Shown: positions 1-64,000 of the stretch, in pieces
Numbering within the stretch: position 1 is the stretch's first letter
Layout: each line of letters starts with the position of its first letter
Source: Corynebacterium afermentans subsp. afermentans
Lineage (GTDB): Bacteria; Actinomycetota; Actinomycetes; Mycobacteriales; Mycobacteriaceae
Reading direction: 5' to 3'
Assembly (NCBI RefSeq): GCF_030408355.1
Contig: NZ_CP046606.1
Span: forward strand, 434,001 to 498,000
DNA length: 64,000 nucleotides
The notes under the pieces: generated by a model
Seen by the model: only the letters and a program-made list of their open reading frames with translations
Databases searched by the model: none
Told to the model about the DNA's origin: nothing
Translations under genes and position numbers: made by a program

Positions 1-1
1 G

Positions 2-313
2 GCGCTCGACATCGATATCGATGCGGTGCGCACGAAGTACACAGAGGCTATCGACGCGTACCGTGGCGCCGCGCGCGAGCTCGACGCTGGGCGGCCGGTG
101 GTTGCCGCGTCGGCGTTCGGCGCGGGCTTTGCGCGGGAGGGCCAGCGCATCGTGGATGCGTTGGAGGCGTTGCATTCCACGTCGCAGCGTTTCCTCGCGG
201 CGCGCGGGGAGAATTGGGAGCAGGTGCTTTTGCTTAGCGACGCCACTGTAGCCGCCGACCAGCTCTCATCCGAGTTCTTAGAGTCGATTGCGGGTGGGGT
301 GGAGAACGCATGA
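2..313 (+). CDS. Small helical protein, 5' end cut by window edge (hypothetical)
   Basis: The frame is open from the first base, so the true start may lie upstream; a GTG at 26 would give 95 residues. The sequence is mostly amphipathic helix with an SAFGAGF stretch near the middle and an Asp about 20 residues before the end. This faintly recalls the EspC/WXG100-like ESX-associated helical proteins, but I cannot confirm membership. Its stop overlaps the next start (ATGA), so the two are translationally coupled and probably one operon with the following small gene. Function unknown. Confidence 0.6.
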   Translation, partial: ALDIDIDAVRTKYTEAIDAYRGAARELDAGRPVVAASAFGAGFAREGQRIVDALEALHSTSQRFLAARGENWEQVLLLSDATVAADQLSSEFLESIAGGVENA

Positions 314-1410
314 TGGCGGCGGTGAAAGACGACGTCCAGTCGCTGGTGTGCGCGGTTGATGTCGCGCCGGAGGTGGGGCCGGCGCAGCGCGCCGCGGTGC
401 ACGGCCTGGCCGGCGAGCTGTTGGAGCAGGTCGCGGAGACCGACGGGCTTGATTTGAGCGCGTTTCTGGCCGCTGGCCTGCGGTTGTCTGCGGGTGGGCA
501 GCGCCCGGAGACGCCGGCGCGGACGTGCTCGTGCGATGAGAGCGCTTGGTTCGACGAGGTGGGCATCCGCGAGCGTGAGCTTTGCGACGAAACACGCGAA
601 TCCGAGCATTTCGATCGCGCAAAAACTGCCGGGGAGAGCATTGGGCAGTGCGGGGAGGCGATCAAAACGATTGTGGCCACCGCGGAGTCTGCGGTGCGTG
701 CCCTGCTGGAGCCGGCGCGACGCATGCTCGACATCGTGCTGAACTGCGGGATTGTGCAGTTGATCCAGCCGGCGGTGGAGATGGTCATCGAGGCGCTGCG
801 CAGCGCGCGCGAGACCGCCAGCGACCGCAACTGCGTGATCAAGGAATGCCTGGGGGAGGTCGCCACCCGCGTCGACACTGCGGCCGCTGAGCAGCCCGCC
901 CCGCCGGTGGACTTCGGGGAGAATACGCATTCGCCTTGCGACGTCAGCACCCGCCCCGCCGCCGCCAGCATTTCCGATGAAGCTTCTCGCAGCGCCTCGT
1001 CCAGCGATAGTGCCGATTTGGGCCTGGAGCTGACGCTGGGGCTGACGTTGGAGGCGAACCTGGAGGCGACGCTCGACGTCGACGAGACGGCGCTGGAGGA
1101 CTGCCCGACCGAGCCGGCGGCGACGCCGGAGTGCGAGCCCGAGCCGGAGCCAGAACCCGAGCCGGAGCCAGAACCCGAGCCTGAGCCGGAGTGCGAGCCG
1201 GAACCGCCACCGCCTCCGCCCGCGCCCGCAGATGACGGTGTGATCGCTCCGCCGCCGGAGCTGTCGCAGGTGGAGGAGCCGACGCCGCCGCCGAAGAAGC
1301 TGGAGAATCTGGAAACGCAGCCAGCGCAGGCAGGAGATGCTGGCGACACGGGCGACACCGGCGGGGTGGATGCTGATCCGTGGGCAATGAAGAAGTCAGG
1401 GGAGTGGTAA
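310..1410 (+). CDS. Hypothetical protein with Cys-flanked Glu-Pro repeat
   Basis: This 366-residue protein has no family I recognise. Residues 1-200 are mixed helical and contain several Cys. The C-terminal third is acidic and low in complexity: Cys275, nine Glu-Pro pairs plus Glu, Cys295, then a poly-Pro stretch. Such EP tracts form stiff extended spacers in cell-envelope proteins, but I see no signal peptide or membrane segment here. The start ATG overlaps the previous stop, and the next gene starts two bases after this stop. I infer a three-gene operon whose products may interact. Confidence 0.65.
   Translation: MMAAVKDDVQSLVCAVDVAPEVGPAQRAAVHGLAGELLEQVAETDGLDLSAFLAAGLRLSAGGQRPETPARTCSCDESAWFDEVGIRERELCDETRESEHFDRAKTAGESIGQCGEAIKTIVATAESAVRALLEPARRMLDIVLNCGIVQLIQPAVEMVIEALRSARETASDRNCVIKECLGEVATRVDTAAAEQPAPPVDFGENTHSPCDVSTRPAAASISDEASRSASSSDSADLGLELTLGLTLEANLEATLDVDETALEDCPTEPAATPECEPEPEPEPEPEPEPEPEPECEPEPPPPPPAPADDGVIAPPPELSQVEEPTPPPKKLENLETQPAQAGDAGDTGDTGGVDADPWAMKKSGEW
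1135..1191 (+). repeat. In-gene hexanucleotide (Glu-Pro) repeat
   Basis: Nineteen codons alternate Glu and Pro (GAG/GAA with CCG/CCC/CCA), bounded by TGC codons at 1132 and 1192. The units are imperfect hexamers, so slippage could change length in steps of two residues while keeping the frame. Confidence 0.85.
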
Positions 1411-1412
1411 CG

Positions 1413-1691
1413 ATGGATTTCGAGCAGTTTGTGGCCCAGTACCAGAGGCGTACCGCGAAGCGAATGGCGGATTTCGAGGCGTTGATGAAGGAAACGCAGC
1501 AGAAGATGGAGATGACCGCCAAGCACCACGCGCGGGCCCGGGAGACCATGCCGCGGCAGCCGGTGACGGTGCCACGGGGGGATTACAGTATGCCGCGGCC
1601 TCGTCGTAACGCTGCGCAGAAGTCGCAGAAGCAGCAGATCCAGGCGGTGCTGCGCGCGATTGGCCCGAACGGCGAAAACCCCGTCGTGTAG
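1413..1691 (+). CDS. Small basic hypothetical protein
   Basis: This 92-residue protein starts at the ATG preceded by a GGGGAG Shine-Dalgarno; an in-frame GTG at 1380 lies inside the previous gene and is less likely. The N-terminal half (MDFEQFVAQYQRR...) is a charged helix likely to form a coiled coil. The second half is rich in Arg, Lys and Pro. There is no signal peptide or membrane segment. It closes the operon with the two preceding unknown genes. Function unknown. Confidence 0.6.
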   Translation: MDFEQFVAQYQRRTAKRMADFEALMKETQQKMEMTAKHHARARETMPRQPVTVPRGDYSMPRPRRNAAQKSQKQQIQAVLRAIGPNGENPVV

Positions 1692-1698
1692 CCGGGAG

Positions 1699-2553
1699 CT
1701 AGAACAGGGAGAAGCCGGCGTTGTCGCGCGCTAGGCCGGCGGCCTTGGACAGCTTCTCGCCGGTCAGGGATCCCACGCCGGAGCCTTCGGCGTCAGGCTC
1801 GGAGTAGGAGGCATACGACTTGTCTTCGTCGAGCTGGTGCAGCAGGTAGCCCACGAGCAGGCCGCGGATGGTCTCCTGCAGGCCGCGGTCGGACTTGCCC
1901 AGGCCGAGGATGCGCTTGACCAAGTTGTCTTCGGAGAAGGACTGCTGGTCGCCCTTCTTCGGCGCGCGGTAGACCACTTCGCCGGCCCAGTTGTAGGCCA
2001 GCTTGGCGGGGTTGCCGGGGTCGAACAGCGAGTCGCCGTCTTCGCCGGGGCCGACGACCATGCCGGGGACGAACAGGTTGCGCGCCGCCTCGACTGCGGA
2101 CGGTGCCACGTTGGCCGGGTACACCGCCGCCACGGCCTTCGCCTTCGGGTTGTCCACCGCGGCGAGCACGGCGGCACCGCCGCCCATGCCGTGGCCGACG
2201 ATGCCGAGCTTGCCCGGGGAGACGGAGATGTTGCCGTTGCCCAGGCGCACGCCGCCGAGGATCTGCATGGCGGTTTCCAGGTCGGCGGCCAGGCCGGCGT
2301 GGTCGGGCTTGAAGCCGGTTTCGGTGTCCGGCGCGGCCACGGCGATGCCCCAGCTGGCCAGGTGGCGCAGGGTGTCCTCGTAGGCGGCGACGTCCTTGAG
2401 CCAGTCGTGGCCGAACGCCACGCCGGGCAGGTTCTTGCCTTCGGCGGGGGTGTAGACCTTGCCGGGCAGGCCGGTGTAGCCCAGGTCGCCTTCCAGCACG
2501 CGGTGCGGGCCGCGCTTGGATAGGTCGGAGAGTTTCTTCAGCTTCGCAGACAC
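1699..2553 (-). CDS. Alpha/beta-hydrolase-fold protein lacking nucleophile Ser
   Basis: A 284-residue protein resembling dienelactone hydrolase/chlorophyllase-type alpha/beta hydrolases: an N-terminal strand region with VYTPAEG and VAFGHDW, and the nucleophile-elbow sequence GIVGHGMGGGAAVLAA around residue 118. Active relatives have GHSMGG; here residue 122 is Gly instead of Ser. It may therefore be a non-catalytic fold member or use another residue. There is no signal peptide, so it is probably cytosolic. It is convergent with the small-gene operon on its left and divergent from the membrane protein on its right. Confidence 0.7.
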   Translation of the reverse strand: MSAKLKKLSDLSKRGPHRVLEGDLGYTGLPGKVYTPAEGKNLPGVAFGHDWLKDVAAYEDTLRHLASWGIAVAAPDTETGFKPDHAGLAADLETAMQILGGVRLGNGNISVSPGKLGIVGHGMGGGAAVLAAVDNPKAKAVAAVYPANVAPSAVEAARNLFVPGMVVGPGEDGDSLFDPGNPAKLAYNWAGEVVYRAPKKGDQQSFSEDNLVKRILGLGKSDRGLQETIRGLLVGYLLHQLDEDKSYASYSEPDAEGSGVGSLTGEKLSKAAGLARDNAGFSLF

Positions 2554-2633
2554 GCGGGCTATCCTACTGCAATCTTTCCTCGACTAGGGTGAGTCCGACA
2601 TTGCCAGGCTACCCCGCACACACAGGAGGTCGG

Positions 2634-3284
2634 ATGCTCGGTGCTTTGCAGCTGGCGTTCATTGATTCGGTGAATCTGCTTCTCATCGGCGTCATCGTCG
2701 CGGTGGGCATCGCCGCGCGGCGCAACTACGCCAAGACCACGGCGCTGCTGATCGCGGGCGATTGGTGCGGTGTGGCCGGCTTGGCACTGATCATGCTGGT
2801 GATTTTCGACGGCCTGGGCCCGGTGGTGCAGCGCTTCGTCGAGGGCCCGGTGTTCGGCATTTTGCTCATCGCCACCGGCATCCTCACCGCCTTCCTGGCG
2901 CTGCGCGGCGGCGACAACCAGGCGCTGACGCAGAAGATCATGCGCCCGCTGCACATCCCAGGTCCGGCTACGGTGGCCACCGGCGTGGTACTCGGCCTGA
3001 TTCAGTCGGCCACGTCGATGCCGTTTTACGGCGGGCTCGCGCTGTTGTCGGCGGCCGGCCTCGAGGCGCAGGTGCGCTACGCCGCGATCCCGCTCTACGC
3101 CACGGTGGCGCTGTCGCTGCCCACACTCGCCGCGTTGGCCGTGGGCTGGGTGCGCGCGAAGCCGCACAGCGCGGCGGCGCGCGGCTTCGACTGGGCGCGC
3201 GCCCACCCCGACCAGGTCACGGCCGCGGCGACGTGGTCGGTGGCGGTGCTGCTCATCGTGTTGGGCGTCACTCACGTGATGTAA
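2634..3284 (+). CDS. Polytopic membrane protein (hypothetical)
   Basis: This 216-residue protein has about six hydrophobic segments, including LLLIGVIVAVGIAA, LALIMLVIF, a Gly/Ser-rich VVLGLIQSATSMPFYGG segment and a C-terminal VAVLLIVLGVTHVM. The overall pattern is like LysE/Sap-type small transporters, but no diagnostic motif lets me assign a substrate. I chose the ATG preceded by AGGAGGT; an upstream in-frame ATG at 2589 lacks a ribosome site. It ends 7 bp before alr and may be cotranscribed with it. Confidence 0.6.
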   Translation: MLGALQLAFIDSVNLLLIGVIVAVGIAARRNYAKTTALLIAGDWCGVAGLALIMLVIFDGLGPVVQRFVEGPVFGILLIATGILTAFLALRGGDNQALTQKIMRPLHIPGPATVATGVVLGLIQSATSMPFYGGLALLSAAGLEAQVRYAAIPLYATVALSLPTLAALAVGWVRAKPHSAAARGFDWARAHPDQVTAAATWSVAVLLIVLGVTHVM

Positions 3285-3291
3285 TAGGCCC

Positions 3292-4359
3292 GTGCTGAGA
3301 ACAACGATCGATCTGGACGCAATCGCGCACAACACCCGCCGCCTGCGCGAGCAAACGTCGGCGGAGCTGATGTGCGTGGTCAAGGCGGACGCCTACAACC
3401 ACGGCGTCGAGCGCTGCGTGCCGGTGATGGAGGCGGGCGGCGCGGACGCGTTCGGCGTGGCCACGTTCGCGGAGGCGCGTCGGGTGCGCGAGTTGACTAC
3501 GAAGCCGGTGCTGGCGTGGCTGTGGGACCCGCAGGAGGAGCTCCCGGCCGGGGTCGACGTGGGGGTTCCGTCGTTTACGCATTTGCAATCGCTTATCGAC
3601 GCACCAACGGCGCCCACCGCCTACCTCAAGGTGGACACGGGGATGCACCGCTCCGGCATCGATGAGGTCCGCTGGCAGGAGGCTTTCGAGCTCGCCCTGG
3701 ACGCGCAGCGCAAAGGCAAGCTCACGGTCGCGGGGCTGATGACGCACCTGAGCTGCGCCGACGACCCGGCGGACCCGTACACCGACCAGCAGGCCGCCGC
3801 GTTTCGCCGCGCGATCGCCCATGCCCGCCAGGTGGGCCTTGAGGTGCCGCGCAACCACGCGGCGAACTCGCCGGCGACCTGGACCCGACCGGACCTGCAC
3901 TTCGACATGGTCCGGCCGGGGGTGAGCCTGTACGGCCTGGAGCCGGTCGATGGACTCGACCACGGGCTCAAACCCGCGATGACCTGGTCGGCGCCGGTGG
4001 TCGCGGTCAAGCCGATGCGCAAAGGCGAGGCCACCAGCTACGCGCGCACCTGGGAGGCGCCGGTGGACGGGTTCACCGCCGTCATCCCGGCGGGCTACGC
4101 GGACGGGGTGCAGCGCTCCTGGCAGGGCGCGGTGGAGGTCGACATTGCGGGCCGGGCCTACCCACAGGTGGGCCGGGTGTCCATGGATCAGATCGTGGTC
4201 TGGCTCGGCGACAACGACGCTCACGTCGCCGCGGGCGATGAGGCCGTAATTTTCGGCGACGCCACCGCGCTGGCCAACCGCGCCGGCACCATCAACTACG
4301 AGGTGGTCTGCGCCCCGCGCGGTCGCACCACCCGCACGTACATCGGGGAAGGCAAGTAG
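3292..4359 (+). CDS. alr: Alanine racemase
   Basis: A PLP enzyme interconverting L- and D-alanine, supplying D-Ala for peptidoglycan in the cytoplasm. The N-terminal TIM barrel carries the PLP lysine in VVKADAYNHG (Lys31). The C-terminal beta domain has the IPAGYADGVQRSW motif with the catalytic Tyr and GRVSMDQIVV. The length, 355 residues, is normal for the family. The start is GTG at 3292. tsaE begins directly after the stop, so alr heads or shares the tsa operon, an arrangement common in actinobacteria. It carries one dispersed GTCGATAAGC-type motif near 3591. Confidence 0.95.
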   Translation: MLRTTIDLDAIAHNTRRLREQTSAELMCVVKADAYNHGVERCVPVMEAGGADAFGVATFAEARRVRELTTKPVLAWLWDPQEELPAGVDVGVPSFTHLQSLIDAPTAPTAYLKVDTGMHRSGIDEVRWQEAFELALDAQRKGKLTVAGLMTHLSCADDPADPYTDQQAAAFRRAIAHARQVGLEVPRNHAANSPATWTRPDLHFDMVRPGVSLYGLEPVDGLDHGLKPAMTWSAPVVAVKPMRKGEATSYARTWEAPVDGFTAVIPAGYADGVQRSWQGAVEVDIAGRAYPQVGRVSMDQIVVWLGDNDAHVAAGDEAVIFGDATALANRAGTINYEVVCAPRGRTTRTYIGEGK

Positions 4360-4827
4360 ATGAAGTCGATTTTTCCGGAGCAGGGCGAGCGGCTGTGCGA
4401 AGGTACCGCGGATACGCAAAAGCTCGGTGAAGAGCTGGGCGCGGCGCTCGATGCGGGCGACCTCGTTGTGCTCGACGGCCCGCTCGGCGCGGGCAAGACC
4501 ACCTTCACGCAGGGCATCGCGAGGGGTATGGGGGTCAAAGGCAGGGTGACAAGCCCGACGTTCGTGATTGCGCGGGAGCATTCGTCGATAGGCAATGGCC
4601 CCTCGCTGGTGCATGTCGACGCATACCGGCTTGGCGACGACCCGCTAGGTGAGCTCGACGCCCTCGACCTGGACAGCGCCCTCGAGGAGGCCGTGGTGGT
4701 GGCCGAGTGGGGCGGCGGGCTGGTGGAGCAGCTCGCGCTGCGCTACGTGCACGTCACGCTTGATCGGCGCACGCACGCTGAGACGGAAGCACGCATCATC
4801 TCCTGGCGCGTCGAGGACGGGATGTAG
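4360..4827 (+). CDS. tsaE: tRNA t6A synthesis ATPase TsaE
   Basis: The P-loop ATPase partner of TsaB/TsaD in N6-threonylcarbamoyladenosine formation at A37 of ANN-decoding tRNAs. The Walker A motif GPLGAGKTT is at residues 40-48, followed by the family block SPTFVIAREH and the acidic VHVDAYRLGD region. Length 155 is typical. It abuts the alr stop with no gap. A perfect CGTCGATAGGCA 12-mer lies inside the gene at 4583, where it forces the rare Ile codon ATA. Confidence 0.95.
   Translation: MKSIFPEQGERLCEGTADTQKLGEELGAALDAGDLVVLDGPLGAGKTTFTQGIARGMGVKGRVTSPTFVIAREHSSIGNGPSLVHVDAYRLGDDPLGELDALDLDSALEEAVVVAEWGGGLVEQLALRYVHVTLDRRTHAETEARIISWRVEDGM
4583..4594 (+). repeat. Dispersed CGTCGATAGGCA motif
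   Basis: Exact 12-mer inside tsaE, extended downstream by ATGGCCCC. It is read as S-S-I-G-N. Confidence 0.8.
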
Positions 4828-4837
4828 GCTTACACGC

Positions 4838-5341
4838 ATGCTCAACCTCACTAGCCAGTCCCGCCGCTGGGTCGCGCTCGCAGCCGTACTGTGGCTCGTG
4901 CTCCTCGCCGGGATCATCTTCATCCCGCAGTCCCGGTCCAACGATCTCGCTCAGGTCGAGCCGACGAACTCGCTTTCTCGCTCGCTGCAGCAGACCCGCC
5001 CGGGCGGCGATGCCGTGGCCGCGCAGCTGGTGGACCCGGCGCGCATCTACGACCCGGAGCGCTACGTCGGCTACACCACCCTGTGCCCGGGCGAGCCGCA
5101 GGAGCTGGTGGACGCCAAGGTTGAGGCCTTCGGTATCAGCGTCGACGACGTGGACCTCGGCGGCGACCTGGGCTACGTGTTGCTCATCCCGGGTGGCGAA
5201 GGCGAAGCGCCCATGGTGGATGCCGTGGAGCTGAACAAGGTGGATATCTGCACCGTCCCGCAGTCCGAGTCCTTCCCGCTGAACACGGCGATGCCGTTCC
5301 ACATGAACCAGGGCCGCTGGACCCTCGGGTTGGGCCAGTAA
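4838..5341 (+). CDS. Membrane-anchored hypothetical protein within the tsa operon
   Basis: This 167-residue protein has one hydrophobic segment near the N-terminus (residues about 12-31, WVALAAVLWLVLLAG) after a short basic tail, so it is probably a single-pass anchor with an extracytoplasmic domain. The C-terminal domain has two Cys (TLCPGEP and DICTVP) that could form a disulfide outside the cell. It starts 10 bp after tsaE, and its TAA overlaps the tsaB ATG by one base. The operon position is probably conserved among corynebacteria, but I do not recognise the function. Confidence 0.7.
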   Translation: MLNLTSQSRRWVALAAVLWLVLLAGIIFIPQSRSNDLAQVEPTNSLSRSLQQTRPGGDAVAAQLVDPARIYDPERYVGYTTLCPGEPQELVDAKVEAFGISVDDVDLGGDLGYVLLIPGGEGEAPMVDAVELNKVDICTVPQSESFPLNTAMPFHMNQGRWTLGLGQ

Positions 5342-5973
5342 TGCTCGTCCTCGCCCTGGACACCGCCACGACTGACCTGGTCGCAGGCATCGTGGACGGG
5401 GACCGTGTGCTCGCGGAGACGGCTGTGGCCACTCGCGCGCACAACGAGACGCTCATGCCGGAGATTACTCGGCTGCTGGGGGAGGCGGGCGCCGAGTTCG
5501 CGGACTTGGGCGCGGTCGTGGTGGGGTGCGGCCCGGGGCCCTTTACGGGCCTGCGTGTGGGCATGTCTACCGCGTCGGCGCTGGGGCAGGCGCTTTCCGT
5601 TCCGGTGCATGGGGTGTGCACGCACGACGCGGTTGCTGCGTCGCTTAGCGGGGAGGCGCTGGTGGTCACCGACGCGCGCCGCCGCGAGGTGTACTGGGCG
5701 CGCTACTCGGGCGGTAAGCGGGTGGCGGGCCCGGACGTGTGCAAGCCGGCGGATCTTTCTTCGCCCGCGGTGGAGGTGGTGAGCGTGCCGTCGTCGCTAG
5801 CGGAGCTTTTGCCTATCGACGCCCAAAGGGTGACCTACCAACCCCCAACCCCCGCCGGCTTAGTCTCAGTCGCCGACCTGGACGCGCAGCCGGAGCCGCT
5901 GGTGCCGCTGTATTTGCGCCGTCCCGACGCTGTGCCGCCGAAGCAGGCCCCGAAGTCGCCGGCGCTGCCATGA
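5341..5973 (+). CDS. tsaB: tRNA t6A synthesis scaffold TsaB
   Basis: An ASKHA-fold paralogue of TsaD that dimerises with it and bridges to TsaE in t6A synthesis. Visible signatures are LVLALDTATTDL at the N-terminus, the ARAHNETLMPEI block and GCGPGPFTGLRVGM (residues about 60-73), all typical of TsaB. Length 210 residues. The ATG shares a base with the previous stop, and the stop overlaps the rimI start by four bases. A CGTCGATAGGCA 12-mer in reverse orientation lies at 5810. Confidence 0.95.
   Translation: MLVLALDTATTDLVAGIVDGDRVLAETAVATRAHNETLMPEITRLLGEAGAEFADLGAVVVGCGPGPFTGLRVGMSTASALGQALSVPVHGVCTHDAVAASLSGEALVVTDARRREVYWARYSGGKRVAGPDVCKPADLSSPAVEVVSVPSSLAELLPIDAQRVTYQPPTPAGLVSVADLDAQPEPLVPLYLRRPDAVPPKQAPKSPALP
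5810..5821 (-). repeat. Dispersed CGTCGATAGGCA motif
   Basis: Exact 12-mer on the minus strand within tsaB. It is read on the gene strand as L-P-I-D-A. Confidence 0.8.
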
Positions 5974-6446
5974 GCGTGCGCTTCCGCGAGCTGACAGTCG
6001 CGGACGCCCCGGCGGCCGCGGCGATCGAGGCGGTGCTGTTCGCCGGCGACAGCCCGTGGTCCGAGGCGGCGTACCGCTCCGAGATTGCCGCGCGTCACAC
6101 CTTCTACCTGGGCGCCTTCGACCGCGAAGAGCTGGTCGGGTTTGCGGGCCTGGCCATGCTCGGGCCGAAGGACGACCCGGAGTTTGAGATCCACACCATC
6201 GGCGTCGACCCATCGCGGCAGGGCGAAGGCATAGGCCGAGCGCTGATGGACCAGCTCATGCACACCGTGGACCTGTTAGACGGGCCGTGCTTTTTGGAGG
6301 TGCGGGTGGACAACACGCCCGCGATCCGCCTGTACGAAAGTTTCGGGTTTTTCACCGCGGGCGTGCGCAAGAACTACTATCAGGCCTCCGGCATGGACGC
6401 GTACACCATGACGCGGCCGAACAAGAGCGAAAGGCGAGACCAGTGA
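5970..6446 (+). CDS. rimI: Ribosomal protein alanine N-acetyltransferase RimI
   Basis: A GNAT-fold N-alpha-acetyltransferase, classically acting on ribosomal protein S18. This 158-residue protein shows the acetyl-CoA-binding pyrophosphate loop ([15 protein letters not shown]) and the family block [19 protein letters not shown]. The start is the ATG overlapping the tsaB stop (ATGA). It sits between tsaB and tsaD, the standard actinobacterial order; the stop overlaps the tsaD GTG by four bases. Confidence 0.92.
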
Positions 6447-7492
6447 TTGTGTTGGGCATTGAGTCCTCGTGCGACGAAACCGGCGTGGGCATTGTTGAGT
6501 TGCACGACGACGGCACGATGAACATTCTCGCCGACGTGGTCGCCTCCTCGATGGAGCAGCACGCCCGCTTCGGCGGGGTCGTGCCGGAGATCGCCTCGCG
6601 CGCCCACCTGGAGGCCATGCCGCAGGTGATGGAGAAGGCGCTGGCGGACGCCGGCATTGCCAAGCCGGACGCGGTGGCCGCCACCGTCGGCCCGGGCCTG
6701 GCAGGCGCGCTGCTGGTCGGCGCGTCCGCCGCTAAGGCATATGCGGGCGCATGGGGGGTTCCGTTTTACGGGGTGAACCACCTGGGCGGGCACGTCGCGG
6801 TGGCCAACTTGGACGGCGAGCCGCTGCCCCACGCGGTGGCGCTGTTGGTCTCCGGCGGGCACACGCAGCTGCTGGAGGTCGAAGCCGTGGGCAAGCCGAT
6901 GCGGGAGCTGGGCACCACGCTCGACGACGCCGCCGGCGAGGCATACGACAAAGTCGCCCGCCTCCTCGGCCTGGGCTACCCCGGCGGCCCGGTGGTGGAC
7001 AAGCTCGCGGCCGAGGGCAACCCGGAAGCGGTGAAGTTTCCGCGGGCGCTTTCGCGCGCCGAAGACCTGCGCGGCGAGCACCGCTACAACTTCTCCTTCT
7101 CCGGATTGAAGACTGCGGTGGCCCGCCACGTCGAGGCCGCCGAGCGCGACGGCCGCGTTATCTCGCTGGAGGACGTCTGCGCGTCGTTCCAGGAAGCGGT
7201 GTGCGACGTGCTCACCGCTAAAGCCGTCATGGCCTGCGAGGACACCGGCGCGCGCACGCTGCTGCTCGGCGGCGGCGTGGCAGCCAACCGCCGGCTGCGG
7301 GAGCTGGCGCAGCAGCGCTGCGAGGCCGCCGGTATCGAGCTGCGGGTGCCGCGGTTTAACCTGTGCACGGACAACGGGGTGATGATCGCGGCGCTGGCCG
7401 CCCAGCTCATCCATGAGGGCGCCGCCCCGTCCGGACTGGGCGTGGGCACGGACACTTCGCTGGAGGTCGAGGTGCCGCTCGTGTCGTCGTAA
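6443..7492 (+). CDS. tsaD: tRNA N6-threonylcarbamoyltransferase TsaD
   Basis: The catalytic ASKHA protein transferring threonylcarbamoyl from TC-AMP to A37 of tRNA. Family signatures include [16 protein letters not shown] at the N-terminus, the metal-binding [10 protein letters not shown], the [10 protein letters not shown] loop and [15 protein letters not shown] near the C-terminus. GTG at 6443 (GTGA overlap with rimI) gives 349 residues, the usual length; longer in-frame extensions upstream fall inside rimI. It is the last t6A gene of the operon. Confidence 0.95.
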
Positions 7493-7557
7493 GGCGCGAA
7501 GTGTTGGTTGCGGATACGCTTGGCGACTGCACGTCTTACTCGACGAAAGGATGTCCC

Positions 7558-8019
7558 GTGTCCGCTGAAACTACTGAGCAGTTCGACCAAGGCCAGGCCG
7601 ACCGTGAGCGGTTCGGATTCCTGGTCAACCCGGATCTGACCTACCGCCGCATCGTCTTCGACGAGGACACGGTGCGCGAGACCCTCGGCGGCGTAACCGA
7701 GAAGTTCGACGATGTCGCCTTCGACCAGGACGGCAACCGTTTCCACGCGATCTTCCGCCCGGACGCGGCACAGCTGGGCCAAGAGCCGAACCCGGTGGCA
7801 TCGCTAGCGCGCAACACTTCGGAGACGGATAACCCGGAGTTCCTCACCGACCCGACCCGCGCGGTGTGCGGCCCGGTGATCTTCACCGCCGCCGACGGCG
7901 GCAGCGTCAATGAGGACACCATCGCGGAGGTGCTTCAGGCGATCCGCGCGGTGGAGAACTACCGCGACGACAACGCCGAGGAGTTCGATCTGTGGCGTAA
8001 CGCGGTGCTCAACCGCTAG
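7558..8019 (+). CDS. Conserved hypothetical protein upstream of groES
   Basis: A 153-residue soluble, acidic protein beginning VSAETTEQFDQGQADRERFGF. I chose GTG at 7558 because GAAAGG sits about 7 bases upstream; an in-frame ATG-like extension to 7501 has no such site. It contains one Cys and no membrane segment, and I recognise no catalytic motif. It lies between tsaD and the CIRCE element of groES, 65 bp after tsaD. Function unknown. Confidence 0.7.
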   Translation: MSAETTEQFDQGQADRERFGFLVNPDLTYRRIVFDEDTVRETLGGVTEKFDDVAFDQDGNRFHAIFRPDAAQLGQEPNPVASLARNTSETDNPEFLTDPTRAVCGPVIFTAADGGSVNEDTIAEVLQAIRAVENYRDDNAEEFDLWRNAVLNR

Positions 8020-8050
8020 ATCACACCGCCGCACAGCCTGTGGTTGTTGG

Positions 8051-8077
8051 CTGGCACTCTCAGGGGTAGAGTGCCAA
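8051..8077 (+). promoter_or_regulatory. CIRCE operator (HrcA site)
   Basis: CTGGCACTC, nine bases, then GAGTGCCAA closely matches the CIRCE consensus TTAGCACTC-N9-GAGTGCTAA. It lies about 100 bp upstream of groES, so HrcA repression of groES-groEL under non-stress conditions is expected. Confidence 0.92.
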
Positions 8078-8174
8078 AGCAGGTTGTGTGAAGCACAGTT
8101 GTTCACCCGCGACGACGGCTGCGCCTCTTCAGACCTGAACTGTTGAATCATTCACCAATGAAAGGTTGCTGATC

Positions 8175-10087
<1,913 letters not shown>

Positions 10088-10117
10088 TCGCGCATTGCCG
10101 AAGGTTCGTCGCTAAGC

Positions 10118-10145
10118 AAAAACGCCCCGAAACCGGGGCGTTTTT
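10118..10145 (+). terminator. Rho-independent terminator after groEL
   Basis: CGCCCCG, loop AAAC, CGGGGCG, flanked by five A and five T. The symmetric A/T tracts would also let it stop transcription from the opposite strand. Confidence 0.92.
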
Positions 10146-10167
10146 CTGTATCTCAGGCCGGTAATTT

Positions 10168-10245
10168 CGCAAAAGTTGACGAACCGGCCGTTTTGGGCTG
10201 CTATTTCCCCTGGTCGCAAATCGTGATTGTTAGGTTTTACGAAAC
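10168..10245. repeat. Intergenic element of the AAAAGTTGAC...TTTTACGAAA type
   Basis: CGCAAAAGTTGACGAA is followed about 45 bp later by TTGTTAGGTTTTACGAAA, which forms an imperfect inverted pair. The same architecture with related sequence recurs at 49755-49838. The stretch lies between the groEL terminator and the 3' end of whcB. Confidence 0.5.
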
Positions 10246-10268
10246 CCCCGCCAGGTGGTTGCAAAAAA

Positions 10269-10580
10269 TTACTTGGCGGAAGCCGCGGCGACCTTCATGC
10301 CGCCGGCGGTGCCGCGCAGGATGGCGGAGCGCTCAGATTCGCTCATGCCGCCCCAGATGCCGTACGGTTCGGCTACGCGCAGCGCGTGCTCGCGGCACTG
10401 GGTAAGCACCGGGCACTCGAAGCAGATGGCCTTGGCGCGGTTTTCACGCTGCGTGCGCGCCCGGCCGCGCTCCCCGTCGGGGTGGTAGAAGATCTCGGAG
10501 GCCTCCCCCCGGCACTTGCTGTGTAGCTGCCAATCCCAGAAGTCGGCGTTGGGTCCGGGAAGCTGGTGCGGCAAAGACAT
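10269..10580 (-). CDS. whcB: WhiB-family iron-sulfur regulator (WhcB/WhiB3 position)
   Basis: A small transcription factor carrying a [4Fe-4S] cluster that usually binds the sigma factor and senses redox state. The 103-residue product has the four cluster Cys at 23, 53, 56 and 62 (spacing CxxCx5C at the end), the turn GIWGGMSESER and a basic C-terminal tail. ATG at 10580 is chosen because AAGGAG lies upstream. The groEL1-whiB-sigD neighbourhood matches whcB of C. glutamicum and whiB3 of mycobacteria. Confidence 0.9.
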   Translation of the reverse strand: MSLPHQLPGPNADFWDWQLHSKCRGEASEIFYHPDGERGRARTQRENRAKAICFECPVLTQCREHALRVAEPYGIWGGMSESERSAILRGTAGGMKVAAASAK

Positions 10581-11232
10581 AATCGGGAGTGCTCCTTTGT
10601 GGAAGTACCTCAAACGTGAAACCGGCTACGAGTGTGGACTGTTTTGGTTAACGTTTGGTGTCGCTGCGGTTACGGTCTGCTGTCGCCTAGTCGAACCGCG
10701 TGGAAATACCCGTGTCTTACTGCGCCAACGCAGCTGGTTACAGGCAGGTGAATTCCTGGCAAAAGGTCGGTAGCGCGAATGCTAAGGCAAGTGCGTTTAT
10801 TATGAACGGGTTACGCGAAACTGGTGCAAGCTGACAGACGAGGGAAGGAGATGCGTGTGGCTGCAGGCGATGAAGACGCAGAACTCGCTGGCCTGGTTCC
10901 CGCCGCTGCGCAGGGCGACAGGCGGGCGCTGCAGCGCATCATCTCCATCATCCACCCGCGAGTGCTGCGCTACGCCAGGGCGCGCATCGGGGGCGGGCGG
11001 ATGCCTACCCCCGAAGATGTCGCCCAGGAAATCTGCCTGGCGGTAGCGACGAGCATCGACCGCTACAACGACACCGGGCGGCCGTTCATGGCGTTCGTGT
11101 ACGGCATCGCGTTTAACAAGGTTGCGGACGCGCACCGTGCGATGGCGCGCGACAAGCTCAGCCCGGTGGAGGAGGTCCCCGACACCGAAGTGGCGACAAT
11201 CACTCCCGAGGACGCGGCGATGGTGTCGGTGG

Positions 11233-11240
11233 GGAGTAAC
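11233..11240 (+). repeat. Target-site duplication, left copy
   Basis: GGAGTAAC immediately left of the element; the identical octamer follows the right end at 12627-12634. Confidence 0.95.
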
Positions 11241-12626
11241 GGGTTAAACGACAAAAAGTGTGTCTGATTCAGCGTGTCGTGGGGGTTAGATTTGGCCTTT
11301 TTGGATGCCGATTGAGTGTGTGTAGTTGGTGTCGATAGCGTTGTCGTAGAGGGCTGGTCGTCCGGTTTCGTGGTCGGCTTCGTTCTCGTTTCGGGTCAGG
11401 GTGGATACTTTGGCGAGTTGGCCCTGGCCCCAGTCGGACTGACTGGCGATTCGTACTGGATCGTCAGGCAGTTCCGTTTTCAAATAGAGCCACCAATCCA
11501 GCATGCGGCGTTGTCGTTCACCTGATCTGCCGCGGTGTGTTCTGGCGAGCAGTTTGAGCTGGGCGTTGATGCCGCCTTCCAGGCTGTTGGTGGTGGATTT
11601 GATCCACTCTGGTTGAAGTACTGCTTTTGGCGGGTTGAGGTAGACAAACAGCATCTCGGACCGCCAAAGATGGTTGAGGCTGTTGTATGCCTTGCGCACG
11701 TTGTGATGCGTCCACACGCGGGTCCATGCACCGGTTTTGGGATCTTTGACCAGGGTTTTCTCGTCCATCCATGACCGGTAGAGCGTGGAGAACTCGTGCA
11801 GCTGCGCACCCCATGCAGCGGCTTCATCCAGCGTGGTGATCCGGGTCAGCTTCAGCGCAAGTCGGTAGATGGTGCGCCCGGCATCGGTGCGTGGGTTACT
11901 GGTGGTGTAGCGGCGTACCACGCGTTGGGCGTGGACGAGGCAGCGTTGAATTTTCGTAGTCGGCCAGCACTTTTTGATCGCGCTGTATGCGCCTTGGCCG
12001 CCGTCGATGACGGCGATGAGTGGGGCTTCGATGCGCTCAAGCAGCAGTTGGTAGTCGCGGGTGGTTTCGTGTTTGCACCAGTGCCAGGCAATCACGTGGT
12101 CGATCGTCGCCGCGACGATCAAGCAGCCGCCAGCGGTGTAGGTGCCGTCAAGGAAGATCTGGTCGTAGACCCGCTTGTCGTGGCCGGCGGTGGGGTCAGG
12201 CACATCAACGAACCAGAACGGTTCGAATCGACGTTGCATCGTGCGCGGTGAGCACCCCACACGGCGGGCAACGGTATCGAGGCTGGCGCCGGTGGTGAGG
12301 TGGTCGATGAAGACGGTGAACGCCGCCGCGTTGGTGATGTCGCTTCTGCGTTTCACGCTGGAGGCGCCGCATCGTTTGCAGCGCCACCTGGTGGTGCCTT
12401 TGCTAGTGGTGCCGTTTCGTTTCATTTCTCCGCCGCAGTGGCAGCGTGGTTGGTTCTTTGACATTGCGACACCACACCACGCCGCACATAGCACATCACG
12501 GCAGCCACACCGAGGATTGAACGCTCGAGACCTAAATATATGCCCCCGAAGCATATATTTCCCTGAAACCTACAGGTCAAACCCTGAAAATCGTCGATTC
12601 CAGACACACTTTTTGTCGTTTAACCC
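11241..12626 (-). mobile_element. IS1249-type insertion sequence (IS256 group), complete
   Basis: The element is 1386 bp with perfect 26-bp terminal inverted repeats at 11241-11266 and 12601-12626 (outer bases GGGTTAAACGACAAAAAGTG). It is flanked by the 8-bp duplication GGAGTAAC and holds a single intact transposase on the minus strand. Perfect ends and perfect duplication indicate recent insertion. From established knowledge, IS1249 flanks the erythromycin-resistance transposon Tn5432 of Corynebacterium. Confidence 0.95.
11286..12464 (-). CDS. IS1249-family DDE transposase
   Basis: A 392-residue transposase from ATG at 12464 (MSKNQPRCHCGG). An N-terminal zinc-ribbon of CxC...CKRC form is followed by a helix-turn-helix (TVARRVGCSPRTMQRR). 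The DDE core has Asp in IFLDGTYTAGG, Asp in IAVIDGGQGAYSA with the downstream CLVHAQRVV, and Glu in TTNSLEGGINAQL. The frame is uninterrupted, so it is probably active. An in-frame upstream extension to 12554 lacks support. It is transcribed against sigD. Confidence 0.93.
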   Translation of the reverse strand: MSKNQPRCHCGGEMKRNGTTSKGTTRWRCKRCGASSVKRRSDITNAAAFTVFIDHLTTGASLDTVARRVGCSPRTMQRRFEPFWFVDVPDPTAGHDKRVYDQIFLDGTYTAGGCLIVAATIDHVIAWHWCKHETTRDYQLLLERIEAPLIAVIDGGQGAYSAIKKCWPTTKIQRCLVHAQRVVRRYTTSNPRTDAGRTIYRLALKLTRITTLDEAAAWGAQLHEFSTLYRSWMDEKTLVKDPKTGAWTRVWTHHNVRKAYNSLNHLWRSEMLFVYLNPPKAVLQPEWIKSTTNSLEGGINAQLKLLARTHRGRSGERQRRMLDWWLYLKTELPDDPVRIASQSDWGQGQLAKVSTLTRNENEADHETGRPALYDNAIDTNYTHSIGIQKGQI

Positions 12627-12634
12627 GGAGTAAC
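12627..12634 (+). repeat. Target-site duplication, right copy
   Basis: GGAGTAAC immediately right of the element, identical to 11233-11240. Confidence 0.95.
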
Positions 12635-12822
12635 GCTGTGAGGGCTTTGCTCGATTCACTTAATGAGAAGGCCCGCGACATCGTGATTCTGCGAGTGTTT
12701 GTGGGTCTGTCCGCGGAGGAGACGGCTGAAGTTATGGGAAGCACGCCAGGTGCAGTGCGTGTTGCCCAGCACCGTGCGCTGTCCAAACTGCGGAAGCAAC
12801 TGGATGGAAGGCAAGCGGAGTT

Positions 12823-13769
12823 ATGACACGTCAGGACGATCACATGGAGGAGTTCGCGCGCAGCGACGCGTTCTTTGACGCGCTCATGCTTGGCGACGAT
12901 CCTTCGGCTGGCACCGACCCCCTCGCCGCCGCTCTGTTGGATTTGAAGGCTGATGTTGACCGCCCGATGCCGCCGGCGCCGCAGCTGTTCACCGAAAATA
13001 CTCAGCCCTCTGGCAGCGTTGCCTCGTTGGAGGAAAAGCGCGCGGAGAAGGCGAAGCGCCGCGTCAGCCCTTGGCTGTCCGGCTTGATCGGCGCGGCTGC
13101 TGCGACCGTGGTGTGCGTCGGCACCGGTGCCGTCCTGTTCGAAAGCGACACTACCGACGAGGACACCACCGTGGTGGAGCTTGCCACCACCCTCGACGAG
13201 CTTGAGGTGGCGAGCGAAAGCGGTGACGCTGCCGCCGCCCGCGACCTGCTGGAGCAGGCGCGGGATCTGGTGGCGACTATCCAGGAGCGCGAACGCCACG
13301 CAGCCAGGGACGGCGCGTCCGCGACGGTGACGGAGACAAAGACGGTCACGGAAGCGGCCACGGAGGCGTCCACGGTGCCGCCGGAAGGCGCTTCCTCCGA
13401 GCGCCCGGCTTCGGAACAGGTCCCCGCACCGCCGGTGCAGCAGCCGACCCAGGCGCCGCAGGATCCCGCGCAGCGCGGCCCTGGGGCGGGAAATGGCGCC
13501 GGCACAGGCCATGGGAGGCCCACGCAGTCCACCCAGCCGACATCGTCGAGCCCGCAGCCGAGCACGACCGCCGGCAGCGCGGCACCGTCGCAGGGGCAGG
13601 ACGCGGCCAGCGAATCGCCGTCGTCGGAAGCGGGTGCGGAGCAGGAGAGCCCGTCGCTGCGAGTCAACGACCCGGCAACGATGGTCAGCTCGCCGGCCGA
13701 CTTTGGCGCGGGTGTCTCCGGCGGCGCAGAGGGCGGCCCGGTCGTCCACCCGGGCGCCGGCAGCAGCTC

Positions 13770-13773
<4 letters not shown>
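12823..13773 (+). CDS. rsdA: Anti-sigma-D factor RsdA
   Basis: The membrane-anchored inhibitor of SigD. The N-terminal domain (residues about 1-85, with FARSDAFFDALMLGDD) binds the sigma factor; one transmembrane helix follows (WLSGLIGAAAATVVCVGTGAVLF). The remainder is an extracytoplasmic region rich in Ala, Pro, Ser and Thr with a helical part (ARDLLEQARDLVATIQ). The start overlaps the sigD stop, the usual sigma/anti-sigma coupling. The frame is intact although sigD is broken. Its 3' end overlaps the convergent DUF5319 gene by four bases. Confidence 0.85.
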
Positions 13774-15800
<2,027 letters not shown>

Positions 15801-15809
15801 GGGATATTC

Positions 15810-16964
15810 ATGCGCGACTACGTGGAAATCGGCCTCGGCCGCGAGGCCCGCAGGGCGTACGACTTGGGCGACCTTTCAATCGTGCCGAAGCGCCGCACCC
15901 GTTCTTCGAAGGACGTGGACACGAGCTGGAACATCGACGCCTACACCTTCGATATCCCGCTTGTTTCTCACCCGACGGACGCGCTGGCCAGCCCCGAGTT
16001 CATCATCGAGATGGGCAAGCAGGGCGGCCTCGGCGTGATCGACGCCGAGGGGCTTTGGGGCCGCCATGCCGACCTCGAGGGCGCGGTGAAGAAGGTCGTG
16101 GACTCGTGCGAGGACGCCTGGGGTATCGACTCGGAAGAGAAGTACCAGGAGTACATGGACTCGGAGGAGCGCTCCGTTCGCACGCTGCAGGAGCTGCACG
16201 CAGCGGAGCGTGATACCGATTTGCTCACTGAGCGCATCGCCCAGGTGCGCGACTCCGGGGTCACAGTGGCGGTGCGCGTGAGCCCACAGAACGCGCGCGA
16301 ACTGGCACCGGTGGTCATCGCGGCAGGTGCGGAGATTCTGTTCATCCAGGGTTCTATCGTCTCCGCCGAGCACGTGCAGCAGGGCGGCGAACCGCTCGAC
16401 CTTAAGGAGTTCGTCGGCTCGTTGGACGTGCCGGTGGTCGCGGGCGGCGTGTTCGACTACTCCACGGCAACACACCTGATGCGCTCCGGAGTGGCCGGCG
16501 TGATTGTGGGCTCCGGCGACGCCAACACGGTGGTCAACGTCCCCATGGCGACGGCGATCGCCGACGTGGCGGCAGCGCGCCGCGACTACCTGGATGAGAC
16601 CGGTGGGCGCTACGTGCACGTGCTGGCGGACACCTCCCTGTGGGAGCCCGGCGCTGTTGCCCTTGCTATCGCGTGCGGGGCAGATGCAGTTATGCTCGGC
16701 CGAAATTTGGTGCAGGCGTCCGAGGCTGCGGCGAACGGGGTGTACTGGGAGGCGCAGACGGCGCACCCGCGCTTTCCCCGTGGTGGCGTGAGCAAGCATG
16801 CGGTATCGGGCAAGCGTGTGCCGTTGGAGACGGTTCTGTTCGGGCCGTCGAGCGATCCATACGGCCGTCTGAACATCGTCGGAGGTCTCAAGAGAATCAT
16901 GGCCAAGTGTGGTTATACTGATGTGAAAGCTTTTCAGAAAGCAGATCTGGCAATCCGTAATTAA
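15810..16964 (+). CDS. guaB3: GuaB3-family IMP dehydrogenase-related protein
   Basis: A 384-residue paralogue of IMP dehydrogenase lacking CBS domains and the GSICTT catalytic loop. It has the actinobacterial GuaB3 start (VEIGLGREARRAYDLGDLSIVP) and barrel motifs AGGVFDYSTA and AIACGADAVMLGRNL. GuaB3 proteins have been linked to GMP reductase-like or altered IMPDH chemistry, so the reaction here is uncertain. It is cotranscribed with guaB by spacing, and the PAS gene follows 9 bp after its stop. Confidence 0.93.
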   Translation: MRDYVEIGLGREARRAYDLGDLSIVPKRRTRSSKDVDTSWNIDAYTFDIPLVSHPTDALASPEFIIEMGKQGGLGVIDAEGLWGRHADLEGAVKKVVDSCEDAWGIDSEEKYQEYMDSEERSVRTLQELHAAERDTDLLTERIAQVRDSGVTVAVRVSPQNARELAPVVIAAGAEILFIQGSIVSAEHVQQGGEPLDLKEFVGSLDVPVVAGGVFDYSTATHLMRSGVAGVIVGSGDANTVVNVPMATAIADVAAARRDYLDETGGRYVHVLADTSLWEPGAVALAIACGADAVMLGRNLVQASEAAANGVYWEAQTAHPRFPRGGVSKHAVSGKRVPLETVLFGPSSDPYGRLNIVGGLKRIMAKCGYTDVKAFQKADLAIRN

Positions 16965-16972
16965 GAAATTGG

Positions 16973-18277
16973 ATGAGTACGCCCATGTCTAGCCGTGTAA
17001 CCCTTCTTCGCGACGCACCAGAGGGTGCCTCCCATGAAGTGGATGTCAACGACATCTTTTTCTCGGTCACCGACGCGAAGGGTGTGATGACGCATGTCAA
17101 CAATGTGTTCATCAAGTACGCCCAGTACAGCGCGGACGAGATGATTGGCAAGCCACACAACCTCATCCGCCACGACGAGATGCCGGGTGCCGCCTTCAAG
17201 CTCATGTGGGACACCATCGAGGATGGCCGCCCCTTTGCCGCATACGTGCGCAACCGTGCCAAGAGCGGCTCGGCTTACGACGTGCTCGCCACCGTCACCC
17301 CGCTGCCCAACGGCGGTTACCTCTCCGTGCGCACCCGTCCGATGACGGAGCGCTTCGAGGCCGCGGGTCAGCTCTACCAGGAGGCGAACCTGGTGGAGCA
17401 CGAGGCGAAGGCCAACGGTGTGGGCCGCCGTGAGCGCGCCGTCATGGGTGCGGAGAAGATCGGCGAGCTGCTGCCGGACTACGACGCGTTTATCCAGGCC
17501 GCCCTGCCGGCCGAGGTGCAGGCGCTTGAGGACGCCGGGTTTACTCTGCCGGAGGGCTCGGGTGACATTTACGACGCGGCCCGCGCCCTGTACGCCGAGT
17601 TAGACCAATTCATGTCCGTCCAGACCGCCATTCAGGACGCAGCCGACGAGCTGCGTAAGGCGTCCGCCACCCTGGTGGAGGAAAACGCCGTCACCAACAA
17701 CGTGAAGGCGGAGATGGAAAACGTGGTCACCGAGGGGGCCTCGCGCACCCTGCTGCTCGCGCCGCTGCAGGTGTGGGCGACCATGCGCGGGATCATCGAC
17801 GAGAACGCCGCCACCCTGGAAGAGGTGGCCGAGGAGCTGTACGCGAAGACCGCAAACGCGCGCATGGCGATTGCGCTGGCGCGTCTGCACACCGCACAGA
17901 CTGCGCAGTTCTCCACTGAGTCCGGCGCGGATGAATCTATGCGCCTGCTTGTGGACGCGCTCGAGGTTGACGTTCGGGAGATGGACGACGCGGTGTTCCT
18001 GCACTCGTCCTTCCGCCGCCGCGTGGAGCTGAAGGTCAACTCCATTTCTGAGCTGACCAAGATTCCGTTGGAGATGATCCGCCGCTGGTCCCAGAACACC
18101 AACGAGTCCACCATGGACGCTGAAGTGATGCCGCTGGTGGAGCAAGTCAACAACGCTATGGCCGCCGCCGATAATTCAATCGTTCAGCTGCAGCAGGCCG
18201 CCGATAAGCTTGCCCAGGCACCGTCCACGGACGAGGTCCGCGCCGCCCTGGAGCGCCTTAGCTCGGCTGTCCAGTAA
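16973..18277 (+). CDS. Aer-type PAS domain protein with helical C-terminus
   Basis: A 434-residue protein. Residues about 15-125 form a PAS domain closely resembling the FAD-binding PAS of aerotaxis receptors: [31 protein letters not shown] and the [15 protein letters not shown] block. The rest is almost entirely alpha-helical with heptad-like Ala/Glu stretches. I see no HAMP, MCP, kinase, GGDEF or DNA-binding domain and no membrane helix. It sits 9 bp after guaB3 and about 120 bp before guaA. A cytosolic redox sensor acting by protein contact is my inference. Confidence 0.8.
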
Positions 18278-18395
18278 CGCGTTCTACGCCCCGCCGAACC
18301 AGCCTTCTTCGTCGCCCGCGCTGGTGCTGGTTGTTCAGGGGTTTTCCTGGACGCCGCACAGGCAGTTGGGTCTCGCGCGGGATCGACTACGATCT

Positions 18396-19955
<1,560 letters not shown>

Positions 19956-19977
19956 GCCAGTCACCTACGCCCGCGTC

Positions 19978-20898
19978 TTAGCCGGCGTAGTACGCGGACA
20001 CGGACCCGACGCGCTGTGTCACGTTGATCGTGAGCAGCGCGCTGTCCTTGTCCGCGTTTTGCGTTTCTTCGGGGCAGGCGGTCTCGCCGATGGTGACTTG
20101 GCAGTTCACATCGACGGGGACGTTGTTGGGCAGGATGATGTCGGTGCGGCCAATGGGGTTTTCGAGGGTGATCGTTCTCGGCTCGCTCAGCGGCTCGAGA
20201 TCGGTGAGGTCGAGGTAGGTGTCGCCGACGAAGCCGTTAGGCCGCTTGATGTCCGACAGTGCGGCCTCGTATTCCACGGTGATGTGCGCGCTGCCGAACC
20301 TGCTGTAGTTGCCGAGCCGCACTTCGCTGACGACCCCCAGCGCGAACATCGTCGCCGCTGTGAGCACGACCGTGACGGGGATCCAGAGCCATAGCGGGCG
20401 CATCGTGGCCGTCGCCGGACGCTCCGGCTCAGGCGGGTGCCATCGGTCCGAACCGGGTGCCAGTTCCGCGGGCGGCTCCGGCTGGTGCCGGTGGGCGAAG
20501 TACCACCCAGCCCCGAAGAGCGCGAACGTCACCAGCACTACACGCAGGTCGCCGTTGGAGGCAGTAGGGAAGAAGAGGAACAGCCCCAACAGTAGGAGCC
20601 AGCCGGTGTCGCGGTCCTTCTTTTCTGCCTTGGTCAGCTGCTCTTTCGGAGTGATGATCGCAGACCACGGGCTGCGGGTGAGCCCGAAGCGGGGCATGTT
20701 GATCCAGCACAGCAGGTAGAGGAAGACACCGCCGCCGAAGGCGAGCGACAACACAACGAACACAACGCGGATGAACGTCGGGTCGATTTGGTAGCGCGCA
20801 CCGATGCCTTCGCACACGCCGCCGAGGACGGACTTGCCGCCCTGGTCATCCGGGATGCGGGGCGGGCGGGTTGACCACATCTGCGAAAACGTGCTCAT
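19978..20898 (-). CDS. PspC-domain membrane protein, EsrI paralogue
   Basis: A 306-residue protein with an N-terminal PspC domain (DDQGGKSVLGGVCEGIGARYQIDP, then FGGGVFLYLLCWINMP). Two or three further membrane segments and an extracytoplasmic C-terminal domain follow (AHITVEYEAAL ... ITLENPIGRTDIILPNNVPV), resembling the LiaF-type toastrack fold. It is a close paralogue of the esrI-like gene at 21034-22095. Its stop lies 22 bp past the guaA stop. I infer a duplicated inhibitor of the adjacent two-component system that has lost its own kinase and regulator neighbours. Confidence 0.82.
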   Translation of the reverse strand: MSTFSQMWSTRPPRIPDDQGGKSVLGGVCEGIGARYQIDPTFIRVVFVVLSLAFGGGVFLYLLCWINMPRFGLTRSPWSAIITPKEQLTKAEKKDRDTGWLLLLGLFLFFPTASNGDLRVVLVTFALFGAGWYFAHRHQPEPPAELAPGSDRWHPPEPERPATATMRPLWLWIPVTVVLTAATMFALGVVSEVRLGNYSRFGSAHITVEYEAALSDIKRPNGFVGDTYLDLTDLEPLSEPRTITLENPIGRTDIILPNNVPVDVNCQVTIGETACPEETQNADKDSALLTINVTQRVGSVSAYYAG

Positions 20899-20918
20899 GT
20901 GGCCGACATTGTACGTAT

Positions 20919-21017
20919 CTAGAGCACGCCTGCCTGGGTGAGCAGCGAACGCGCCGTCTTGTCGGTCTCCTGCGGCATCAGCGGGTCGGTGCCGGGCATG
21001 GGGGAGATGGTGGTTTC
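20919..21017 (-). pseudogene. Fossil 3' end of the flavoprotein gene at 23949
   Basis: About 99 bp nearly identical to 23949-24048, the last ~32 codons of the FAD/NAD(P)-binding gene. It encodes PMPGTDPLMPQETDKTARSL and the terminal AGVL, followed by the stop. It has no upstream coding part. It is joined at about 21018 to a copy of the guaA 3' end (CGAGTGGGAGTAAGTCAC), so it marks the junction of an old tandem duplication. Confidence 0.85.
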
Positions 21018-21033
21018 CTCGAGTGGGAGTAAG

Positions 21034-22095
21034 TCACTCCGCGTAGTACGCGGACACGGACCCGACGCGCTGGGTCACATTGATCGTGAGCAGTGCGCTG
21101 TCCGCGTCCGCGTTTTGCGTTTCTTTGGGGCAGGCGGTTTCGCCGATGGTGACCTCGCAGTTGACGTCGACCGGAATGTTGGCCGGCAAGATGATGTCGG
21201 TGCTGCCGATGTTGTTCGCGATGTTGACCGTTTTCGGCTCACTCAGCGGTTCGAGCTCGGTGAAGTCGATGTAGGACTCGCCAATGAAACCGCTGGTTCC
21301 CGTTTGCTCTGGTAGCGCGTCGACATCATGAACGGTGATGTGCGCGCTCCCGAACAGGCTGTATTTGCCACGCTGAACTTCGCTGGTGACCCCCAACGTA
21401 AATATCGTCGCCGCTGTCAGTAGCGTGACGGGGATCCAGATCCAGTTGCGTTTTTTCGGCTGCGTTGGTGCTGCCTCAGCCGGATCCGGCAGGTGCCACA
21501 GGCCAGGGGCCGCACCGAGCGGGTCCCACGCAGGTGCCTGATACCCGGGGTGCTCGTACCCCTCAGGCACGGTCAGGTGGGAGGTGTCCACCGTGGGGCC
21601 ATTGCTCGTCGACGTTTCCTCCGGCCCGCCCGCCAGCAGCCCTGCCGGGGGCTCTGGCTGCCGCTGGTGGGCGAGGTACCACCCAGCCGCGAAGAGCACG
21701 AAAGTGACAAGCACTGCTCGCAGGTCGCCTGTTGAGGCCAGCGGGAAGAAGAGGAACAGTCCCAGCAGCAGGAGCCAGGCGGTGTCGCGGTCTTTCTTTT
21801 CTGCCTTGGTCAGCTGCTCTTTTGGGGTGATGATTGTGGACCACGGGCTGCGGGTGAGCCCGAAGCGGGGCATGTTGATCCAGCACAGCAGGTAGAGGAA
21901 GACACCGCCGCCGAAGGCGAGCGACAATGCCACGAACAGGACGCGGATGAACGTTGGGTCGATTTGGTAGCGTGCGCCGATGCCTTCGCAGACGCCGCCG
22001 ATGACGGCTTTGCCGCCCTGGTCGTCCGGGATGCGGGGCGGGCGGGTGTCCCACATGCGTTTCAGCGTGTTTGTTTCCATGTTTTTCATTGTCAT
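21034..22095 (-). CDS. esrI: EsrI-like PspC-domain inhibitor of envelope stress system
   Basis: 353 residues from ATG at 22095 (MTMKNMETNTLKRMW); an in-frame ATG at 22170 gives 25 more residues but runs through the divergent promoter. The PspC domain (GGVCEGIGARYQIDPTFIRV, GGGVFLYLLCWINMP) is followed by membrane helices, a Pro/Gly-rich linker absent from the shorter paralogue, and a LiaF-like C-terminal domain (SEPKTVNIANNIGSTDIIL). It is divergent from the PspC-kinase and regulator genes, as in the EsrISR envelope-stress system near guaA in C. glutamicum, where EsrI is inhibitory. Confidence 0.8.
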   Translation of the reverse strand: MTMKNMETNTLKRMWDTRPPRIPDDQGGKAVIGGVCEGIGARYQIDPTFIRVLFVALSLAFGGGVFLYLLCWINMPRFGLTRSPWSTIITPKEQLTKAEKKDRDTAWLLLLGLFLFFPLASTGDLRAVLVTFVLFAAGWYLAHQRQPEPPAGLLAGGPEETSTSNGPTVDTSHLTVPEGYEHPGYQAPAWDPLGAAPGLWHLPDPAEAAPTQPKKRNWIWIPVTLLTAATIFTLGVTSEVQRGKYSLFGSAHITVHDVDALPEQTGTSGFIGESYIDFTELEPLSEPKTVNIANNIGSTDIILPANIPVDVNCEVTIGETACPKETQNADADSALLTINVTQRVGSVSAYYAE

Positions 22096-22141
22096 GTGGC
22101 GGCCGGCGAAACGGTATCGGGAAAGACCCTGGTTTTTCTTT

Positions 22142-22157
22142 TCAGGGTTGTCCCTGA
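22142..22157. promoter_or_regulatory. Perfect inverted repeat between esrI and esrS, candidate EsrR site
   Basis: TCAGGGTTGTCCCTGA is a perfect palindrome with 6-bp arms and a TTGT spacer in the divergent intergenic region. A further ACCCTG at 22126 pairs with CAGGGT. Placement fits autoregulation by the LuxR-type response regulator; binding is inferred. Confidence 0.5.
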
Positions 22158-22193
22158 TGTGCCCGGGCACCTGACCGTGCCACGATGGAAAGC

Positions 22194-23321
22194 ATGTCTG
22201 CGCTGTATCCCCGGCTGACCCGGGACCGTTCCCGCCGCGTCATCGCTGGCGTGGCGTCCGGTGTAGCCGGCCACCTTGGGGTGGAGGAGAAGTGGGTGCG
22301 CCTGTTTTTCGTCGCGGCCAGCTTCGCCGGCGGGTTCGGCGCACTGTTGTATGCGGCGCTGTGGATGTTTATTCCGGTTGCCGAAAGTGACGCACCTCGG
22401 CAGCGTCCCGGTGTGCTCGACGTCTTCCTGGTGCTTGCGGGGTTCGCGGGCGCGTTGACGGCGCTGCGGCTGTCTTCTGGTGTGGGCGGCACGGTGGTGT
22501 TCGTGCTCGGCTTGCTCATTGTCGGCGCGGTGATCGCGCTGCAGGCATACGACCGCGGCACAGATTCGTGGGCCAACATCGCGGCGTTGACGTTGGGGGC
22601 GCTGCTGGTCATGTCCGGAGTACTTGCCGTGGCGTTCCTCGGGGAGAGCGCAGGAGTCGCCGGTGTGGTGGTCTCCGTGCTGGTCACGGTGCTCGGCGTC
22701 GGGGTGCTGGTCGTGCCGCTTATTGCGAAGCTCGCCAATTCGCTGGTCGCCGAGCGTGAGGCGAAGGCGGTGGCGGACCAGCGCGCGGTGATCGCGTCGC
22801 GTCTGCATGATTCGGTGCTGCAGACGCTCGCGCTGATTCAAAAGCAGGCGGGGGACTCGGAGGAGGTCGCCCGCCTCGCGCGCGCCCAGGAGCGCGAGCT
22901 GCGGGCCTGGCTTTTCGACGACTCCGTGCCCAACCACACCACCACCTTCGCCGCCCTGCAGAAAGCCGCCGGCGAGGTGGAGGACGTGTACGGCATCGTG
23001 ATTCAACCGGTCACGGTGGGCGAGGATGTCGCCTACGACGAACGCACCGAAGCGGTCGTGCTCGCCGCGCGGGAAGCAATGGTCAACGCCGCCAAGCACG
23101 CTGGCGTGGACACGGTCGACGTCTACGCGGAGCATCTCGCGGGCAGGCTCGAGGTGTTCGTGCGCGACCGCGGCACCGGCTTCAACCTCGACGACATCCC
23201 GCAGGACCGGCACGGTTTGCGCGACTCCATCGTCGGCCGCGTGGAGCGGGTTGGGGGAGAGGTGCGCGTGGTGTCGTCGATAGGCAATGGCTCCGAGGTA
23301 GAGATAGCGTTGGACCTATGA
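22194..23321 (+). CDS. esrS: PspC-containing sensor histidine kinase (EsrS-like)
   Basis: A 375-residue kinase of the DesK/NarX (HisKA_3) class. An N-terminal PspC segment (VIAGVASGVAGHLGVEEKWVRL, ALLYAALWMFIP) is followed by about four more membrane helices to residue ~180. The dimerisation helix has the phospho-acceptor His in SRLHDSVLQTLAL, and the ATPase domain has EAMVNAAKHAGVD and a GTGFNLDDI loop. The start could also be ATG 22185. Its stop overlaps the regulator start. It carries a CGTCGATAGGCA 12-mer at 23275. Confidence 0.88.
   Translation: MSALYPRLTRDRSRRVIAGVASGVAGHLGVEEKWVRLFFVAASFAGGFGALLYAALWMFIPVAESDAPRQRPGVLDVFLVLAGFAGALTALRLSSGVGGTVVFVLGLLIVGAVIALQAYDRGTDSWANIAALTLGALLVMSGVLAVAFLGESAGVAGVVVSVLVTVLGVGVLVVPLIAKLANSLVAEREAKAVADQRAVIASRLHDSVLQTLALIQKQAGDSEEVARLARAQERELRAWLFDDSVPNHTTTFAALQKAAGEVEDVYGIVIQPVTVGEDVAYDERTEAVVLAAREAMVNAAKHAGVDTVDVYAEHLAGRLEVFVRDRGTGFNLDDIPQDRHGLRDSIVGRVERVGGEVRVVSSIGNGSEVEIALDL
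23275..23286 (+). repeat. Dispersed CGTCGATAGGCA motif
   Basis: Exact 12-mer near the 3' end of the kinase gene, extended by ATGGCTCC. It is read as S-S-I-G-N-G-S. Confidence 0.8.
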
Positions 23322-23941
23322 CGCGCGTGTTTCTAGTGGACGACCACTCGGTGTTTCGGGCTGGGGTCAAAGCCGAGCTGGCGGGAGCGGTTGACGTCGT
23401 CGGGGAGGCAGGCACCGTCGCGGAGGCGGTCCGCGGGATCGAAGAGACCCAGCCGGATGTGGTGCTGCTGGACGTCCACATGCCCGACGGGGGCGGACTA
23501 GCCGTGCTCAAGCGGGCGCCTGGCCCGGCGTATCTGGCGTTGAGTGTCTCCGATGCCGCGGAAGACGTCATCGCCTTGATCCGTGCCGGCGCTCGCGGGT
23601 ACGTGACCAAGAACATCGCGGGAGCCGAGCTCGCTGAGGCGATTGAGCGGGTGCGCGGCGGGGACGCGTACTTCTCGCCGCGGCTGGCCGGCTTCGTCCT
23701 CGACGCCTTCGCCTCCGGACCGGTCGTGGAAGAGGACGACCCCGCGGTGGATTCGCTGACCCGCCGCGAGCTCGAGGTGCTGCGGCTGCTCGCGCGGGGT
23801 TACACGTACAAGGAGATCGCGGAGCGGTTGTTTATCTCCGTGAAGACGGTGGAGACGCACGCGTCGAACATTCTGCGTAAGACGCAGACCTCCAACCGCC
23901 ACCAGCTCACCAGGTGGGCGGTGGCGCGGGACTTAGGCTAG
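23318..23941 (+). CDS. esrR: LuxR/NarL-type response regulator (EsrR-like)
   Basis: A 207-residue regulator. The receiver domain (residues 1-115) has acidic VDDHSV, phospho-acceptor Asp in VVLLDVHMPDG and Lys in GYVTKNIAG. The C-terminal LuxR helix-turn-helix reads LTRRELEVLRLLARGYTYKEIAERL. It overlaps the kinase gene by four bases (ATGA), so the two are coupled. It is expected to be phosphorylated by the adjacent kinase and to act on the divergent esrI promoter. Confidence 0.9.
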   Translation: MTRVFLVDDHSVFRAGVKAELAGAVDVVGEAGTVAEAVRGIEETQPDVVLLDVHMPDGGGLAVLKRAPGPAYLALSVSDAAEDVIALIRAGARGYVTKNIAGAELAEAIERVRGGDAYFSPRLAGFVLDAFASGPVVEEDDPAVDSLTRRELEVLRLLARGYTYKEIAERLFISVKTVETHASNILRKTQTSNRHQLTRWAVARDLG

Positions 23942-23948
23942 CGCCGGC

Positions 23949-25820
23949 CTAGAGCACGCCTGCCTGGGTGAGCAGCGAGCGCGCCGTCTTGTCCGTTTCC
24001 TGCAGCATGAGCGGGTCGGTGCCGGGCATGGGGGAGATGGTGGTGTCCGCCCACTGCTTGCCGGTGGGGATGCCCACGATGTGCAGGCGAGGATCCAGCT
24101 TGCCGTCGGGGTGGACGGTGCGGCGGGTGTCGTCGTCGGTCTCCGGGGAGGCGGTTTCCACACCACCCGGTGCGAACGGGCGCACGCGGCCGGCCTCGCG
24201 CAACGACGCGGTCAACGCGTCGGGGGAGGTGCGGATGTCGGGGCCGGGCAGGAAGGCGTCGGCAAGCGCGGCGGTGCGCACCGTGCGACCGTGGCTAACC
24301 GCCGTGTACTCGCCGTCGGATACCTGAACCACGGGGGAGGGGCCTAAGAAGGTGACCAGACCGGCGTCGAAAAGCGCGAGCAGCTCGCGGGTGCGGAACA
24401 GCGGCGGGCCGGAGCCGACCATCTGGCCGAACGCCATGTACTGCGCAAGTGCCGCCTCGCGGGGGCCGCGGCCGTTTTGTGTGGCGATCGCGCTGGGTTT
24501 GCGGCCTGCGGAGATGGCCCATAGGCCGGCCTTGAGCGGGGAGTCCCAGGCGGACACGGCCTCGGTGATGTCGGCCACCATGCCCTCGGCGACGCGTCGG
24601 TTCAGTTCCTCCAGGTTGAGCGCTTCGGTGCCGGCGAGCGGATCCACCCAGGCGGCCATGTCGAACGGTGCGGTGCTCATCCCGTCAAGTGCCTCGGTCA
24701 GCGCGTTCGCGACCGGCAGGATGTCGTCCGAGGTGGCAACCGCGGCAAGGTCGGCGGCGTCGATGGCCGCGAGGATCTCGTCGAGGGCCGCGCTGAGTGC
24801 TTCGGGACGCACACGGGCAAGCACGCGGTAGTACTCGGCGTAGGCGTCACGGGCGAGCGCGGGCCACAGGTCGCGGCCGAAGGACACCGGTGCTTCGGAG
24901 GCGTCGATGGCGGCGCGCAGACGGGAAAGGTCGGCCTTCGGCGGCAGGGAGTGGTACTCGGATTTGGGCAGGTAGGGGTAGCCGCGCCCGGAGGTGACCA
25001 CGAAGTGCGGCTCCTTGCCGGTGGCCTCGTAGCGCAGGCCGGAACGCGCGGAGGCGTCCTCGACGAAGCGGCCGCCGCGATCGATGGTGGTCAGCGCCAT
25101 GAGGTCGAAAAAGCCCATGCCCATGCCGCGAACCACCACGCGCTCGCCGGCCGGCAACTGTGAAACGTCCTGCTCCACGGGGTTGCCCGGCGGGATGTAG
25201 GTCAGACCCGAGTCGGCGAACGCCTGCTGCGCGGGCGTGGGGGCGGGCAGCACCCAGCCGGAGGCGATGACGGTGGCGTCGGCGTGGACCACGGAGCCGT
25301 CGGCAAGTGTGATGGCGTCCTGGGCGCCCTCGGCCGCCAAGGACACGGCGCGGGAGTGGTTCTCGACCACCTCGACCGTGTCCGGTAGCTGCGCGAGCGC
25401 GACCTTCCATGCCCAGCGCAGGTATTCGCCGTAGAGCGCGCGCGAGGGGTTGGACTCGGGGCGGGTGGCGCGCAGCTCCTCGTTGTAGTGCTCGGGGAGG
25501 GAGGCACCGGAGGCGTCGATAAGCGGGTGTGTTTTCTCGCCCCGGAGCGCCTGGATCCACTCGTACATGGTGGGGCCTTCGAGCACGGGGGCGTCAACGG
25601 TCGCGCCGGGCTCGGTGAACAGGGTCACCGCGCCGGCGAGGGTGTTCATGCACAGCGTGCGGGTCTGGTCGGTTTCCCAGATGCGGCCGGCGCCGGTTTG
25701 GGCGTCGTCGATGATGTGCAGGGTGAGCACGCCGCCACTGGCGCCTAGGTAGGCGGCGATGCGTTCGGTGACGGAGATGCCGCGGGGTCCTGCTCCGACG
25801 ATTGCGATGGATGCTGCCAC
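23949..25820 (-). CDS. FAD/NAD(P)-binding protein of the sulfur-linked cluster
   Basis: A 623-residue flavoprotein. The N-terminal dinucleotide fold ASIAIVGAGPRGISVTERI is the FAD-NAD(P)-binding (HpyO/YdhS-like) type. Later blocks include VVRGMGMGFFDL and HIVGIPTGKQWADTTISP near the C-terminus. There is no signal peptide or membrane helix. It is divergent from a peptide-type ABC transporter with a perfect McbR box between them. I infer oxidation or reduction of an imported sulfur compound, but the substrate is unknown. Its 3' end is duplicated as a fossil at 20919. Confidence 0.75.
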   Translation of the reverse strand: MAASIAIVGAGPRGISVTERIAAYLGASGGVLTLHIIDDAQTGAGRIWETDQTRTLCMNTLAGAVTLFTEPGATVDAPVLEGPTMYEWIQALRGEKTHPLIDASGASLPEHYNEELRATRPESNPSRALYGEYLRWAWKVALAQLPDTVEVVENHSRAVSLAAEGAQDAITLADGSVVHADATVIASGWVLPAPTPAQQAFADSGLTYIPPGNPVEQDVSQLPAGERVVVRGMGMGFFDLMALTTIDRGGRFVEDASARSGLRYEATGKEPHFVVTSGRGYPYLPKSEYHSLPPKADLSRLRAAIDASEAPVSFGRDLWPALARDAYAEYYRVLARVRPEALSAALDEILAAIDAADLAAVATSDDILPVANALTEALDGMSTAPFDMAAWVDPLAGTEALNLEELNRRVAEGMVADITEAVSAWDSPLKAGLWAISAGRKPSAIATQNGRGPREAALAQYMAFGQMVGSGPPLFRTRELLALFDAGLVTFLGPSPVVQVSDGEYTAVSHGRTVRTAALADAFLPGPDIRTSPDALTASLREAGRVRPFAPGGVETASPETDDDTRRTVHPDGKLDPRLHIVGIPTGKQWADTTISPMPGTDPLMLQETDKTARSLLTQAGVL

Positions 25821-25863
25821 GGTGAAAATACCTCCACGATTTCTGTGAATCTTTGATCGTATG

Positions 25864-25879
25864 TAGACTGCCTAGTCTA
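25864..25879. promoter_or_regulatory. McbR operator
   Basis: TAGAC-TGCCTA-GTCTA is a perfect match to the TAGAC-N6-GTCTA site of the sulfur/methionine repressor McbR of C. glutamicum. It lies in the shared upstream region of the divergent flavoprotein and ABC transporter operons, 43 bp from the former start and 68 bp from the latter, and could repress both. Confidence 0.8.
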
Positions 25880-25947
25880 TTGCTAAAGAACCGGATTGTC
25901 TAACAGTGGTAATGTGCACTGCGCAACCGAAGAAAGAAGGCGATAAC

Positions 25948-27579
25948 GTGCCTAAAACAAAGGTAGCCGCGACGCTTGCGCTCGGCGCCGCAGCCAGCCT
26001 GCTCGCCGGATGCGCGACGGCGGCTAACGGCGATGACGGTGACGTGCTCACCTACCTGGAATCCAACTGGTTTAACAGCCTGTACCCGCCGGCAGCCGGG
26101 TTTTACCCCAACGGCGGCGTGGTCAACCAACTGACGGACCGGCTGCTTTACCAGGACCCGGAGACGCTGGAGCTTGAGCCGTGGATTGCCACGGACCTGC
26201 CGGAGATCAACGAGGACGCCACGGTGTTCACCTTCGACATCCGCACCGACGTGACATACTCCGACGGCACGCCCATGACCGCGCAGAACATCGTGGACAA
26301 CTTCGACCTGTTCGGCCTAGGCGACAAGGACCGGCTGCTCAACGTCTCGGAGCAGATCTCCAACTACGAGCGCGGCGAGGTCGTCGACGAGGACACGGTG
26401 CGCTTCCACTTCTCCGCACCTTCGCCGGGCTTTGCGCAGGCGACGTCCACCTACAACGCGGGCCTGTTGGCCGATTCCTCGCTGCAGCTGCGCAACGAGG
26501 AGTTCGGCCCCGGTAACGCGGAAAACGTCATCGGTTCCGGCCCGTTCGTGGTGGACAGCGAGACCCTGGGCACCGACCTAGTGCTTAAAGCCCGCGAGGA
26601 TTACGACTGGGCACCGCCGTCGCTGGAGCACCAGGGCCGGGCTCGCCTGGACGGCATCCACTACACCCTGGCCGCGGAAGAGGCCATGCGCTCCGGCGCG
26701 CTGCTGTCCGGCCAGGCCGACGCCGCGCGCACGATCTCCCCGCCGGTGGAGCGCCACCTGAAGGATCAGGACGTGCAGGTGGTCGCCGCCACCGCCAACG
26801 GCATGAACAACCAGCTGGCGATGCGTTTCAACCACCCGCTGTTGCAGGACATCCGCGTGCGCCAGGCGATCATCCATGGCGTTGACCGCGAGGAGATCAT
26901 CCGCATCCTGCTGTCGGATTCCTACCCACTGGCCACCTCATCGATGACCTCGAAGGCCCTGGGGTACGCGGAGCAGCCGGGCGCGTACACCTTCGACCCG
27001 GAAAGCTCGCGCAAGCTTCTCGACGACGCCGGCTGGACCCCCGGCCCGGACGGCATCCGCGAGAAGGACGGCCAGCGCCTGAGCTTGTGGGTCAACCACG
27101 CCCTGCCGCAGCCGCGCTCGAAGGAGATTGTCACCATGATCCAGTCCGACCTACGAGAGCTGGGCATCGAGCTCAACATGGTTGCCGGCGACCGCGCCAC
27201 CCAGAACGCGGCGCAAAAGGACATCAACCGCGTCCAGCTCATGCACACCATGGTGGGGCGCGCGGACTACGACGTGATCGAATCGCACCTGTCGGTGGAC
27301 CGCCGCGATTCGCTTTTGAATAATGCCGGCGACGGCACGCCGATCGACGCGGAGCTGCAGGCGCTGTTGGACAAGGTGGTCTCCACCCCGGACGACGCCG
27401 GCCGCGCCGCCGCATCCAAGGCAGTGCAGGACCACCTGACCGAACACGCCTACACCCTGCCGCTGTTTGAAGAGCCGCAGGTCTACGCGCTCGCGCCGCA
27501 CGTGAAGGGCTTTGACACTGAGGCAGTGGCGCGCCCGAGCTTCTACTCGGTGTACTTCGACCGCGAGGAGGACAAGTAG
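25948..27579 (+). CDS. ABC transporter substrate-binding lipoprotein (peptide/nickel type)
   Basis: A 543-residue solute-binding protein of family 5. GTG at 25948 is chosen because AGAAAGAAGG precedes it and a lipoprotein signal follows directly (LALGAAASLLAGC), giving a diacylglyceryl-Cys at about residue 25. Family blocks include ATVFTFDIRTDVTYSDGTPM and VRQAIIHGVDREEII. It is first in an operon of two permeases, a fused ATPase and a CMD-domain protein. The perfect McbR box upstream points to a sulfur-containing ligand. Confidence 0.88.
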   Translation: MPKTKVAATLALGAAASLLAGCATAANGDDGDVLTYLESNWFNSLYPPAAGFYPNGGVVNQLTDRLLYQDPETLELEPWIATDLPEINEDATVFTFDIRTDVTYSDGTPMTAQNIVDNFDLFGLGDKDRLLNVSEQISNYERGEVVDEDTVRFHFSAPSPGFAQATSTYNAGLLADSSLQLRNEEFGPGNAENVIGSGPFVVDSETLGTDLVLKAREDYDWAPPSLEHQGRARLDGIHYTLAAEEAMRSGALLSGQADAARTISPPVERHLKDQDVQVVAATANGMNNQLAMRFNHPLLQDIRVRQAIIHGVDREEIIRILLSDSYPLATSSMTSKALGYAEQPGAYTFDPESSRKLLDDAGWTPGPDGIREKDGQRLSLWVNHALPQPRSKEIVTMIQSDLRELGIELNMVAGDRATQNAAQKDINRVQLMHTMVGRADYDVIESHLSVDRRDSLLNNAGDGTPIDAELQALLDKVVSTPDDAGRAAASKAVQDHLTEHAYTLPLFEEPQVYALAPHVKGFDTEAVARPSFYSVYFDREEDK

Positions 27580-28563
27580 ATGGGCAAGTACGTATTCAAG
27601 CGCATCGGCCAGGCGCTCATCGTGCTCCTTTTGGCCTACACCCTGGCGTTCTTCCTGCTGTCCGCGCTGCCTTCGGACGGCGTGGCCGCCCGCTACGCGG
27701 ACCCGGCCCTGGGCCTGTCCCAGGCAGAAATCGAGCAGATCCGCGAGCAGATGGGTGTGGACAAGCCGCTGATCCAGCAGTACTTCGCCACCTTGGGCGG
27801 GCTGTTCACCGGCGATCTGGGCTACTCGGTGGCCACCGGCACGCCCGTGTTCGACCTGATCACGGACGCCGCGCCGCACACGTTCGCGCTCGCCGCGACG
27901 TCCATCGGGCTTGCAATCGTGGTGGCGCTGGCCACCGCGTACGTGGCCACCCTGCCCGGCGCGGGGCCGCTGCGCAGCTTCTTCCGCACGCTGCCGTCGT
28001 TCATGGTGTCCCTGCCGGGCTTCTGGATCGCAATCCTGTTGCTGCAGTTCTTCTCCTTCCGGCTCGGCTGGGTCAACGTGGTCGACCCGACCCCGCTGGA
28101 GGGGTTGATCCTGCCCACGCTCACCCTCGCCGTGCCGATGGCCGCGCCGCTGATGCAGGTGCTCATCCGCTCCATCGACGCGGTCCGCGCCCAGCCGTTC
28201 GTGCAGGTCGTGCGCGCCCGCGGCGCGAGCGAGGCCCGCATCTTCTGGCGCGACGTGCTGCGCAACTCGCTTCTGCCCGCGATCACCATGGCCGGCCTGC
28301 TGTTTGGTGAGCTCGTCGGCGGTGCCGTGGTCACCGAGACCGTCTTCGGCCGCGCCGGGCTGGGCTCGCTGACCGTGAACGCCGTGTCCAGCCGCGACAT
28401 GCCGGTGCTGCTCGGCGTGGTGCTCATCGCCGCCACCGCGTACGTGGTGATCAACCTGATCGTGGACCTGCTCTACCCGGTGCTAGATGTGCGCCTGCGC
28501 GATCAGGCCACGGCGGAGACTGCAAACACCCCGGCTACGACCGCTAAGGAGGCCGTCCGATGA
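27580..28563 (+). CDS. ABC transporter permease (DppB/OppB type)
   Basis: A 327-residue inner-membrane permease with about six helices, beginning MGKYVFKRIGQALIVLLLAYT, the typical OppB start. The cytoplasmic EAA-like loop reads VRARGASEARIFWRDVLRNSLLPA. It starts immediately after the binding-protein stop and overlaps the second permease by four bases. It pairs with the next gene as the translocation channel. Confidence 0.92.
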   Translation: MGKYVFKRIGQALIVLLLAYTLAFFLLSALPSDGVAARYADPALGLSQAEIEQIREQMGVDKPLIQQYFATLGGLFTGDLGYSVATGTPVFDLITDAAPHTFALAATSIGLAIVVALATAYVATLPGAGPLRSFFRTLPSFMVSLPGFWIAILLLQFFSFRLGWVNVVDPTPLEGLILPTLTLAVPMAAPLMQVLIRSIDAVRAQPFVQVVRARGASEARIFWRDVLRNSLLPAITMAGLLFGELVGGAVVTETVFGRAGLGSLTVNAVSSRDMPVLLGVVLIAATAYVVINLIVDLLYPVLDVRLRDQATAETANTPATTAKEAVR

Positions 28564-29435
28564 GCACGACCAACCTGGTGCACAACCAGCGCGCGCCACA
28601 GAAGGACCACCGGCCGCGCAAGGCCCGCAAGCACCGTCGCTGGAGCTCGCCGGCGACCGTCCTGTCGCTGATCGTGCTGGCCATCGCCGCGCTGTGGGCG
28701 ATCGTGCCCGGAATCTTCGCGCCGCACGACCCGTACAACGGCGTCGACGTGGCACTGCTCGCCCCCAACGGCGAGTACATCTTCGGCACCGACGCGGTGG
28801 GCCGCGACCTGTTCTCGCGCGTGGTCTACGGGGCACACCAGTCGCTGCTTGGCGCTCTGATCGCCGTGGCTGTTGGCCTGGTGCTGGGCACTTTGATCGG
28901 CCTGATCGCGGGCACCCGGCGCGGCTGGGTGGAAACGGTGCTGATGCGCCTGGTGGATGTGCTGCTGGCCATCCCCGGCATCCTGCTATCGCTGTCCATC
29001 ATCATCGTCACCGGCTTCGGCTCCCTGCAGGCGGCGTTCGCTGTCGGTATGACCTCGGTGGCCACGTTCGCGCGCCTGGCGCGCTCGCAGGTGATTCAGA
29101 TCGCCAACGCGGACTTCGTCGAGGCCGCCTACGGCTCCGGCGCCACGCAGGTCCAGGTGCTGTTCCGGCACGTGCTGCCCAACTCGCTGACCCCGGTGCT
29201 GGCGCTGGCAGCCTTGCAGTTCGGCACCGCCATCCTGCAGCTGTCCATCCTGGGGTTCTTGGGCTACGGCGCGCCGCCGCCGACGCCGGAGTGGGGCCTG
29301 CTCATCGCGGAGGGCCGCGACTTCATGGCAACCGCCTGGTGGCTGATCCTGCTGCCCGGCCTGGCCATCGTGGCCACCGTGATGTCCGCCAACCACCTGT
29401 CCCAGGTGATCCAACAGGAAGGTGATGTGAAGTGA
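28560..29435 (+). CDS. ABC transporter permease (DppC/OppC type)
   Basis: A 291-residue permease. An N-terminal basic stretch precedes the first helix (VLSLIVLAIAALWAIVPGIF). The family signature FGTDAVGRDLFSRVVYGA follows, and the EAA-like loop is EAAYGSGATQVQVLFRHVLP. About six transmembrane segments. The start ATGA overlaps the preceding gene and the stop overlaps the ATPase GTG. Confidence 0.92.
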   Translation: MSTTNLVHNQRAPQKDHRPRKARKHRRWSSPATVLSLIVLAIAALWAIVPGIFAPHDPYNGVDVALLAPNGEYIFGTDAVGRDLFSRVVYGAHQSLLGALIAVAVGLVLGTLIGLIAGTRRGWVETVLMRLVDVLLAIPGILLSLSIIIVTGFGSLQAAFAVGMTSVATFARLARSQVIQIANADFVEAAYGSGATQVQVLFRHVLPNSLTPVLALAALQFGTAILQLSILGFLGYGAPPPTPEWGLLIAEGRDFMATAWWLILLPGLAIVATVMSANHLSQVIQQEGDVK

Positions 29436-31036
29436 GTGCGCCCGTACTCGAGGTAGAAGGCCTGACCGTCGCGTACGGCGACGCGGATCCGGTGGTGCGC
29501 GACATCTCGTTTTCCGTCGAGGCCGGGAAGATGACCGCCATTGTGGGCGAGTCCGGTTCCGGCAAGACCACCTCCGCGATGGCGGCGCTCGACCTGCTGG
29601 GGCCTAGCGGCAACGTGCTTTCCGGCAGCATCCGCTTCAAGGGCCAGGAACTGTCTGGCCTGACCAACGCCGAGTGGCGCAAGCTGCGCGGCACGAAGAT
29701 TGGGCTGGTGCCGCAGGATCCGAACAACTCGCTCAACCCGTTGAAGACCATCGGTGCCTCGGTGCAGGACGGCCTGGAGATTCATGGGGTGGGGGATGCC
29801 GCTAAGCGCCGTCGTAAAGCAATTGCCCTGCTGGAGCGCGTGGGTATCGACGACCCGGAGCGCCGCTACGACCAGTACCCGCACGAGCTGTCCGGCGGCA
29901 TGAAGCAACGGGTGCTCATCGCGGCGGCGGTGGCGCTTGAGCCCGAGGTGCTGATTGCGGACGAACCGACGTCCGCGCTCGATGTAACGGTGCAGAAAAC
30001 CATCCTGGACCTGCTGGATGAGATGCGCGCTGAGCTGGGTCTTGGCATCGTTTTCATCACCCATGACCTCGCTGTTGCGGGTGATCGGGCGGACGATGTG
30101 GTGATCATGGAGCGCGGCGAAGTGGTCGAGCACGGGCCGGTGAGCCGGGTGCTGACCAGCCCGCAACAGGACTACTCGAAGCGCCTGCTCGCCAACGTGC
30201 CCTCGCTTGCGGTCGCAGATGCTTATCGACGCCCTCCGGTTGCCCCCGAGGCCCTCCTTTCCGTCAGCGGGCTGACCAAGCGCTACGGCGACTTCACGGC
30301 AGTCGAGGACATCTCCTTCGACGTGGCGCGCGGCTCCACCCACGCGTTGGTGGGCGGCTCCGGCTCCGGCAAGACCACCACGGGGCGCGTGATTTCTATG
30401 TTTAACCAGCCCACGGCGGGAAGCATCACCCTAGACGGCACGGAGCTGACGGGGCTGACACCGAAGCAGCAGCGTGGCCTTCGCAGGCGGGTGCAGATGG
30501 TGTACCAGAACCCGTACTCCTCGCTGGACCCGAAGATGCGCGTCGGCGAGATCGTCGCCGAGCCGTTGCGCAACCTCGCCGGCGCCTCGAAGCGTGAGGC
30601 GCTCACACGCGCCGACGAGTTTTTGGCGCGCGTGGCGCTGGACCCGGCCCGGTTTGCTAACCGCACCCCGGCGCAGCTGTCCGGCGGGCAGCGCCAGCGC
30701 GTGGCCATCGCTCGCGCCCTGATCGTTCAGCCGGAGCTGGTGGTGTTGGACGAGGCCGTCTCCGCACTCGATGTGACCGTGCAGGCCCAAATCCTGGAGC
30801 TTTTGGAGGATCTGCAGCGCGAGCTGGGCCTGACCTACGTGTTTATCTCCCACGATCTGGCGGTGGTGCGCCAGATTTCGGATACCGTGAGTGTGTTCAG
30901 CCGCGGCCGCCAGGTGGAATACGGGGCGACCAACGACGTGTTTGCGCACCCGAAGCACGACGTCACCCGCGAGCTCATCAACGCCATCCCCGGCACCGTG
31001 TTCCGGGCCCGACAGTTAGGAGAGTTTGTTGTCTAA
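29432..31036 (+). CDS. ABC transporter ATPase, fused DppD-DppF type
   Basis: A 534-residue protein with two complete nucleotide-binding domains. The first has Walker A GESGSGKTT, signature LSGGMKQRVLI and Walker B VLIADEPTSALD. The second has GGSGSGKTT, LSGGQRQRVAIARAL and LVVLDEAVSALD. One polypeptide can therefore energise both permeases. Its start overlaps the previous gene (GTGA) and its end overlaps the CMD-domain gene by 11 bases. A GTCGATAAGC motif falls exactly in the linker between the domains (30220). Confidence 0.93.
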   Translation: MSAPVLEVEGLTVAYGDADPVVRDISFSVEAGKMTAIVGESGSGKTTSAMAALDLLGPSGNVLSGSIRFKGQELSGLTNAEWRKLRGTKIGLVPQDPNNSLNPLKTIGASVQDGLEIHGVGDAAKRRRKAIALLERVGIDDPERRYDQYPHELSGGMKQRVLIAAAVALEPEVLIADEPTSALDVTVQKTILDLLDEMRAELGLGIVFITHDLAVAGDRADDVVIMERGEVVEHGPVSRVLTSPQQDYSKRLLANVPSLAVADAYRRPPVAPEALLSVSGLTKRYGDFTAVEDISFDVARGSTHALVGGSGSGKTTTGRVISMFNQPTAGSITLDGTELTGLTPKQQRGLRRRVQMVYQNPYSSLDPKMRVGEIVAEPLRNLAGASKREALTRADEFLARVALDPARFANRTPAQLSGGQRQRVAIARALIVQPELVVLDEAVSALDVTVQAQILELLEDLQRELGLTYVFISHDLAVVRQISDTVSVFSRGRQVEYGATNDVFAHPKHDVTRELINAIPGTVFRARQLGEFVV

Positions 31037-32225
31037 CGACATTATCGACCTGCTCGCAGAAACCCCGGCCGACCTTGCCGACCTGCGCCGCCGCCGACCC
31101 GAAGCGGTTGAAAACGCCCAGCGCAGCTTCGCAGCCCTGTTTGAGCCCACCAACCCGACACTCATCGAGGCCCTGCCGGTATCCACCCGCTATGCCGTCG
31201 CCGCCTTCGTCGCCGGCATTTCCGGTGCACAGCGTGCCGCGGAGTTCTACGCGGACTTGCTTGCCGACGAAGACGAGTCGCTCGTTGCCGTGGTCGAAGA
31301 CGCGGTGCGCGCAGGTGTGTCCGCCGGCCCGTACGCGGGCGGGGACTTTGTCACCTTCGGCGACAACGCACTCGCCGTCGCCTTCGACTTCGCCCACCTG
31401 CTGACCTTCCACCCGAAGGACGCCTCGCCCGCAGCGATCGGGCACCTGCAGGAGGTGGGCTACAACGAGAACGCGATTGTCTCGCTCGGTCAGCTCATCG
31501 CCTTTGTGGCGTTCCAGCTGCGTGTCGTGCACGGCGTGCGTGTGCTGGCGGGTGGCGGCGGGGTGCCGGAGGGCGTCGATAGGCGAGCTGGCGTTGCGGA
31601 TCCCGGTTGGGCGCCCGCCGCTGCCACCCTGCAGCCCGAGGTGGTCGCGCCCGAGAAGTTTGTCGCGCACCCGCTGGGGTGGAAGCCGTGGGTGGCGCCG
31701 CTGGAAAAGGGCGAGCTGACCGACGCGCACATTGACGCGCTGATCAAGCCCGAGCGCGCCGACATGGAGTACTTCCGCCTGCTCGCGCGCGACCCGCAGG
31801 CGCTGAAAGCCCGCACGCTGACGGACCTGGACATCTTCTACAACACCGAAGGAGGGCTGGGCCGCGCCGAGCGCGAACTCGCCGCTACTGTGGCCTCGCG
31901 CCTGAACGGCTGCGAGTACTGCGCATCCGTGCACCAGGCACGTTCCAAGGATGAGGGCGGCGACGCGGAGGCCATTGACACGCTTCTCGACGAAGGCGTC
32001 ACCGCCGACCTCTCATCCGATCTGTGGAACGCCATCCGCGACGCCGCGGTGGCGCTGACCCGCACCCCCTACGAGTTCGGCGCGCCGCACGTGGACGCGC
32101 TGCGGGCCGCTGGCCTGGACGACCTGGCGGTGCTGGACGTGGTGAACTCGTCCGCGTTCTTCAACTGGGCGAACCGGCTCATGCTCACCCTCGGCGCGCC
32201 GGATGTGCCGAAGCGTTACCGTTAG
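31026..32225 (+). CDS. Double CMD-domain (alkylhydroperoxidase-like) protein
   Basis: A 399-residue fusion of two AhpD/CMD-like domains. The N-terminal half (residues ~1-180) lacks a CxxC pair. The C-terminal half has the redox motif NGCEYCASVHQARS followed by helical AhpD-like sequence. A Gly-rich linker (GGGGVPEGVDRRAGV) joins them and contains the dispersed GTCGATAGGC motif. The start is TTG (31026 or 31029) after TAGGAGAG. Related bacterial clusters carry two separate CMD proteins beside a peptide-type ABC transporter; here they appear fused. It probably detoxifies a peroxide or reduces a sulfur compound. Confidence 0.78.
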   Translation: MLSNDIIDLLAETPADLADLRRRRPEAVENAQRSFAALFEPTNPTLIEALPVSTRYAVAAFVAGISGAQRAAEFYADLLADEDESLVAVVEDAVRAGVSAGPYAGGDFVTFGDNALAVAFDFAHLLTFHPKDASPAAIGHLQEVGYNENAIVSLGQLIAFVAFQLRVVHGVRVLAGGGGVPEGVDRRAGVADPGWAPAAATLQPEVVAPEKFVAHPLGWKPWVAPLEKGELTDAHIDALIKPERADMEYFRLLARDPQALKARTLTDLDIFYNTEGGLGRAERELAATVASRLNGCEYCASVHQARSKDEGGDAEAIDTLLDEGVTADLSSDLWNAIRDAAVALTRTPYEFGAPHVDALRAAGLDDLAVLDVVNSSAFFNWANRLMLTLGAPDVPKRYR

Positions 32226-32235
32226 CTGGTTTTGG

Positions 32236-32721
32236 CTAGCGCCAGACCAGGTCGTCGTTGCTGTTGGGGCCTGCCGGCGGCTCCGGCTGGCGCGCGTAGG
32301 TGAAGAACCAGACGAAGAAGAACACGGCGAAGCTGAGCAGCGCGCCGCGCAGGTCTGCCGCCTGGTTAAGCGCGGGCAGGCAGATAATCAGGCCGAGAAG
32401 CAGCCACCACCCGGGCTTGCGTTCCTCAATCTCGTGCGGGGTGAGCTGCTCTTTCGGTGTGACGATCGCCTTGGCCGGGGTGATGGTCATGCCCACGCGC
32501 GGCATGACAAACCAGCACAGCAGGTAGGCGAAGATGCCGCCGCCGAAAACGAGGCTGAAGATGACAAACGCGATGCGCATGGCCACCGGGTCCACCTTGT
32601 AGCGCTCACCGGCGCCGACGCAGACACCGGCGATGACGGCGCGCCCACCCTCGTCCTTCGGGATGCGGTACGGGCGCGTGTCCCACATGTGCTTAAGCGA
32701 TGTCGAAGATCCTTGAGCCAT
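32236..32721 (-). CDS. Short PspC-domain membrane protein
   Basis: 161 residues from ATG at 32721 (an ATG three codons earlier, 32730, is possible). The N-terminal PspC domain (DEGGRAVIAGVCVGAGERYKVDP, FGGGIFAYLLCWFVMP) is followed by two more helices, and the protein ends soon after (ARQPEPPAG), with no extracytoplasmic LiaF-like domain. It is a third relative of the two EsrI-like genes 10 kb away, sharing the blocks MWDTRP and TPKEQLT. It may modulate the same system. Confidence 0.8.
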   Translation of the reverse strand: MAQGSSTSLKHMWDTRPYRIPKDEGGRAVIAGVCVGAGERYKVDPVAMRIAFVIFSLVFGGGIFAYLLCWFVMPRVGMTITPAKAIVTPKEQLTPHEIEERKPGWWLLLGLIICLPALNQAADLRGALLSFAVFFFVWFFTYARQPEPPAGPNSNDDLVWR

Positions 32722-32908
32722 ACGTGCCATTATCCGTGGGTTGGTTGGACTTCGCAGCCGGGGTTTCGGCGTGGCGGGGCTGTCTTGCTGTTTGCCGGCT
32801 GCGCCGTGCTGCCGACAGACCCCTAGTGAAAAACCCCGAGTATGCGCCGATTTCGGCCTTAATAGGGCTTTGCTACTAGGTGTCTGTGCGAAGGGGTGCT
32901 CCTGCGGA

Positions 32909-32995
32909 GCTCGAAAGCTACTAGAAAGCTACTCGAAAGGGAATGTTTCTAGGTTGAGCTGCGAAAACTCGTCTACTAGAAAGCCTTTCGAGTAG
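32909..32995. repeat. Intergenic CTACTAGAAAG/CTACTCGAAAG repeat with hairpin
   Basis: An 11-base unit occurs as GCTACTAGAAA then GCTACTCGAAA near 32917-32938, and CTACTAGAAAG recurs at 32973. CTACTCGAAAGG (32929-32940) pairs perfectly with CCTTTCGAGTAG (32984-32995). The stretch lies just beyond the 3' end of the membrane protein at 32998 and upstream of the short PspC gene. It is AT-richer than its surroundings. No coding potential is seen in 32731-32997. Confidence 0.6.
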
Positions 32996-32997
32996 AT

Positions 32998-33414
32998 CTA
33001 CGCGTACGCGAGGCGCCGCGTGCCGTCCACGTGCGGGTACAGCACCCAGGCCGCCGCGGCCGCCAGCACACCCGCGACCCACGCGCCGAGTGTGGGCCAA
33101 CCGGCCAGCGGCGCGAGCATCAGGAGCAGCCACCACAGCATCAGGGGGAGCACCATGCCTATCGACGGCACCCTGGCCACGTTCTTCTCATCCGCAAACG
33201 CCCTGAGCTGTTTGCGGTAGGGGTGCAGCAGCGTCACGGCGACGGCGGCAACGACGCACAGAATCGCCACGACTGCTTTGACACTCAGCGGCGCCTGCGA
33301 GGCCATCACGCCGACGGACCCGCCCACGCCGAGCGAACCCAGTGCCCGGACGACGGTCGGGGTGGGGATCGGCGTGACGCGGTTGCGGACCTCTGCTGCG
33401 CTGATGGGGATCAC
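32998..33414 (-). CDS. Small polytopic membrane protein (hypothetical)
   Basis: This 138-residue protein has about four hydrophobic helices (VVAILCVVAAVAVTLL, VLPLMLWWLLLMLAPL, LGAWVAGVLAAAAAWVLYP) and a basic loop HPYRKQLRAFADEKN. I recognise no family. It is divergent from imuA'. It carries a CGTCGATAGGCA 12-mer at 33156, where the codons read V-P-S-I-G-M. Confidence 0.65.
   Translation of the reverse strand: MIPISAAEVRNRVTPIPTPTVVRALGSLGVGGSVGVMASQAPLSVKAVVAILCVVAAVAVTLLHPYRKQLRAFADEKNVARVPSIGMVLPLMLWWLLLMLAPLAGWPTLGAWVAGVLAAAAAWVLYPHVDGTRRLAYA
33156..33167 (-). repeat. Dispersed CGTCGATAGGCA motif
   Basis: Exact 12-mer on the minus strand within the membrane-protein gene. Confidence 0.8.
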
Positions 33415-33519
33415 GAAAGGCGACGTTACCAGGGCACTTCACCGCCCGAATTAATCATGAGTGGGGAGATCATGGATTATTCGTATGGCCCCATGAGCCA
33501 GGTTCTCATGAGGGTGAAG

Positions 33520-33535
33520 TAGAAAACATGTTCGG
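33520..33535. promoter_or_regulatory. LexA (SOS) box upstream of imuA'
   Basis: TAGAAAACATGTTCGG matches 14 of 16 positions of the corynebacterial LexA site TCGAAAACATGTTCGA. It lies 46 bp before the imuA' start, so DNA-damage induction of imuA'-imuB is expected. Confidence 0.78.
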
Positions 33536-33580
33536 CCAGGAGCGTTGCCTGTGTCGGCCCCGGGGTGCATACTGTTTGGC

Positions 33581-34312
33581 GTGAGTGGAACACCTATTCG
33601 AGCTGCGTCGGCAGCGGCGGCAAACCTGGCAGTTGTGGAAGAACCGCCAGCTCAGCCGTCGCGCGTCGACCAGGTCGCCGAGCTGCGCGCCCGCATGGCC
33701 GCTATCGGCGGGGAGGTTCCGCAACAGGTCGTCGAGGATGCGGAGACCCTTGCGGTGGCGGGTGGGCTTTCGCTCGTGCTGCCGAACGGTGGTCTGCCGC
33801 GCCGGGCGGTCACGCACGTCAGCGACACCCCGGCGCTGATCGTGGAGCTCATCGGCCAGGTGGTGCAGGCCGGCGGGCGCGCGGGCGTGGTGGGCTGGCC
33901 GGAGCTGTCGTACGCCAGCATCGACGCAGACGCGATGGAGCGAGTAGTGGCGGTGCCGGACGCGGGCCTCGACGACCTCAGCGTCGCTGGCGTGCTCGCC
34001 GAGGGCCTCGACCTGGTGGTGCTGCGCACCCGCAGCCCGTTCCAGCTCACTCCGGTTCGCGCACGCCCCCTGCTCGCCCGGATCCGGAAAGGTCAGGCCG
34101 CGCTGGTATGCGTGAACGTGGAAGTGCCCTCGCCGGCGCTGACGGTCACGGGCCAGCTCGCGCAGTTCCACGGCATCGGCCGGGGCATAGGCCGCATCAC
34201 GGGCATCGACTTCGACGTCCGCGCGCAAGCCAAGGGATACCGGCCGGCCAGTGCGAGGGTGACGTTGGGCACCGGGGGCGTCGAGAAGCGAAGGCTCCGG
34301 GCCGTCACATGA
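33581..34312 (+). CDS. imuA': Mutasome accessory protein ImuA'
   Basis: A 243-residue RecA-fold accessory factor of the actinobacterial mutasome (Rv3395c class), needed with ImuB and DnaE2 for damage-induced mutagenesis. It has the family-type core LSLVLPNGGLPRRAVTHVS and GRAGVVGWPELSY, but no canonical Walker A. GTG at 33581 gives a start that fits; an in-frame ATG-like extension to 33545 begins inside the likely leader. A LexA box lies upstream and imuB overlaps by four bases. Confidence 0.82.
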   Translation: MSGTPIRAASAAAANLAVVEEPPAQPSRVDQVAELRARMAAIGGEVPQQVVEDAETLAVAGGLSLVLPNGGLPRRAVTHVSDTPALIVELIGQVVQAGGRAGVVGWPELSYASIDADAMERVVAVPDAGLDDLSVAGVLAEGLDLVVLRTRSPFQLTPVRARPLLARIRKGQAALVCVNVEVPSPALTVTGQLAQFHGIGRGIGRITGIDFDVRAQAKGYRPASARVTLGTGGVEKRRLRAVT

Positions 34313-35862
34313 GGGCCGCGGCACTGTGGTTTCCGGACTGGCCGGTGCAGGCGGCGCGGCTGGAATCGGGCGATGAGCTGACAGAACCCATCGCAATCGC
34401 GGCGCAGCACCGGGTAAAGGTGTGCTCGCACGCCGCGCGCCAGGTGGGCATCCGCCGCGGGATGCGGGTGCGCAACGCCCAGGCGGTCGCGCCCGAGCTG
34501 ACGGTGGTAGAGGACAACCCGGACCGCGACGGGCGCATGTTCGCCTCGCTGGCCGCCAGCTTCGACGAGGTCGCCGCCAGCGTGGAGGTGATACGCCCTG
34601 GGCTCGTGGTGGTGGACGTGGACGCCGCGGGCCGCTTCCACGGCAGTGAGGGCAAAGCACTCGAGATGCTTATCGACGCCGCCTCGCGCCGCGGCATCGA
34701 CGCCTTCGCAGGCGCCGCCGACGAGATCGCCACCGCGCTGATCGCCGCGCGCACCTCCCAGGTGATCCCGCCGGGAGGATCGGCCGAGTTTTTGGCAGTG
34801 CAGCCGCTGGGCGTGCTGGTGGCGGAAGAGTCGCTCGCTGCGGACATGGACACCGTCAAAGCGCTGGGGCAGCTTGGCATTTCCACACTCGGGGAGCTGG
34901 CGAAACTGCCGCCGAACGCGGTGACCACCCGTTTTGGCACCAAAGGTATGCGCATCCACCGCATTGCCTCCGCCGCGCCGGACCGCCGCGTCGCCCCGGA
35001 GCTGCCGGTGGAGGACCTCGCCGTGGCGATCACCCCCGAGGACCCGATCGAGCGCGTGGACGCCGCCGCGTTCGCCGCCCGGGCCCTGGCCGCCAGCCTG
35101 CACGAACGACTCAAAGACACCGGCCGCAACTGCCTGCGCCTGAAAGTTATCGCCGAGCTTCACGACGGCTCCCGCGTCGAACGCGTCTGGCGCACTCGCG
35201 AACCGCTCACCGAAGCCGCCACCGCGGACCGCGTGCGCTGGCAGCTCGACGGCTGGCTGACAAACGGCGGCGCCGGCGCAATCACCAGCCTCATCCTCGA
35301 GCCGCTCGAATTCGCCGCGCCCGAACCAGTCGGCGAACTGTGGGCCGACGGCGCCTCCACCGACACCGCGCGCCGGGTGGTGGAGCGCGTCCAATCCCAA
35401 CTCGGCATCGACGCGGTGCTTCAACCGCGGCTCGTCGGCGGGCGCGGGGTGGCCGAGCGCGTGGCGATGGTGCCGTTCGGGGAGGAACCGGAGGACGTCG
35501 ATAGGCAATCGTGGCCCGGTGCGATCCCTCAACCCCTGCCCGCGCGCCTCGGCGGCGGCATCGACCACCCGGCCTCGCGCATCATGCTTATCAACGCTGC
35601 CGGCGCCCCCGTCATCGTCACCGCCGAAGCCCTGCTAAACAGCGAGCCGTACGGACTGGCCTGGGGCGACAAGCGCTACCTCGTCACCGGATGGGCGGGC
35701 CCGTGGCCCGTAGACGCGGACTGGTGGATGCAAACCAAACTGCCCGCAGGCCGCGTCGCGCGCATGCAGGTCGTGGGCCGCGAAGGAGGGGAAGGAGGCG
35801 CCGCGACCGGCTGGCTTTTGGTGTGGAGCCGGCGCAGCTGGCGCGTGGAAGCGGTGTATTAG
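34309..35862 (+). CDS. imuB: Mutasome protein ImuB (non-catalytic Y-family polymerase homologue)
   Basis: A 517-residue Y-family-like protein that bridges DnaE2 to the sliding clamp. The N-terminus AALWFPDWPVQAARLE and the block LVVVDVDAAGRFHG stand where active Y-family enzymes carry catalytic acidic motifs, so it should not polymerise. The helix-hairpin region LGISTLGELAKLPPNAVTTRFG follows. Start ATG 34309 overlaps the imuA' stop. Dispersed motifs are present at 34668 and 35496. dnaE2 lies about 6 kb downstream, separated by unrelated genes. Confidence 0.9.
   Translation: MRAAALWFPDWPVQAARLESGDELTEPIAIAAQHRVKVCSHAARQVGIRRGMRVRNAQAVAPELTVVEDNPDRDGRMFASLAASFDEVAASVEVIRPGLVVVDVDAAGRFHGSEGKALEMLIDAASRRGIDAFAGAADEIATALIAARTSQVIPPGGSAEFLAVQPLGVLVAEESLAADMDTVKALGQLGISTLGELAKLPPNAVTTRFGTKGMRIHRIASAAPDRRVAPELPVEDLAVAITPEDPIERVDAAAFAARALAASLHERLKDTGRNCLRLKVIAELHDGSRVERVWRTREPLTEAATADRVRWQLDGWLTNGGAGAITSLILEPLEFAAPEPVGELWADGASTDTARRVVERVQSQLGIDAVLQPRLVGGRGVAERVAMVPFGEEPEDVDRQSWPGAIPQPLPARLGGGIDHPASRIMLINAAGAPVIVTAEALLNSEPYGLAWGDKRYLVTGWAGPWPVDADWWMQTKLPAGRVARMQVVGREGGEGGAATGWLLVWSRRSWRVEAVY
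35496..35507 (+). repeat. Dispersed CGTCGATAGGCA motif
   Basis: Exact 12-mer within imuB, preceded by CGGAGGA and read as D-V-D-R-Q. Confidence 0.8.
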
Positions 35863-36450
35863 CTACTTCTGCACGATATCCACGACAACGCGCGTGGGAT
35901 CCTTGAGCACCTGCACCGAGTACGGCAGCTCGGAGCGCAGTCCCACCACGACCTGGCTGCGGCCCTCGTACGTGCCCGCGCTGATCACGTCGATGACGTT
36001 GCCGGTGTCGCCCGCCATGGTCACCGGGACGTCGTTGTCCTTGCCCAGCTCAAAGGGGTATACGGTGCCGTCGACGTTGATGTTGAGGAAAAAGTTGCCC
36101 GCCACCTGCAGCGGTTGGCCCACCGTCTCCTGCATCGGGGTGGAGGTGTAGTCCACGAACCAGCCCGGATCGCCGTCGCCTGCCAAGTCCACCACCACGC
36201 GGTCGAAGCCCTCGTGCGCGCCGACGCGCACGCCCACCACGGCCAGGCGCGAGGGCTCGGACGGGCGCTGCGTCTTCGGCGACGAGTCTGCAGCGCCCAG
36301 CGGCTGCGGTTTCTTAGCGGGGGAGGCCAAGCTGCCCGTCAGGGTTTTTCCGGCACCGTCGCCGACGACGCTGCAGGCGCTGCACGCCACAGAAGCAGCC
36401 ACGCACGCGCCCGCGAGCGCCACGCGCGAAAGACCGGAGAATTTAAACAC
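35863..36450 (-). CDS. AMIN-like domain lipoprotein
   Basis: A 195-residue exported protein. The N-terminal signal (VALAGACVAASVACSAC) ends in a lipobox-like Cys at about residue 23-26. A Pro/Ser-rich linker precedes a beta-rich domain with FDRVVVDLAGDGDPGWFVDYTS and RSQVVVGLRSELPYSVQVL, ending TRVVVDIVQK. This pattern matches the actinobacterial AMIN-like domain. It is convergent with imuB, sharing no spacer. Probable cell-envelope role; ligand unknown. Confidence 0.75.
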   Translation of the reverse strand: MFKFSGLSRVALAGACVAASVACSACSVVGDGAGKTLTGSLASPAKKPQPLGAADSSPKTQRPSEPSRLAVVGVRVGAHEGFDRVVVDLAGDGDPGWFVDYTSTPMQETVGQPLQVAGNFFLNINVDGTVYPFELGKDNDVPVTMAGDTGNVIDVISAGTYEGRSQVVVGLRSELPYSVQVLKDPTRVVVDIVQK

Positions 36451-36509
36451 CCAGTCACCGTAGCCAGAGGCCAGGTGAGAACAAAAAGAAAGGAGGCGAA
36501 ATCGTAAAA

Positions 36510-36529
36510 GGTTATTTAACCGTTATAAC
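36510..36529. promoter_or_regulatory. Adjacent palindromes upstream of Apd1-like gene
   Basis: GGTTATTTAACC is directly followed by GTTATAAC, two perfect short palindromes about 60 bp before the Apd1-like gene. The first resembles half of a DtxR site but has the wrong spacer (TT instead of three bases). An unidentified operator is possible. Confidence 0.35.
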
Positions 36530-36589
36530 TTGGAATGATGTCCAAGAGGGTGGCTTACGGGTTAGGGCATGCTTAGCTATGGTGGTGCC

Positions 36590-37468
36590 ATGCAACAACT
36601 GCCCTGCTCTGACGTAGAGGTTGAACCGCTGCCGGGAACCGCCAAACCCGGCTCCGTGTACGTGCTTTTTGAGTGGCCGGAAGCCTGGCCCCGCGACGTC
36701 ATGGGCGACGCCGCCCTCGGCGAGGAGCTCACCGCGAAACTTGGGCCCATGCTCGAAGAGCACGACGCGACGCTACTGCTCATCCGCCACCCAACGCGTG
36801 AGGGCCGCAACATCACCGACCACCACCTCTACCTCGTCTTCGCCGACGAGGCCGTCACTGAGGTCAAACACATTGACAGCCCCGAAGAGCTGCTGGAGCT
36901 GGATCTTTCTGGCCCGGGCCGCAACGGCGCCGAACGCCGCGAGCGCCCGCTGCTGCTGATTTGCACCCACGCTAAGCGCGACCGCTGCTGCGCCGTCAAG
37001 GGGCGCCCGCTGCTCAACGAGCTGCACGCGCGCCACCCGTTCGGCCCCGGCAACGACGTGGTGTGGGAGACCTCCCACATCAAGGGCCACCGCTTCGCGC
37101 CGACGATGCTGCTCCTGCCGTGGGCATACAGCTTCGGGCGCATGAACATTGAGGCCACCGATGCCATGCTTGCCGACGCATCCGCGGGCCGCTACTTCGT
37201 CCCCGGCAACCGTGGCCGCGGCACCCTGGGACCCGCCGAGCAGGTGGCTGAGCTCGCCGCCGCCGCAGAGGTGCCCGGTGCTCGCTACGGTCAGTTCGAG
37301 GTTGCTGCGTTTGACGGTGGCTCCGTCCTGGTCACCGACACTGCAGCTGGCCAGGCGTACGAAGTGCAGCTGGAGCAGCGCCCGGTGTCTGGCGTGGTCG
37401 ACTCGTGCGGAAAGGCGCCGAAGGAGAGCACGGCCTGGGTCGCGGTGTCGGTGACCCCGCGGCGTTAA
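36590..37468 (+). CDS. Sucrase/ferredoxin-like (Apd1-type) [2Fe-2S] protein
   Basis: 292 residues from ATG at 36590; an in-frame ATG at 36569 is less likely. The C-terminal thioredoxin-like half shows ICTHAKRDRCCAVKGRPL and WETSHIKGHRFAPTMLLLP, the Cys and His pairs that ligate a [2Fe-2S] cluster in the Apd1/Aim32 family. No membrane helices. Redox or metal-stress roles are known for eukaryotic relatives; the bacterial substrate is not established. It stands alone between two divergent or convergent neighbours. Confidence 0.8.
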   Translation: MQQLPCSDVEVEPLPGTAKPGSVYVLFEWPEAWPRDVMGDAALGEELTAKLGPMLEEHDATLLLIRHPTREGRNITDHHLYLVFADEAVTEVKHIDSPEELLELDLSGPGRNGAERRERPLLLICTHAKRDRCCAVKGRPLLNELHARHPFGPGNDVVWETSHIKGHRFAPTMLLLPWAYSFGRMNIEATDAMLADASAGRYFVPGNRGRGTLGPAEQVAELAAAAEVPGARYGQFEVAAFDGGSVLVTDTAAGQAYEVQLEQRPVSGVVDSCGKAPKESTAWVAVSVTPRR

Positions 37469-37503
37469 CTTCTCGCTTTCCGCCTTCGGCACCACAACCT
37501 GCG

Positions 37504-37656
37504 GATCTGCTAGTTGTCCAATTCAGCTTTCGCGGCGCTCCTAGCAGATCAGCCCGGTGTTGAAACTCGTGTTCAACACCACCTGGGGAAACGAAAAGTT
37601 GGACACGTGATCTGCTAGTTGTGGATCGGGGCGGTCGGCGACGAACTAGCAGATCA
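37504..37656. repeat. Compound palindromic intergenic element (GATCTGCTAG family)
   Basis: Three hairpins follow each other. GATCTGCTAG (37504) pairs with CTAGCAGATC (37541). GGTGTTGAA (37556) pairs with TTCAACACC (37572). TGATCTGCTAGTT (37608) pairs with AACTAGCAGATCA (37644). In addition TTGTCCAA near 37514 is complementary to TTGGACAC near 37599. It fills the whole gap between two convergent genes. Confidence 0.75.
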
Positions 37657-37676
37657 GGTTTGAGGGTGCGCTGGCG

Positions 37677-38447
37677 CTACATGTACTCGCCCAGGACCTC
37701 CGCCACGGAGCCGATAACGCGGTCCGTGGCCGCGCGCACCTCAGAAGGCGAGTGGTGGAAGCTGTGGGAGACGTCCGCGATGGCGTGCATGGGCAGGTCG
37801 TTCCAAGAATCGCCGAATGTGTAGAGCTGGATGGATTCGCGGGGGAGGCGGAGCTCGTCGAGAAGCTGCAAGATCCCTGCGCCCTTGGAGCGCCCCGGGG
37901 CCATGAGATCGATGTAGTCCTGGTTCTGCGCGACCTCGACCTCGCCGAGCGTGGACGTCCAGTCGACGACCTCCGCGCGCAGCTCGGCGTTACCAGGCAC
38001 CCAGATGGGCACGACAGCGAAGCGGTGGTCGGGGATGTCCGCGGGAGTCATCTGCGCAAAATGCGCGGTGAAGGTGTGGGTGATGCCGGTGTTGTTTGCG
38101 AACACCCCGTCGACTTGGCCCAGGGTGGTGCCGAAGATGGCCAGGCCGTCGCGGGACCCGAAGGCGTCCAAAGTCGCCTGCAACACGGAGCCTGCGACTT
38201 CGTGGCCGAAGATGAGCTCCCGGTTCGCCCCGTCCGTGGCGGAACCGCCGTTGGACAGCACCTGGTAGTCGAAGGTGAGCCCGCTGCCGCGCATCCCGTG
38301 GGCCAGCGCCGTGCGGGAGCGGCCGGTGGCAGAAAAAGCGAGATGCCCGGCAGCGCGCCACGCATCTATCGCGGCGATGTCCTCCTCGCGGAAGCCGTGG
38401 GGAGGGTGGTGGAGAGTGCCATCGAAGTCGAACGCCGCAACCTTCAT
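37677..38447 (-). CDS. HAD-superfamily (Cof-type, subclass IIB) phosphatase
   Basis: A 256-residue phosphatase. Motif I is AAFDFDGTLHHPP, motif II the SATGRSR region, motif III a Lys in PGRSKGAGILQLL, and motif IV TFGDSWNDLPM, the Cof-type arrangement. Start ATG 38447 (MKVAAFDFDG) is chosen; the frame extends upstream into metI and is not expected to be used. Substrate is probably a sugar phosphate or nucleotide. It lies 11 bp after metI and may be cotranscribed with it. Confidence 0.85.
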   Translation of the reverse strand: MKVAAFDFDGTLHHPPHGFREEDIAAIDAWRAAGHLAFSATGRSRTALAHGMRGSGLTFDYQVLSNGGSATDGANRELIFGHEVAGSVLQATLDAFGSRDGLAIFGTTLGQVDGVFANNTGITHTFTAHFAQMTPADIPDHRFAVVPIWVPGNAELRAEVVDWTSTLGEVEVAQNQDYIDLMAPGRSKGAGILQLLDELRLPRESIQLYTFGDSWNDLPMHAIADVSHSFHHSPSEVRAATDRVIGSVAEVLGEYM

Positions 38448-38458
38448 GGCACCCAAAC

Positions 38459-39160
38459 TTACCGGCGCATGACTTTCTTGGACAGCCAGTTGCCCAGGAA
38501 CTGCGCCAGCTGCACGATGACCACGATGACCAGCACCGCAGCCCAGGTGACCTGAGGCTCGAACGCGCGGTAGCCGTACACGATGGCGAAGTCGCCCACG
38601 CCGCCGCCGCCGATGTAGCCGGCCATGGCGGACATGTCGATCACCGCGATGAAGATGAAGGTGTAGCCCAGAATCAGCGGGCCGAGCGCCTCCGGCAGGA
38701 TCACCGAGGTGATAATCTTCCACGGGCTCGCACCCATGGAGCGGGCGGCCTCGATCACGCCCGGGTCAATGGCCACCAGGTTCTGCTCCACGATGCGAGC
38801 AACGGTGAACGTGGCGGAAAAGCACATCACAAACGTGGCGGCGGCGCGACCGATGGTGGTGCCCACCACCTGCAGGGTCAGCGGGTAGAGCATCGCGATC
38901 ATGATGATGAACGGGATGGGGCGGAAGAAGTTCACCGCCACGTTGATGATGGTGTACACCGCCTTGTTCTTCAGGATGCCGCCCGGGCGGGTGGTGTACA
39001 AAAACAGGCCTAAAAGCAGGCCGAAGAACCCGCCGACGACCATGGTGATGGCCACCATCCACAGTGTGTCGCCAATGGCTTCGAGGAAGGCGGGGCCGAG
39101 GGTGTCCCAGTTCGGCTCGGCGAGGATGTACTCGGTTACGCCAGTGTTCAACGCGGTCAT
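38459..39160 (-). CDS. metI: Methionine ABC transporter permease MetI
   Basis: A 233-residue inner-membrane permease with about five helices. The cytoplasmic loop EAARSMGASPWKIITSVILPEA is the EAA motif, and AVIDMSAMAGYIGGGGVGDFA is the MetI-type block. Its start overlaps metN by four bases. It forms the channel for D/L-methionine uptake with MetN and the two MetQ proteins. Confidence 0.93.
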   Translation of the reverse strand: MTALNTGVTEYILAEPNWDTLGPAFLEAIGDTLWMVAITMVVGGFFGLLLGLFLYTTRPGGILKNKAVYTIINVAVNFFRPIPFIIMIAMLYPLTLQVVGTTIGRAAATFVMCFSATFTVARIVEQNLVAIDPGVIEAARSMGASPWKIITSVILPEALGPLILGYTFIFIAVIDMSAMAGYIGGGGVGDFAIVYGYRAFEPQVTWAAVLVIVVIVQLAQFLGNWLSKKVMRR

Positions 39161-40185
39161 CGGGTGATCTCCTCAATCTCGGTGCTTTGCTGCAGCGTGG
39201 ACAAAAACTCGTTGATGGCGGCATCGTCGCCGTTAAGGCGCACGGTCATCTTGCCGAAGGAGCGCTCCTGCAGGGTGGTGATGCCGGCGTGCACCGGCTC
39301 CACCGACACACCGCGCCCGCGGGCGGCCTCGGCAGCGCCGAAGAACCCGGAATCCTCGGTGAGGTCCACGGTGAACAGGCGGCCCGGTTTGGCCAAAAGC
39401 TCGCGCGCCTCCACCTCGTCGGGGCGGTTGCGCAGGCTGGTGGCGGCGAAGCGCTGGGCCACGGAGGTTTGCGGGTTGGCGAACACGTCGTAGACGCTGC
39501 CGTACTCCACCACCTTGCCGTCTTCCATGACGGCAACCTTGTCGGCGATGGCGCGGATGACGTCCATCTCGTGGGTGATCACCACGATGGTGATGCCGAG
39601 CTCCTCGTTGACGCGGCGCAGCACGCCGAGGACCTCTTGGGTGGTTTCGGGGTCGAGGGCGGACGTGGCTTCGTCGGCAAGCAAAAGCGACGGGTTGGTC
39701 GCCAGCGCACGGGCGATGCCCACGCGCTGCTTCTGACCGCCGGAGAGCTGCTCCGGGTAGTTCTCGCCGCGCTCGGACAGGCCGACGAAGTCGAGCAGCT
39801 CCGCCACGCGGCGCTTGCGCTCCTTTTTGTCCACACCGGCCAGCTTCAGCGGGTACTCGATGTTGCCGGCGGCGGTGCGGGAGGAAAAGAGGTTGAACTG
39901 CTGGAAGATCATGCCGACGTTGCGGCGGATGTCGCGCAGTTTGCGCTCGGGCATGCCGACGACGTCGGTGCCGTCGAGAAGCAATTGCCCCGAGGTGGGC
40001 ATGTCCAGGCCGTTAATGAGGCGGACAAGCGTGGACTTGCCGGCACCCGAATAGCCGATCACGCCGAGAATCTCGCCCGGCTCGACGGTCAGGGTGACGT
40101 CGTCGACGGCGTTGACCTCGCGGTCTTTGGTTTTGAAGACCTTGGATACGTTCCGGAACTCAATCCGGGTGCCGGTGTGTGTCAT
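39157..40185 (-). CDS. metN: Methionine ABC transporter ATPase MetN
   Basis: A 342-residue ATPase with Walker A GYSGAGKST, signature LSGGQKQRVGIARAL and Walker B LLLADEATSALDP. A C-terminal NIL/ACT-type domain (residues ~265-342) in this family binds methionine and inhibits transport when cytosolic methionine is high. It starts directly at the metQ stop. Confidence 0.95.
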   Translation of the reverse strand: MTHTGTRIEFRNVSKVFKTKDREVNAVDDVTLTVEPGEILGVIGYSGAGKSTLVRLINGLDMPTSGQLLLDGTDVVGMPERKLRDIRRNVGMIFQQFNLFSSRTAAGNIEYPLKLAGVDKKERKRRVAELLDFVGLSERGENYPEQLSGGQKQRVGIARALATNPSLLLADEATSALDPETTQEVLGVLRRVNEELGITIVVITHEMDVIRAIADKVAVMEDGKVVEYGSVYDVFANPQTSVAQRFAATSLRNRPDEVEARELLAKPGRLFTVDLTEDSGFFGAAEAARGRGVSVEPVHAGITTLQERSFGKMTVRLNGDDAAINEFLSTLQQSTEIEEITR

Positions 40186-41076
40186 CTACTTGTACTCCTC
40201 CACGAGTCGGTCGAGGACCTCGTTGAGCTCATCCTTGGAGCGCTGGACCTGCACGGCGGTGCCGTTGGAGTCCTCGTTGAGCGCCGCGGTGACTTCCTCG
40301 GACTGCCAGACGTCCACGATCTTTTCGTAGGTCTCGTTGTCCAGGTCGTCGCCGGAGACGGTGAAGACGTTGATGTACGGCTCCGCCAGCTCCGAATTCG
40401 GATCGTCCGCGGCCACCGAGGAGGCCGGGTCGATGCCGGCGCGCGCCAGCCAGTTGTTGTTGATCACGGCCGGGCGGCCCTCGTTGTAGGCGTTCGGCGT
40501 CTGGGAAGCGTCCACGGCGACGACCTTGACCTTGGAGGCGTCCTTGTCAATGTCAGCCGGCGTCGGGGTCAGCTTCGGCGCGCCGTCACGCAGGGTGACC
40601 AGGCCCGCCTGAACCAGCACGTTGATGGCGCGGCCCTGGTTGGACGGGTCGTTCGGGATGGCGATCTCGGTGCCCTCGATGCCGTCGAGAGAGTCGTGGT
40701 CCTTCCAGTACAGGCCCAGGATGTTGATCTCGCCCGAGCCGATGATGCGCAGGTCCTCGCCGGCGGTGGCGTTGTACTGGGCCTGGTAGTTGATGGTCTG
40801 GAACTTCGAGATCTCAATCTGCCCCTCGACCTGCGCCGGGTTGACCTGCGGGTACTCGGTGAACCGCATGATGTCCAGGTCGATGCCGGCCTTCTGCGCC
40901 TCGTCGGCGAAGACGCTCCATGCCTTCTGGTCGGCGTCGGTGGTGCCGATTTTCACGGTGACCTTGTCGCCGTCGCCATTGCCTGCCGACGACTCCGTCT
41001 CCGACGAGCAGGCCACCAGCCCGGTGGCCGCGATGAGCGATGCCGCTGCTGCGGCGATAACGCGGTTGGTGCGCAT
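40186..41076 (-). CDS. metQ: MetQ-type methionine-binding lipoprotein, second copy
   Basis: 296 residues. The signal peptide IAAAAASLIAATGLVACSS places the lipid-modified Cys at residue 23. The NlpA/MetQ fold shows TVKIGTTDADQKAW, FQTINYQAQYNA and AIPNDPSNQGRAINVL. It is 43 bp after the first metQ copy and directly abuts metN. The two copies share much sequence but differ in the ligand-region segment after EDLRIIGSGEI, so ligand preference may differ. Confidence 0.92.
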   Translation of the reverse strand: MRTNRVIAAAAASLIAATGLVACSSETESSAGNGDGDKVTVKIGTTDADQKAWSVFADEAQKAGIDLDIMRFTEYPQVNPAQVEGQIEISKFQTINYQAQYNATAGEDLRIIGSGEINILGLYWKDHDSLDGIEGTEIAIPNDPSNQGRAINVLVQAGLVTLRDGAPKLTPTPADIDKDASKVKVVAVDASQTPNAYNEGRPAVINNNWLARAGIDPASSVAADDPNSELAEPYINVFTVSGDDLDNETYEKIVDVWQSEEVTAALNEDSNGTAVQVQRSKDELNEVLDRLVEEYK

Positions 41077-41119
41077 AAAGCGTGCTCCTTTTGCTTAGTT
41101 GAGTGTTTGTGGAGACTTA

Positions 41120-42010
41120 CTAGTTCTGGAGGCGGTCCAGAATCTCATTGAGCTCAGCCTGATCGCGGTAGACCGGCACGGAGGTGCCCTTGGAGTCCTT
41201 GGCCGCGGCCTCGGCGACCTCCGGGGTCTGCCACAGCTCAACCAGTTTGTTCAGAGTCTCGTCGTCGATGTCATCTGCCTGGGCGGCGAAGACGTTGATG
41301 TACGGCTCGGCCTCCTTGGACTCCGGGTCGTCCTGGAAGATGGCCAGGCCCGGCTCGATGCCGGCGCGGTCCAGCCAGGTGTTGTTGATGATGGCCGGTT
41401 TGCCCTCGTTGTAGGCGGACGGGGTCTGGGATGCGTCCACCGGGGTGACGGTGACCTTGGAGGCGTCCTTGTCGATGTCGGCCGGGGTCGGGGCGAGCTC
41501 GTCTGCGACGCTGTCGCTCAGGGTGAGCAGGCCAGCCTGGACCAGCACGTTGATGGCGCGGCCCTGGTTGGACGGGTCGTTCGGGATGGCGACGGACTCG
41601 CCGTCGATGCCGTCGATGGAGTCGTGGTCCTTCCAGAACAGCGCCAGCGGCACGATCTCGGTGGAGCCGACGACGCGCAGGTCGTTGCTGGATGCCTTGT
41701 TGTACTCGGCGAGGTACTTGATGTGCTGGAACTTGTTCACGTCCAGCTCGCCCTGCGCGAGTGCCTCGTTGACCGGGGAGTAGTCGGAGAAGGAGACGAT
41801 GTCCAGGGTGATGCCGTTGTCGGCGGCCAGGTCCTGGAACACGCGCCATGCTTCCTGGTCGGCTTCGGTGGTGCCGATCTTGACGGTGGTGTTGTCACCG
41901 TCGGCTGCGGTGGTGTCGGCGGTGTTGTCGGACTCGTTGGAGCAGGCGACCAAGCCGGTGGTGGCCAGGGCAGCCGCGGCAACGGTTGCGAGGGTGCGCT
42001 TGATACGCAT
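41120..42010 (-). CDS. metQ: MetQ-type methionine-binding lipoprotein, first copy
   Basis: 296 residues, first gene of the metQ-metQ-metN-metI operon. The lipoprotein signal ends TTGLVACSNES (Cys about residue 23). Family blocks are TVKIGTTEADQEAW, KFQHIKYLAEYNKA and AIPNDPSNQGRAINVL. A McbR-like site lies about 55 bp upstream, consistent with sulfur control of methionine import. It is a tandem paralogue of the next gene. Confidence 0.92.
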   Translation of the reverse strand: MRIKRTLATVAAAALATTGLVACSNESDNTADTTAADGDNTTVKIGTTEADQEAWRVFQDLAADNGITLDIVSFSDYSPVNEALAQGELDVNKFQHIKYLAEYNKASSNDLRVVGSTEIVPLALFWKDHDSIDGIDGESVAIPNDPSNQGRAINVLVQAGLLTLSDSVADELAPTPADIDKDASKVTVTPVDASQTPSAYNEGKPAIINNTWLDRAGIEPGLAIFQDDPESKEAEPYINVFAAQADDIDDETLNKLVELWQTPEVAEAAAKDSKGTSVPVYRDQAELNEILDRLQN

Positions 42011-42061
42011 TGGGGTCTCCTTGGGTTGGGAATCTATGACGGGTCAGAATCTAGCACCCTA

Positions 42062-42077
42062 TGTACCGCTTAGTCTA
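42062..42077. promoter_or_regulatory. Probable McbR operator of the metQ operon
   Basis: TGTAC-CGCTTA-GTCTA keeps the full right half-site and three of five left positions of TAGAC-N6-GTCTA. It lies 52 bp upstream of the first metQ. Confidence 0.5.
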
Positions 42078-42152
42078 TTTTTGGTCGAATTACTTAACCG
42101 AGCTGTCTGTCGGGGTGTGAGGCCGGTGGATCAAACGAACTAGTACACAGTT

Positions 42153-42168
42153 TCGAACAGTGGTAGTG
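42153..42168. promoter_or_regulatory. Degenerate LexA site before dnaE2
   Basis: TCGAACA begins a perfect left half of the LexA consensus; the right half (GGTAGTG) is degenerate. It ends 9 bp before the dnaE2 ATG. Weak by itself, but SOS control of dnaE2 is general in actinobacteria. Confidence 0.4.
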
Positions 42169-42177
42169 TCCCTTGCT

Positions 42178-45100
42178 ATGAGGTTCAACGGGGGAGCGCC
42201 GCTGTCGTGGTCGAGGCTCGAGCGCATCCTCTCCGGCCGCCCCGGCCCGGAGCCGGTGCCGGTTGGCCACACCGGCGCGCCCGCAGGCGCTGCGTACGGC
42301 AAAGCGCAGCCTGCGCCCCCGCCGCGGGAGCGATGCCTATCGACGACACCGTTCGCCGAGCTGCACACCGTGAGCTCCTACAGCTTCCTCGGCGGGGCGA
42401 GCGAGCCGGAGGATGTGGTTGCCAGGGCCGTTGAGCTGGGGCTGAGTGCGGTGGGGCTGTTGGACCGGGACGGGTTTTACGGCGCGGTGAAGTTCGCGGA
42501 GGCGGCCGCTGAGGCCGGTCTGGATACCGTATTCGGGGCGGAGCTGACACTCGGCGACCGGGTCCTGCCCGTGCTCGCCCGCGGGCCGGAAGGCTACAAG
42601 CGCCTGTCGCACCTGATGGCGGATGCGCACATGGCCACCCGCGAGAAAGACAAGGTGGCCTACCCGCCGCTGGAGCTCATCGGCGACCAGCTCGGCGGCA
42701 CCTGCGTCGTGCTCGCCGGCTGGCGGTGGACGGAGGAAATCGACCACCTGGTCGACGTGTTCGGCGCAGACAATGTCGTGCTGGAGTACGAGGTGTCCAT
42801 GACACCCGAGGACGCGGACCGCCACGCGGCGCTGGATGAACACGCGGGCAAACTCCCCGCCATCGTCACGGCGCTGCCCGCCGCGGCCACACGCGACCAT
42901 GCCAGGCTGGCGCAGGCGAAGCGGGCGCTGGCCAGGCGCGAATCGCTCGCGCAGGCGCACGGGGACCTGCACCCGATGGGGGCGAACTGGCTGCGCTCCG
43001 GCGACCAGCTCCAACGCATGTACCCAGGCTGCGAGTCGAAATTGGCTTTCAGCGTTGAGCTGGCGAAACGCTGCGCGTTCACGCTCGACTTGGTCGCGCC
43101 GGAGCTGCCGCGCTACCCCACGCCGGACGGCCGCAGCGAGATGGACCACCTGCGAAATCTCACGCTGGCGAGTGCGCAGTTTCGCTATGCGGCGCGCTCG
43201 CCGGAGGTGCGTCGAAAAGCGATGGCCCAAATCCGCTACGAGCTGGAGGTGATCGAGGAGCTGAATTTTCCCGGCTACTTCCTCATCGTCTACAACCTGG
43301 TGGATTTCTGCGCGAGGCAGAACATCATGTGCCAGGGACGGGGCAGTGCGGCGAACTCGGCGGTGTGTTTCGCTCTGGGCATCACCAATGTGGAGCCGAT
43401 CGAGGCGGGGCTGCTGTTCGAGCGTTTCTTATCCCCGGACCGCGACGGCCCGCCCGACATCGACTTAGACATCGAGTCGGGCCGGCGCGAAGAGGTGATC
43501 CAGTACGTCTACGACACCTACGGGCGCGACAACGCGGCGCAGGTGGCCAACGTGATCACGTACCGGACCAAGGGTGCGGTGCGCGACGCCGCTCGCGCTT
43601 TGGGGTTCGCGCAGGGCGCGGCTGATAGTTGGGCGAAGGGGATGGCGGAGGTTCCGGAGGGCGTCGAGAAGCTTGCGGCGCAATTCAAAGGGCAGCCGCG
43701 CCACCTGGGCATCCACTCCGGCGGCATGGTGATTTGCGACCGCCCCATTGCGGACGTGGTGCCCGTGGAGTGGGCGCGCATGGAAAACCGCTCGGTGGTG
43801 CAGTGGGACAAGGACGACTGCGCCTCTGCCGGCCTGGTCAAGTTCGACCTGCTCGGCCTGGGCATGCTGGAAGCGCTGCACCACATGGTGGACCTGGTGG
43901 AGGAAACCACGGGCCGCACGGTCAACCTGTGGGAGCTTCCGCTTGACGACGCCTCCGTGTACGACATGCTCTGCCGCGCCGATTCCGTCGGCGTGTTCCA
44001 GGTGGAATCGCGCGCGCAGATGGGCACCCTGCCCCGGCTGAAGCCGCGGCAGTTTTTCGACCTGGTGGTGGAGGTGGCCCTGATTCGTCCGGGCCCGATC
44101 CAGGGTGGGTCGGTGCACCCCTATTTAAGAAGGCGCGACGGGCTGGAGCCGGTGACCTACGACCACCCGGTGCTCGAGCGCGCCCTGGGCAAGACGCTGG
44201 GCATCCCGCTGTTCCAGGAGCAGCTCATGCAGATCTGCGTGGATGCGGCCGGCTTTTCGGGCCGAGAAGCCGATGCGCTGCGACGCGCCATGGGCTCGAA
44301 ACGATCCCCGGCTCGCATGGCGGCGTTGAAGTCGCGGTTTTTCGAAGGGTGCTGGCGCACCAACGAGATTGGTTCGGACGTGGCCGAGGGGCTCTGGCAG
44401 AAGATCGTCGCCTTTGCCGCCTACGGGTTCCCGGAGTCGCACTCGCAGTCGTTCGCCTCGCTGGTGTACTTCTCCGCCTGGTTTAAGCGCCACTACCCGG
44501 CGCAGTTCTGCGTGGGGCTGCTGCGCGCGCAGCCGATGGGGTTTTACTCCCCGCAGTCGCTGATCCAGGACGCGCGCCGGCACGGGGTGGAAGTGCTGCC
44601 GGTGTGTGTGAACAACTCGGGGTGCGAGGCGCTGTGCGTGGACTCTTCGACGATCCGGGTGGGGCTGAACCTGGTGCGGGGGCTGGGTGCGGACGCGGCT
44701 TTGCGGATTGAACGGGCCGCGCCTTTCGACGGCATCGCGGACCTGGCGCGCCGGGCCGACCTGTCCGTGGAGCACGTCGAGGCGCTGGCCCGGGCGGGGG
44801 CGCTGGACTGCTTCGGGGTCACGCGCAGGCAGGCGCTGTGGCAGGCGGGCGTGGCGGCCACGGAGCGCGAGGGCATGTTGCCCGGGTTGTCGTCGGTGGT
44901 GGCGCCGTCGCTTCCCGGCATGAACCCGTTTGAGCTGATGGCCGCCGACGTGGTGGCCACCGGTGTCACCCCCGGGCTGATGCCGGTGGAGATGGTGCGT
45001 TCGGCGTTGTCGGCGCAGGGTGTGGTGCCGGCTGCTGAGCTGTTGCACGGGGTGGAGGACGGCACCCGCGTGCGCGTGGCCGGCGTGATCACGCACCGCC

Positions 45101-45342
45101 AGCACCCGGCCACCGCGGGCGGGGTGACTTTTTTGGGCATGGAGGACGAGACCGGGCTGATCAACGTGGTCATCTCCGTCGGGCTGTGGAACAAGCAGCG
45201 GGTCCTGGCGCGCACCGCCAAAGCACTGGTCGTGCGCGGGATCGTGCAAAACGCCTCCGGGGCGGTGTCCGTGGTGGCGGACCGGCTCGAGCCGCTGGCG
45301 ATGGGGGAGCTGCTCTCCCGCGGGTCACGCGACTTCCGGTGA
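42178..45342 (+). CDS. dnaE2: Error-prone DNA polymerase III alpha DnaE2
   Basis: A 1054-residue C-family polymerase for damage-induced translesion synthesis. It has an N-terminal PHP domain (LHTVSSYSFLGGASEPEDVV), the polymerase core with GRGSAANSAVCFALGIT, the catalytic region SPDRDGPPDIDLDIESGRREE, and GVFQVESRAQMGTLPRL. A helix-hairpin-helix and an OB fold (RVRVAGVITHRQHPATAGG) complete it. DnaE2-type length and the absence of the DnaE1 extension support the call. ATG 42178 is chosen. It is not next to imuA'-imuB. Confidence 0.94.
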   Translation: MRFNGGAPLSWSRLERILSGRPGPEPVPVGHTGAPAGAAYGKAQPAPPPRERCLSTTPFAELHTVSSYSFLGGASEPEDVVARAVELGLSAVGLLDRDGFYGAVKFAEAAAEAGLDTVFGAELTLGDRVLPVLARGPEGYKRLSHLMADAHMATREKDKVAYPPLELIGDQLGGTCVVLAGWRWTEEIDHLVDVFGADNVVLEYEVSMTPEDADRHAALDEHAGKLPAIVTALPAAATRDHARLAQAKRALARRESLAQAHGDLHPMGANWLRSGDQLQRMYPGCESKLAFSVELAKRCAFTLDLVAPELPRYPTPDGRSEMDHLRNLTLASAQFRYAARSPEVRRKAMAQIRYELEVIEELNFPGYFLIVYNLVDFCARQNIMCQGRGSAANSAVCFALGITNVEPIEAGLLFERFLSPDRDGPPDIDLDIESGRREEVIQYVYDTYGRDNAAQVANVITYRTKGAVRDAARALGFAQGAADSWAKGMAEVPEGVEKLAAQFKGQPRHLGIHSGGMVICDRPIADVVPVEWARMENRSVVQWDKDDCASAGLVKFDLLGLGMLEALHHMVDLVEETTGRTVNLWELPLDDASVYDMLCRADSVGVFQVESRAQMGTLPRLKPRQFFDLVVEVALIRPGPIQGGSVHPYLRRRDGLEPVTYDHPVLERALGKTLGIPLFQEQLMQICVDAAGFSGREADALRRAMGSKRSPARMAALKSRFFEGCWRTNEIGSDVAEGLWQKIVAFAAYGFPESHSQSFASLVYFSAWFKRHYPAQFCVGLLRAQPMGFYSPQSLIQDARRHGVEVLPVCVNNSGCEALCVDSSTIRVGLNLVRGLGADAALRIERAAPFDGIADLARRADLSVEHVEALARAGALDCFGVTRRQALWQAGVAATEREGMLPGLSSVVAPSLPGMNPFELMAADVVATGVTPGLMPVEMVRSALSAQGVVPAAELLHGVEDGTRVRVAGVITHRQHPATAGGVTFLGMEDETGLINVVISVGLWNKQRVLARTAKALVVRGIVQNASGAVSVVADRLEPLAMGELLSRGSRDFR
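42334..42345 (-). repeat. Dispersed CGTCGATAGGCA motif
   Basis: Exact 12-mer on the minus strand in dnaE2, read on the gene strand as C-L-S-T-T with the rare codon CTA. Confidence 0.8.
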
Positions 45343-45382
45343 TGGGTGCGTGCCAGGGTGGGGTTTGCTGGGTGTTGGCGGT

Positions 45383-45487
45383 GGATGCTTACCCCAGGAT
45401 GCTTACTTCTAAACGCTTACTTCTCGAGATACCCAGGGCAGTTCAGGGCGCCGCACTCGATGGATAAGCATCCTGGGGTAAGCATCC
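45383..45487. repeat. GGATGCTTAC palindromic repeat, locus A
   Basis: Two GGATGCTTAC units (45383, 45397) and AAACGCTTAC (45411) are followed by reverse units at 45464 and 45478. The arms 45383-45405 and 45465-45487 are perfectly complementary over 23 bp around a 59-bp loop. It lies between the dnaE2 stop and the broken NYN gene. A related array is at 54096-54249. The rest of 45343-46016 holds the NYN pseudogene and an AT-rich stretch with no other gene seen. Confidence 0.8.
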
Positions 45488-45506
45488 ACATCGGAATCGC
45501 CTCGTT

Positions 45507-45865
45507 CTACGAGGCCAATCCGTCTTGTCTGACCGATCGGAAATCTTCCTCATCCAAGAAATGGTGGTGGGTAATTTCAACCCTCGGGTCCCTACTCCAA
45601 TCTGCGGCGTACATATCAAAAACTGGGATGCCGTGGGTTGGTGCTGGGGAACAGGTCTGCCACGAAAGACCGACACTTTCGCAAGGGTGGACAACCTGGT
45701 GCGCCGGTTTGCGAGCAACTCTCCGGGCTTAACTGGGTGCACCATGCCTGAATGGGGTGGTGCCGATACCCCTAAGAACTGTCGCCGTGCGAGCCGCCGT
45801 GCATTCTCGTAATCGATGAAGACATGGATTTTCTCGGCGGTTGAAAAGTCGGTGTGTTCCCCCAT
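45507..45865 (-). pseudogene. Frameshifted, truncated NYN-domain (PIN-like nuclease) gene
   Basis: From ATG 45865 (after AGGGGA) the protein reads MGEHTDFSTAEKIHVFIDYE with NYN-type FIDYENARR, then HPVKPGELLANRR and VFRGRPVPQHQPTASQF. After Gln-Phe the family-like continuation (FDMYAADWSRDPRVEITHHH) is in another frame, so a base is missing in the A5 run at 45618-45622. That frame stops at 45509, well short of a full NYN domain. In the uncorrected frame it runs on into the repeat array. Probably non-functional. Confidence 0.65.
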
Positions 45866-46016
45866 AATAATAGTTCCCCTACCCCGTTTGATTAAAAAAC
45901 CGCCAATCCCCAGAGGGGAAGGCGGGAGTAATGACAATGACTATACCCGGGGCGTTTCAGTTGTCAACTGGTAGAGCGACCCAGCCCCATCGCGCCGGGC
46001 TGGTAGCGTGAGCGCC

Positions 46017-46511
46017 ATGTCAGACGCGCCGCTGCAGCCTTTGCCCACCTCGGTGGAGACCATGCACAAGGTCTCCCCGAAGCTGATGTGGCCGCAGTTG
46101 GTCAGCAACGCCATCTGGGCGCTCATTGTCTGCGGCGGGCTCTACCTCTGCTACCGCGAGTGGGGCTGGGGTTTTCTCATCCCGCTGGGTATTTTCGGCG
46201 TCTTTTTCATCTGGCGGTTCTTCCTCATCCCGTTCCAGGTGCGCAACATGGGCTGGCTGGAAACGGACAATGAGCTGGTGTTGAGCAAGGGCAAGATGTT
46301 TCACACCATCACGGTGATCCCGTACGGTCGCATCCAGTTCGTGGACGTGGAGTCCGGGCCGATTTCCCGCTCCCTCGGCCTGAAGGAGCTGAAGGTGCAC
46401 ACGGCGTCCAGCTCGTCGGATTCGGATCTTCCGGGCCTGCTCGCCGAGGACGCCGACGCGCTGCGCGACCGCCTGGCCGTCAAAGCCCGCGAGCGGATGA
46501 GCGGCCTGTGA
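46017..46511 (+). CDS. Bacterial PH-domain membrane protein (YdbS-like)
   Basis: A 164-residue protein with two adjacent transmembrane helices (NAIWALIVCGGLYLCY and FLIPLGIFGVFFIWRFFLIP), then a PH-like beta domain beginning LETDNELVLSKGKMFHTITVIPYGRIQFVDVESGP. This is the DUF304/YdbS type. ATG 46017 is preferred over GTG 46008. It overlaps the next PH-domain gene by four bases, and the two are paired in many Gram-positive genomes. Membrane-associated role unknown. Confidence 0.85.
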   Translation: MSDAPLQPLPTSVETMHKVSPKLMWPQLVSNAIWALIVCGGLYLCYREWGWGFLIPLGIFGVFFIWRFFLIPFQVRNMGWLETDNELVLSKGKMFHTITVIPYGRIQFVDVESGPISRSLGLKELKVHTASSSSDSDLPGLLAEDADALRDRLAVKARERMSGL

Positions 46512-47911
46512 GTACCGCGAGCAACCAGCGCAACCTCCACACCACCCCCGGCATGGAGGGCTACCGCCGCATCCACCGCCTCACGCCACTCCTTCGCGTC
46601 TGGACGTTCGTGCTGGCACTGGCCACGATTGCGCTGTTCAACTTCACCATGCCCATCTACCACTGGGCGCAGCGCGAAAACGTCGGCGTGCGCGAGATCG
46701 CGTGGGCGGCGGCGGGAGCCGTCGCGGCGCTCGCGGTGATCTTCGCGGTCTCCCAGATTTGGTGGCGCCGCAGCGGCTTCAAAATCGGCGAGGAGGAGGT
46801 GGAGGTGCGCCGCGGCGTGCTCACCAACCAGGTCCGCGCCGCGCGTTTCGACCGCATCCAGGCCGTCGACGTCATTGAATCTTTCGCGCCGCGGCTTTTC
46901 GGCCTCGCGTCGGTGCGCATCGAGGCCGCCGGCAACGCGCAATCCGCCATTGACATCACCTACCTGCCGCGTGATGAAGCGGAGGAGGTGCGCGCGCAAC
47001 TGCTGCGCCGCATTGGGGGACCGCAGAAGCAGTTGCCTATCGACGCCTCCGGCCCGAACCTCGTTCCCCCAATCCCCATCCGCAGGTCGCTCATCGGCAC
47101 CGCGTTCCAGATGTCCACGCTGTTCACAATCGCGTGGGCGTTCGTGCCGATTTGGACGGACCTGACCGCCGCGGCGATCATCCCGGTGCTGGTGGGTTTC
47201 TTGCCAAGGATCTGGCGCACCATCGACCAGTCCTGGCGGTTCACCTGCACCAAAGAAGGGGAGATGTTCCACCTCACCTACGGGCTGGCCAACCGCCGCC
47301 GCCAGGCGGTGCCGCGCTCCCGCATTCACGCGGTGCAGCTGCGCCAGCCGATGTTCTGGCGCATGTTCGGCTGGTGGACAGTCTCCGTGGTGGTAGCCGG
47401 CTACGGCTCGGAGCGCAACAAGCAGACCGGCACCTCGAAGCTTCTGCCGGTGGGCACGTGGGAGCAGGCGAAGGCGATGGTGGACGCCATCGGGCCGATG
47501 ACCGGCGGCGAGCTGACGGACCTATCCGCAGCCGATTACCGCTCGCCGCGCAGCGCACGGTGGGTCTCGCCGATCGATTGGAAACGCCAGACCGTCACCA
47601 TCCGCGACGGCGCCGTCGCCACGACCGCAGGCCGGCTGGGGCGCTGGTACCAGATGGTGGAAACGCCCCACATCCAGGAGCTGGCGTTCGAGCAGGGCCC
47701 GCTGCAGCGCGCCCTCGGCCTGGCCAACGTGGACCTGGACATGGTGCCCGGCCCGTTCAGTGTCTCCTTGCGCGATGTGGGGGAGGCGCAGGCACGTGAA
47801 ATCGTCGATAAGCTGCGGGCCCGCAAGCTCCCACCGATGCAGGTGACGGACCCCTTGTCAGATACCGCCGACGAAGCCGAGCTGGCGCCACGCCTCGTAG
47901 ACGGCGACTGA
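46508..47911 (+). CDS. Bacterial PH-domain membrane protein (YdbT-like)
   Basis: A 467-residue protein with two or three PH-like repeats: EEVEVRRGVLTNQVRAARFDRIQAVDV (residues ~95-160), FHLTYGLANRRRQAVPRSRIHAVQL (~255-330) and a third near VTIRDGAVATTAGRLGRW. Hydrophobic helix pairs lie between them. GTG start overlaps the previous gene. The 3' end overlaps the convergent trmL by 54 bases. A CGTCGATAGGCA 12-mer is at 47034. Confidence 0.87.
   Translation: MSTASNQRNLHTTPGMEGYRRIHRLTPLLRVWTFVLALATIALFNFTMPIYHWAQRENVGVREIAWAAAGAVAALAVIFAVSQIWWRRSGFKIGEEEVEVRRGVLTNQVRAARFDRIQAVDVIESFAPRLFGLASVRIEAAGNAQSAIDITYLPRDEAEEVRAQLLRRIGGPQKQLPIDASGPNLVPPIPIRRSLIGTAFQMSTLFTIAWAFVPIWTDLTAAAIIPVLVGFLPRIWRTIDQSWRFTCTKEGEMFHLTYGLANRRRQAVPRSRIHAVQLRQPMFWRMFGWWTVSVVVAGYGSERNKQTGTSKLLPVGTWEQAKAMVDAIGPMTGGELTDLSAADYRSPRSARWVSPIDWKRQTVTIRDGAVATTAGRLGRWYQMVETPHIQELAFEQGPLQRALGLANVDLDMVPGPFSVSLRDVGEAQAREIVDKLRARKLPPMQVTDPLSDTADEAELAPRLVDGD
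47034..47045 (-). repeat. Dispersed CGTCGATAGGCA motif
   Basis: Exact 12-mer on the minus strand within the PH-domain gene, flanked by GCCTCCGG; read as L-P-I-D-A-S. Confidence 0.8.
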
Positions 47912-48322
47912 CGCGGAGTTGGTCAGGTTCATGCTGCGCCGCGCCGGCAGCATCGGGATGCGCACCTCGCGCGTGATCCGCGGGTGGGCCAAGTGCGCTT
48001 CCGGGATGCCGTTGGCCTCGTTGCCGAACAGCAGCGCGTCGCCGTCCTGGTAGGACACCTCGTGGAAGTGGTGCTCGGTGTGCGCGGTGAACGCGAAGAT
48101 GCGGGAATCCGAGATGGAATCGAAGCAGGCGTCGATGTTCGGGTGGATGATCACGTCCGCCAGGTCGTGGTAGTCCAGGCCGGCGCGTTTGAGGTGCTTG
48201 TCGTCGAAGTTGAAGCCGAGCGGCTCGACAAAGTGCAGCTGCGCCCCGGTGTTGGCGGCGAGGCGGATAGCGGCGCCAGCGTTGCCGCCGATGGCCGGGT
48301 TGTCGTAGATCAGGTGGAGCAC
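47858..48322 (-). CDS. trmL: tRNA (cytidine/uridine-34 2'-O)-methyltransferase, TrmL type
   Basis: A 154-residue SPOUT methyltransferase that 2'-O-methylates the wobble base of tRNA-Leu isoacceptors. Motifs are LHLIYDNPAIGGNAGAAIRLAA at the N-terminus, ALLFGNEANGIPE and PMLPARRSMNLTNSASVAVYEAW, forming the SAM knot. The GTG at 48322 gives the normal minimal-SPOUT length. Upstream in-frame sequence overlaps folD and is not coding. It is divergent from folD. Confidence 0.88.
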   Translation of the reverse strand: MLHLIYDNPAIGGNAGAAIRLAANTGAQLHFVEPLGFNFDDKHLKRAGLDYHDLADVIIHPNIDACFDSISDSRIFAFTAHTEHHFHEVSYQDGDALLFGNEANGIPEAHLAHPRITREVRIPMLPARRSMNLTNSASVAVYEAWRQLGFVGGI

Positions 48323-48346
48323 GCCTGACAGTCTAGGATTGGGGCC

Positions 48347-49219
48347 GTGACTGCGATCAAACTGGACGGAAAACTCTACCGCGAGGAGATTTTCGCGGAT
48401 TTGAAGGAGCGCGTGGCTCGTCTCAAAGCTGAGCACGGCCTCACCCCGGGCCTGGCCACGGTGCTGGTGGGGGAGGACCCGGCGAGCCAGAACTACGTGC
48501 GCATGAAGCACAAGGACTGCGAGGAGCTGGGGATCGCGTCGATCATGAAGGAGCTGCCGGGCGACTGCACTCAGGAGGAGCTGGAGCAGCTTATCAGCGA
48601 GCTGAACCACGACCCGGCCGTCACCGGCTACATCGTGCAGCTGCCGCTGCCGAAGCACCTGGATGAAAACCGCATTCTGGAGCTGATTGACCCGGCGAAG
48701 GACGCCGACGGCCTGCACCCGGTGAACCTGGGCAAGCTGGTGCTCAACGAGCCCGCCCCGCTGCCGTGCACCCCGAACGGCTCCATCAAGCTGCTGGAGC
48801 GTTTCGGCGTGGATCTGAACGGCGCGATCGTGTGCGTGATCGGCCGCGGCGTGACGGTGGGACGCCCGATTTCGCTGATGCTCACCGCCCGCGATGTCAA
48901 CGCCACCACCGTGCTGTGCCACACCGGCACCAAGGACCTCGCCGCGGAGACCCGCCGCGCGGACGTGATCATCGCCGCCGCCGGCAAGCCGCACATGATC
49001 ACCGCGGACATGATCAAGGAAGGTGCGGCGCTTCTCGACGTCGGCGTCTCCCGTGTCGACGGCAAAACCGTCGGCGACCTGCACCCGGACGTGTGGGACA
49101 AGGCCGGCTGGGTCTCCCCGAACCCGGGCGGCGTGGGCCCGATGACGCGCACGTTTTTGGTGCGCAACATCGTGGAAAACGCAGAACGCCAGGCCGGCAT
49201 CGGCCAGGACGCCAGCTAG
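48347..49219 (+). CDS. folD: Methylene-THF dehydrogenase / methenyl-THF cyclohydrolase
   Basis: Bifunctional one-carbon enzyme: 5,10-methylene-THF to 10-formyl-THF with NADP. 290 residues. Family blocks include [25 protein letters not shown] with the catalytic Lys of YVRMKHK, the GYIVQLPLP stretch, [16 protein letters not shown] for NADP binding and the PGGVGPMTR block near the end. GTG start. It is followed by a DUF3017 gene, a common actinobacterial pair. Confidence 0.95.
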
Positions 49220-49228
49220 GGCGCCGGT

Positions 49229-49618
49229 TTGGCAAACAGCAGGATCCAGCTGCCGGGAAGCGACCGGTTGGGCGACCGGTTGAGCACTGAGCTTCCCGAC
49301 GGGCTCACGCTGGACAACCCCCACGACCGCGGCGCGGCCGCCTCGCCACTGCCGGTGGCGGTGCAGCGCGCGATGGCCGCTCTGTTCGTGGTGGGGTTCG
49401 TGCTCTCCGGCGTCTACGCCGCCACGGAGCACTGGCGTCGCGCCACGTTCACGCTCGGCGCGGCCATGCTGTGGCTGACCGTGATGCGCCTGACCTGCGA
49501 TTCCAAGGTGATCGGCTTGGTGGCGGTGCGCTCGAGACGCTTCGACGCGCTGTTTACCACCGCCCTCGGCGCGGCCATGCTGTGGCTGTCCTGGTCAGTG
49601 GACTCGCTCGGGTCGTAG
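49229..49618 (+). CDS. DUF3017 family membrane protein
   Basis: A 129-residue protein with three hydrophobic segments (AMAALFVVGFVLSGVYAA, ATFTLGAAMLWLTVMRL, FTTALGAAMLWLSW) after a charged N-terminal region. It starts at TTG 49229, 9 bp after folD, as in other actinobacteria where DUF3017 follows folD. The loop MRLTCDSKVIGLVAVRSRRFD is characteristic. Role unknown. Confidence 0.78.
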   Translation: MANSRIQLPGSDRLGDRLSTELPDGLTLDNPHDRGAAASPLPVAVQRAMAALFVVGFVLSGVYAATEHWRRATFTLGAAMLWLTVMRLTCDSKVIGLVAVRSRRFDALFTTALGAAMLWLSWSVDSLGS

Positions 49619-49697
49619 TACGTCAGTTCAGTAACTGGGCGCTGCGTGTCGGCAGGCTTCGTAGGGTTAAAGCTGTCGTTTCCCCAGGAGGTCCCGC

Positions 49698-49766
49698 ATG
49701 GCAGATTCCCACTCGAGTTATTTCACATTCACCACCGATTTACCCGGCACCAAGCGTAAAAGTTGA
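49698..49766 (+). CDS. Possible 22-residue peptide (or gene remnant)
   Basis: MADSHSSYFTFTTDLPGTKR plus two residues, preceded by CAGGAGGT eight bases upstream, an excellent ribosome site. The stop falls within an inverted repeat. It may be a leader peptide, or the 5' stub of a gene replaced by the repeat element. No upstream or downstream frame continues it. Confidence 0.35.
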   Translation: MADSHSSYFTFTTDLPGTKRKS

Positions 49767-49833
49767 CATTTTGGTCCGTTCGGGTCTGTAAAACCCCAGG
49801 TCAGATTTCAGCCGCTTTGTGTTAACTTTTACG
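49755..49833. repeat. AAAAGTTGAC/TTTTACGAAA-type inverted repeat element
   Basis: CGTAAAAGTTGACA (49755-49768) pairs with TGTTAACTTTTACG (49820-49833), 13 of 14 positions complementary, around a 51-bp loop. A related element is at 10168-10245. It lies between the DUF3017 gene and the phosphoesterase. Confidence 0.65.
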
Positions 49834-49897
49834 AAATCGTGCACCGAGGAAGCCACAGGCTCCGCAGCCAGGCTCCGCGCCCGGATACCCTGGGGCC

Positions 49898-50563
49898 ATG
49901 CCTCACCTCGCAGCCGATCCCATCCTCGTTGTCGCCGACATCCATTTGGGCCGCAAGCAACACGGCGACAAGAAGACCGGCCCGGGCATCGACTGGGCCC
50001 TGGACACCCTAGGACGCGGCGCGGAGGCGGGGGCGCGGCATTTGGTCATGCTCGGCGACGTCATCGACCGTAAGCGCTTCACTGACGCCACGTACGGCGA
50101 GGTCACTCGGTTTTTCCAGCGTGGGCTCGAGTTTTTCAACAGCGTCGTGTTCGTCGCTGGCAACCACGACGTGCACCACGACCTAACTGGGTTTATTCCG
50201 GGTGGCGTGATCGTTGCAAGGCAAGAGCCTCAGACCATCCGAGCGGGTGGGTGGGCGCTGCACACCGCTGCGGTGGAGGTGGACCGGGACCCGCGTGAGC
50301 TCGTCGCAAAGTTCCCCGCGAAGGTGGAAGACGCGCCGAACCTGGGCCTTTTGCACACCTCGGTGACAGGGGAGTACTCCAACAACCCGTGCCTGCCGTG
50401 CACCCGCGACGAGCTGGCCGCCTGCGGGTACGGCGCCTGGTTGCTCGGGCATGTGCACGAGCGCATCACGCTTGCCGACGCCCCGTTTGCCGGCTGGGTC
50501 GGTATGGGTAGGGCCTACCTGGCCACCTTGGACGGCACCGAGGTGCAGGTCAACGACCTCTAG
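49898..50563 (+). CDS. Metallophosphoesterase
   Basis: A 221-residue calcineurin-like phosphoesterase. Metal ligands are visible in order: DIHLGRKQ (Asp-x-His), LGDVIDRKR, GNHDVHHD, LLHTSVTGEY and GHVHERIT. The layout resembles SbcD-type nuclease domains but lacks an SbcC partner nearby, so the substrate is open. It is convergent with metX and overlaps it by four bases. Confidence 0.85.
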   Translation: MPHLAADPILVVADIHLGRKQHGDKKTGPGIDWALDTLGRGAEAGARHLVMLGDVIDRKRFTDATYGEVTRFFQRGLEFFNSVVFVAGNHDVHHDLTGFIPGGVIVARQEPQTIRAGGWALHTAAVEVDRDPRELVAKFPAKVEDAPNLGLLHTSVTGEYSNNPCLPCTRDELAACGYGAWLLGHVHERITLADAPFAGWVGMGRAYLATLDGTEVQVNDL

Positions 50564-51696
50564 ATGTCGTAAGCGCCGCGCTCTGCTGCGACTTCGCGCG
50601 CGGACGGAGTCTCCTTGGTCAGGGTGATGAAGTTGCGCAGGATCAGGTCCATCTGGCGGGCCTCCACTAAGAAGGCGTCGTGGCCGACGGGGGAGGACAG
50701 TTTCGCCATGGCGAGCAGGTTGCCCAGGTTGCGCGAGAGGTGTTCCTGCTGGTGGTAGGGGTACAAAATGTCGGTGTCCACGCCCACGATCATGGTCGGC
50801 ACCGTCGACGAGGCCAGTGCCTTGTTCAGCCCGCCACGGCCGCGGCCCACGTCGTGGCGGTTGAGCGCTTCGGTGAGGGTGACGTAGCTGGCGGCGTCGA
50901 AACGCTCGGTGAGTTTTTTGCCCTGATGTTCCAGGTAGGACTGCGCGGCGAAGCGCTGGCCGTCGGCGCGGAAAGGCCCAAGCGGATTTTCGCCCGCCTG
51001 GGCGGAGGTGCCGAAGCGCTCGTCGATTTCCAGCTCGCCCCTGTAGGTCAGGTGCGCAATGCGCCGCGCGGCGGCCAGGCCAGCGTTCGGGGCGCAGCCG
51101 GTGCCGTGGTAGTCGCCGCCGTGCCAGTCGGGGTCCTGGGTGATGGAGGTGATCTGGGCGGTCTGGATGCCAATCTGCCAGGCGCTGGCACGGGCGGAAA
51201 CGGCGAGCACCAGCGCGTAATCCACGGTTTCGGGGTAGAGCAGCGTCCACTCCAGGGTGCGCGCGCCGCCCATGGAGCCGCCGATGATGGCGTGGACTCG
51301 GCCGATGCCAAGCGCTTCCAAAAACGCGCGTTCGGCGTGCACCATGTCGCGAATGTTGATCGCGGGAAAGCGCGAGCCCCAGGCACCACCGTCCGGGTGT
51401 TCGCTGGCAGGCCCGGTGGAGCCGTAGCAGGACCCCAGTGCGTTGGTGCAGATCACGCACCACTCGTCGGTGTCCAGCGCCTTGCCGGGGCCGATGGCCT
51501 CGCACCACCAGTCGGCGGCGTCGGAGTCGCCCGTGAGTGCATGCTCGACCAGCAGAATGTTGTTCTTGCCGCCAAGGTCACCACGGGGGACGCCCCACCG
51601 TCGATAGGCAATGTGCGCATCCTCGATCACCGCGCCCGCCTCGGTGTGGACGTCGCCGATAGCGACGGTTGCCAGCTCGCCTTCCGCAGCCAGCAT
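50560..51696 (-). CDS. metX: Homoserine O-acetyltransferase MetX
   Basis: Acetyl-CoA-dependent acetylation of L-homoserine, the first methionine-specific step. This 378-residue alpha/beta-hydrolase enzyme has the nucleophile Ser in GGSMGGARTLEW, the NILLVEHALTGDSDA oxyanion region, and catalytic Asp and His in the C-terminal part (SPVGHDAFLVEARQ). It starts at the base after the metY stop, so metY-metX is one operon. The 5' end carries a CGTCGATAGGCA 12-mer at 51599. Confidence 0.94.
   Translation of the reverse strand: MLAAEGELATVAIGDVHTEAGAVIEDAHIAYRRWGVPRGDLGGKNNILLVEHALTGDSDAADWWCEAIGPGKALDTDEWCVICTNALGSCYGSTGPASEHPDGGAWGSRFPAINIRDMVHAERAFLEALGIGRVHAIIGGSMGGARTLEWTLLYPETVDYALVLAVSARASAWQIGIQTAQITSITQDPDWHGGDYHGTGCAPNAGLAAARRIAHLTYRGELEIDERFGTSAQAGENPLGPFRADGQRFAAQSYLEHQGKKLTERFDAASYVTLTEALNRHDVGRGRGGLNKALASSTVPTMIVGVDTDILYPYHQQEHLSRNLGNLLAMAKLSSPVGHDAFLVEARQMDLILRNFITLTKETPSAREVAAERGAYDI
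51599..51610 (+). repeat. Dispersed CGTCGATAGGCA motif
   Basis: Exact 12-mer on the strand opposite to metX, followed by ATGTGCG; in metX it is read as H-I-A-Y-R-R. Confidence 0.8.
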
Positions 51697-53031
51697 TTAC
51701 ACCGCCGCGAAGCCGCGCTCGAGGTCCGCGATGATGTCCTCGACGTCCTCGATGCCCACGGACAGGCGCACCGTGGCCTGGGTGATGCCGGCGCGCGCAA
51801 GGCCCGCGGCATCCGACTGCGAGTGCGTGGTGGACGCCGGGTGGACCACAAGGGAGCGCACGTCGCCGATGTTGGCCAGGTTGGAGTGCAGCTTCAGCGC
51901 GTCGATGAACTTCCAGGCCGCGGTCTTGTCGTCCGCATCGCCGGCGATGTCGAAGGAGAGCACCGAACCGGTGTACTTCAACCCCAGCTTTTCCTGCGTG
52001 GCCTTGTACGGCGAGCCCTCCAGGCCCGCGTAGTTGACCTTGGCCACCTTGTCGTGGGCTGCGAGGAACTCGGCGACCTTCTTCGCGTTCGCATTATGCT
52101 TTTCGACGCGCAACGCCAACGTATCGATACCCTGCAACGCCACCCAGGCATTGAACGGGGAAATCGCCGCACCCGTGTCGCGCAGCAGTCCGGCGCGGGC
52201 GCGCAGTGCAAATGCCGGCGCGCCGAGGTCCGCGTACTTCAGGCCGTGGTAGGCCGGGTCCGGGGTGGTAAACAGCGGGAAGACATCCTCGCCGTCGCGC
52301 TGGACGGTCCAGTCGAACGTGCCGCCGTCCACGATCGCGCCGCCGATGGCCGCGCCGTTGCCGGTGTAGAACTTCGTGGTGGAAAGGACCACGATGTCAG
52401 CGCCGAGCTCCAGCGGGCGGACGAGCGCCGCGGTGGCCATGGTGTTGTCCACGATCAGCGGGACCTGGTTGTTGTGGGCCACCTCGGATATGGCAGGGAT
52501 GTCCAGCACGTCCGCGATCGGATTGCCGAAGGTCTCGCCGTAGAACGCCTTCGTGTTCGGCTTGACCGCGGCCTGCCAGCTTGCCGGATCGTCCGGGTTC
52601 TCCACGAACGTGAAGTCGATGCCCAGCTTCGGCAGCGTGTGCTGGAAGAGCGTCTCGGTGCCGCCGTAGAGACGCGGGGAGGTGACCACGTGGTCGCCGG
52701 CCTGGGCGAGGGTGAGGATCGCGGCGGTCTCCGCGGCCATGCCGGAGGCGAACGCGGTGGCTGCCACGCCGCCCTCCAGGGAGGCGAGGCGGTCCTCCAG
52801 CGCGGACTGCGTCGGGTTGGTCAGGCGGGTGTAAATCGGGCCTGCGTCCGAGAGGTTGAAGCGGTTCTCAGCGTGCTGGGCGTCGTCGAAGACGTAGCTG
52901 GTGGTCATGTAGATCGGCTGGTTGCGCGCGCCGTAATCCTGGTCCACCTGCTGGCCGGCGTGGATGGAGCGGGTGCCGAACGACCATTCGCTGGCGTTCG
53001 AGTTGTCGTACTTCTGCTTCGAGTTCGTCAT
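51697..53031 (-). CDS. metY: O-acetylhomoserine sulfhydrylase MetY
   Basis: A PLP enzyme making homocysteine from O-acetylhomoserine and sulfide. 444 residues from ATG 53031. Signatures are SIHAGQQVDQDYGARNQPIYMTTSY at the N-terminus, the PLP Lys in VLSTTKFYTGNG, and TLPKLGIDFTFVEN. The length fits the sulfhydrylase class, longer than cystathionine enzymes. An in-frame extension upstream to 53385 overlaps the opposite gene and is not credible. A McbR-like site lies about 35-50 bp upstream. Confidence 0.95.
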   Translation of the reverse strand: MTNSKQKYDNSNASEWSFGTRSIHAGQQVDQDYGARNQPIYMTTSYVFDDAQHAENRFNLSDAGPIYTRLTNPTQSALEDRLASLEGGVAATAFASGMAAETAAILTLAQAGDHVVTSPRLYGGTETLFQHTLPKLGIDFTFVENPDDPASWQAAVKPNTKAFYGETFGNPIADVLDIPAISEVAHNNQVPLIVDNTMATAALVRPLELGADIVVLSTTKFYTGNGAAIGGAIVDGGTFDWTVQRDGEDVFPLFTTPDPAYHGLKYADLGAPAFALRARAGLLRDTGAAISPFNAWVALQGIDTLALRVEKHNANAKKVAEFLAAHDKVAKVNYAGLEGSPYKATQEKLGLKYTGSVLSFDIAGDADDKTAAWKFIDALKLHSNLANIGDVRSLVVHPASTTHSQSDAAGLARAGITQATVRLSVGIEDVEDIIADLERGFAAV

Positions 53032-53064
53032 GGGGTGCAATGTAGTCCGCTTTGTCTGCCATTG

Positions 53065-53080
53065 CGTACCAAGCGGTCTA
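53065..53080. promoter_or_regulatory. Possible McbR site upstream of metY
   Basis: CGTAC-CAAGCG-GTCTA has an intact right half-site and two of five left positions of TAGAC-N6-GTCTA. The GTAC left arm resembles that at 42063, so this genome may use a GTAC variant. Confidence 0.4.
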
Positions 53081-53119
53081 TATGGGGTGTGGGCTGTGGG
53101 TTTGGCTGAATATAAATCT

Positions 53120-54097
53120 GTGAGGGAACCGCGGCGGGTTTTCGTGCGTCTAATTCGCATGGGGATGGACCGAGAAGACACACATGAACTGGGGCGTTGG
53201 GAAGAACGGAAAGGGGAGTTGAGGGCGGAGCTCGTGGATAAGCGAAAGCTCACGCACGGCACCTTCCCGGACGGGGAGTTTGTGGAACTGGAACCGACTG
53301 TGTGGTTTCCGGCCGCGACGTGGGGCGAGCTGAAATACCACGAACGGCAGTGGCTGCGCGTGGAGACCGCCGCGATGGTGAGCAACGCCGCTGTGCTGGT
53401 GGGGCGCTCGGCGGCTCGGAAGCTGGGGATGTGGGTGATTTCAAGCGGGGAGGAGCCGGTGGAGGTGGCGCTGCCGTCGCGGAGTGTGTCGCAGAGCAGG
53501 GCCCAGAGCGGGCGCTACGCGTTCCGGTTTTCCAAGCTTCGGCGCGACGAGCAGCTGGTCTACGAGGGGCACTGTCTTTCTACGCCGATCCGCACGTTCA
53601 TCGACATCGCCCGCTACCACGGTTTTGTCGAAGGGCTCATCGCCGCCGACTACCTCCTGCGGCGCGGCATTGAACGGAACGCGATTGAAAAGGAGATCCG
53701 GAAAATGGGGCGGGCGAAGGGGATCGGTGAGGCCCGGAAGTGCCTGGAGCATGCGATCCCGAACTCCGATTCAGCGTACGAGTCCCTGGCCCGGGGGTTG
53801 TTGATTGAGGCCGGGATCGGGCCGGTGGTCGCCCAGGCCCAGATCGATCGCTACTTCGCCGACCTTTTGGTGCAGGGATGGCTGATCATCGAGATCGACG
53901 GGGAGATCAAGTACGAGCGCGACGACGCCGGCGAGGTGTGGAAGAAAGAATTCAGCCGACAGAAACGGATCGGCAACAAGGGCTACGTGATCCTGCGGTT
54001 CGAGTCCAGGCTCCTGCGGGAACAGCCCCACGTGTTTATCGCGGAAGTTCGGGCTGCGCTGACCGGCACCGAGGTGCTGGCGGCGCGGATGGGTTAG
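53120..54097 (+). CDS. AbiEi-like / DUF559 (Vsr-fold) protein
   Basis: 325 residues from GTG 53120, which lies close behind a TATAAA -10-like box and may be leaderless; ATG 53159 is an alternative. The N-terminal and middle parts resemble type-IV antitoxin-like proteins (WFPAATWGELKYHERQWLR, VLVGRSAARKLG). The C-terminal part has the DUF559 nuclease-like block WLIIEIDGEIKYE, then KEFSRQKRIGNKGYVILRFE. A matching toxin is not adjacent. Its stop codon overlaps the first unit of the GATGCTTAC repeat array. Confidence 0.6.
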   Translation: MREPRRVFVRLIRMGMDREDTHELGRWEERKGELRAELVDKRKLTHGTFPDGEFVELEPTVWFPAATWGELKYHERQWLRVETAAMVSNAAVLVGRSAARKLGMWVISSGEEPVEVALPSRSVSQSRAQSGRYAFRFSKLRRDEQLVYEGHCLSTPIRTFIDIARYHGFVEGLIAADYLLRRGIERNAIEKEIRKMGRAKGIGEARKCLEHAIPNSDSAYESLARGLLIEAGIGPVVAQAQIDRYFADLLVQGWLIIEIDGEIKYERDDAGEVWKKEFSRQKRIGNKGYVILRFESRLLREQPHVFIAEVRAALTGTEVLAARMG

Positions 54098-54249
54098 ATG
54101 CTTACAGCAGGATGCTTACTCGTTGCTAGATGCTTACTCCCAAACGCTTACTTCTCGACGAACCTCCGGCTGGTTCTCGCGGGTTACTCGAGAAATAAGC
54201 ATCCTCGGGTAAGCATCTAGCCGGGGTAAGCATCCTCGGGTAAGCATCC
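54096..54249. repeat. GGATGCTTAC palindromic repeat, locus B
   Basis: Forward decamers at 54096, 54110, 54128 and 54142 (RGATGCTTAC, last AAACGCTTAC) face reverse units at 54195, 54209, 54226 and 54240. AAACGCTTACTTCTCGA is shared exactly with locus A at 45411. The rest of 54098-54369 has no coding signal. Confidence 0.8.
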
Positions 54250-54369
54250 TGGGCGAGTCGAATGGACCAAGCCTGTCGGATGCCAAAGAAGGTACGAAAG
54301 TGCCTGGTTTTCCAGGTCTCCTCCGCGATACGTTGCAGTGAGCACCACCCACACTGGAAAGGACCCACT

Positions 54370-54576
54370 ATGAACCGCACCACAACCGCGAACGTGATTG
54401 CGCTCGTGCTTCTTATCGCACTCATTGTGGCTGGGCTCGTGTTGAGCAAGAGCTACTTCAATGCGAAGGAGCTGCAGGCGCTCCTTGACGGCGCCGCTGA
54501 GCAGGGAATCGGCTACGAAGTCCATATCCATAACCCCTGGACCGGGGATTACTCCTTTCACCCCGAGGCGGGATAG
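54370..54576 (+). CDS. Small single-pass membrane protein
   Basis: A 68-residue protein with one N-terminal helix (NVIALVLLIALIVAGLVL) followed by a short soluble tail, SKSYFNAKELQALLDGAAEQ, and a C-terminal HNPWTGDYSFHP motif. ATG 54370 follows GGAAAGGACCC. The frame upstream is open but lacks coding character. It ends 25 bp before a bidirectional terminator. Function unknown. Confidence 0.6.
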   Translation: MNRTTTANVIALVLLIALIVAGLVLSKSYFNAKELQALLDGAAEQGIGYEVHIHNPWTGDYSFHPEAG

Positions 54577-54601
54577 CCGCGCGGGCGAACTACAGCGCAA
54601 C

Positions 54602-54647
54602 AAAAACGGCCGGCACAGGGTGCGAGACCCTGGCCGGCCGTTGTTTA
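54602..54647. terminator. Bidirectional terminator between small membrane gene and icd
   Basis: AACGGCCGGC pairs with GCCGGCCGTT and an inner CAGGG pairs with CCCTG, with A-rich and T-rich flanks. It serves both convergent genes. Confidence 0.9.
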
Positions 54648-54657
54648 GATCAGCGAG

Positions 54658-56844
<2,187 letters not shown>

Positions 56845-56904
56845 AATGCTCCTCAGGTATAAGGTGTCTGACTTCAGCCAACCAGACTACTAGGGTCATC
56901 ACAC

Positions 56905-57825
56905 ATGAGTCTCACAATTGCGTCGGTCAACGTCAACGGCATCCGCGCCGCCACCAAAATCCGCAACGAAAACAACCCGGGCATGCTGGCCTGGCTCGAT
57001 GAAACCCCGGCGGATGTGGTGCTTATGCAGGAGGTTCGCGCCACCGTCGACCAGGCGCGCGCGGCGTTGGCGCCCGCGCTCGAAGAAGGGTGGCACCTCG
57101 CCGTCGCCCCCGCGGAGACCCCCGGTGCGAAGGGGCGCGCGGGTGTGGGCATCCTGTCGCGCACTCCGCTTAACGACGTCACCATCGGCATTCCCAGTTT
57201 CGAAGATGCCGGACGCTTCATCGCTGCCACACTTTCCGACGGCACCCGCGTCGGCTCGTTGTACCTGCCGTCGGGCTCTGCCGACACCCCGAAGCAGGAC
57301 GAGAAGTACCGCTTCCTCGACGAGTTCGAGCCGCTGCTCGAGCAGTGGGCGGGCGAGTACCCGGACATGGTCATCGGCGGCGATTGGAACATCTGCCACC
57401 GCCGCGAGGACCTGAAGAATTGGAAGACCAACCGTAAGAAGTCGGGCTTTTTGCCGCACGAGCGCGCATTCATGGACGCGGTATTCGGCTGCTTCCCGGA
57501 TGATGAGCCGCAGGATGCGGACGAGAAGGCTGATGCCGTTTGGGCGGGCGCTGTGGAGTATGCGGCCGGAGGGCGTCGAGAAGCGAATGGCTCCCCGAAG
57601 TGGTTCGACGTTGCCCGCAGGCTGCACCCGGAGGACGCGCCGTACACCTGGTGGACGTTCCGCGGCCAGGCATTCAACAACAATGCGGGCTGGCGCATCG
57701 ACGTGCAGGCGGCCACCGCGAACATGCTGGAGCGCGCCGAGCGCACCTGGGTGGATAAGGCGCCGACGGTGGAGCAGCGGTGGTCCGACCACTCGCCACT
57801 TCTGGTGGAGTATGCGGAGGGCTGA
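56905..57825 (+). CDS. xth: Exodeoxyribonuclease III / AP endonuclease
   Basis: Mg-dependent DNA repair nuclease of the EEP fold, acting at abasic sites and 3' blocks. 306 residues. Motifs in order: IASVNVNGIRAA, VVLMQEVRAT (catalytic Glu), GGDWNICHRRED, and RWSDHSPLLVEY (Asp-His pair). It contains the motif variant CGTCGAGAAGCGAATGGC at 57574. The following channel gene starts 2 bp after its stop. Confidence 0.92.
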   Translation: MSLTIASVNVNGIRAATKIRNENNPGMLAWLDETPADVVLMQEVRATVDQARAALAPALEEGWHLAVAPAETPGAKGRAGVGILSRTPLNDVTIGIPSFEDAGRFIAATLSDGTRVGSLYLPSGSADTPKQDEKYRFLDEFEPLLEQWAGEYPDMVIGGDWNICHRREDLKNWKTNRKKSGFLPHERAFMDAVFGCFPDDEPQDADEKADAVWAGAVEYAAGGRREANGSPKWFDVARRLHPEDAPYTWWTFRGQAFNNNAGWRIDVQAATANMLERAERTWVDKAPTVEQRWSDHSPLLVEYAEG

Positions 57826-57827
57826 GC

Positions 57828-58619
57828 ATGATCGCTGACTACTTCGCCGGCTTCAGTACCGCCGATCTGGTGGTAATCCTGTACGTCATCGGGATTGTCG
57901 CCGAGTCGATGACGGCGGCCGTCGCTGCTGGCCGGATGCGGATGGATCTGTTCGGCGTGATCACGCTCGGCGCGCTCACCGCGCTCGGCGGCGGCACGGT
58001 CCGCGACGTCCTGTTGGGCACCTACCCGCTGACGTGGGTGGAGCAGCCGCTTTACCTGCTCACGGTGATTATCGCGGCCGTGGTGACGGTGCGGGTGAGT
58101 TGGCTGCTGGTGCGTCTGCGTCGCAGCTTCCTCGTCGCCGACGCAATCGGCCTGGCCGCCTTCGCAGTGCTGGGTATTCAGACTGCAGTGTCCAACGGCC
58201 ACGGTTTCATCATCGCGTGCGTGGCCGCGGTGACCACGGGGGTCTCGGGCGGTGTGCTCCGCGACGTGCTCTCGGACCGCGTCCCGCTCGTCTTCCACAA
58301 AGAGATGTACGCCTCGGCCGCCGTCATCGGCGTCATGGCGTGGTGGGGGCTTGACTGGCTGGGCGCGCACGAGTGGGTGGTCATCCTGGTCACCCTGACG
58401 GCGGTGCTGGGGGTGCGCCTGCTGTCGCTGAAACGGGGCTGGAGCCTGCCCGTCTACGAATACGACGAGGAGGCGGCAGCCGCCTACGATCCACGCGACG
58501 CGCTCACCACGTTTTTGTACCAGCGCGCCCGACGCATCCCGGGTGCCCGGACGGCGTACCGGGGCCTGCGGAAGATGCGGCTGCCTCCGCGCAGCGAGCA
58601 CCGCCGGCCGGAAAACTAA
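57828..58619 (+). CDS. TRIC-type (UPF0126/YadS) membrane channel
   Basis: A 263-residue protein with two repeats of three helices, each with the glycine-rich TRIC signature: ALGGGTVRDVLLG and GVSGGVLRDVLSDRVPLV. Prokaryotic TRIC proteins form trimeric cation channels; some UPF0126 members have been linked to glycine movement, so the solute is open. The C-terminal 60 residues are basic and cytosolic. Starts 2 bp after xth, so the two are probably cotranscribed. Confidence 0.85.
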   Translation: MIADYFAGFSTADLVVILYVIGIVAESMTAAVAAGRMRMDLFGVITLGALTALGGGTVRDVLLGTYPLTWVEQPLYLLTVIIAAVVTVRVSWLLVRLRRSFLVADAIGLAAFAVLGIQTAVSNGHGFIIACVAAVTTGVSGGVLRDVLSDRVPLVFHKEMYASAAVIGVMAWWGLDWLGAHEWVVILVTLTAVLGVRLLSLKRGWSLPVYEYDEEAAAAYDPRDALTTFLYQRARRIPGARTAYRGLRKMRLPPRSEHRRPEN

Positions 58620-58627
58620 AACGTTCT

Positions 58628-58662
58628 CCCCGCCCCCAGATTTGGGGAAGCGGGGCATTTTT
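58628..58662 (+). terminator. Rho-independent terminator after the TRIC gene
   Basis: CCCCGC-CCCCA-loop-TGGGG-GCGGGG followed by CATTTTTC. It separates the xth operon from bioB. Confidence 0.88.
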
Positions 58663-58673
58663 CGGGGATTGAC

Positions 58674-58686
58674 TGAACGGTGTTCA
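58674..58686. promoter_or_regulatory. Candidate BioQ operator of bioB
   Basis: TGAAC-GGT-GTTCA is a perfect palindrome close to the BioQ site TGAAC-N3-GTTAC of C. glutamicum. It overlaps a -35-like TTGACT at 58669, so repressor binding would occlude the bioB promoter. Confidence 0.7.
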
Positions 58687-58738
58687 AGGTATGCGGTAGC
58701 CTTTTGTCAGTCATTACATTGAGAACGGAGTATTACCT

Positions 58739-59785
58739 ATGTCACATGCACCAATTCTTGATATCGCCCGCGAGAAGGCCCTGGAAAAGGGCGAGGGTCT
58801 GAACCAGGAGGAGATCCTCCAGGTCCTCCAAGTTCCGGACGAGGACCTGAAGGAACTGCTGGAGATCGCGCACGAAACCCGTATCAAGCACTGCGGCGTG
58901 GACGTCTCGCTCGAGGGCATCATCTCCCTGAAGACCGGCGGCTGCCCGGAGGACTGCCACTTCTGCTCCCAGTCCGGCCTATTCGAGTCCCCGGTCCGCG
59001 CCGTGACCCTGGACATCAACGAGCTCGTCGAGGCCGCCAAGCAATCCGAGAAGATGGGCGCGGCCGAGTTCTGCATCGTCGCCGCCGTCAAGAGCCCGAC
59101 CCAGCAGCTGCTCGACCAGGTCGCCGAGGCCGTCACCGCCATCCAAGAGGAAGTGGACATCTCTATTTCCGCCTCCTTGGGTATCCTCACCCAGGACCAG
59201 GCGCGCCAGCTCAAGCAGATGGGCGTGTCCCGCTACAACCACAACTTCGAAACCGCGAAGTCCTTCTTCCCCAACGTGGTAACTACCCACACCTGGGAGG
59301 AGCGCAAGAACACCCTCGAGTACGTGCTGGCAGAGGGCATGGAAACCTGCTGCGGCGGCATCATCGGCCTGGGTGAGTCCCTGGAGCAGCGCGCCGAGTT
59401 CGCCGCCCAGCTCGCCGAGATTGAGCCGCACGAGGTGCCCATGAACTTCCTCGACCCGCGCCCGGGCACCCCGTTCGAGGACCGCCCGCTGGTTCCGCAG
59501 GGCGAGGCGCTGCGCGCCGTGGCCGCGTTCCGCCTGGCTATGCCGACCGCCCAGCTGCGCTTTGCCGGCGGCACCGAGCTCGCGCTTGGCGACGACGGCA
59601 CCGAAGCCGGCCTCCTCGGCGGCGCCAACGCGATTATCGGCGGCAACTACCTGACCACCTTGGGCCGCCCGATCGAGCAGGACCGCGAGGCCGTTGACCG
59701 CGTGCTCGATCTGGGCATCACCCCGGTCGGCCAGAAGATGAAGTCCGGCCACGGCGCGCTCTACGACACCATCAAGGCCCTCTAA
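58739..59785 (+). CDS. bioB: Biotin synthase
   Basis: Radical-SAM insertion of sulfur into dethiobiotin. 348 residues. The SAM cluster motif is [12 protein letters not shown]; further family blocks are [15 protein letters not shown] and [12 protein letters not shown], which includes the [2Fe-2S] Cys. ATG 58739 follows AACGGAG. Its TAA overlaps the bsaP ATG by one base. An upstream palindrome suggests BioQ control. Confidence 0.96.
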
Positions 59786-59988
59786 TGCGCGTGCCTGAGA
59801 GCACCGAGCTTGCCGACGCCATCCTGTCCGGCGAGCTCCAGCTGCCCGTCAACTCGAACCGCCCCTACGACGCGCCGCGGATCTGCCCGGTCTGCGAGCG
59901 CCGCATGGTGGTGAAGATCAGCCCCTTTGGGTGGGAGGCCTGCTGCTCCCGCCACGGGCTGCTGCGCTCGGAGTGGCTGGAGCGGTAG
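59785..59988 (+). CDS. bsaP: Biotin synthase auxiliary protein BsaP-like
   Basis: A 67-residue Cys-rich protein translationally coupled to bioB (TAATG). It has CPVCERRM and EACCSRHG, four Cys and a His that could bind a metal or cluster. Small proteins of this kind encoded next to actinobacterial bioB have been described as accessory factors needed for BioB activity, probably in cluster supply or repair. Assignment rests on position, size and Cys pattern. Confidence 0.75.
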   Translation: MRVPESTELADAILSGELQLPVNSNRPYDAPRICPVCERRMVVKISPFGWEACCSRHGLLRSEWLER

Positions 59989-60004
59989 AGGGCGCGAGTG
60001 GTTG

Positions 60005-60688
60005 CTAGGGCACGAAGCGCTTTGTGCTACGAAATGCCACCGCGCTGACGGCGAGTGTGACTAGGCATGCGGCGCATATGCCACTGGCAGCGGCGGTGTC
60101 CCAATCGCCTACAGGGGACTCTATTGCCCAGTACAGCGCCACCGCCATGAGGAAGGTGGAAAATGCGGTGATGAGGACGCGCCCGGTGCCGTAGGAGGCG
60201 TAGACCAAACCGAGCGCAACCCCCACGATGGCAGCCACGAAGAAGAACGCGATGTGGAGCAGCACCGTCCACGCCATTGACGAGGTGTCTTGCCCGGCGT
60301 TCGCCATGATGTAGGGGGCGCCGTTAGTGTCCACCCAGGGCACGTCTGCGCCGTTGGTGAAGAGGAACAGGTCATAGGCTTGGTAGTACGGGCTCTTGAA
60401 CTGGTTGTAGATCGAGGATGCCGCGGTGGGGACACCCAGCGCCACTGCCGCCACGATTGAGGTGAGTGTGGCTGAGTTCATCCACGTAGTAAAGCTTGCG
60501 CCGAGCTGGTTCAACGCACTCCACTGCGCACCTGCCAGGATGAATAGGACGGTCAGTGCGAAGCCTCCGAAGACGGTCCAGAGGGAGCCATCGCCCTGGT
60601 AGAAACGGCCCAGCGGGACTAGGACCAGCAAAACGGCCAGTGTTGCCAGGTAGGACAGTGGTTTGAAGGGGCTGAGGAAGAGTTTCAT
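60005..60688 (-). CDS. ABC system membrane subunit (GntR-linked)
   Basis: A 227-residue polytopic protein with about six helices (LSYLATLAVLLVLVPLG, ALTVLFILAGAQW, SIVAAVALGVPTAA, LLHIAFFFVAAIVGVALG and others). It has no binding-protein partner and resembles the membrane half of YtrA-type export ABC systems. Start overlaps the ATPase stop by four bases. Third gene of a gntR-ATPase-membrane operon. Substrate unknown. Confidence 0.75.
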   Translation of the reverse strand: MKLFLSPFKPLSYLATLAVLLVLVPLGRFYQGDGSLWTVFGGFALTVLFILAGAQWSALNQLGASFTTWMNSATLTSIVAAVALGVPTAASSIYNQFKSPYYQAYDLFLFTNGADVPWVDTNGAPYIMANAGQDTSSMAWTVLLHIAFFFVAAIVGVALGLVYASYGTGRVLITAFSTFLMAVALYWAIESPVGDWDTAAASGICAACLVTLAVSAVAFRSTKRFVP

Positions 60689-61368
60689 CGTTCGGGCCTT
60701 TCCGTCGCGAGGAGGTCAATGAGTTCGGCATCGTCCGGGTACTCGAAGGGCAAGTGGACATCTGCCTCGCCGATAGGTTCGGCGAACGTCGCGCGTGTCG
60801 TGGGCCCGAGACTCGCTGTCTCGGCGACGGGGAAGCGGGCGATAAGGTCTTTGATCTCGGCGGTGGGGCCGGTGACCGTTGGAAAGCACAGGCGGGCGTC
60901 GTCGAGTGGGACTGGGCGCGAAACCACCCGATCAAACACTTGGATGACATGGGTGGCGAGACCCACGAAGTCCTCCGGGCGATGCGATGCCATCACTACG
61001 CTGCGCTGCGGGTTCTCCGCGATGTAGTCGATCAGTCTCTGGCGGACCTGTTTGCGGGTGGTGGTGTCGATGCCGTCAAAAGGCTCGTCGAGAAGCAACA
61101 GGTCTTTGCCGATGGCTAGGGCCACCTCAATGGTGAGTAGGCGGCGCTGCCCGACGGAGAGATCTCTAATGCGGGCGTTGGGAAAGTCTAGGTCTACGTG
61201 CGGGTAGATCGCTGCGACTGCGCGCAGGTGATCGTCTACGGTCGTGCCTGCAAACTTGGTATCCGCACCAGCCGGGACGAACGCGGCCTGCGGGCTCATG
61301 AGCGTGTGGAGGTAGTGAGTTTTACCGGCGGCGTTCGGGCCGACCAGCGCGTAGAAGCCGGGATTCAT
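60685..61368 (-). CDS. ABC transporter ATPase (GntR-linked)
   Basis: A 227-residue nucleotide-binding subunit. Walker A is GPNAAGKTHY, the signature LSVGQRRLLTIEVAL deviates from the usual LSGGQ, and Walker B with catalytic Glu is LLLLDEPFDGID. The H-loop is MASHRPED. It starts very close to Walker A, so the usual N-terminal beta strands are short. Both ends overlap neighbours by four bases. Probably exports a drug or lipid-like compound. Confidence 0.85.
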   Translation of the reverse strand: MNPGFYALVGPNAAGKTHYLHTLMSPQAAFVPAGADTKFAGTTVDDHLRAVAAIYPHVDLDFPNARIRDLSVGQRRLLTIEVALAIGKDLLLLDEPFDGIDTTTRKQVRQRLIDYIAENPQRSVVMASHRPEDFVGLATHVIQVFDRVVSRPVPLDDARLCFPTVTGPTAEIKDLIARFPVAETASLGPTTRATFAEPIGEADVHLPFEYPDDAELIDLLATERPER

Positions 61369-61718
61369 TGGGCGCGCTCCTTTTCGATCATTGCCGTCAG
61401 CTCCTCGGTGGTGATGCCGAGTTGGTTGGCCTCATGGACAAACGGTTGGACAAAATCGCGGGCGAATGCTTCGCGACGCGTACGTAACACCTGATCACGC
61501 GCACTCTCCAAGACGAACATGCCGAGCCCGCGGCGTTTCTCCAGCAGACCCTCGTTGAACAGTTCGGTGAGTGCTTTAGCGGAGGTGGTGGGATTGACAG
61601 AGTGGTAGGTGGAGAGCTCGTTGGTAGACGGCACACGGTCGCCGGGGGCGAGGGTGCCTGCCCCGATGAGGTCACGTAACTCATCTGCTATCTGTAGGTA
61701 TATGGGTTTACCACTCAT
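61365..61718 (-). CDS. GntR-family (YtrA-type) transcriptional regulator
   Basis: 117 residues. The winged helix-turn-helix (PIYLQIADELRDLIGAGTLAPGDRVPSTNELSTYH) is followed by only about 40 residues, the YtrA hallmark. ATG 61718 is chosen rather than 61730 because the -10 hexamer overlaps the upstream ATG, implying a leaderless mRNA. It leads the ATPase and membrane genes. An inverted sequence (TATGGGTTTACC...GGGTAACCATA) around the start is a likely autoregulatory operator. Confidence 0.85.
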   Translation of the reverse strand: MSGKPIYLQIADELRDLIGAGTLAPGDRVPSTNELSTYHSVNPTTSAKALTELFNEGLLEKRRGLGMFVLESARDQVLRTRREAFARDFVQPFVHEANQLGITTEELTAMIEKERAQ

Positions 61719-61725
61719 GTGGGTA

Positions 61726-61755
61726 ACCATAGAACTGGAAAGCCCGGCGCGTCAA
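61726..61755 (-). promoter_or_regulatory. Promoter of gntR operon, leaderless
   Basis: On the minus strand TTGACG (61755-61750), an 18-bp spacer, then TATGGT (61731-61726). Transcription would begin within a base or two of the ATG at 61718. The -10 lies inside the inverted repeat proposed as the GntR operator. Confidence 0.6.
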
Positions 61756-61803
61756 ACCCCAATTTTTGACGCGCCGGGTGCGATCCCCGGGAAAGTACAG
61801 AAA

Positions 61804-63603
61804 CTACTCGTCGGTGATGTCGAGGAGTGCCGCGCCCTTATCTACATGGCTGCCGGCCTCCACCGCGAGGTTCTTCACAACACCGCTCTTGTGAGCCTTG
61901 ACCGGGTTTTCCATCTTCATGGCCTCGAGGATGACCACGATGTCACCGGCTTCGACTCGAGCACCTTCGGTAACTTCGGACTTCACCACGGTGCCCTGCA
62001 TCGGTGCGGTCAGGGTGTCTGCGCTGGCTGCGCCAATGCCGGAACCCTTGCCTCCCGATCCACCGCTACGGGAGCGGCGCTTGCGGTCGCGGCGAGTCAA
62101 AGCAGAGGCTCCGAGAAGCAACGTCTCCGGCAGAGTGATCTCGATCGATCGGCCGTTGACCCCGACGGAGACGGTGCGGCGTCGCACCTCATCCTGGTCA
62201 CTGTCTTCGCCAGCGCCGTCGGACTCGTAGGGCGCGACGTCCGGGTCCCATTCCTCTTCGATCCAGCGGGTGTATACGGCGAATTGGGAGGCGTCGCCGG
62301 TGAAGGCGTCGTCGTCAAGCATGCGCTGATGGAAGGGGATGATGGTCGGCATGCCTTCGACCCGGAATTCGGCGAGGGCGCGCTTGGCGCGGGTGATGGC
62401 CTGGTCGCGTGTTTCGCCGCGAACGATGAGTTTGGCCAACATCGAGTCGAACTGGCCGCCGATGGTGGAGCCTGCGCGGATGCCGGAGTCGACGCGCACG
62501 CCGGGGCCTGCGGGTTCGATGTAGGCGGTGGCGGTGCCGGGCATGGGCATGAAGTTGGTGCCAGCGTCTTCGGCGGTGATGCGGAACTCGAAGGCGTGGC
62601 CGGTGGGCTCCAGATCGGCGTCGAAACGCAGCGGCTCGCCGGCGGCGATGCGGAACTGCTCGATGACAAGATCCACGCCGGTGGTTTCTTCGGTGACGGG
62701 GTGCTCGACCTGGAGGCGGGTGTTGACCTCAAGGAAGGAGATCAGCCCGTCAGCTCCGACGAGATACTCCACGGTGCCAACGCCCACGTAGCCTGCTTGC
62801 TTCGCAATCGCTTTAGCGGACTCGTGGATGCGTTCGCGCTGCTCGTCGGTGAGATATGGGGCGGGGGCTTCCTCGATGAGCTTTTGGAACCTGCGCTGCA
62901 CGGAGCAGTCGCGGGTGCCAGCGACGATGACGTTGCCGTGCGTATCCGCCAGCACCTGTGCTTCAACGTGGCGGGCGCGGTCGAGGTAGCGCTCCACGAA
63001 GCACTCGCCACGGCCGAACGCTGCTTTGGCTTCGCGGGTGGCGGACTCGAACAGTTCGCGGATCTCGCCACGCGTGCGGGCGACCTTCATACCGCGGCCG
63101 CCACCACCGTACGCCGCCTTGATAGCCACCGGTAGACCGTGGTTGTCGGCGAATGCGACCACATCGTCGGCGCTGTCTACCGGGTCCTTTGTGCCCGGCA
63201 CCAGTGGGGCGTCGACCTCTTCAGCGATGCGTCGGGCAGTGACCTTGTCGCCAAGCGCGTCGATGGCCCGCGGCGGCGGTCCGATCCAGGTCAGCCCCTC
63301 GTCGATGACGCGCCGGGCGAACTCGGCGTTTTCCGCCAAAAAGCCGTAGCCGGGGTGGACGGCGTCCGCACCGCTGTCGCGGCAAGCCTTGAGCACTATG
63401 TCGATATCCAGATAGCTTTGCGACGACGTCTCGCCACCGATCCCAATCGCCTCATCCGCCATTTCGGTATACGGCGCGTCCTTGTCGGGGTCGGCGTAGA
63501 TCGCCACGGAGGCAAGGCCTGCGTCGCGGGCTGCGCGGATGATACGGACCGCGATCTCGCTGCGGTTGGCGACGAGGACCTTGCGGAACGGAAAGTCATG
63601 CAT
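61804..63603 (-). CDS. accBC: Acyl-CoA carboxylase alpha subunit (biotin carboxylase + BCCP)
   Basis: A 599-residue fusion that carboxylates biotin with ATP and bicarbonate for acetyl- and other acyl-CoA carboxylases in fatty and mycolic acid synthesis. The N-terminal biotin carboxylase has [17 protein letters not shown], the ATP-grasp [12 protein letters not shown] and [14 protein letters not shown]. The C-terminal carrier domain has EAMKMENPV with the biotinyl Lys about 563. Length fits C. glutamicum AccBC. The small gene upstream is 14 bp away, suggesting an operon. Confidence 0.95.
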
Positions 63604-63617
63604 ATGTGCGGTCCTTT

Positions 63618-63812
63618 CTAGAAGTATGTGACGTTGCCGATGGTTTGCTGGCCGAACGCATCGCCGAACACGTTGTCTTCGTAGGCAGCACTGGCGCCGG
63701 CCTCAGTAGCGGAGGTGGCCTGCCAGGTTTGGGCCTCGGCGAGCACGGTGGTCAGTGCTGCCAGTTCGTCGTGGGACAGCGACGTGTCGTCGGTACGAAA
63801 CAGTGGTGTCAT
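63618..63812 (-). CDS. Possible acyl-CoA carboxylase epsilon-like subunit
   Basis: A 64-residue acidic protein ([24 protein letters not shown]). The [14 protein letters not shown] helix resembles the conserved helix of AccE epsilon subunits that bind carboxylase beta subunits, and the gene lies between a truncated gene and accBC. The C-terminus ([10 protein letters not shown]) is not diagnostic. The call rests on size, context and one helix. Confidence 0.5.
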
Positions 63813-63823
63813 GGTGTCTCTCC

Positions 63824-64000
63824 TTAAACGGTCGGGTACGTGCCGTCGGCGTTGAGACGGGCATCGGGGTTGAGCAGGAGTGCGATCTCGTCGGCGTGGT
63901 CGTCGATACCAGCGAAGCGGCGGTTCTCCACCTGGGTGAAGAGGTCGGCGCGGCCGATCATCCCGGCCTCGAGTCGGCTTGCGCCCTGGGCGAGGCGTTC
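63824..64000 (-). CDS. 3' end of an unidentified gene upstream of the accBC pair
   Basis: 59 codons are open from the window edge to the TAA at 63824, ending PDARLNADGTYPTV. Position suggests a carboxylase beta subunit, but I cannot see a diagnostic motif in the visible tail, which is helical and acidic (GIDDHADEIALLLNPD). It ends 11 bp before the small epsilon-like gene, so all three are probably one operon. Confidence 0.6.
   Translation of the reverse strand, partial: ERLAQGASRLEAGMIGRADLFTQVENRRFAGIDDHADEIALLLNPDARLNADGTYPTV

Follow-up and report, generated by a model that had tools for sequence, protein, structure and literature searches.

Sequence tags allow some Gram-negative bacteria to tell their own DNA from other DNA during uptake. 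The DUS of the Neisseriaceae is a non-palindromic 12-base word that lies on both strands, inside and outside genes, in thousands of copies per genome; its clade dialects differ by a few bases around shared positions and a most conserved core, and many copies form inverted pairs (PMC3630211). In Haemophilus influenzae there are about 1300 copies of the USS AAGTGCGGT (PMC5217627). The USS of the Pasteurellaceae combines a core with weaker flanks, has scattered intragenic copies and varies between clades. We know of no uptake-sequence system outside the Gram-negative families, and one in Corynebacterium would be the first. HIP1 of cyanobacteria is a very frequent genome-wide word that is likewise lineage-limited, but it is palindromic and, to our knowledge, has no dialect clades of the kind described below. 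In the actinobacterium Micrococcus luteus, transformation requires Tad (Flp) pili and ComEC, ComEA belonging to the same system; the main text of that report does not mention 'uptake sequence' (0 matches; PMC4322843). Corynebacterium genomes carry these genes too.

The motif analysed here resembles these Gram-negative tags. It shares the properties of the DUS listed above except for its copy number, which is hundreds to two thousand per Corynebacterium genome, and the inverted pairs, of which there is no excess. Its letters also differ from those of the DUS, and Tad takes the place of the type IVa competence pili. The host, unlike the Neisseriaceae, has a mycolic-acid outer layer. The likeness to the Pasteurellaceae USS extends to core, flanks, intragenic scatter and clade variants, but the Corynebacterium flanks are GC-rich on both sides and terminator pairs are lacking. 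The features of DUS and USS that the motif bears are strong over-representation, strand balance without replication polarity, a core with tolerant positions, dialects, scarcity in the foreign DNA compared (three replicons), and the machinery; terminator-type inverted pairs, which are usual in those systems though not strictly defining, are absent as an excess (spacings of 60 bases or less, 7 against 21 expected). The literature searched yielded no earlier report of the motif, no transformation or DNA-uptake data for Corynebacterium and no natural transformation of C. glutamicum.

A degenerate motif in the window and the genome

The window is a 64,000-nt stretch of Corynebacterium afermentans subsp. 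afermentans, in which a first-pass annotation had singled out a dispersed 12-mer, CGTCGATAGGCA. All eight reported copies are present in place and on the reported strand: 4583..4594 (+), 5810..5821 (-), 23275..23286 (+, followed by AATGGCTCCG), 33156..33167 (-, with the motif retained by the 8 relatives aligned there), 35496..35507 (+, preceded by ACCGGAGGA), 42334..42345 (-), 47034..47045 (-, preceded by GGCCGGAGG) and 51599..51610 (+). With up to two mismatches to the 12-mer, the window contains 31 matches; 100 dinucleotide shuffles gave 5.55 on average, and none of them reached 31. The whole genome has 101 exact copies (51 + 50 on the two strands), and the reversed control has none (0 + 0). 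In an 864-kb genome sample comprising the window and 40 stretches of 20 kb, 52 copies were observed where a fourth-order Markov model predicts 0.15, an expectation with which the earlier chance figure of 0.01 per 64 kb agrees.

Behind the 12-mer stands a degenerate, non-palindromic motif that favours certain flanking bases, CGTCG-NN-ARGC(A); the 12-mer is one of its local spellings. The dispersed word proposed earlier is real, but its unit is CGTCGNNARGC(A) with dialects and not a fixed 12-mer. In the 864-kb sample this motif is the top over-represented word at 8–12 bases; changed forms are almost lacking at CGTCG, A7 and GC, and positions 6, 8 and 11 are variable. CGTCGNNAAGC alone, with 1,194 copies in the C. 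afermentans genome against 89 for the control, is about 12 times commoner than the exact 12-mer.

Further sites in the window are spelled CGTCGATAAGC at 14804..14814 (+, preceded by ACCGGAGGG), 25514..25524 (+), 30221..30231 (-), 34668..34678 (-) and 47803..47813 (+), and CGTCGATAGGC at 31574..31584 (+). The spelling CGTCGAGAAGC is found on the plus strand at 34279..34289 (followed by GAAGGCTCCG), 37856..37866, 39972..39982, 43662..43672 (preceded by TCCGGAGGG), 54960..54970, 57574..57584 (with both flanks, GCCGGAGGG upstream and GAATGGCTCC downstream) and 61086..61096. CGTCGAAAAGC lies at 43210..43220 (+), where relatives have CGTCG(TA/CA/TC)AAGC. Other CGTCGNNARGC sites are at 7485..7495, 10107..10117, 24257..24267, 24365..24375, 29810..29820, 39672..39682 and 62310..62320 on the plus strand, and at 232..242, 579..589, 933..943, 3591..3601, 4629..4639, 12888..12898, 22910..22920, 27015..27025, 31259..31269, 31982..31992, 35157..35167, 37168..37178, 40981..40991, 43941..43951, 44721..44731, 49030..49040, 49291..49301, 50470..50480, 52098..52108, 57168..57178, 59584..59594, 59808..59818, 61468..61478 and 63415..63425 on the minus strand. 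Two of the positions assigned earlier to near-variants, 14814 and 47813, are the ends of the sites that begin at 14804 and 47803.

The partly shared flanks reported around the 12-mer are borne out by counts at 544 sites. Both are weaker than the core: CCGGAGG precedes it by 7 to 9 bases, and GCTCC follows at a distance of 3 to 4; the former is found at -7 to -9 in 31 of the 544 (0.12 expected per position) and the latter at +4 in 26 (0.90 expected). Neither accompanies 512 other CGTCG words.

Distribution and dialects

Among 242 Corynebacterium genomes surveyed, 171 contain 195 to 1,964 copies of CGTCGNNAAGC, about equally divided between the strands. Across 30 other genera, represented by 113 genomes, its frequency differs from that of the control by no more than 2.6-fold. 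Within the sample searched the motif is restricted to Corynebacterium. Some CGTCGNNAAGC-poor genomes spell the tag otherwise, as clade dialects. GCATCGGCAAGC is abundant (15 or more copies per genome) in 19 of the 242, and 18 of these 19 belong to the 71 CGTCGNNAAGC-poor genomes (Fisher p 7e-10). On a 30-genome Tad tree, a single clade with support 1.0 unites the 10 GCATCGGCAAGC genomes represented with G042 and the mixed genome G023. CGTCGTCAATC has 130 copies in G053 and 16 in the second-highest genome. At the cut-offs used, 53 of the 242 genomes have neither CGTCGNNAAGC nor GCATCGGCAAGC. In the three C. glutamicum phage-type replicons compared, BFK20, pCGR1 and phi673, there are 1, 2 and 0 sites where about 15, 17.5 and 16 would be expected at host density; low-GC bins contain 0.64–0.83 sites per 5 kb against a mean of 3.15.

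Genes and codons

In the sampled genome, 37 of the 52 exact copies lie inside called genes, at positions roughly flat along them. Several frames and both orientations are represented, as the first-pass annotation had stated (10 and 11 sense; 13, 2 and 1 antisense), and the codons that it had taken to be rare, ATA, CTA and AGG, are so in the genome (0.72, 1.74 and 2.68 per 1000). The degenerate motif CGTCGNNARGC has 457 intragenic sites against 55.4 in codon-preserving shuffles, the largest of 20 shuffles giving 73; the corresponding figures for the 12-mer are 37 and 0.67. Its reversed control is also mildly above the shuffle (59 against 36.0; largest 48). Of 546 sites, 81 lie outside genes and 8 on gene edges, which, with 18% of the sequence non-coding, amounts to the same density outside genes. 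The frequency is thus neither equal to that of the shuffle nor confined to one protein family or frame, and the excess supports the earlier view that bias or selection concerns the word as DNA and not the protein it encodes. One common frame holds 288 of the 457 intragenic sites, and part of the antisense excess is due to this codon context.

Competence genes

ComEC and TadA were found in 80 of 80 Corynebacterium genomes checked and TadB in 30 of 30, and comEA adjoins comEC in 19 of 20. ComEC and TadA also occur in genomes in which no motif was found, so their presence does not discriminate. The prediction of motif presence from the type of TadE-like pilin failed in part: G055 and G070 have a diverged pilin, yet CGTCGNNAAGC is present, and G042 has a similar pilin, but no motif within 34 kb. 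G096 alone matches the prediction, its dialect being CATCG and not CGTCG. Across these genomes motif presence did not follow pilin type, and no cognate receptor was found.

A putative tag for DNA uptake

The first candidate of the first-pass annotation, a DNA-uptake-type sequence, gives the best fit to the evidence. On balance we think it probable that the motif is a tag like the DUS and USS, that its dialects belong to clades, and that biased transformation through the Tad pilus, ComEA and ComEC has spread it; from the genomic evidence we infer both uptake as the selecting step and the identity of the acting proteins. For the more specific proposal that Tad-, ComEA- and ComEC-dependent transformation recognises self-DNA by a tag C(G/A)TCG-NN-AAGC, of which there are at least two and probably four spellings, we regard the chances as even. 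Tagged DNA would be preferred by a receptor on the cell surface that is associated with the Tad (Flp) pilus, ComEA and ComEC would form the channel, and chromosomal recombination would be more frequent for tagged fragments than for untagged ones. Tags would consequently spread and be restored wherever few substitutions suffice, in any gene, frame or strand. Receptor preference may drift between clades, and the spelling would then follow.

If this is correct, a large and much-used Gram-positive genus would be naturally transformable under conditions yet to be found, and the right spelling on donor DNA could decide the success of transformation. The dialects would separate species within the genus, to which the industrially used C. 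glutamicum belongs, as barriers, and uptake sequences would have arisen a second time, independently, among bacteria that possess an outer lipid layer. Natural dialect changes would, moreover, offer a test of biased uptake against usefulness of each copy, and the genus-wide dialect table makes the idea directly testable in a laboratory strain. If the motif does not serve uptake, an unexplained DNA-reading protein with about 1000 sites per genome is still to be found.

Alternative explanations

The motif might instead bind a chromosome-organising or nucleoid protein, with selection on each site and dialects produced by co-evolution with the protein. This would suit the even scatter of the sites, which number from hundreds to two thousand, their strand balance and their retention above control words, and the exact 12-mer is sparser around the presumed terminus, with 3 and 5 copies in bins that average about 8. 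The degenerate motif, however, is only mildly thinner there (2.53 against 3.29 per 5 kb), the spacing of sites is near random (CV 0.99), and selection would be needed at some 1000 separate places, most of them re-spelled upon a change of protein. Non-palindromic, orientation-indifferent sites are, moreover, unusual for such proteins, and we consider this explanation unlikely. A Chi-like recombination site for a repair helicase-nuclease, or a KOPS-like guide for a DNA translocase, would fit the over-representation of the motif in the genome, its scatter through genes and its rarity in phage-type replicons. Chi and KOPS are, however, polar and shorter, whereas the motif has no leading/lagging bias (74/84 and 169/181). 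The former of these ratios also speaks against the polar chromosome-organisation site among the earlier candidates, and a function of the Chi or KOPS kind appears very improbable.

A recognition site of a methylase, restriction or similar modification system that marks the chromosome would fit a partly specified word that is confined to the genus and varies between clades, but graded flanks and free central bases ill suit a strict enzyme site, and genomes usually avoid such sites or are neutral towards them and do not enrich them tens-fold; we regard this as very improbable. The common frame and the slight excess of the reversed control would be expected if codon usage or amino-acid composition gave rise to the motif as a by-product, an origin rendered scarcely credible by the excess of the observed over the shuffled intragenic count (457 against 55.4), by the equal density outside genes and by the absence of the motif from genomes of similar base composition. 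Equally hard to credit is descent from a former mobile miniature repeat, another of the earlier candidates: flanks are shared beyond the core, but mutations spare the fixed positions, clades re-spell the word, and most losses are gapless substitutions.

Retention among relatives

At 378 aligned orthologous places, the motif is retained at 223, lost gaplessly at 124 and gapped at 31; at most sites, both gain and loss took place without gaps. Insertion of a repeat unit as the source of copies is not borne out by these 155 losses, 124 of them gapless. In nine of ten relatives, CGTCGANARGCD is retained 1.2- to 2.4-fold more than permuted words; in G012, the most distant aligned relative, retention is not above the control (1/18 against 5/45).

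Within the window, sites occur at 0.89 per kb in widely aligned parts and at 0.78 and 0.74 per kb in less aligned parts, so that their density there appears nearly independent of conservation across relatives.

Definition and abundance of the motif

The eight copies of the 12-mer that the first-pass annotation had placed in the window were confirmed. Across the whole contig of 2,375,453 bases, on which the window spans 434001–498000, there are 101 copies, divided 51 and 50 between the two strands, and none of the reversed control, in which the pattern is read backwards. Among named species, C. haemomassiliense (98%) and C. mucifaciens (95%) come closest by the monomeric isocitrate dehydrogenase encoded in the window.

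To define the motif, all single-base neighbours were counted in 864 kb made up of the window and 40 stretches. At positions 0–4 (CGTCG), 7 (A), and 9 and 10 (GC) of CGTCGATAGGCA or CGTCGATAAGCA, a changed letter leaves 0–4 copies. Position 8 is tolerant (G 52, A 46, C 10), as is position 11 (A, G or T); all four bases are allowed at position 6 (T 46, G 23, C 17 and A 18, with A at position 8), and position 5 is partly tolerant (C 11 and T 8 versus A 46). These counts, together with the spellings CGTCGCAAAGCA, CGTCGTAAAGCA and CGTCGTCAAGCA at orthologous places in relatives, define the motif as CGTCG-NN-ARGC, followed preferably by A. The flanks are partly shared: of 544 sites, 31 have CCGGAGG starting 7–9 bases before the motif (0.12 expected per position), 26 have GCTCC 4 bases past the 11-mer (0.90 expected) and 11 have AATGGC immediately 3′ of it (0.07 expected). 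These peaks are absent at 512 other CGTCG words.

Codon usage, polarity and repeat decay

The codon-preserving comparison proposed in the first-pass annotation, carried out on 735 called genes, puts the motif far above the null. Over 40 shuffles, the 12-mer was found 37 times versus 0.67, CGTCGATARGCD 123 times versus 4.7 and CGTCGANARGCD 249 times versus 18; over 20 shuffles, CGTCGNNARGC was found 457 times versus 55.4 (shuffle maximum 73), on which ground we reject a codon artefact. The reversed control gave 59 versus 36.0 (shuffle maximum 48). Of 546 sites, 457 lie inside genes, 81 outside and 8 on edges in sequence that is 82% coding, and thus genes are not avoided; one antisense frame is common to 288 of the 457. 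Another word over-represented in the genome, CGACCCGGA, was rejected as a further tag and attributed to codon context because 74 of its 78 in-gene copies in the sample share one sense frame. A Chi- or KOPS-like site would be expected to show polarity. With the origin taken as the contig start and the terminus as the skew change near 1.215 Mb, leading/lagging counts are 74/84 for CGTCGATARGCD and 169/181 for a wider form, and this explanation was rejected; avoidance of the terminus is mild only and was set aside. Spacing is near random (mean 1,414, CV 0.99); neighbours no more than 60 bases apart number 7, below the 21 expected.

A mobile repeat was weighed against the fate of 53 window sites in 12 relatives with 73.5–94% identity over aligned parts. 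At 378 aligned orthologous places the motif was kept in 223, lost gaplessly in 124 and gapped in 31. We reject this origin because the losses are mostly gapless and the fixed positions are spared by mutation, whereas the decay of repeat copies would strike the fixed positions too. Retention of CGTCGANARGCD exceeded that of permuted words in nine of ten relatives (24/26 versus 33/68 in G091 and 12/25 versus 17/68 in G152), the bias of ascertaining sites in our own genome being common to both classes of word; in G012, the most distant of the ten, it was not above them (1/18 versus 5/45).

Distribution and clade-specific spellings

Within the genus, 171 of 242 genomes hold at least 195 copies of CGTCGNNAAGC, the highest counts being 1,964, 1,901, 1,893 and 1,891, and the other 71 hold 8–134. 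The latter are mostly at about the control level, yet some stand above it, such as G170 (115 versus 27), G178 (127 versus 35) and G102 (134 versus 61). Counts of the narrow pattern CGTCGATARGCD span 0–752 per genome, and the 12-mer exceeds 40 copies in eight genomes only. Outside the genus, in 113 genomes from 30 genera of the same family, motif counts are at most 2.6 times the control (highest in G338, 373 versus 143) and CGTCGATARGCD never exceeds 9; loci from other genera totalling 1.35 Mb gave 19 motifs versus 26 controls. Named species were sampled through 13 loci of 22 kb each, apart from two shorter ones: there are 14 sites each in C. lipophiloflavum and C. propinquum, 12 each in C. mucifaciens and C. 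haemomassiliense, 11 in C. urinipleomorphum, 1 in C. marambiense and 0 in C. spheniscorum. The locus from a metagenome assembly has 0, but ten copies of CATCGNNAAGC.

Unbiased word counts in apparently motif-free genomes revealed further spellings. In 34 kb of G096, GGCATCGGCA occurs 20 times versus 0.37 expected. At least 15 copies of GCATCGGCAAGC are found in 19 of the 242 genomes (402 in G096), the remainder having at most 14; 18 of the 19 belong to the 71 poor in CGTCGNNAAGC, the exception being the mixed genome G023 (352 and 106). A tree was built from the TadA, TadB and TadC sequences of 30 selected genomes, with G120 as sole outgroup. In it, the ten GCATCGGCAAGC genomes included form one clade with G023 and G042 (support 1.0), nested in CGTCGNNAAGC lineages; the CGTCGNNAAGC spelling is present too in a separate early branch of G004, G055, G070 and G237. 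G053 carries 130 copies of CGTCGTCAATC (next highest genome, 16), and the words CGTCGGACA (9 versus 1.17) and CGTCGGACC (7 versus 0.94) of G131 are tentatively a fourth spelling. No clear over-represented word was seen in 34 kb of G042, and in 53 of the 242 genomes neither of the main spellings reaches the cut-offs used. Frequent words in G052, G032, G079 and G152 were rejected as dialects, being local repeats.

Several minor observations belong here. The 14-kb Tad loci of G042 (L249) and G096 (L250) contain few CGTCG pentamers, 27 and 23, versus 74–99 for G024 and G012, whose GC is similar; in 34 kb there are 89 and 87, where base composition predicts 122 and 128. The deep-branching, motif-free G120 (L184, L221–L226) has a word of its own, GGCGGCGTCC, with a GGCGTCC core (44 versus 7.3 expected). 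Short-repeat clusters, some inverted, lie at L166, L171, L161, L162, L168 and L169, with repeats CTTTCTAGTAG or CTTTCGAGTAG (G032, G079), GAGTAAGCATC (G052) and GCTGCATAGTC (G152).

Foreign DNA and likeness to uptake sequences

Three replicons from C. glutamicum hosts were compared with the density of genome G064 (0.357 per kb). Phage BFK20 (42 kb) has 1 site versus about 15, the phage-plasmid pCGR1 (49 kb) 2 versus about 17.5 and phage phi673 (44.5 kb) 0 versus about 16; the reversed control is 0 in all three. In 172 bins of 5 kb from our own genome, motif density increases with GC (Spearman 0.47; control, 0.05), and the 17 bins below 61% GC have 0.64–0.83 sites per bin versus a mean of 3.15. 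The 20-kb region 826000–846000 (L038; GC 0.585) has zero sites and is probably an acquired island.

We place the motif as uptake-sequence-like because it is non-polar, strand-balanced and indifferent to genes, arises mainly through substitutions, is scarce in phages and changes its spelling from clade to clade. It appears to work like an uptake sequence, though it is not a proven member of the class, of which preferential uptake is the defining feature. Biased uptake is reportedly the known explanation for the spread of such sequences (Maughan and colleagues, 2010, as cited in PMC12236230). All six properties are common to the Neisseriaceae DUS, which, in the excerpts available of PMC3630211, has eight dialects, a core with graded positions and up to thousands of copies. 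The available part of a scan for spaced pentamer pairs in 569 prokaryotic genomes lists three Corynebacterium species, with CRISPR-related pairs only (PMC5217627). No earlier report of the motif was found in the open-licence literature searched, where, among the matches listed for five spellings, all were unrelated by title.

Candidate uptake machinery

ComEC and TadA were found in 80/80 genomes and TadB in 30/30, and comEA adjoins comEC in 19/20 neighbourhoods. According to the sections available of PMC4322843, transformation of the actinobacterium M. luteus needs Tad pili and ComEC, and tad and comEA/comEC often co-occur in actinobacteria. This machinery makes uptake possible but proves nothing, because it is present both with and without the motif. 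A TadE-like pilin, set beforehand as a predictor of the motif, was wrong for G055, G070 and G042 and partly right for G096, and was rejected. A ComEC open frame of at least 647 residues is found in 27/40 motif-poor versus 1/40 motif-rich genomes. ComEC length was discarded as a correlate on two grounds: the two groups differ in loops and the N-terminal region, in step with deep lineages, and the motif-poor set was picked by CGTCGATARGCD, with 5/40 (G053, G055, G069, G070 and G237) in fact rich in CGTCGNNAAGC. The ComEC frame of G123 is apparently interrupted by one internal TGA, that of G128 is short (325 aa, matching 2–188 of 270) and the motif-rich G130 likewise has a short frame of 350 aa.
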